IMG/VR virus record: IMGVR_UViG_3300047494_000096
Coordinates: 1 to 24,280 of that record
Source of the DNA: a virus
Direction: 5' to 3' (one strand)
Length of the DNA stretch: 24,280 bases
Shown: positions 1-24,280 of the stretch, one piece after another
Layout of the letters: each line of letters starts with the position of its first letter
How positions within the stretch are numbered: position 1 is the first letter of the stretch
The notes under the pieces: generated by a model
Told to the model about the DNA's origin: nothing
Databases searched by the model: none
What the model saw: the letters and a program-made list of their open reading frames with translations, nothing else
Position numbers and translations under genes: made by a program

Positions 1-918
1 GGCCAGCCGGTCTATACCAGAAACGACCAGCAATTGTTCGGCCAGTTCGACGAGTGGTTGGCCCGCGTCGCCTGCTACTGCTTCAAGAAGCCGCCGACGG
101 CATTCGTCCAGCAGAACAACCGGGCGACCGCGGAAAGCGCCAAGGAAGAGGCGCTTGAGGACGGCCTGGCCTCGGTGATGATCTGGTGGAAGAGCCTGAA
201 GGATCACGTCGCCCAGAAGGTCTTCGGGTTCGAGGATATCGAGTTCGTCTACGACGACCGTAGCGACATCGATCCCATGGAGATGATCGAGAAGTATCTG
301 CCGGCGATCCAGCAAGGCGGCTTCGGGTGGGATGAGATCAGGGGCAAAATGGGATGGTCGCCCATCGGCTTGCCCCCCATCATCTATGGCATTGGACCTC
401 TCGGTGCGATGCGGGTTTCGGATTTCATCAAGGCTTCGGATCAGGGTCTCGGCATCCCGCAACCGCCGCCGCTTGTAGGACCAGATGGCATGCCGCTGGC
501 GCCGGCCGCAGGTCAGCCGGCCCCAGGCGGCCCCGGCGCTGTACCCGGCCGCACGGGCCCGGCAACACCGGTGGCCTCGCCCGACATGTCCGATCCGCTG
601 TCCGGCGTGCCGGCCGAGCTACTGGCCGCCGTTGGCCTGGGCCCGGCCGGCGAAAAGGGCCGCTCGATCAACGTCACCGCGAAGGATGAGCACACTTCGG
701 ACCCTCTACACCGGGCGGTTGCTCATCCGCAGGTGCTGAAAACACTGCGCGCTGCCGAGGCCGCGCATAATGCAAAATTCAGCGGCAAAAAACCGGTAAA
801 CGCAAAGGGCATAGCCAGGGGCAAAAAACCCGTTGCGAAAGCAGGTAAAGCACCGGTTAAGACTTCGACTGTAGGCGTTTCTGCCAAGCGGAAAGGTGCG
901 GACGTCCATGCGAATTAG
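1..918 (+). CDS. Phage portal protein, C-terminal part (5' end outside window)
   Basis: The reading frame is open from base 1, so only the last ~305 residues are present. Portal proteins form the dodecameric ring at the capsid vertex through which DNA enters and leaves. The first ~60 visible residues have the late-portal look: a Phe-Lys-Lys-Pro-Pro stretch, then QNNRATAESAKEEA, a pattern typical of where the portal lists its membrane/stem segment. Position directly upstream of a MuF-type gene fits the usual terminase-portal-MuF order. The tail is unusual: after about residue 150 it becomes Pro/Ala/Gly-rich, and the last ~45 residues are strongly basic with repeated GKKPV / AKAGKAPVK units, like a histone H1 tail. 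It ends 11 nt inside the next gene. The family call is from pattern recognition plus context. An internal TTG at 34 is not taken as the start, because the frame continues upstream. Confidence 0.75.
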   Translation, partial: GQPVYTRNDQQLFGQFDEWLARVACYCFKKPPTAFVQQNNRATAESAKEEALEDGLASVMIWWKSLKDHVAQKVFGFEDIEFVYDDRSDIDPMEMIEKYLPAIQQGGFGWDEIRGKMGWSPIGLPPIIYGIGPLGAMRVSDFIKASDQGLGIPQPPPLVGPDGMPLAPAAGQPAPGGPGAVPGRTGPATPVASPDMSDPLSGVPAELLAAVGLGPAGEKGRSINVTAKDEHTSDPLHRAVAHPQVLKTLRAAEAAHNAKFSGKKPVNAKGIARGKKPVAKAGKAPVKTSTVGVSAKRKGADVHAN

Positions 919-1306
919 CAGCATTACCGGCGATCCGTACTACAGCGATATCGCGTTCGCCTACACCGTGATCTTCGATGGGGTCGTGCTGGACGATAGT
1001 CAGCAGAGTCCCAGGAAATTGCCGGTCATGGCCGACGATGTCACCGGCGAAATGTGGTTCCTGCAGGAGGTTTACAGCCTGACAAGCCCGAGCGGCTTCG
1101 CTTTGCTCAAGGGCCGCAATGGCAACAAGGTCATGTTCAAGCGCTTCGGCCACGTGAAGATCATCCCGCCGACGCCAGAGCAGATCCTGCTTTTCCACAA
1201 AATGTCCGAAGCGACGGACGGCTCTATCGAAAAGGCCGATGCCTTGCCACAGCAGATGATCGACGTCGTGCGCGCGACCCGCAACATCAGAGGGCTGCTG
1301 AATTGA
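908..1306 (+). CDS. Hypothetical phage protein, 132 aa
   Basis: I do not recognise the family. The protein is soluble with mixed alpha/beta composition. Its N-terminus (MRISSITGDPYYSDIAFAY) leads into a beta-rich section, and a Pro-Pro-Thr-Pro-Glu helix start is followed by a helical C-terminus ending in ATRNIRGLLN. The ATG at 908 is preferred because an AAAGG ribosome site lies at 892-896; an in-frame GTG at 896 would add four residues. It overlaps the portal end by 11 nt and its TGA overlaps the TTG start of the next gene by 4 nt. It is therefore translated as part of the portal operon and is probably a head protein or assembly factor; this role is inferred from position only. Confidence 0.7.
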   Translation: MRISSITGDPYYSDIAFAYTVIFDGVVLDDSQQSPRKLPVMADDVTGEMWFLQEVYSLTSPSGFALLKGRNGNKVMFKRFGHVKIIPPTPEQILLFHKMSEATDGSIEKADALPQQMIDVVRATRNIRGLLN

Positions 1307-2313
1307 CCGCCGCCCTCGCAATCCAGGTCCCGTTCGACAGCCAGCACCCCCGCGGCGCCGGCGGGAGGTTTGCGGCCAAGGGGCGCGATCACGGCAACTA
1401 TCCCAGCCTGAGCAGCAAGCCGAACACTACGGTGCCGACGCGCACGTTGACCAAGCCGCCGAGCTGGCAGCGCCTGGGAGCCTCCACGCGCGAGCTGCCG
1501 CTGTCGGTCGTCGGCGACAGGCGCAAGCAGCACGAGGCCGGGACATTCCTCGTTCACGAGTTCAAGCCGCAGATCCCGGCATCGATGACGGTGCAGGCAC
1601 ACCAGGAGCTCGTGCGACACCTGGCCGGCGCCATCAACACTGAGCGCTACGGCACGATCACCCGGGCTGCCGAGAACGGCTACATCCCGGCCGGGGTTCA
1701 CCGCGCCAGTGTGCTGAAGGCCTATCAGCATGCCGCGAAGCTGGCGCTGCATGATTTCGGGATCGCCGAATACAGCTTCCGGATGGACGATCACCAGAAG
1801 GCCGAGATGACGCCGTTGGTGCCTTTCATCCGCTACGCGCGCCGGCGGCTGAAGAGCGTCATGCTTGGCCAGGAGAAGGGCGCATGGCGGCCGTATCGCG
1901 CCGAGTTCGGCCAGCCGTTCAAGGATGGGCGGAAGGATAAGGTCACGGGCGCCATCAGGCTGCGCATGAAGCCGAACGATGTGCTGGTGAAAGTCGCGGG
2001 TGGCATCCCGCCGATTCCGAAGCCGGCGGACCCCGGCGTGATCGCTCCGGCCCAGGCCGGCAGCATCGACCGCTTCGCCCGGTACAGGAAAGCCGTGGCC
2101 ATGAAAGAGGCGATCGGCGAGCACGATCTGCACCCGCTTACTGCCGGACAGCGCATGCAGCGGGTGCTGGCGGCGCGGAGGTTTGCGCAGGACCGGCATA
2201 GTCACGTGCGGACGATCCAGCTTGGTCAGCCGGGTTCGATCGCGGGAACTGGTTTGACCCACAAGATCGATATGGCCCGAGGCACGCTCAGGCCCCGTAA
2301 TGGAGTTTCATAG
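1303..2313 (+). CDS. Hypothetical virion-associated protein with HPR-xx-GRFA motif, 336 aa
   Basis: The function is not recognised. The start is set at TTG 1303, which overlaps the preceding TGA (TTGA coupling). The open frame continues upstream to 1054, but that stretch is a shadow of the previous gene. Near the N-terminus (residues 11-27) is FDSQHPRGAGGRFAAKG, a short motif that recurs in other proteins of this window (giant protein at 10808, protein at 8784). I associate it with the N-terminal parts of diverse phage head proteins. The rest is rich in Arg, Ala and Pro, with no membrane segment and no catalytic motif I can name. The stop TAG shares one base with the GTG of the next small gene. 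Likely a head or packaging accessory protein, by context only. Confidence 0.65.
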   Translation: MTAALAIQVPFDSQHPRGAGGRFAAKGRDHGNYPSLSSKPNTTVPTRTLTKPPSWQRLGASTRELPLSVVGDRRKQHEAGTFLVHEFKPQIPASMTVQAHQELVRHLAGAINTERYGTITRAAENGYIPAGVHRASVLKAYQHAAKLALHDFGIAEYSFRMDDHQKAEMTPLVPFIRYARRRLKSVMLGQEKGAWRPYRAEFGQPFKDGRKDKVTGAIRLRMKPNDVLVKVAGGIPPIPKPADPGVIAPAQAGSIDRFARYRKAVAMKEAIGEHDLHPLTAGQRMQRVLAARRFAQDRHSHVRTIQLGQPGSIAGTGLTHKIDMARGTLRPRNGVS

Positions 2314-2468
2314 TGGCCGACGACGTATTCAATATCCCGCGTTTCAGTAGTGACGTTCCTGTGGTTGCCCTGCGAAAAGAGCTTATGGCGGAGCGTGATG
2401 CCGCCGTCGCCGCAATGGTGAATGGCAACGCAAAAGCGATTGAGCACGCGCCTGCTCCACAGGGATGA
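2313..2468 (+). CDS. Small hypothetical protein, 51 aa, translationally coupled
   Basis: This is a short gene that is easy to miss. GTG 2313 shares one base with the TAG of the upstream gene, and its TGA (2466-2468) overlaps the ATG of the MuF gene (2465) as ATGA. A TGGAG ribosome site lies at about 2300-2304. The product begins VADDVFNIPRFSSDVPVVAL and continues as a likely helix rich in Ala, Glu and Lys (RKELMAERDAAVAAM). Tight coupling on both sides and a good ribosome site argue that it is real. No family is recognised; a small head assembly or MuF chaperone-like role is possible but unsupported. Confidence 0.6.
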   Translation: MADDVFNIPRFSSDVPVVALRKELMAERDAAVAAMVNGNAKAIEHAPAPQG

Positions 2469-4462
2469 CCAAGCCGCTCTCCGCCGCCCAGGTGGAAGAG
2501 CGCCGGGCTGCCGCCAGAAAACGCTGGGCACTTGCGGCCGCCGCTGGCGCAGGAACAGCCGCCGGCGCCGGTGTAAATACGTCGCTACGTAACGCCGTCA
2601 CCACGCAATGGCAGCAGCTGCGCCGCGCCCACCAGGTCGGCGTCGGCCGCGAAGACCTGAGGCACGCGCACAAGCTCGCGCTGATCGGCAAGCGCCAGGC
2701 GATGTATGGCCGGGCGATCCGCAGCGGATGGCCTGTTCCAGCCGCTGCCGCCGTCCAGTTCCAGCACATCCGCGAGGCCGTCAAGGACCTGAAAGCCCAG
2801 CCCATGTTCCGGGACGAGGTTGGAGAGGCGCCGGCCGATCAGGAAGCCTGGGAAGGAATCACCGACCGCATCTCGGCCAGCAGGCAGAAGCTGCGCGAGC
2901 TTGCCACCTACCGGCCGAGCAGCCGGGAGAAGGTTGCCGCCCAGGGCAAGAAGGTGATCTCTGCCCATACCCGTACCGTCAAACCCAAGCTCGAAATCAA
3001 GCCGGAATATCTGGCCCAGCGCGCGCAGGATCTGCGTAACCACCAGGCGCTTCTCGATGAGATCGCGGCACACCCTGACTATCAGGGCGAGCGCCTGCCG
3101 GATCCGCCCAAGGTGCCAAGGCGTTATCTGCGCAGGGTTGGCGGCGGCGAATTCCAGGTCAAGCAATCCGTGGTGCCGGCGGTCAAGGCGCACACCCGGG
3201 TGAAGCCCGGCAATATTCGCCCCAAGGACCTCGCCGACATCAAAAATGATCTTAGCTTCCGGTTGAAGAACCACACATACGTTCGGCAGACGGCCGAGGC
3301 CGCCAAGCACGCGGCCAATCTGGCCGCAGAACGACAGGCGTTTCGAGGCCGCGCGCGGATGGCCCTGAAATACCTGCCGCGTGGTCGGGCCCGCCTCGCG
3401 TTGTCAGCAGGATTGGGTTTGGCGACCGCGCTTGGCACCTACGTGGTCGCCAAACACGCGGCAGATCGGTTGTCCAAAGCCGACGATGACGACCAGCCAG
3501 GCCACCTGCAGGCGGCGGCAGACGATGCCGAGCCGACGTTGGCCAAGAATCTCGCCGAGAACTTCCGGGACCTGAAGGATAACACCACCGCCGATCTGCG
3601 AAGCCCTGGCGGCAGCCCGCTGCTGGAGAGCGTCAAAGCCGGATACGATGCGGCCACCAAGCCGCTTGTGGGCGTCATGGAGAGAGCTCTGGGCGCGCCG
3701 GTGGATGCCGTGGTGCCAGGCGAGGATGGCGACGACAGGATCGTTACCTTTGCGCTAAAGACACGCGGCCCCAACGCCCAGCGCTACATCGAGGATTACC
3801 GGCAGAACCGGATCGTGCAGCTGACCGAGAACCAAGCGGATTCAATTAAGTCGATCCTGGTTGAGTCGGCGAAGGCCGGATCGAGCCCACAGGAGATCGC
3901 CAGGCGCGTCCGGCAGAACATCGGGCTTACGGCCTACCAGACGTTCATGGTCGACAATTACCGCGACGAGCTCGAGCGGCTGGATCCGGCGGCGCTGCAG
4001 CGGCAGCTCCGAGACAAGCGCTTCGACGGGATTATCGAGAAGGCGACGGCTGACGGCGGGACGTTGACGACCAAGCAGATCGATGCCGCGGTCGACGCCT
4101 ATCACCGGAAATTCCTGGCTTACCGGGCGATGACGATCGCGCGGACGGAAGGGGTCGGGGCCGCCAACAACGCGCATGTCGCCGGCGTCAGGGCCTTCCT
4201 GGAGGCGCATCCGGATTATGACGTCGAGAAGACCTGGATGGCGCGGATGGACAAGCACACGCGCCACGACCACAAAGAGCTGAACGGCGAGACCGTCATG
4301 GGTATTGACACGCCGTTCACCACCCGGTCAGGCGAGAAGATCAGGTGGCCGCACGACCCTAATGCTTCCGCTAAGGAAGTGATCAACTGTCGTTGCTTCC
4401 CTAGAATGAGATTGGTTCATCGGCAGTCTACTTCGTTTGCGCAGGGCACGATAGCCACGTAG
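2465..4462 (+). CDS. MuF / SPP1 gp7-family head morphogenesis protein, 665 aa
   Basis: The C-terminal ~130 residues carry the Phage_Mu_F (minor head protein) signature in order: TIARTEG at about residue 556, then W-x-A-R-M-D-K-H-T-R-x-x-H (~597-609), ELNGETV, and a final VINCRC Cys pair. MuF proteins are minor head proteins that enter the procapsid with the portal and influence DNA ejection. The long N-terminal half is Lys/Arg/Ala-rich and helical, with an Ala/Gly-rich hydrophobic segment at residues 14-30 and a probable membrane-type helix at ~308-326 (LALSAGLGLATALGTYVVA). ATG 2465 overlaps the preceding stop. The last ~20 residues after CRC are not family-like and lie antisense to the convergent gene ending at 4417, so the natural C-terminus was probably altered where the minus-strand block joined. 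Confidence 0.85.
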   Translation: MTKPLSAAQVEERRAAARKRWALAAAAGAGTAAGAGVNTSLRNAVTTQWQQLRRAHQVGVGREDLRHAHKLALIGKRQAMYGRAIRSGWPVPAAAAVQFQHIREAVKDLKAQPMFRDEVGEAPADQEAWEGITDRISASRQKLRELATYRPSSREKVAAQGKKVISAHTRTVKPKLEIKPEYLAQRAQDLRNHQALLDEIAAHPDYQGERLPDPPKVPRRYLRRVGGGEFQVKQSVVPAVKAHTRVKPGNIRPKDLADIKNDLSFRLKNHTYVRQTAEAAKHAANLAAERQAFRGRARMALKYLPRGRARLALSAGLGLATALGTYVVAKHAADRLSKADDDDQPGHLQAAADDAEPTLAKNLAENFRDLKDNTTADLRSPGGSPLLESVKAGYDAATKPLVGVMERALGAPVDAVVPGEDGDDRIVTFALKTRGPNAQRYIEDYRQNRIVQLTENQADSIKSILVESAKAGSSPQEIARRVRQNIGLTAYQTFMVDNYRDELERLDPAALQRQLRDKRFDGIIEKATADGGTLTTKQIDAAVDAYHRKFLAYRAMTIARTEGVGAANNAHVAGVRAFLEAHPDYDVEKTWMARMDKHTRHDHKELNGETVMGIDTPFTTRSGEKIRWPHDPNASAKEVINCRCFPRMRLVHRQSTSFAQGTIAT

Positions 4463-4782
4463 CCGCGCCCGATTTCGAAGGTGCTCCAGGCGTGGTCGCC
4501 ATCGTGCCCTTTTTCGCGCATGCATATGGTCGAGATGCCGCGTTTGGTTAGCGGTCCGTCAGCCAGGCAATGAACTGGCGCTTTTTGGCATTTGGAGCCG
4601 GGCGACCGCATCAATTCCAACCATCCGTTCATCCGTTCGGTGAACCGAGCAAGAGACTCTCGCGTCATTGGCGAGTTGTTGTCGCCATCGAGGCAGTCAG
4701 CAGCCCACTTCGATGCATGCGAGGCCATGAATGATGCGTAGCGCGCAAACTCCCGATGCGTGATCGGCCGGTCGTCAGGCAT
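4417..4782 (-). CDS. Small protein with Cys/His motif, minus-strand cassette, 121 aa
   Basis: Minus-strand gene, last of a five-gene block reading towards the MuF gene. The N-terminal half is helical (THREFARYASFMASHASKW). The C-terminal half carries a probable metal site: Cys residues near positions 65 and 72, then ICMREKGHDGDHAWS, a C-x4-GHxGDH arrangement that I associate with small zinc-binding proteins of phages and actinobacteria. A GCGAGG sequence just before the ATG may serve as ribosome site. The start lies 8 nt inside the preceding gene, which supports operon structure. Its last 46 bases overlap the 3' end of the convergent MuF gene. Function unknown. Confidence 0.6.
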   Translation of the reverse strand: MPDDRPITHREFARYASFMASHASKWAADCLDGDNNSPMTRESLARFTERMNGWLELMRSPGSKCQKAPVHCLADGPLTKRGISTICMREKGHDGDHAWSTFEIGRGYVAIVPCANEVDCR

Positions 4783-5185
4783 GGGGCCTCGCTTGGTCTG
4801 TGGTTTGATCGAATAAAGTATGAGGCGGCTCTTGCGATACCACGCGTACTTTCGTTGGACGCTGCAGGCACCAGTCGATCCCCACCGGAGACTCTACGTC
4901 ATCCCTTCTTCCACGATACCCTTTGACGTAATATCCCGACCGGGCATCAAAAGACACACGGTCACCAACTACTATCCCATCGGCCCATTTCCCCGCCACA
5001 AACCAGAGATGGTCTGTAAGCTGTTCACCGGACCTCGAGTCAATCACGTCCCGAAGTAGGATTGTCCTGATCCGTGGTCCTTTAAACGCGCGCTTCGTTC
5101 CGAACCGTTCAACGATTGCGGTGCAGGAAAACCGCTGTCCCTGGCGCTTTTCGAGTTCGACCCTCGTCCCGATCGCCTCAGGCAT
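4775..5185 (-). CDS. Conserved phage accessory protein (TDHLWF / GDRVSFDAR type), 136 aa
   Basis: The sequence has the pattern of a small beta-rich phage/plasmid protein: ILLRDVIDSRSGEQLTDHLW, then GKWADGIVVGDRVSFDAR, then a Y-x-KGYRG segment and a closing WCLQRPTKVRVV. I have a recollection of proteins with TDHLWF, GD-x-[IV]-x-F-x-AR and Y-x-KGY blocks in phages of several phyla, none with an assigned function; an OB- or SH3-like fold is a guess. ATG 5185 has GGAAGG three bases upstream and overlaps the previous gene by 8 nt; its end overlaps the next gene by 8 nt. Part of the reversed cassette in the late region; probably not structural. Confidence 0.65.
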   Translation of the reverse strand: MPEAIGTRVELEKRQGQRFSCTAIVERFGTKRAFKGPRIRTILLRDVIDSRSGEQLTDHLWFVAGKWADGIVVGDRVSFDARSGYYVKGYRGRRDDVESPVGIDWCLQRPTKVRVVSQEPPHTLFDQTTDQARPHA

Positions 5186-5390
5186 AGACCTTCCGTTCGA
5201 TGCTTACGAGCACCCCCTGTTGCCCGGGCGTCAGAAACACGCGGTCACCAAAAGTCAAAACCTTCTCCCGCATGCTGTCGAGGAATTCCTCCTCGAATTT
5301 GCTCAGCCTGCCGCAGCTTTCCGCGTCTTGGCAGAGTTCTTTCAGGTTTGCCACGTCATAGAGCGGCGCGTGCTGGCGGCTGTCGCTCAT
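5178..5390 (-). CDS. Small accessory protein, 70 aa
   Basis: Short minus-strand gene. The product has an acidic helical centre (FEEEFLDSMREKVLTFGDRV) followed by FLTPGQQGVLVSIERKVY. That layout, a helix then L-[ST]-x-x-Q-x-x-x-L-x-x-I-x-x-K, is shared by many small phage proteins of unknown role. ATG 5390 overlaps the TGA of the upstream gene as ATGA, so translation is coupled. No Cys pair or membrane segment is seen. Function not known. Confidence 0.6.
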   Translation of the reverse strand: MSDSRQHAPLYDVANLKELCQDAESCGRLSKFEEEFLDSMREKVLTFGDRVFLTPGQQGVLVSIERKVYA

Positions 5391-5605
5391 GTAGCACCCG
5401 ACGCAGGCTTCACCATCGCCTGAACCTGCCGAGATTTCTCAGGCCCAAGCTGCACGCAGAACGCACACAGCGGCGCGTCCCCCACATGGCAGATCGAGAC
5501 GATCTTCTGCCCGCAGCCGACGCAGGTGAACTCGGCGACGCTGCTTCGGCGCATCACGACGGCATTGCCGCAGTAAGACTTGGCCGCCAGCAGCTTTGCG
5601 CCCAT
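5387..5605 (-). CDS. Small zinc-ribbon-like protein (two CxxC), 72 aa
   Basis: The product contains FTCVGCGQKIVSICHVGDA followed by PLCAFC, that is two CxxC pairs about 18 residues apart, the layout of a four-Cys zinc ribbon. The start is ATG 5605 (MGAKLLAAKSYC); a TTG at 5638 is in frame but would overlap the preceding gene. The frame remains open far upstream without family-like sequence, so longer starts are rejected. The stop overlaps the next gene (ATGA). Likely a small nucleic-acid- or protein-binding factor; no closer family recognised. Confidence 0.6.
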   Translation of the reverse strand: MGAKLLAAKSYCGNAVVMRRSSVAEFTCVGCGQKIVSICHVGDAPLCAFCVQLGPEKSRQVQAMVKPASGAT

Positions 5606-5628
5606 GGATCCGTCGTCGATGGGTTTCT

Positions 5629-5964
5629 CTACGGACAAGGTTCCGCATCCATCAGATTGCGGTTGATCACGGCGATCAGCCGGTCCAGCACGCCATGCGC
5701 CGGCCGGCCTGCGTGGCGCTGCTCGGCCGTAGGCGGTTTGCCGAGCATTTCGCCCTCGCAGATCGTGCAGATCCAACCGCGGCTCGGGAACCAGAGTGCC
5801 ATCGGAAGCGCTCGGCAGTCCGGGCACAGCATGCCTTTGGCGACCACGCAGGCGCCATCGCCGGCCAACGCCGCATCGACCGCTTGGCATTCGCGCAGGC
5901 TGCGCAGACGCGAGACTTCGTTCTCGTGTATCCGCGCGATCAGAGTGCTGGCCCAGATGTCCAT
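5629..5964 (-). CDS. Zinc-motif protein, first gene of minus-strand cassette, 111 aa
   Basis: The product begins MDIWASTLIARIHENEVSRL, a helical N-terminus, followed by MLCPDC and, about 20 residues on, WICTICEGEML: two CxxC pairs again, so a second probable zinc-binding protein in the same cassette. ATG 5964 is chosen because GGTGAGG lies about 10 nt upstream; ATG 5985 in frame has no ribosome site. The C-terminus is a helix with the sequence HGVLDRLIAVINRNL. As first gene of the block, its promoter should lie between 5965 and about 6105, next to the dyad at 6068-6103. Function unknown. Confidence 0.6.
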   Translation of the reverse strand: MDIWASTLIARIHENEVSRLRSLRECQAVDAALAGDGACVVAKGMLCPDCRALPMALWFPSRGWICTICEGEMLGKPPTAEQRHAGRPAHGVLDRLIAVINRNLMDAEPCP

Positions 5965-6067
5965 GTGCCGACCATACCTCACCATTGATGGTGATGCAAC
6001 GCGGATCGCATTGAGCGGTTGACGGCCGTGTTGATTGGGTCTGAGAAATCGCGGCAGGTAGCAAATC

Positions 6068-6103
6068 AGCGTGCCAGCAAGATTTTTTGCTAGCACGCTA
6101 GCA
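6068..6103. promoter_or_regulatory. Inverted repeat and tandem GCTAGCA sites, probable operator or hairpin
   Basis: The arms at 6068-6080 and 6087-6099 are complementary over 13 bases with one mismatch (a G-U wobble if read on the minus strand), around a 6-base T-rich loop. The right arm is part of two GCTAGCA copies at 6089-6095 and 6097-6103, exactly 8 bases apart. It sits in the 187-base gap between divergent genes (minus start 5964, plus start 6152). Either an operator for a DNA-binding regulator controlling both directions, or a transcript hairpin. No convincing -10/-35 pair was found near it. Confidence 0.5.
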
Positions 6104-6151
6104 TCCTGGGACGGCGCCCCAGCGAAACCAGAAAGGAGTAGGGGTTTGGTC

Positions 6152-6430
6152 ATGACGGCCATTTCCCTACCCTTCACACTCAGGCTCCAGCCGCTTCGCA
6201 AAGCCGCCGGCGGCCTACCCGTGAACCCAACGCCATGGGCGCATCCGGCACTCGGCCTGGGCGCGCGCGTGGCCAGGCCCAGCTTCGCCCATATCGGCAA
6301 GCCGACAGGCACCTATCCCAAGCATTTCTTCAAGAGCGGCCACCCAGGCAATATCGCGGTGCTGAACGCGCAGCGCGGCATCCAGCCATCGATGCCACCG
6401 TCGGTGCCTGGGAAACCGCCGGGCACCTAG
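6152..6430 (+). CDS. Hypothetical protein, 92 aa
   Basis: This is the first plus-strand gene after the reversed cassette. AAGGAG at 6133-6138 lies 13 nt before ATG 6152; an in-frame TTG at 6146 has better spacing (7 nt) and may be the true start (product then two residues longer). The frame opens further upstream at GTG 6071, but that would run through the dyad. The product is rich in Pro, Gly, Ala and basic residues (LPFTLRLQPLRKAAGGLPV near the N-terminus, QPSMPPSVPGKPPGT at the end) and has no recognised domain. The ribosome site makes it plausible; coding certainty is moderate. Confidence 0.45.
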   Translation: MTAISLPFTLRLQPLRKAAGGLPVNPTPWAHPALGLGARVARPSFAHIGKPTGTYPKHFFKSGHPGNIAVLNAQRGIQPSMPPSVPGKPPGT

Positions 6431-6440
6431 GATGGCGACA

Positions 6441-6450
6441 GCAACCAAGG
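6441..6450 (+). repeat. GCAACCAAG leader motif, copy 1 (57 nt before SGNH gene)
   Basis: Copy of the start-associated repeat. The first A of AACCAA (6443) is 57 nt upstream of ATG 6500. Downstream in the leader are small hairpins (CCAG/CTGG and GCGG/CCGC) and a GGGGAG ribosome site. This copy has the closing C-G pair but no longer stem. Confidence 0.55.
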
Positions 6451-6499
6451 CGACCCAGAAGACCTGGCGTGCGGATTGACCGCCTGGGGAGCGTTGGCA

Positions 6500-6898
6500 A
6501 TGTCGACAGTACAGATTACGGCACCTGTCGGTCAGGCGCTTTCATTAATTGTTGGCGCGAGCGGTAACCAGTATCAGCCGAGTTCAGCCGGTGTCTATTC
6601 GATCCAGTCCAACGATCTGAAATACTTTTTGGACATCGGTTTCTCTGTTGTTAACGCCACCAACCTGAACACACCGCTGACGAGGCTTAAGCGGTTGGCA
6701 GGTGTGGCACGCATCAATAACTGTCGCGTCAACGCCGTCATGTCGTCCCCGCCGACGATCAGCCAAAGCCAGTCGGCCCCGGCATACAGCAATGGATATC
6801 TGTGGGGGGTACAACCCAAGGTGCGCTCAACTACTACAGCGGCCAGATTGGAACGTATTCCGGGTTCGGGTTCCGAACATTCAATGCAACGACCGTAA
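6500..6898 (+). CDS. SGNH-hydrolase gene, N-terminal fragment before a frameshift
   Basis: ATG 6500 follows GGGGAG by about 9 nt. The first ~55 residues form a small module (GNQYQPSSAGVYSIQSNDLK, then YFLDIGF) that is also found at the start of the protein at 7923. Then comes LKRLAGVARINNCRVNAVMS and SAPAYSNGYLW, after which the frame enters low-complexity sequence (STTTAARLERIPGSGSEHS) and stops. The protein-like sequence continues without a break in the -1 frame from base 6802. The switch point is the G6 run at 6804-6809: one extra G, or a -1 slip, joins YLWG to GTTQGALNYYSG. So this and the next entry are one gene of ~444 aa that is either mutated, mis-sequenced, or frameshifted by programme. 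Confidence 0.65.
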   Translation: MSTVQITAPVGQALSLIVGASGNQYQPSSAGVYSIQSNDLKYFLDIGFSVVNATNLNTPLTRLKRLAGVARINNCRVNAVMSSPPTISQSQSAPAYSNGYLWGVQPKVRSTTTAARLERIPGSGSEHSMQRP

Positions 6899-7833
6899 CG
6901 CCAGGCGCAGGCTTTTCTCCAGGCGCTTGGCGGGTTTCCGCGATAGTCGACTCGGCCAAATTCACCTTCAAGATGTTCGATTTTGGCAGCGGAGATAATT
7001 ATCGCATAATTGTGAATGGCCAGTACGTTAGTACATCTCCGACGGTCATGAGCAGTTCTGGCGTGAACTATCTCACCGTCGATTTTACGTCCGCAGGCGG
7101 GCGGGCCGCGAGACTCGTGACGATCGAGTCCTCGGCGCCGGCTGGATTCTACGGCGTTTACGTCGGCCCGACGGAGGGCGTTTATAAGCCAGCCGGCGAT
7201 ATCGTACGCCTACAGGTTGAGGGCGACAGCTTCGCCTCTGGAGCAGGCGCCACGATCACGCAAAACGGCTTTGTCTACGTGCTTGGGGACTGCCTTGGCA
7301 CACAAGACATATGGTCCGACGGCGTCGGCGGAAGCGGCTATATTGCCAGCGCCGGAAACACTGTGACCACATTCCTACAGCGTGTGCCGGACATCATTGC
7401 TGCCAATCCCGACATCCTGGTGGTGTGCGGTGGCATCAACGATTCGGGCTTCACGCCGCAAGCTGTCCAGGCCGCAGTTTACACATACCTCAAAACGCTT
7501 CGTGCTCAGGCAGCTTTGGCAAAGACCCCGATTTTTATCACCGGTGCGTGGCCTGGGCCGACCGGCCCGAGCGCCGCGATCCTGGCGACCGAAGCTGCGA
7601 TCGGGGCAGCCGTGGCATCAATGGGCGACCCTTACATGTTCTTCATCCCCGTCGCGACCGACCCGAACGGCTCTTGGATAAGCGGGGTTGGCTATTCCGG
7701 TTCTCCGGCCGGCGCCGGTAATTCAGATGTTTATACGAACGGCGCCAATCTGCCCCACACCAATGATGCTGGACATTTTTTCCTTGGAAGCAGGCTGGCT
7801 GACGCAATCATGCGCGACTTGCAGCCCTACTAA
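6802..7833 (+). CDS. SGNH/GDSL-type hydrolase domain (C-terminal part of frameshifted gene)
   Basis: GTG 6802 is only the formal start; there is no ribosome site and the true N-terminus is in the preceding frame. SGNH hydrolases are esterases/lipases/acetylhydrolases; in phage virions they commonly deacetylate surface polysaccharide. Counting from 6802, block I is VEGDSFASG with Ser143. The Gly of block II is in GVGGSGY (~175-180), block III is GGINDSG with Asn213, and block V is NDAGH with Asp322-x-x-His325. All four catalytic blocks are intact. Residues 1-130 are a beta-rich domain (GFGFRTFNATTVTPG, FKMFDFGSGDNYRIIVNG), as in tail or decoration proteins. Gene position in the head region suggests a capsid- or neck-associated enzyme, but a tail location is possible. 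Confidence 0.75.
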   Translation: MGGTTQGALNYYSGQIGTYSGFGFRTFNATTVTPGAGFSPGAWRVSAIVDSAKFTFKMFDFGSGDNYRIIVNGQYVSTSPTVMSSSGVNYLTVDFTSAGGRAARLVTIESSAPAGFYGVYVGPTEGVYKPAGDIVRLQVEGDSFASGAGATITQNGFVYVLGDCLGTQDIWSDGVGGSGYIASAGNTVTTFLQRVPDIIAANPDILVVCGGINDSGFTPQAVQAAVYTYLKTLRAQAALAKTPIFITGAWPGPTGPSAAILATEAAIGAAVASMGDPYMFFIPVATDPNGSWISGVGYSGSPAGAGNSDVYTNGANLPHTNDAGHFFLGSRLADAIMRDLQPY

Positions 7834-7848
7834 AGAAGACAAAGGGCG

Positions 7849-7886
7849 CCGCAACCAAACCTCGGTAGAGCCTCTGCGGGGCGCCT
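7849..7886 (+). repeat. GCAACCAA leader motif, copy 2, within a stem-loop (70 nt before 7923)
   Basis: GCAACCAA at 7851-7858 follows CC and is enclosed by complementary CCGCA (7849-7853) and TGCGG (from about 7880); GGCGCC flanks on both sides could extend the pairing. It lies in the 89-base gap between the SGNH gene and the gene at 7923. An AGGAG ribosome site follows near 7910. Spacing to the ATG is longer (70 nt) than in most copies. Confidence 0.5.
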
Positions 7887-7922
7887 CGGCGCCGGAAACA
7901 GTCTCGACCAGGAGCCACACCG

Positions 7923-8453
7923 ATGACGACCTACCTGTCCATTATGCCGCCGCCCGGTCAGTCGCCGGCATTCTCGGTGGTCGAAGGCATTTCCGGCACC
8001 TCGTACAAACCCGATGCCAACGGCATCTACACCGTGGCGACGCCGGATGCCGACTATCTGATCCGTCAGGGCTGGATCCAGCCGCTGACGCTGAACATAA
8101 TCGGCATGCTGCTCGGCGCGAACATGAACAGCACGGCCGACCAGCTGATCCCGCTCTATGTACCTGCCACCACGCTCTACCGGGTCAACAAGGTGACCGT
8201 GACCAACGCCTCTGTCTCTCTAACCACGGCCGTCGGCGGTCTCTACACAGGTGCCGGCAAGACTGGCTCGGCGTTGGTGGCAAACTCGCAAGTGTATTCG
8301 GCGCTGACCACGGGCCTAAAGGCGGTGGATCTGACGTTGGCGCTCAACCAGCGCGACGTCGCGGGCACGCTGCTGTATCTGTCACTGACAACCGCACAGG
8401 GTGCCGCGGCCACGGCCGACGTTTACGTGTATGGCGACAGGCTTGCGCAGTAA
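7923..8453 (+). CDS. Putative virion (decoration/appendage-type) protein, 176 aa
   Basis: AGGAG ~9 nt before ATG 7923 gives a clear start. The N-terminal ~55 residues (GTSYKPDANGIYTVATPDAD, then YLIRQGW) match the layout of the N-terminus of the SGNH protein: Gly, aromatic, Pro, Gly-[IV]-Tyr, Asp, Leu/Phe-Ile, Gly-aromatic. This suggests a common docking module. The remainder is a beta-rich Thr/Val/Ala domain (LYRVNKVTVTNASVSLTTAV, LTTAQGAAATADVYVYGDRL), as in phage decoration or tail-associated proteins. No catalytic motif. The next elements are hairpins and tRNA genes, so it ends a transcription unit. Exact role unknown. Confidence 0.6.
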   Translation: MTTYLSIMPPPGQSPAFSVVEGISGTSYKPDANGIYTVATPDADYLIRQGWIQPLTLNIIGMLLGANMNSTADQLIPLYVPATTLYRVNKVTVTNASVSLTTAVGGLYTGAGKTGSALVANSQVYSALTTGLKAVDLTLALNQRDVAGTLLYLSLTTAQGAAATADVYVYGDRLAQ

Positions 8454-8466
8454 CGCCGAAGACGCT

Positions 8467-8496
8467 TAAGCCTCCTGCACGCTCGTCGGGGGGCTT
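8467..8496 (+). other. Stem-loop after the gene ending at 8453
   Basis: AAGCC-T-CC pairs with GG-G-GGCTT around a loop of about 12 bases. It precedes the stronger hairpin at 8502. It may help end the upstream transcript; there is no T-run after it. Confidence 0.35.
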
Positions 8497-8501
8497 CAAA
8501 C

Positions 8502-8540
8502 CGCCGTGCCTGGAACAAGATCCAGGCACGGCGAATTGCT
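8502..8540 (+). terminator. Strong 13-bp hairpin, terminator-like, just before the tRNA pair
   Basis: The arms 8502-8514 and 8521-8533 are perfectly complementary (13 bp, GC-rich) around the loop ACAAGA, followed by AATTGCTTTT. The T-run is short and interrupted, so it may be a weak terminator, an RNA 3'-end stabiliser, or a processing signal for the tRNA that begins at 8544. Confidence 0.55.
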
Positions 8541-8543
8541 TTT

Positions 8544-8620
8544 CGCGGGGTAGCTCAGTTCGGTAGAGCACAGGACTCATAATCCTGGGGCCGAGGGTTC
8601 AAATCCTTCTCCCGCAACCA
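8544..8620 (+). tRNA. tRNA-Met(CAU), initiator-like
   Basis: A full 77-nt cloverleaf is visible. The acceptor arms are 8544-8550 and 8610-8616, the D arm is GCTC/GAGC (8553-8569), and the anticodon stem CAGGA/TCCTG has loop CTCATAA (8576-8582, anticodon CAT). The T arm is GAGGG/CCTTC with loop TTCAAAT, the discriminator is A, and CCA is encoded (8618-8620). The first acceptor pair is C8544 x A8616, the C1-A72 mismatch that marks bacterial initiator tRNAs, and the 3' end CCCGCAACCA is that of tRNA-fMet. But the anticodon stem has only two of the three initiator G-C pairs (G-C, G-C, A-U), and the D stem has C11-G24 as in elongators. So it is a hybrid: probably a phage initiator tRNA, possibly an elongator Met or Ile(lysidine) tRNA. 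Confidence 0.88.
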
Positions 8621-8632
8621 AATCAACGTAAC

Positions 8633-8706
8633 GCGGGGCTGCGTGAGTGGCCAACGACCAGCCTTCCAAGCTGAGGAACAGGGTTCGATTCCCTGGCCCC
8701 GCTCCA
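8633..8706 (+). tRNA. tRNA-Gly(UCC)
   Basis: Twelve bases after the first tRNA. The acceptor arms GCGGGGC (8633-8639) and GCCCCGC (8696-8702) pair perfectly. The anticodon stem CCAGC/GCTGA has one outer C-A mismatch and the loop is CTTCCAA (8663-8669, anticodon TCC). The T arm is CAGGG/CCCTG with loop TTCGATT, the discriminator is T (U73, typical of tRNA-Gly) and CCA is encoded at 8704-8706. The D arm is weak (three pairs CGT/ACG with a GG in the loop). Total 74 nt. Confidence 0.85.
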
Positions 8707-8726
8707 AATCGCACCCGGTGGACCTC

Positions 8727-8735
8727 GCAACCAAC
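8727..8735 (+). repeat. GCAACCAA leader motif, copy 3 (55 nt before 8784)
   Basis: Located in the 77-base gap between tRNA-Gly and the gene at 8784; the first A of AACCAA (8729) is 55 nt upstream of the ATG. The base after AACCAA is C, so the closing pair seen in other copies is missing. The rest of the gap 8454-8783 holds only the hairpins and tRNAs listed. Confidence 0.5.
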
Positions 8736-8783
8736 CCAATCGCCTAGTCCGTGCGCACACTTCACGCCCGGGGCCTTTGATCT

Positions 8784-10160
8784 ATGGACGCAGCACTCGT
8801 CGACATCCTGGCGGAGAAAGGCCAGGAAATCACCGGCCAGTATGTGCTGGCTGACCTCGAGGCGCTCGGCAAATGCACCGATGATAGCGTCGTCATGGAG
8901 ACGCTGCAGAAATGGGCGGCCGGCGACGACAGCCTGCGCAAGCGCATGGCCGGCACGATCATCGCCCAGGCGCAGCGCACCGTCGGCAGCCAGACCCATG
9001 CTGCCATCCAGAAACTGAAGTCCAAGAAGCCGCTTGAGTCGACGGATCCAGCTACCATGGCGGCCGCTGCCAAACTCGGCATGCCGGCGAAACCGACCGA
9101 CGAGCGCCAGGCCATGCAGGCCGAGATGGACGCGCACACGCACCGCATGGCGCGCGTAGCCCAGAAGGCGGCGCTACACGGCGCGTCCCTGGGCGCCAAA
9201 ATGGCGGTGGAGAAGATGAACGCCGAGAAGGGAGCGATCAGGGCGGCCGGCGGTTTGGCGAAGGGTGTTGGGCCCGGTTTCTTGAGCGCTGCGGGTCGCG
9301 TGATCACGCATTCGGACGGCACCTTCACACGCCTCAACAGGCACTCGTTCGATAATGCGCCGAAGGCTCCGTGGCTTGGCCGCGCGGCTGGGCCAAAGGG
9401 CGCTCGCATACAGCATGCACCGGCGCCTAAAATTCAGGCCGAGGCAACGCCGCACGATCGCTTGAGCCCGCCCGCAACCAAGCCGGCAGTCGCCAAGCCC
9501 GCTTCCAGATGGGGCAGGAAAGCCAAGTTTGGCGTGGCCGCAGCCGGCGCCGGTGCGGTGGGGCTGCATCAGTATCGACGCAGCCAGGACGGCAAGTTCT
9601 CCGGCTCCGGTGCAGCCATGACCAAAGCTGCGCCCGACGGCGCGCATGTCGGTCTGACACCGCACATGACGATGACGCCAGACTTCCACGGCGGCTCGGA
9701 AACCGGCGGTAAGACCAGCCGTGCCAGCAACGTCCAGGACACCCGCGACAAGCGCCAGGCGCACGCCACCGGCTATCGCGGCACCATGAACCCCACGCCG
9801 CCGATCGTGCGCGGCAATACGCCGGCGCCCGGCATGGTCGACGACATGGAGCACGGCACGATCCATGGGTCGGCAGAGCCCGCGGGCGGCACGAAAATGG
9901 GAACTGCGGCCAGCTTGGCGGGGGTTAAGCGCAGCGCGCTGGTGATGGCGATCGGCGCCATGCGCAGGAAGGCCACGGCGAACCCGATTGCAAAGATGGC
10001 GACCAAGCCGATCAGCCCGTCCAGTGAGCCGATCCCGCGCCAAGTGCGCATGACGCCGGTGGCGGCGAAGGTCCACGAGATGTCCAAGCCGCCGCGCTTT
10101 GCCAGAATGCCAAGCCAAAAGTCCGAGCTGGTCAAGAACGGCGAGAGGGACGGGCTGTGA
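8784..10160 (+). CDS. Uncharacterised head-operon protein, 458 aa
   Basis: I do not recognise this as a known family. Residues 1-70 are a compact helical domain (MDAALVDILAEKGQEITGQY; CTDDSVVMETLQKWAAGDDS). Residues 80-170 are Ala/Met/Lys-rich helix (AEMDAHTHRMARVAQKAALH). After that the protein is basic, Pro/Ala-rich and probably disordered, with the QYRRSQDGKFSGSG motif at ~261-274 that resembles the HPR-xx-GRFA motif of other proteins here. ATG 8784 has only a weak GGGG ribosome site and follows motif copy 3 by 55 nt. The end overlaps the protease start by 4 nt (GTGA). Located directly before the protease in the head operon, it is likely a virion or scaffold-associated protein. The internal GCAACCAAG at 9474 is coding (Ala-Thr-Lys). 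Confidence 0.6.
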   Translation: MDAALVDILAEKGQEITGQYVLADLEALGKCTDDSVVMETLQKWAAGDDSLRKRMAGTIIAQAQRTVGSQTHAAIQKLKSKKPLESTDPATMAAAAKLGMPAKPTDERQAMQAEMDAHTHRMARVAQKAALHGASLGAKMAVEKMNAEKGAIRAAGGLAKGVGPGFLSAAGRVITHSDGTFTRLNRHSFDNAPKAPWLGRAAGPKGARIQHAPAPKIQAEATPHDRLSPPATKPAVAKPASRWGRKAKFGVAAAGAGAVGLHQYRRSQDGKFSGSGAAMTKAAPDGAHVGLTPHMTMTPDFHGGSETGGKTSRASNVQDTRDKRQAHATGYRGTMNPTPPIVRGNTPAPGMVDDMEHGTIHGSAEPAGGTKMGTAASLAGVKRSALVMAIGAMRRKATANPIAKMATKPISPSSEPIPRQVRMTPVAAKVHEMSKPPRFARMPSQKSELVKNGERDGL

Positions 10161-10807
10161 CCGCCATTACCGGCCCGTCCTACGGTGGCGCCGAAAAGCT
10201 GAATTTCGTGATGCCGCTGCTGAAGATCGATGCAGCGAACCAGCTGATCTATGCCAGAGCCGCCCAGGAAATCCCGGACAAATCCGGCGAGATCATGGAT
10301 TACGCGTCTGCGGTCAAAGACATCCAGCGCTGGTCGTCGGAGTACGAAAGCCGCACGAACGGCCTGTCCAAAGGCAACGTGCGGGTCATGCACCAGAAGA
10401 ATGCTTGCGGCGTCGTAAAGGATATTCTTTACAACGATGACGACAAAGCGATCGACGTGTGCATGAAGATCGTCGATCCGCTAGAGTTTGCCAAGGCAGA
10501 GGCCGGCGTCTACACCGGCGTGTCGGTCGGGGGCGGCTACCTCCGCAAATGGACCGACAGTTCGGGCGCGAAACGCTACACGCCGTTCACCCGCGAATTC
10601 AGCCTCGTCGACGACCCCTGCATCCCGACGGCCACCTTCGCCGAGCTGGTGAAGCTGAACGGCGAAACCGAGCAGCTGCGCCTGGTCGGCCGCGCCCACA
10701 GCTTCAACGAGCTCTGGAAAATCGCCGATGCTCCGGACGAAACCCCCACCTTCGACCGGCTGTGGGCAGCGCGGGCCAAAACCTTCGATGAACTCTGGGG
10801 TGCTTAA
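10157..10807 (+). CDS. XkdF-like prohead (procapsid) serine protease, 216 aa
   Basis: The sequence follows the XkdF-like putative serine protease pattern. An N-terminal FVMPLLKIDAANQLIYARAA leads to IPDKSGEIMDYASAVKDIQR, then GNVRVMHQKNACG with candidate catalytic His79. IDVCMKIVDPLEFAK follows, then GVYTGVSVGGGYLRKW with candidate Ser123, and FSLVDDPCIP near 149-157. Such proteases cleave scaffold and capsid N-arms in the procapsid; location upstream of scaffold and capsid fits. The C-terminus carries three spaced repeats, SFNELW (182-187), TFDRLW (198-203) and TFDELW (209-214), not part of the catalytic domain. GTG 10157 overlaps the previous stop (GTGA) and has GAGAGGGA 8 nt upstream. The next gene starts at the base after the stop. 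Confidence 0.8.
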   Translation: MTAITGPSYGGAEKLNFVMPLLKIDAANQLIYARAAQEIPDKSGEIMDYASAVKDIQRWSSEYESRTNGLSKGNVRVMHQKNACGVVKDILYNDDDKAIDVCMKIVDPLEFAKAEAGVYTGVSVGGGYLRKWTDSSGAKRYTPFTREFSLVDDPCIPTATFAELVKLNGETEQLRLVGRAHSFNELWKIADAPDETPTFDRLWAARAKTFDELWGA

Positions 10808-13800
10808 TTGGGCCAGAAACCGAATTTCACGGCCGAGATCATCTCCGATCTCCGCGGCCGCGTCATCGCCCACAATGCGCTGGCCGAGCCGGACAGGCAG
10901 ACCAAGCTGCAGGAGTTGAAGAAGCGGTATATCGCGGCCTACTCAGGTCCCGATCCTCACGGCCACGCCCTCCAGAAAATCGACGGCTTTCTCGACGGCC
11001 TGTCCAAAGGCTTCGATCCGGGCAAGCACCCGCGCAGCAAGGGCGGAAAGTTCGCCGGCAAGAATGCGCCTGCGCGCGCACCAATCCCGGTCAAGGTCGA
11101 GCTGCCTTCCTCCGCTGCCGAGCACCAGGAGCTTCAGGCGGAGAACCCGGCGTATCACGCGATTACCAGCGACGTTATTCCCGACACCAGGCACGAGGCC
11201 GAGGGGGCCGCGCTGAAGACCGGTATATCCATCGCGCTGGGCACCGCGGCGATCCTCAGCGCCTATCGCAGCGGTCCTCGCGGGTTGCTGGCCAGGGCGC
11301 TCGCCAATGCCACCGGTAAGCCGACGCGCTGGGCGGTGGGAGCAGGCGCCGGCGCAGCGCTATATGGCGGCGAGGCCGCCGGCAACAAGGCTGCACAAAT
11401 CGCCGGCCGGATCATCGGCAAGAAGATCGCCGATACCGATTTCCATACCGCAAAGGCAGCGACACGCGCTGTGGCCGATGCCGCCGAATGGGCTGGCCGC
11501 AAGCCGGGCCAACTGGCGGGACTTGCAGTGCCGCTGGCGATCCGCGGCGGCGTCAAGCTCGCGCAGGCGCCGATTGCCAGATTGCCAGCAAACGCCACCA
11601 GGCTGCAGCGTGGGCTGCATCGCGCTCAGTTGGCGGCGGCAAAAGGCGGCGTGCTCGCGGGAGCCTCGCTGGCCGCGGGCGGCGCCATCGATCATGCCTG
11701 GACCAATAGCGGCATCGCCGACCCCGAGAGCATCGGCAAAACCTACGACCACTTCTCCTATCGCACGATCGAGAAGCTGGCGGGTGATCGGGCCTTCGAC
11801 GGCGAATACGACCGGCAGCTGGCCGAGCTGCGCAAGATCTACGGCGATGATGAAGGTACGCTCGGCCGCATTCTGGACACCGATGCGTTGCGCAAGAATT
11901 TCCCGGTCTCGGCGGTGTTCGCAGGTGCCAAGCGCGCCATCAATATCGGGGCCGCGGCGCTTGCCGGTGGCGCCGTGGGCGCCGGTGTCGGCGCAGGCGT
12001 GCATCACGTGTTCCGGGCACGACCTGGCCAAAGCCACGGCTTTGATCCCTATCGTGATTCAAAAGGCCGGTTTGCAAGCGGGCCGGGCGCTTCAAGTGCG
12101 ATCGGCGCGGTCGTCGCCGGCACCGCGGCCGCCTTGGGTGTCTACGCGGCCCTGCGCGGCCACAACACGGCGATCCTCCGCAAGGTCATTGCCGGGCGGC
12201 TCGCGCATTCCCGCCGCATCATCGACAAGATTAATTCCGACGAGGGCCACGGCCCGGTCGCAAAAATGATCAGCGGCAAGCTGCAGACGATCGCGCAGCG
12301 TGTGCAGAACGACAAGAAACTGTCGGATCAGCTCGAGGAGATCGACCGGTATGGCGCCAGCCACAGTGCTCACTACAAGGAGGCCATCCGCACCGAGGTG
12401 AACCAGCGCCTGGCCGAACTGCTGGTCGACAAGGAGGAGTTTGCGGTTCCGGCCAAATACGCCGGGGGGTATGGCGTCACCAGGCTGACCAAGGTGCGCG
12501 ACGCCATTGGCGCCATGAAGCCAGGCGAATTCAAGGCCGCGATTTCCAAGCTGACGCCCAAGGAACAGGAGCAGGCGCTTCAGCTGTTTAACGGCCGCCA
12601 GGGCTGGATCGACGATGTAGACGCGCAGCTCGCCGGGCACCATGCCGCCATCGACAAGGCCGCCGCAGATGTCGAGCGCGCCAGGACAGAGCGTGTGGCG
12701 GCCGCGACCGCCACGCGTGACGCCAGGGCGACGCAGGGCATGGTGGGCGAGAAGACCGATGAGCAGAAAGCCGCCGATCTCGCCGCCGTCGGCGACGCGG
12801 AGGCGAAGGAGATCGCGGCATCCACCATCGAGCGTGAGGCGATCGCCAAGCACACCAGGCTGAAGGGCGGCGCCAAGATCATGTCGCCGCTCGAACCGGG
12901 GCGCCGGATCAAGCCGTTCGATACGGAAAAGGCAAAGTCCGATCTGCGCACCGCAGCTGAGAAGAAGCATGCGGCTGCGGTCGACCGCGAGATCGATCAC
13001 GCGCGATCGGCGCAACTGCAATCGCATGTGGCCCACCATGACCGCCTTCTGCTGGCGCGCGCTGGCCTGTATCGCGGCGCGATCGGGCCGGGCGCTGAAG
13101 ATGTGCTTGGTCCGCTGAAATCCGCGGTCGGCCTGACCCAGAAAACCGCCGAGAAATCGGCAACACCGGCCCTGCGCGACGCCCTGCACAACGGTTCGTC
13201 GGCCATGGCCTCGTTCCATGAGGCTGAGGCAAAACACGCGGCCGCTCTTGCGGATCACGCGGCTTCGATGACAGAGCTGAAAAACGCGAAGATCGCTGCC
13301 GTCGGCAAGACGCCGAAAGGCCTCACCGAGGTCCAGGCGCAGCAGCTTCGCGACGATCACGCCAATATCGAAGACCGCGTCAGGCAGCATGCCGCCACCG
13401 TCGCCGATCGGGCGCGCGAACTGGCGACAGCCCGAAGCCGCATGCACGACGCGGCCGTGCACATCGAGGAGACAGCGGCCGGTGCGGGCGTTCGCTCCGC
13501 CGATGGGTCACGTTTTCCGCTGGCGATGCGCGCGCACCTAGCGGCTGGCTTCCGGCAAATCAGCGCCGGGCCAGCGGCAGCCGCCACGCAGTTCCTGTCG
13601 AACACAACGGCAAAGAATTTTCGCAATTATGCGAAGAAAACCGGGCAGAGTGCCAAGGCCTTTGGCACCCGCATGGGCGCCGGGTTCAAAGGCACGACGG
13701 CAGCGGCATTCATGCGCGACGACGACGTGCACGGGCGCGTCATCGATCCGATCAAGACGTTTCGCACGCTGAGCCTGGTTGGAGGCGCCGTGGGCGGTAT

Positions 13801-15958
13801 CGCCGGCGCGGTCGAGGGCGCCGCCAAGCTCAAGGATTATATCGGCGATCTGGCATCGAAAGATCGCCGCGCCACTGCGCGTAACCCTATCAACCTGAAA
13901 TTCGAGGATCATCCGGATCCGTTCGGCGGTGGTGGATGGCACGCCATCACCGTGCCGGATCCCGCACGCAAGGATGAACGCCTGGTGCTCTGGGGCGAGC
14001 GCACCACAAGCGCCACGTCGCGGCCGGAGCCGATCGCGGCTGGCGCGCGGCTGTCGAGCGTGAAGCAGAAGATCAGCGATCTCGGCAACCGGCCGGCCTT
14101 CGGCGACCAGCAGCAGGCTGCCTCGGTGAAGCCGATCAACCTGCCGCACATCTCCGACGAGGACCGGGCGGCAACGGGCAAGGTGATCGGCGAGCTCTAC
14201 AATGCCAAGCGCATGCAGGCGATCCAGGCGCCCCCGAGCGCCGGGCAGATCATGCTGCGCCACCAGGACGAGCAGAAGGGGCAGGCCGAGGCCGGCAAGG
14301 TCATGGAGGCCATCCGCAAGGTCCATACCGGCCATCCCACCGGCAAAATCTATTTCGATGCGCTGTCGGCGGCAACCAACAGCCGCGAGGGCCGCGTGCT
14401 CCAGGCGCATCAGGTCTACGGGCTGCTCACCGGCTACAAGAAGGGCGGCGATCCGGTCGGCAAAGGCATCTTCGCCAAGAACGAGGGTTTTGCGTCACGC
14501 GACGCCGGCGATGTCGCCAAGGCGCTGACCGGCGAGGTCGGCCGCAGCGAGGTCAGCCCGCGCGATGACCAGCAGAAGGCAGCCTTGACCCGTGCGGTCG
14601 CCATCGTGGCACACGTCAAGGGCCTGAGCGCCGAGCAGACCAAGCCGATCTACGACAAGATCGGCGGCAGCAAATCGGAAGCGCCGGCCGCGGTGATCGG
14701 CCAGACGGATCTAGGCCGCAGCCGCCAGAAAAGCCGCATGGACGACGACGTCACCCAGGGCGGCCGTAGCTGGGACAAGGCCGCGTTGACGAACCTCGCA
14801 CACAAGGCAGCCGTTCGCATCAGCTCGATGCTCGATATGCATGATGAAAACATTGCCTTGCAGGTACGCTCGAACGCGCTCGGTATCGAGATGCTCGCCC
14901 GCCAGGTCAATGCCGTGCATGGTCTCAGCATGAACGAGTCCGTGGAGGCGGTCCAGAACGCCATACGCAGCCTCGCCAAAGGCCAGGGTGACGTGCAGCG
15001 CACGATCATCCGCGACGGCCTGCGTGACCGGGATGCCGAAGCCTTCAGCAACGAGCTCGACCGCCAGGCGCAGGAGATCATCGACCGGCGCATGGCGAAG
15101 CTTGCCGGCGCCGACGATTTCGAGATCCTGGAAAAGGGGTGGGCCGGGGTTGCGTCCGAGGCGCGGGATCGGCTCGGGGAGTGGACGTCCGGCGGCGCTG
15201 CCTCGGCGGCGCGCACCGGAGAAGACGAGGACGCCAAACTCAGCACTGGACAGGTCGCGCTCAAGGAAACTGCTGATGGTGTGGTGGATGCCGCTGCCCG
15301 GGCCAGCTCCAAGCCTGCACCCACCAGCCGTGTCAAAGCACCGACCCCCTGGTATGCACCGTCGCGACTGGCGCCAGAAATCGGCACATTCGTCGCCGGT
15401 GACGCACTCGGGCTGGCCGCCAAAGATCTGCTCGGGCCGGAGGGAAAGCTCGGCGCATTGGCGTTCGAACGCTTGGGCGGGTCGAAATTGGCTGGTTCAA
15501 TAGCCAGAAAGGCCATCAAGGGCACGGCCATCGCCGGTGCCGGGACCGCAGGCAGCATCGCAGGAGGTATTTCTGGTGGCGCTCTGGTCCGGGGAAAAGC
15601 CAACATTCCTGAGGACTCTGCACCCAAACAGCTCGCCAGCTTCGGCGGCAACGTCGTCGGCGGCATCGCGGGTAATTACGCGCAAAAAGCTATTGTAAAG
15701 GCCGGTGCGGGGGCGGCCGCAGACCTAGCCGGCAAGTATCTGGGCGAAGGCGCCGGCGCTTTCGTCGGCAGCGCCGCCGGCCCTGTAGGCACCGTGCTCG
15801 GCGGCGCTCTGGGCTCTCTGATCTTCGGGCACGTCGCCGAAGGCGCTTACGACAAGGTCGCGCCGATCGTGAGCCGCTATTTCGGCGGCTACGACCAGAA
15901 ACACGCGGCGTCGGTGATGGCGCGCTACACGGCGCCGAAGCCGCAGCAGGCGGCATGA
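10808..15958 (+). CDS. Giant Ala/Gly-rich virion protein of unknown function, 1716 aa
   Basis: TTG 10808 follows the protease TAA directly. The N-terminus (FTAEIISDLRGRVIAHNALA) leads to FDPGKHPRSKGGKFAGKN at 69-86; a second motif copy, FDPYRDSKGRFASG, is near residue 412. Hydrophobic Ala/Gly blocks occur at about 125-200, 375-445 and 985-1005. A glycine-zipper-like C-terminus lies at about 1570-1690 (GTAGSIAGGISGGAL, GEGAGAFVGSAAGPVGTVLG). Between about 600 and 900 the protein is long charged helix, probably coiled coil. No enzyme motif is recognised. Size, membrane-active character and position suggest an internal head or ejection (pilot) protein cleaved by the neighbouring protease, but this is inference. 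Its stop overlaps the next ATG (ATGA). Such a gene between protease and scaffold is unusual. Confidence 0.7.
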   Translation: MGQKPNFTAEIISDLRGRVIAHNALAEPDRQTKLQELKKRYIAAYSGPDPHGHALQKIDGFLDGLSKGFDPGKHPRSKGGKFAGKNAPARAPIPVKVELPSSAAEHQELQAENPAYHAITSDVIPDTRHEAEGAALKTGISIALGTAAILSAYRSGPRGLLARALANATGKPTRWAVGAGAGAALYGGEAAGNKAAQIAGRIIGKKIADTDFHTAKAATRAVADAAEWAGRKPGQLAGLAVPLAIRGGVKLAQAPIARLPANATRLQRGLHRAQLAAAKGGVLAGASLAAGGAIDHAWTNSGIADPESIGKTYDHFSYRTIEKLAGDRAFDGEYDRQLAELRKIYGDDEGTLGRILDTDALRKNFPVSAVFAGAKRAINIGAAALAGGAVGAGVGAGVHHVFRARPGQSHGFDPYRDSKGRFASGPGASSAIGAVVAGTAAALGVYAALRGHNTAILRKVIAGRLAHSRRIIDKINSDEGHGPVAKMISGKLQTIAQRVQNDKKLSDQLEEIDRYGASHSAHYKEAIRTEVNQRLAELLVDKEEFAVPAKYAGGYGVTRLTKVRDAIGAMKPGEFKAAISKLTPKEQEQALQLFNGRQGWIDDVDAQLAGHHAAIDKAAADVERARTERVAAATATRDARATQGMVGEKTDEQKAADLAAVGDAEAKEIAASTIEREAIAKHTRLKGGAKIMSPLEPGRRIKPFDTEKAKSDLRTAAEKKHAAAVDREIDHARSAQLQSHVAHHDRLLLARAGLYRGAIGPGAEDVLGPLKSAVGLTQKTAEKSATPALRDALHNGSSAMASFHEAEAKHAAALADHAASMTELKNAKIAAVGKTPKGLTEVQAQQLRDDHANIEDRVRQHAATVADRARELATARSRMHDAAVHIEETAAGAGVRSADGSRFPLAMRAHLAAGFRQISAGPAAAATQFLSNTTAKNFRNYAKKTGQSAKAFGTRMGAGFKGTTAAAFMRDDDVHGRVIDPIKTFRTLSLVGGAVGGIAGAVEGAAKLKDYIGDLASKDRRATARNPINLKFEDHPDPFGGGGWHAITVPDPARKDERLVLWGERTTSATSRPEPIAAGARLSSVKQKISDLGNRPAFGDQQQAASVKPINLPHISDEDRAATGKVIGELYNAKRMQAIQAPPSAGQIMLRHQDEQKGQAEAGKVMEAIRKVHTGHPTGKIYFDALSAATNSREGRVLQAHQVYGLLTGYKKGGDPVGKGIFAKNEGFASRDAGDVAKALTGEVGRSEVSPRDDQQKAALTRAVAIVAHVKGLSAEQTKPIYDKIGGSKSEAPAAVIGQTDLGRSRQKSRMDDDVTQGGRSWDKAALTNLAHKAAVRISSMLDMHDENIALQVRSNALGIEMLARQVNAVHGLSMNESVEAVQNAIRSLAKGQGDVQRTIIRDGLRDRDAEAFSNELDRQAQEIIDRRMAKLAGADDFEILEKGWAGVASEARDRLGEWTSGGAASAARTGEDEDAKLSTGQVALKETADGVVDAAARASSKPAPTSRVKAPTPWYAPSRLAPEIGTFVAGDALGLAAKDLLGPEGKLGALAFERLGGSKLAGSIARKAIKGTAIAGAGTAGSIAGGISGGALVRGKANIPEDSAPKQLASFGGNVVGGIAGNYAQKAIVKAGAGAAADLAGKYLGEGAGAFVGSAAGPVGTVLGGALGSLIFGHVAEGAYDKVAPIVSRYFGGYDQKHAASVMARYTAPKPQQAA

Positions 15959-16071
15959 GCGGCACATTTACCCAGCCGTCGTCGCCCACATCCGGCCTGC
16001 AAAACTACAAGATCGAAGGCAGCGTCAAGAACCTCTATTACGTTCCACGGTTCAATCCGGTCCTCAAGGCC
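15955..16071 (+). other. Partial duplicate of the major capsid N-arm
   Basis: The translated segment GTFTQPSSPTSGLQNYK / IEGSVKNLYYV aligns with capsid residues 32-59, GTFTQPGTATTGLQTYN / LEPAAKNLYPV, with 17 of 28 identical by my count. After that, similarity fades. The capsid's first 31 residues have no counterpart. The segment is followed by an out-of-frame TAG, motif copy 4 and the scaffold start. Confidence 0.7.
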
Positions 16072-17529
16072 CTGAAATCTAGACGGCGCAACCAAGCCGC
16101 CGCGTTTTCCCGGACCAAGTCACTCAGGAAGGGCCTGCCACCTATGTTCGAAACGCTCGAGAAGATGGCGTCGACGCTGACGAGCAGTGTCGAGACCATC
16201 ATCGCCGCAGGCGGCGACCAGCAGGCCCTGGCGGAAACCCAGGCGCAATTCGCGCGCGCCGTGCAAGGTTTTGTCGATGGCGAGCTCGCCAAGGTTGCGC
16301 CCGACGATCTCGAGCCGATGTTCAAGGGCCTTGGCACGGTCAGCCGCACTGCCAGCATTGTCAGCCAGATGGCAAGCTCGGTGCAGAACGCCAAGGACGG
16401 CAAGGAATGGAGCGGCTCCGACAAGGTCAGCGATCCGGCTTCGGAACAGGTTTGCGACATGCTGGACGCGGCATTGCACTGCGCCGAGCTTGCGCTCCGC
16501 TTCGCCGTCAACGAGCATGTCGAAATCGCCGAGCCCGACGAGCTGGACAGCCCCATGGACGGCATGGCTTACATGAAGCTGGCTGATCCCACGGATCCCG
16601 ACAATCGCGAGCTCGATCAGCTGATCAAATCGGCGCTGCCGTCCGACCTGCTGGCCTTCGCCACGGACCCGGCGGAACTCGCCATGGGCATGACCACCTT
16701 CGGCGCCGAAATCCTGGCCAAGACCGGGATACCGGAAAACATTCTCGAAAAGCTGTTTTCGGACGAAGGCCTTGAACTGCTGGAAAAGGCGGCCCCGTTC
16801 GATCCGAACGCGGATCCCAACGCAATGGGCGCCGGCGATCCCAATGCCGACCCTAACGCCGACCCGAGCCTCGACGGTGACGATGGCAGCGGCGATGGCG
16901 ACGATCCCGTCGATGTGCTCGGCCGCATCCTCGCCGCCGGCATGATTCAGCTCGATCTGATCCGCCAGATCATGGAGGGCGGCGACCCAGGCGCGGCGGA
17001 TCCGGGTTCGGCCGATCCCGCCGATCCGAACATCGGCGACGCAACCAACGATCCTGCGGGCGCGGCCAATGTCGGCGCACCCGATCCGGCCGACCCGAAC
17101 GCAACCGCCGGTGGAGCGCCGCCGGCGCCCGCTAAAAAGAAAAATCCGTTCGCCAAGCTGGCGCCTGGTGGGGCTCTCGCCAAGCTCGCGGGTTCAGCCG
17201 AGATCGCAGTCGATCCCGCAACCCTTTCCATTCTGGAAAAAGTTGCCACGAGCAGTGAGGCTTCCGACGCGCGTGTCGCCAGCCTCGCCAGCGCCGTCGA
17301 CAAACTGACGGGGGTTGTCGGCACCATGGCGTCCCAGCTTCAGCCGCCGAAAGGTCCGATCGGGCAAGCCCACCTCGGAACCCTCGAGAAATCAGCCGAC
17401 GGACATGGGCAAGCGCCCAACGACCTCGATCTCGATCAGGAAGCCAACCGACTGGCCAAACTGGCGCCGGAAGATCGCGCATTGGCGCTGACGAAGCTGG
17501 CTCATCGCTCCGGCGGCGCGCTCGTCTGA
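15955..17529 (+). CDS. Acidic scaffold-like protein; frame opens with a capsid N-arm copy; internal start at 16144
   Basis: Coordinates give the longest form (524 aa). ATG 15955 overlaps the giant-gene stop (ATGA). ATG 16144 has a better ribosome site (AGGAAGGG, 10 nt upstream) and motif copy 4 lies 54 nt before it, so the 461-aa form is probably the main scaffold product. That form begins MFETLEKMASTLTSSVETII, is helical and acidic, and contains repeated DPNADPNA / DPADPN units (about 283-305 and 345-390 of the long form). It ends with a helix, NRLAKLAPEDRALALTKLAH. Acidic helical composition, low-complexity middle and position just before the capsid gene are those of scaffolding proteins. 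Residues 3-30 of the long form resemble capsid residues 32-59. Scaffold identity is inferred from context, not from a recognised domain. Confidence 0.65.
   Translation: MSGTFTQPSSPTSGLQNYKIEGSVKNLYYVPRFNPVLKALKSRRRNQAAAFSRTKSLRKGLPPMFETLEKMASTLTSSVETIIAAGGDQQALAETQAQFARAVQGFVDGELAKVAPDDLEPMFKGLGTVSRTASIVSQMASSVQNAKDGKEWSGSDKVSDPASEQVCDMLDAALHCAELALRFAVNEHVEIAEPDELDSPMDGMAYMKLADPTDPDNRELDQLIKSALPSDLLAFATDPAELAMGMTTFGAEILAKTGIPENILEKLFSDEGLELLEKAAPFDPNADPNAMGAGDPNADPNADPSLDGDDGSGDGDDPVDVLGRILAAGMIQLDLIRQIMEGGDPGAADPGSADPADPNIGDATNDPAGAANVGAPDPADPNATAGGAPPAPAKKKNPFAKLAPGGALAKLAGSAEIAVDPATLSILEKVATSSEASDARVASLASAVDKLTGVVGTMASQLQPPKGPIGQAHLGTLEKSADGHGQAPNDLDLDQEANRLAKLAPEDRALALTKLAHRSGGALV
16084..16102 (+). 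repeat. GCAACCAAGC leader motif, copy 4, in a potential stem-loop (54 nt before 16144)
   Basis: GCAACCAAGC is at 16088-16097. Flanking CGGCG (16084-16088) and CGCCG (16098-16102) can pair, with C16097 bulged and C-G closing the AACCAA loop. The element is inside the open long frame but behaves like a leader of ATG 16144. Confidence 0.55.
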
Positions 17530-17537
17530 TCAAATTT

Positions 17538-17630
17538 TGTTGGCCGTGCAACCAAGCCAACAGCTTGGTTCGGTCAACCCGGCGCGGGCGATGCCCGCAG
17601 GACGCTCCCTGACCCAGGCCTGAGCAGCCT
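17538..17630 (+). promoter_or_regulatory. Major capsid leader: motif copy 5 and several hairpins
   Basis: The 161-base gap before the capsid gene holds four possible stems. TGTTGGC (17538-17544) pairs with GCCAACA (17556-17562), leaving AACCAA (17550-17555) in the loop. AACCAAGC (17550-17557) pairs with GCTTGGTT (17563-17570), which excludes the first. GCGGGC/GCCCGC stands at 17584-17598, and CAGGC/GCCTG near 17615-17631. No T-run follows, so simple termination is unlikely. The GAAGG ribosome site is at 17676-17680. Probably a structured leader of the most highly expressed phage gene. Confidence 0.5.
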
Positions 17631-17690
17631 GACCATGGCTCATCACTGCCGTCGAGCCGCGGCCATACTGCTTACGAAGGCGTTTCCGTC

Positions 17691-19232
17691 ATGGAACTCA
17701 ATCCCGGTTCGGATACCGCGGCGTCCATCGCCGCAATCCGCGCGATGCTGGCGCAAGCCGGCGGCACCCTCGAAAAAGCGACCGGCACGTTCACCCAGCC
17801 CGGCACCGCTACGACTGGCCTTCAGACCTACAATCTGGAACCGGCGGCCAAGAACCTGTACCCGGTCTATTCGCCGATCCGCAATCGCACCTCGCGTGTG
17901 AAAGCCACCGGTGGCTTGCAAGCCAACTGGAAGGCCGTGATCAACCCGGATGCCGGGTTGCAGTCGATCGGCGTTTCCGAGGGTAATCGCGGCGCCCTGA
18001 TCCAGGTCCAGACGGCCGATTACTTCGCGGCATTCAAGACCATCGGCCTCGAATCCAGCGTCACCAAGGAAGCCGAGCTGTCGGCCGAGGGTTTCGATGA
18101 TCTGAAAGCCCGCGCGGTCAACACACTGCTCCAGGACCTGATGATGGGCGAAGAGCGCCTCATCCTCGGTGGCAACACCAGCGTGCCACTTGGCCAGACC
18201 CCGCAGCCGACCCTGGTGGCGTCGACCACCGGTGGCACCATCGCGGCATCCACTCTGGTCAGCGTGATCTGCGTGGCGCTGACGATGGACGGCCTGCGCA
18301 CCGCCAGTGTCACCGGCGGCGTCCAAGGCTTGGTCACCCGGACCAATACCGATGGCTCGACCGATCAGTACGGCGGCGGCGCGGCCATGGCTTCGGTCAA
18401 TGCCACTGTCACGACCGGCGGAAGCACCGCAACCAATCTGGTGACGGCGACCGCGGCGGCCGTTCAGGGTGCGGTCGCCTACGCCTGGTATGTCGGTTCG
18501 GTCGTCGGTCAGGAGCGCTGCTACGCGATCACGAACTACTCGGCGGTACAGATCACTGCGTTCCCGACCAACACCAATCCGATGGTGCCGACATCGGTTC
18601 TGACCGCCGACAACAGCGCCTGCTCGCTGTATTTCGACGGCCTGATCACGATGAACGCGAAGACCCAGAACTACAATGGGATCAACGCCAAATGGATCGT
18701 GCCGACCGGAACGCCCTCGGGCGGTGTCGGCGTCACCCTGACCTCCGATGGCCTGGGCGGCATCATCGAATTCGATCAGATGCTGCAGTGGTTCTGGGAC
18801 GTGTTGCGCATGAGCCCGGACCGGATCATCATGAACAGCCAGCAGGCTCTGGACATCCGCAAGAAGATTCTTGGATCGACGAGCGCCCAGACCAGCCGCT
18901 TCCAGTTCGTGATCAACCAGGGCCAGATCGTGGGCGGCGGCATTCCGAAGGGCTACATGAACCCCTTCGCGAACGGCACCGGACCGGCGGAACTGGCTTT
19001 GGAAATCCACCCGTATCTGCCGAACGGGACGATCCTGTTCCTTGCCGACAAGCTGCCATACCCGATGAACAATGTGCCGGAATTGATGCGCATACTGGGC
19101 CGGCAGGACTACTACCAGTACGAGTGGCCGATGCGCTCGCGCAAATACGAGTATGGCGTCTACAGTGACGAAGTGCTGCAGCACTACTTCCCTGTCAGTA
19201 TTGGCGTGATCTCCAATATCGCGCCTTTCTAG
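17691..19232 (+). CDS. Major capsid protein, 513 aa (HK97-fold expected, with inserted Ig-like domain)
   Basis: ATG 17691 has GAAGG 10 nt upstream. The order protease, scaffold, capsid, adaptor and the length fit an HK97-fold capsid. The N-arm (about 1-60) includes TGTFTQPGTATTGLQTYN. Next come FAAFKTIGLESSVTKEAELS, helical NTLLQDLMMGEERLILGGNT, and a late region DQMLQWFWDVLRMSPDRIIM and PNGTILFLADKLPYP. The protein ends with YFPVSIGVISNIAPF. Residues ~235-305 (VQGAVAYAWYVGSVVGQERC) have the pattern of an Ig/fibronectin-like insertion seen in other phage capsids. The first ~30 residues (MELNPGSDTAASIAAIRAML) may be a cleaved or scaffold-interacting delta region. A terminator stands 22 nt after the stop. 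Fold is assigned by context and pattern, not by search. Confidence 0.85.
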   Translation: MELNPGSDTAASIAAIRAMLAQAGGTLEKATGTFTQPGTATTGLQTYNLEPAAKNLYPVYSPIRNRTSRVKATGGLQANWKAVINPDAGLQSIGVSEGNRGALIQVQTADYFAAFKTIGLESSVTKEAELSAEGFDDLKARAVNTLLQDLMMGEERLILGGNTSVPLGQTPQPTLVASTTGGTIAASTLVSVICVALTMDGLRTASVTGGVQGLVTRTNTDGSTDQYGGGAAMASVNATVTTGGSTATNLVTATAAAVQGAVAYAWYVGSVVGQERCYAITNYSAVQITAFPTNTNPMVPTSVLTADNSACSLYFDGLITMNAKTQNYNGINAKWIVPTGTPSGGVGVTLTSDGLGGIIEFDQMLQWFWDVLRMSPDRIIMNSQQALDIRKKILGSTSAQTSRFQFVINQGQIVGGGIPKGYMNPFANGTGPAELALEIHPYLPNGTILFLADKLPYPMNNVPELMRILGRQDYYQYEWPMRSRKYEYGVYSDEVLQHYFPVSIGVISNIAPF

Positions 19233-19253
19233 GTCTGGTTAGCAGATGATGCA

Positions 19254-19291
19254 GGCGGCGGGTTCTCGTGGATCCGCCGCCTTTGTCTTTT
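19254..19291 (+). terminator. Rho-independent terminator after the capsid gene
   Basis: GGCGGCGGGT (19254-19263) pairs with ATCCGCCGCC (19272-19281; one G-U pair) around an 8-base loop, followed by TTTGTCTTTT. It stands 22 nt after the capsid stop and explains why the next gene should start at 19303, not at the ATG 19246 that lies before the hairpin. Confidence 0.75.
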
Positions 19292-19302
19292 CGGGGGCGG
19301 CG

Positions 19303-19713
19303 ATGGCAGTGCACGGCACGGCGTATTTCGGGAAGTATCTGGCGCGCTACCCGGAGTATTATGGAGACCGGTGGCTGCACTGGTGCCCGGCGTGCAAGAC
19401 GCTCCACGAGATCGCGGTTGACACGCCGTTTTCGAACGGGGCGCGCTGGAGCTTCAACGGCGACCTGGACGCGCCCAGTTTCACCCCCAGCGTCAATCTG
19501 TCGATCGGGCCGTTCGAGGATCAGCACAGCGTCCGGTGCCATTATTTCATCACCGCCGGCAAGATCAGCTTTTGCGGCGATTGCACGCATGGATTGGCCG
19601 GCCAGACGGTGGACCTGCCAGAGCTCGACAATGATGGGCCGCGTGCGATGGTGACAGTGCGGCCGAAAGATACTTCGGTGGACGGGATCGAGCTGGCCCG
19701 GATTAGCGGCTAG
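19303..19713 (+). CDS. DUF6527-like protein, 136 aa
   Basis: The product has the layout of the DUF6527 group, often found in phages and sometimes mislabelled ammonia monooxygenase. WLHWCPACKTLHEI comes first, then ARWSFNGDLDAPSFTPSVNL, RCHYFITAGKISFCGDCTHG and LAGQTVDLPEL. The Cys/His set CPAC, RCH and CGDCTH suggests one bound metal ion. Start choice: ATG 19303 (MAVHGTAYFGKYL) lies after the terminator with a GGGGGCGG ribosome site; the earlier in-frame ATG 19246 would run the coding sequence through the hairpin. Biochemical function is unknown; as an accessory gene in the late region it is probably not essential for assembly. Confidence 0.7.
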   Translation: MAVHGTAYFGKYLARYPEYYGDRWLHWCPACKTLHEIAVDTPFSNGARWSFNGDLDAPSFTPSVNLSIGPFEDQHSVRCHYFITAGKISFCGDCTHGLAGQTVDLPELDNDGPRAMVTVRPKDTSVDGIELARISG

Positions 19714-19744
19714 CGGCCCGCGGCACTGGTGACGATCAGGCCGA

Positions 19745-19765
19745 GGGATGCGTCGCTGGCATCCC
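19745..19765. terminator. Hairpin between convergent genes
   Basis: GGGATGC (19745-19751) and GCATCCC (19759-19765) are a perfect 7-bp stem with a 7-base loop, placed in the 53-base gap between the convergent genes ending at 19713 and 19767. There is no clear T-run on either side; it may act as a bidirectional transcript end. Confidence 0.4.
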
Positions 19766-19766
19766 G

Positions 19767-20117
19767 TTAGCGATTTGTGACGTAAAGGCTCTCGAAGACT
19801 GTTCCGGCGGCGTTCGACAGCAGCTCGCGCGGGTTGTTCTGACACTCGAGATGAACGCGGTCGATAATACCGAGCGCATCGACGCTGACGCCAACGGACC
19901 TGCCCGCCATGGCGCCGGCGCCATTGAAAAAGCCCAGTATGTACTCCTCTCCCTGCTGCGAGAGAGGGCGCGAATTAAGCCAGTCGGAACAGGCGACCGC
20001 GCCCAAGCCGAAGACAATGATCGTGGCACGAGAGCCTGGAAAAGCATCGGGCGCCGACTGCGCCACGGCCTGGCCAGACATGAGCCAAACTGCGGCAAAA
20101 ACGATACGGGCGATCAT
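19767..20117 (-). CDS. Secreted/periplasmic protein with Cys pair, minus-strand accessory gene, 116 aa
   Basis: ATG 20117 on the minus strand has a strong GGAGGAG ribosome site 7 nt upstream. A typical signal peptide follows: MIARIVFAAVWLMSGQAVAQ with cleavage expected after AVAQ or AQS. The mature part contains AVACSDWLNSR and RVHLECQNNP, two Cys that could form a disulfide. Between them is EYILGFFNGAGAMAG, then a helical end (AAGTVFESLYVTN). This CS-x-W ... G[FW]xxG ... C-x-x-NP layout resembles small exported proteins common in rhizobia, loosely like the Rap1a/Tai immunity type; this is recollection, not a firm assignment. It is the only gene on this strand here and has its own start region, the pattern of a phage moron expressed in the lysogen. 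Confidence 0.7.
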   Translation of the reverse strand: MIARIVFAAVWLMSGQAVAQSAPDAFPGSRATIIVFGLGAVACSDWLNSRPLSQQGEEYILGFFNGAGAMAGRSVGVSVDALGIIDRVHLECQNNPRELLSNAAGTVFESLYVTNR

Positions 20118-20144
20118 CGGCCAACTCCTCCATCCGCTTTTTGC

Positions 20145-20156
20145 GGCAACCAAGCC
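20145..20156 (+). repeat. GCAACCAAGC leader motif, copy 6 (53 nt before 20201)
   Basis: GGC-AACCAA-GCC at 20145-20156 forms a perfect 3-bp stem closing the AACCAA loop. The first A (20148) is 53 nt upstream of ATG 20201. Confidence 0.55.
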
Positions 20157-20183
20157 CCTATACCGACCGGGGACATCGTTCAA
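20157..20183 (-). promoter_or_regulatory. Possible promoter for the secreted-protein gene
   Basis: On the minus strand TTGAAC (20183-20178) and TATAGG (20162-20157) are 15 bases apart, 40 bases before the ATG at 20117. Spacing is short and the -10 is imperfect. It overlaps the leader of the plus-strand gene at 20201. Confidence 0.25.
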
Positions 20184-20200
20184 GCGAAGGTCCTGTCCCC
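20169..20200 (+). promoter_or_regulatory. Hairpin abutting the start codon with the ribosome site in its loop
   Basis: GGGGACA (20169-20175) is perfectly complementary to TGTCCCC (20194-20200), which touches ATG 20201. The GAAGG ribosome site (20186-20190) is in the 18-base loop. The GGGG can instead pair with CCCC at 20155-20158, next to motif copy 6, so two alternative folds exist. Confidence 0.45.
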
Positions 20201-20722
20201 ATGACGATTCTCAAGGCGCCCGCCAATGTCAGCTCGATCGCGACCAGCACGGGTCACGAATTCACCGTCGTGGACGGCTTCATCGACACCGGCACCGCGC
20301 CTCAAAAGGCCATCGACCAGCTGCTGACGATCGGCAAATGCACGATGGCGACGGACGAGGACATCGGCGCCGCCGATGCGAAGACCATTCAAGAGCCGAT
20401 GCTCAATCAAATCAAGAACAATAAAGCGGCCCTCATCACCAGGCTCAAGGAGATGGGCGAGGCCGTCGACGGCCGCAGCTCGCTCGCCGCACTTGCCAAC
20501 CAATACGAAAACGTCACCGCGCGCCAGAAGCAAAGAGAAGCGGTCGCCCAGGCGAAAGCCGCAGACGATGAAGCCAAGGCTAAGGCCGAAGCCGAAGCGC
20601 AGGCCAAGGCCGCCGCCGCAGAAGCTGCCAAGACCGCCGCGGCATCGACGACCCCAGTGCCGCCGCCGGCGGCTCCGGTAACTCCAGTGACGCCACCCGT
20701 CGAAGCCGCCAAAACCGCATAG
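20201..20722 (+). CDS. Hypothetical protein with Ala/Lys/Glu coiled coil and Pro-rich tail, 173 aa
   Basis: ATG 20201 has GAAGG 10 nt upstream within a hairpin loop. Residues 1-60 form a small domain (VSSIATSTGHEFTVVDGFID, AIDQLLTIGKCTMATDEDIG). Residues ~65-105 are helical (KNNKAALITRLKEMGEAVDG), and ~110-148 are a highly charged Ala-rich helix (QREAVAQAKAADDEAKAKAE). The last 25 residues are Pro/Val/Thr-rich (PVPPPAAPVTPVTPPV). The tail resembles C-terminal extensions of small head proteins placed between capsid and adaptor genes. No family is recognised. It could be a head accessory or cementing factor; that is from position only. Confidence 0.65.
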   Translation: MTILKAPANVSSIATSTGHEFTVVDGFIDTGTAPQKAIDQLLTIGKCTMATDEDIGAADAKTIQEPMLNQIKNNKAALITRLKEMGEAVDGRSSLAALANQYENVTARQKQREAVAQAKAADDEAKAKAEAEAQAKAAAAEAAKTAAASTTPVPPPAAPVTPVTPPVEAAKTA

Positions 20723-20731
20723 GCAGTCGAC

Positions 20732-21310
20732 GTGTCCGAATCGCCGCTCGGCAATCTGCTCAACCTGAACGATGTCCAGGGCTGGTTGGCGCTCGACGGC
20801 ACCGAAAACACGTACTGGATATCGGCCGCGGTCGATGCCGCCAGCGACGCGGTGCTGGACTGGCTGCAATGGGATCCGCGTTCCCAGACCGTGACCGATC
20901 TCTATGACGGAACCGGCGGCAACAGCCTGCCCGTCCTCGGCTACCCGATCACGGCGGTCTCGGCCATCAGCTATCTCTACCCGGGCTGCGCGCCGCAGGC
21001 GGACCCCATGACATCGATCAGCTGGTCGCCCAAAGACCCCATGATCTACAATGGGTGCGGATTTCCTTACGGCACCGATAACGTCCAGGTGACCTTCACG
21101 CGCGGCTTTGCCACGCTCCCGAATTCGATCCTGCAGGGCGTCCGCTACACCATCAAATCGATGATCGACGGCTCCGGCGTCGATTTCAACGCCACGGGCG
21201 AGAGCTATCCTGGCGTCATAGCACAGACCTGGCAGCCTGGCGGACCCGCCACGGTTCCGGTCGCGGCGCAGACGCTGATGCGCCGTTTTCAGCGCAAGTT
21301 CATCAGCTGA
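20732..21310 (+). CDS. Head-tail adaptor (connector) protein, gp6-like, 192 aa
   Basis: GTG 20732. Order and sequence pattern fit the HK97 gp6-like adaptor that binds under the portal. An N-terminal helix runs AAVDAASDAVLDWLQWDPRS, followed by the beta segment TDLYDGTGGNSLPVLGYPIT and AVSAISYLYPG (in this family: y-G-x-G-x-x-x-L-x-L-x-x-P[IL]). Then FTRGFATLPNSILQGVRYTI shows the helix that ends with an Arg-rich C-terminus (TLMRRFQRKFIS). Its TGA shares a base with the next ATG. Nothing unusual is seen in it. Confidence 0.75.
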   Translation: MSESPLGNLLNLNDVQGWLALDGTENTYWISAAVDAASDAVLDWLQWDPRSQTVTDLYDGTGGNSLPVLGYPITAVSAISYLYPGCAPQADPMTSISWSPKDPMIYNGCGFPYGTDNVQVTFTRGFATLPNSILQGVRYTIKSMIDGSGVDFNATGESYPGVIAQTWQPGGPATVPVAAQTLMRRFQRKFIS

Positions 21311-21933
21311 TGGTCGGCCGCCCTATCGCGCGGCTGGTCGCCGATGTCTACAGGCGCCGCTTTCCGCTGATCACTTTGCGGACGATGTCGGACCAGACCG
21401 GGCCGAACCGCGCGCCCAACCCCCCGATCATGGTCAACCCGGTGCTGCACGCCGCACTCGCGCCCGGGGCCACCACCATGGCCATCGATTGCACGATCGC
21501 GGCCGGCTCGATCAACGTCGGCGATATCATCGAGTTCCCGCCGCGGCGCTTTACGGTCCAGGCTCCCGTCACGAGCCGGGCCGTCGGAACCACACCGCCA
21601 GGCTTCGATAACATCGCGTTTTTTCCGCCCGTCATTGATGCCGTCGCCGCCGGCACCGCGGTCACCATGATCTATGCCGGTGACCACCCGATCAGGGCCA
21701 ATGTCACGCCCTACAAGGATTATCTCGTCGACGGCAGCATCATCCAGGCCGAGGACGTCATGGTGATGATTCCGGCCTACGACCTCAGCATCCCGGGGCC
21801 AATGGCGCGGCCCGACGTCAAGACCCAGCGGCTGGTGATCAATGGACCGACCGATGTCCGCAAGATCCTTTCGGTCGATCCGGTCATGGGAAGCCAGGGC
21901 GAAATCGTCGAATACAAGATCCAGGCCCGCTGA
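21310..21933 (+). CDS. Head closure (stopper) protein, 207 aa, with inserted beta domain
   Basis: ATG 21310 overlaps the previous stop by one base. The C-terminal half has the head-closure pattern: DGSIIQAEDVMVMIPAYDLS, then PDVKTQRLVINGPTDVRKIL and DPVMGSQGEIVEYKIQAR. This protein plugs the connector after packaging. Between the short N-terminal helix (RPIARLVADVYRRRFPLITL) and that core is an extra ~75-residue segment (AGSINVGDIIEFPPRRFTVQ) that looks like a small SH3/OB-type beta domain. The usual protein is shorter (about 110-130 aa), so the insertion is notable. Coupled to the next small gene by TGATG. Confidence 0.65.
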   Translation: MVGRPIARLVADVYRRRFPLITLRTMSDQTGPNRAPNPPIMVNPVLHAALAPGATTMAIDCTIAAGSINVGDIIEFPPRRFTVQAPVTSRAVGTTPPGFDNIAFFPPVIDAVAAGTAVTMIYAGDHPIRANVTPYKDYLVDGSIIQAEDVMVMIPAYDLSIPGPMARPDVKTQRLVINGPTDVRKILSVDPVMGSQGEIVEYKIQAR

Positions 21934-22082
21934 TGCCGTTCGACGGCGGCGATTTCTTCGGGCGCGAACCCGAACCGCAGCCTGAGCTCTTTCGGTTCGC
22001 CGAGGCCTGGCTATGGGCGCTGCTTTTCGCTGAAATCTGCTGCGTTCTGCTCATCGCCATGTTCCGGGCAGCAGCCCGATGA
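21933..22082 (+). CDS. Small single-span membrane protein, 49 aa
   Basis: This short gene is coupled on both sides: ATG 21933 overlaps the TGA of the head-closure gene, and its TGA (22080-22082) overlaps the ATG of the next gene (22079). The product begins MPFDGGDFFGREPEPQPELF and continues with a strongly hydrophobic helix (AWLWALLFAEICCVLLIAMF), then a basic end (RAAAR). The acidic outside/basic inside charge pattern fits one transmembrane span. Not recognised; a membrane protein inside the connector operon is unexpected. Confidence 0.6.
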   Translation: MPFDGGDFFGREPEPQPELFRFAEAWLWALLFAEICCVLLIAMFRAAAR

Positions 22083-22546
22083 GTGGCACCGGCGGCGTAG
22101 ATGCGGCATCGATCGACCCGTTCAACGTGTCGGTAAAAAAATGGATCGCACTGGCGGGATCGCGGGCGGACGAAGCATTCCTGGCGACCTGTCTCGATGC
22201 CGTCGACAGGGTCAAGCAGCTGACGCCGGTGAAGACCGGCTATTTGCGGGCCAACTGGACCGCCGTACGAGAGGGCGATCAGATGCCTGTCGCAGGATCC
22301 GAGACGCCGGCGGAAACAGCGCTCGCCGGCCTCAAATGGGGCGAGACCGTCTACATCGTGAACCCCGTGGTCTACGCGAGGCGCATCGAATACGGCTTCG
22401 TCGGCGAGGACAGCGCCGGCCGGCACTACAACCAGGCAGGGCGCGGCATGCTGCAACAGACCGTCCAGGAACTCCCACAGATAGCCGAGCAGGCGGTGCT
22501 GCGGATCATCTCCGGAGGACCCGCGGATACAGGCGGCGCCCAATGA
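22079..22546 (+). CDS. HK97 gp10-like head-tail/tail completion protein, 155 aa
   Basis: Contains the family landmark LTPVKTGYLRANWTAVREG (T-P-V-x-T-G-x-L-R-x-N-W), followed by VYIVNPVVYARRIEYGF and a C-terminal helix GMLQQTVQELPQIAEQAVL. These proteins sit at the head-tail joint or tail-tube end and act in tail completion. The start ATG 22079 overlaps the membrane-protein stop (ATGA), and the end overlaps the next ATG (22543) likewise. Length and order between head-closure and tail-terminator genes are normal. Confidence 0.8.
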   Translation: MSGTGGVDAASIDPFNVSVKKWIALAGSRADEAFLATCLDAVDRVKQLTPVKTGYLRANWTAVREGDQMPVAGSETPAETALAGLKWGETVYIVNPVVYARRIEYGFVGEDSAGRHYNQAGRGMLQQTVQELPQIAEQAVLRIISGGPADTGGAQ

Positions 22547-22962
22547 GCGGATCGGTCGCCGAGCAGGACTTCGTGAGCGCGTTCGACCTGGCGCTGAACG
22601 CCATTACGGGCCTCGGCACGATCACAGTCGAAGGCGATCCGTTCGAGCCGTCAGAGGGTGTGCCCTATCTGTATGGGCGCATGGTGAGCCTCGTGCGCAC
22701 TCCGATTGGTTATGGCGCAAACGCGGTGGTCCAATACAGCGGAACCTATCAGGTGAACTGCAACTGCCCGATGGAGCAGGGCCGCGCCTATGCCGGGAAC
22801 ATGGCACGCGCCATAACCGCAGCGCTCAACCGCGGTTCGGTCGTGACAACGACAAATGGCGTGACCGTCAGCATCATAAATTCATCGGCCGCGCCCGCGA
22901 TCGATAATGCCGACTGGATAACTGTCCCGGTCTCCATCTCCTGGTTCTGCTCGGTGCCCTGA
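22543..22962 (+). CDS. Tail terminator-like protein (DUF4128 type), 139 aa
   Basis: ATG 22543 overlaps the upstream TGA (ATGA). The sequence begins MSGSVAEQDFVSAFDLALNA and continues with PFEPSEGVPYLYGRMVSLVR and YSGTYQVNCNCPMEQGRAYA. It ends with the strand WITVPVSISWFC. This alternation (helix, P-x-x-G-x-x-Y-L, then a beta sheet with a middle helix) is that of tail terminators, which cap the growing tail tube. Position directly before the tail tube gene agrees. A longer overlapping frame starting at 22141 is a shadow in its upstream part. Confidence 0.75.
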   Translation: MSGSVAEQDFVSAFDLALNAITGLGTITVEGDPFEPSEGVPYLYGRMVSLVRTPIGYGANAVVQYSGTYQVNCNCPMEQGRAYAGNMARAITAALNRGSVVTTTNGVTVSIINSSAAPAIDNADWITVPVSISWFCSVP

Positions 22963-22976
22963 GGCTCGATAGCAGG

Positions 22977-23022
22977 CGCAACCAAGCGATGCGCACCAGT
23001 CGGCCGGACACAACTGACCGGC
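22977..23022 (+). repeat. GCAACCAAGC leader motif, copy 7, plus hairpin (53 nt before tail tube gene)
   Basis: CGC-AACCAA-GCG at 22977-22988 closes the loop with 3 bp; the first A (22980) is 53 nt before ATG 23033. A second stem GCCGG/CCGGC (23003-23007 and 23018-23022) lies between it and the start codon. Confidence 0.55.
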
Positions 23023-23032
23023 GGCCAAAGCA

Positions 23033-24253
23033 ATGTCTCTTTACGCGACTGGCGTAAATAAAACCGTGGCGATCGCCACGGAGACCACGTTCGGTATCGC
23101 CAGTACAGGCACCGGCCAATATCTGCGCCGCATCAGCTGCCAGTTGAATGTGGCTGCACCCCTGATCCCCAGCCAGGAGATCCTGAGGTCCCAGCAGGTG
23201 GTCGATGCGCGGCAGGGACCGCGGCAGGTCAATGGCACGCTGAGCGGTCAGCTCAGCCCGACATCCTACTACATGCTGTTCGACGCCATGCTGCGCGGCA
23301 GTTTTGCGGCCGGCGGCCAAACAGGGACGCTTGCGGACCTGACGGCCACGCAGACCGACGGTGGCATGGAAGTGCAGATTCAAAGTCCGAGTTCGAATTT
23401 TATCAGTGATGGATTCAACATCGGAGATGTTGTCAAATTTACGACTTTGACCGGAACTTACGCGGCGGACAACGGCGTAAATCTCCCGATCATCGGGTTG
23501 TCGGCAACGAAGATCGTGGCGCCCACTCAGCCCGGTTTTGTCAATTTTCCAGCCGTCCAGACGGGCAAGATCGTCACGAAAGGCTATGTGCTTCAGGCAC
23601 CGTTGACGGGCCAGGTGGTTCCGAGTTTCTCGATCGAGGAATACGAGTCGGATATCGGCGTTTCGCGTCTGTCGCTCGGTTGCGAAGTCAGTCAGATGCA
23701 GATCCAGATGCCGGCACGCGGCTTCTGCACGTTTTCCGCGACGATCCTGGGTCAGAACCAGGTCGTTTCCAACGCCCAGGTCTATACGACGCCGACGGCG
23801 GCCACCACGACGACCAGCCTGACCATGAATGGCGGACTGGTGTTCTACAACAACGGCACGCCTCTCGGCTATATCACGAGCGCCACCTTGAGCATTTCGA
23901 GCACCGTACAGGCCGATCCAGTCATCGGCAGCCAGCTGGTTCCGGCAATCTTCATGGGCACCCTCAGCGTGACCGGAAGCTTTACGGCGCTGGACACGCC
24001 AGACACCATGACGACGGATTTCCTCAGCGAAAACGAGGTGTCGCTGCAGTTCTTTCTGACGACCAACCCGACGACGTCGGCAGATTTCATCAGCATCGTG
24101 CTACCTCGAGTGAAGCTCTCGGCCGCGAACTACACCGATAGCGACAGGGCGATCAGCCGCAGCTTTAGCTTCCAGGCGCTGCAGAACACCGACATGGTCA
24201 ATGCACGGGCGACCACGATCGCAATTCAGGACAGCCTGCAGACCAGCCCATAG
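23033..24253 (+). CDS. Tail tube (major tail) protein, 406 aa
   Basis: The protein matches the Phage_tube_2-type tail tube pattern. The start is TVAIATETTFGIASTGTGQY, then LRRISCQLNVAAPLIPSQEI and a segment with RQGPRQVNGTLSGQLSPTSY. A duplicated beta-rich core follows (EVQIQSPSSNFISDGFNIGD; MNGGLVFYNNGTPLGYITSA; IFMGTLSVTGSFTALDTPDT). The end VKLSAANYTDSDRAISRSFS and FQALQ is the usual final strand. It polymerises in rings below the tail terminator to form the tube. Presence of this and of the terminator points to a long-tailed (siphovirus-like) virion; no sheath gene is visible, but the window ends here. The ribosome site is weak (GGCGGCC); the leader carries motif copy 7. Confidence 0.8.
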   Translation: MSLYATGVNKTVAIATETTFGIASTGTGQYLRRISCQLNVAAPLIPSQEILRSQQVVDARQGPRQVNGTLSGQLSPTSYYMLFDAMLRGSFAAGGQTGTLADLTATQTDGGMEVQIQSPSSNFISDGFNIGDVVKFTTLTGTYAADNGVNLPIIGLSATKIVAPTQPGFVNFPAVQTGKIVTKGYVLQAPLTGQVVPSFSIEEYESDIGVSRLSLGCEVSQMQIQMPARGFCTFSATILGQNQVVSNAQVYTTPTAATTTTSLTMNGGLVFYNNGTPLGYITSATLSISSTVQADPVIGSQLVPAIFMGTLSVTGSFTALDTPDTMTTDFLSENEVSLQFFLTTNPTTSADFISIVLPRVKLSAANYTDSDRAISRSFSFQALQNTDMVNARATTIAIQDSLQTSP

Positions 24254-24264
24254 GCTTTTGACGG

Positions 24265-24275
24265 CGCAACCAGCG
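24265..24275 (+). repeat. GCAACCAGC leader motif, copy 8 (gene outside window)
   Basis: CGC-AACCA-GCG after the tail tube stop, preceded by TTTTGACGG. The window ends 5 bases later. If the spacing rule holds, a start codon is expected near 24320. Confidence 0.4.
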
Positions 24276-24280
24276 GGATC

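Follow-up and report, generated by a model that had tools for sequence, protein, structure and literature searches.

Genes and Repeat Copies at the Locus

The window, a 24,280-base stretch of viral DNA, carries a late structural module with scaffold-like, capsid and tail-tube-like genes, through which the short word GCAACCAA recurs (Table 1). All contigs considered here, the window and its relatives alike, are fragments with their early regions mostly missing, and gene starts were called from sequence. The SGNH/GDSL-like gene is split over two frames (6476-6898 and 6802-7833), reflecting either a frameshift or an assembly error. A DUF6527 gene (19303-19713) and a minus-strand gene with a signal-peptide-like start (20117-19770) separate gene 20201 from the capsid gene; an insert of this kind is absent from L169 (G005). 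A 1716-aa structural-module protein (10808-15958), with counterparts of 1708-1752 aa in relatives, is seen in this clade only, and no isolate phages were matched with this protein or with gene 7923.

Table 1 Positions of element copies, genes and hairpins in the window
Feature	Position	Strand	Core or detail	Relatives with the element before the ortholog, or family
Leader copy in a true gap, before SGNH-like gene	6433..6450	+	core GCAACCAAGG, 6441-6450; T/G at -7/-5 present	
Leader copy in a true gap, before gene 7923	7843..7860	+	core 7851-7860	G002 (12518)
Leader copy in a true gap, before gene 8784	8719..8736	+	core 8727-8736; after tRNA-Gly	G002, G004, G005 (3/3)
Copy inside ORF 15955-17529	16080..16097	+	core 16088-16097; 54 nt before internal ATG 16144	G002, G004, G005, G006 (4/4 holding the gene)
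Leader copy in a true gap, before major capsid gene	17540..17557	+	core 17548-17557; 8-bp inverted repeat AACCAAGC-caaca-GCTTGGTT directly 3'	G002, G006
Leader copy in a true gap, before gene 20201	20138..20155	+	core 20146-20155	G004, G005, G006 (3/3)
Leader copy in a true gap, before tail-tube gene 23033	22970..22987	+	core 22978-22987	G003, G006
Variant (partial) copy after tail-tube stop	24258..24275	+	GCAACCAGCG; next gene beyond the window	
Scaffold-like ORF	15955..17529	+	capsid-N-arm-like extension 15955-16143; internal start ATG 16144	
Major capsid protein gene	17691..19232	+		PHROG 13692, capsid relatives
Tail-tube-like gene	23033..24253	+		phrog_290
Terminator-like hairpin	19253..19282	+	after capsid gene	
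Terminator-like hairpin	8502..8533	+	upstream of two tRNA genes	
Word made by 3' end of tRNA-Met, not the element	8614..8621	+	GCAACCAA	
In-gene copy, probably not the element	9474..9481	+	likewise 14372, 17041 and 18429; all four read GCA-ACC-AAx	

Across the whole window, the word has 12 + strand copies and no - strand copy, against 0.81 copies expected on both strands together, and 12 copies are reached in none of 100 shuffles. These counts bear out the strand-specific repeat described in an earlier note on this DNA, and a 13th, variant copy, GCAACCAG, is indeed present at 24266. The exact copies fall into several classes: six lie in true gaps, one in the scaffold ORF, four in other genes and one in a tRNA. 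The earlier note had counted seven exact copies and the variant in gaps; six and the variant do lie there, and the remaining copy, at 16088, falls inside ORF 15955-17529. Six of the eight true gaps share the word, whereas the most widely shared 8-mer reaches at most three gaps in 1000 shuffles. Because the copies concentrate in gaps, a Chi-like or genome-wide orientation word is an unlikely identity for GCAACCAA. The gap between the capsid and DUF6527 genes (19233-19302) holds a terminator-like hairpin and no copy. Two seeming gaps without a copy, 2314-2464 and 21934-22078, are occupied by small ORFs with stops overlapping starts, which supports the proposal that genes overlapping their upstream neighbour carry none. 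Within genes, five copies (16088 counted) compare with 0.66 expected under synonymous shuffling.

Distances of 57, 70, 55, 54, 141, 53 and 53 nt had been quoted from the repeat to the window's start codons and are correct for those starts; the fixed offset of about 54 nt drawn from them is not supported, the window having 53-57 nt at five sites and otherwise 70 and 141. In the window and relatives taken together, spacing is mostly 39-69 nt, with 97-141 nt at the capsid gene.

A Second Spelling in the Closest Relatives

Capsid alignments gave about 230 relatives, nearly all of which lack exact GCAACCAA. Among the roughly 150-155 examined first, no gap enrichment of the exact word is seen apart from L008, and no other strand-specific word occupies at least four gaps in any one of about 155 relatives, bar low-complexity or both-strand repeats. 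As separate observations on these capsid relatives, TACTCAGTA is over-represented on both strands of the Chloroflexi contigs L161, L137, L136, L140, L157 and L159, and GCTTGGCT occurs about 23 times on one strand of the betaproteobacterial contig L122.

The closest contigs are G002 (IMG/VR 3300047462_000332), G003 (3300047462_000070, probably the same phage as G002, cut inside the capsid gene), G004 (3300047494_000064), G005 (3300042090_001979) and G006 with its near-copy G007. In place of the window's T-N-G-N4-NGCAACCAAGC, five contigs, representing some four related phages, carry T-N-G-N4-GGGGACCAAGC. The form GGGGACCA(A/G) was first spotted, post hoc, in the L008 and L169 gaps, and G002, G004 and G006 proved to have it as well. 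It occurs 19 times on the + strand and not at all on the - strand of the closest contigs (131 kb; 1.2 expected). Alignment of the window and relatives' copies on ACCA reveals a T at -7 and a G at -5 in common (13/17 and 12/17 of the relatives' copies, respectively), two bases that were already conspicuous in an analysis of the window copies alone. Within the core, CA replaces GG at two positions in every window leader copy, and the in-between spellings GGGAACCAAG and GGCGACCAAG are present in G005 and G006. The probable homology of the GG and CA spellings rests on ACCA, the T/G pair and orthologous placement. Both T and G accompany six of the eight window leader copies (16088 counted) versus one of the five others, a separation of leader from in-gene copies that is suggestive only, since Fisher p = 0.09.

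An element matrix at a score of at least 15 finds 25 plus-strand and no minus-strand sites in the clade (155 kb, counting the window and the training sites), and 17 and 3, respectively, in 3.4 Mb of other relatives, where none scores 19 or more. When one relative at a time is left out of the matrix, the leader sites of the held-out relative are still among the top matches. With the window held out, the CA change keeps its own leader sites from ranking among them. Hits in L172 and L220 at a permissive matrix cutoff represent chance or terminator sequence.

Placement Before Orthologous Genes

BLAST of the ORFs downstream of the relatives' sites places most of their copies ahead of orthologs of the genes marked in the window (Table 1). 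G002 has a further copy ahead of the portal gene, and in G003 the gene that comes after the post-capsid copy has no ortholog in the window. A terminator-like hairpin immediately precedes the copy that follows the capsid region in G003, G004, G005 and G006. Some 120 nt ahead of the tail tube, two GGGGACCA sites (in G004 and G005) are embedded in the preceding gene, possibly a coding coincidence.

The scaffold ORF starts by an ATGA overlap and has a conserved N-terminal extension, and the internal ATG at 16144, ahead of which the element recurs in every relative holding the gene, is conserved too. The word is read as R-G-D-Q, R-R-D-Q or R-N-Q in four phages and, in another frame, as R-R-G-P-S-N in G006, which argues for conservation of the DNA word and not of the peptide. 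The internal start may yield a separately expressed product. In its own right, the N-terminus of this ORF resembles the N-terminal segment of the capsid protein itself, TFxQP(S/T)SxTxGLQxYxLE..xNL, in five phages (window 15955-16143 and orthologs in G002, G004, G005 and G006).

Copies set at orthologous positions in five contigs of some four diverged relatives, none of them on the minus strand, strengthen the earlier proposal that the repeat marks late-gene starts in a strand-specific way. Conservation in relatives, set beforehand as a test of that proposal, is found in the orthologous gaps of the closest contigs under the other spelling; the exact spelling is not conserved in most relatives. 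These data also bear on whether the word is regulatory at all, or instead a boundary sequence aiding module exchange or a codon-driven recurring word. Many coding-driven 8-mers in relatives reach similar whole-contig significance, and five of the 12 window copies lie in coding or tRNA sequence and are not leader copies. Such an origin is nevertheless largely refuted, and we consider it highly improbable, given how far gap sharing exceeds the shuffle maximum and given the presence of the same element, changed in a co-ordinated way, at the relatives' orthologous starts.

A Candidate Late Promoter or Activator Site

The element is repeated, strand-biased, placed at orthologous starts, changed co-ordinately between phages and conserved at the nucleotide level. 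We infer from sequence that it acts in transcription, with a reader and a nearby transcript start. At roughly even confidence, we favour a clade-specific, cis-acting late start signal, most likely a DNA promoter or activator site. A transcription factor or polymerase, encoded by phage or host, would bind the consensus T-N-G-N4-G(GG or CA)ACCA(A/G)(G/C) in one direction, its first G being less fixed in the window, and the mRNA would start near or just 3' of the element to give a leader of a few tens of nucleotides. The element would thereby open separately initiated structural genes, the internal start of the scaffold ORF included. Post-capsid copies 3' of terminator-like hairpins, together with the internal scaffold copy, fit re-initiation and thus favour a single-element promoter or activator. 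No second conserved block is present within 70 nt upstream or 40 nt downstream of the sites, which makes a two-box promoter unlikely. Sigma-70 -35/-10 pairs at 16-18 nt spacing have four consensus matches in 6000-24280, a chance level, and none coincides with a leader copy. Counting against a promoter are the in-gene copies above the synonymous-shuffle expectation and the Fisher value for the T-G context.

Action in RNA, as a processing site, stabiliser or translational operator of the 5' leader, with or without a hairpin, has also been weighed. The element always lies 5' of a start codon, mostly by 39-69 nt, and leader folding on average beats that of shuffles, at a mean z of -1.26 versus -0.18 in controls, with strong hairpins in several leaders of G002, G004 and G005. 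Hairpins are, however, weak or absent in the window leaders, neither the sequence nor the loop of the hairpin is conserved, and distances to the start codon differ. Since leaders outdo shuffled sequence in folding in several relatives and not in the window, the hairpin is not part of the element. At the leader copies, no Rfam family exceeds its gathering score, the two tRNAs being the sole matches. An RNA element of this kind appears unlikely.

For a DNA promoter or activator site, the replacement of GG by CA in every leader copy of the window lineage is what would be expected of a site and reader that co-evolve. In a more specific version, the element would belong to a novel class of late promoters with a single element, recognised by a factor that the phage encodes, with a GG-to-CA specificity switch across all leader copies in one lineage; this is possible but doubtful. 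A PF00940 (single-subunit RNA polymerase, as in T7) search gave zero matches, as did its control, the records being fragments. G002 encodes two GcrA-domain proteins in the late module (L242 14216-15433; G002 21000-21194). GcrA is an alphaproteobacterial cell-cycle transcription regulator, and these genes are only a lead as candidate readers. The element points to a phage-specific late-gene switch with no earlier description. For uncultured phages it would provide a concrete late-gene regulatory code that can be tested, and the co-ordinated way in which this code has changed among relatives offers a chance to watch reader and sites evolve together.

Comparison with Known Systems

Promoters of T7-type polymerases and the single-element promoters of T4 gp55 are phage-specific late promoters. 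The element resembles both in having one contiguous element per transcription unit, with lineage-specific specificity bases common to all copies, and differs from both in being GC-rich, with only about 10-12 conserved positions. No description of it was found in the open-access literature, and among the open-access matches listed for GGGGACCAAG, none concerns phages by its title and abstract.

Cluster A mycobacteriophage stoperators are asymmetric 13-bp sites bound by the immunity repressor, with a specificity that depends on the phage (PMC9283540, PMC6550527). The element shares their asymmetry, their location in short gaps and their orientation along transcription, neither spelling having a minus-strand copy in the analysed module. 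A stoperator-type site, at which a prophage repressor would halt elongation, would also fit the phage-specific site variants known from cluster A phages (PMC9283540, PMC6550527) and the excess of in-gene copies. It is nonetheless rather improbable: the sites keep a preferred distance before start codons, that of the internal start included, and these incomplete contigs show neither a repressor nor lysogeny genes. Stoperators are defined by the immunity repressor, which blocks elongation from them.

The cluster K start-associated sequences, SAS and ESAS, are short non-palindromic repeats located 3-7 bp from the start codon, with a Shine-Dalgarno core, at non-structural genes only, and the ESAS consensus varies between subclusters of cluster K mycobacteriophages (PMC3203893). 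Like the SAS (PMC3203893), the element is short, non-palindromic and set in one orientation before gene starts. Unlike them (PMC3203893), it lies about 40-70 nt upstream, without a Shine-Dalgarno core, and it precedes structural genes (portal, scaffold, capsid and tail tube). In its distance to the start, as the earlier note had held, and in the half of the genome that it marks, the element is therefore distinct from the ribosome-site repeats of cluster K mycobacteriophages.
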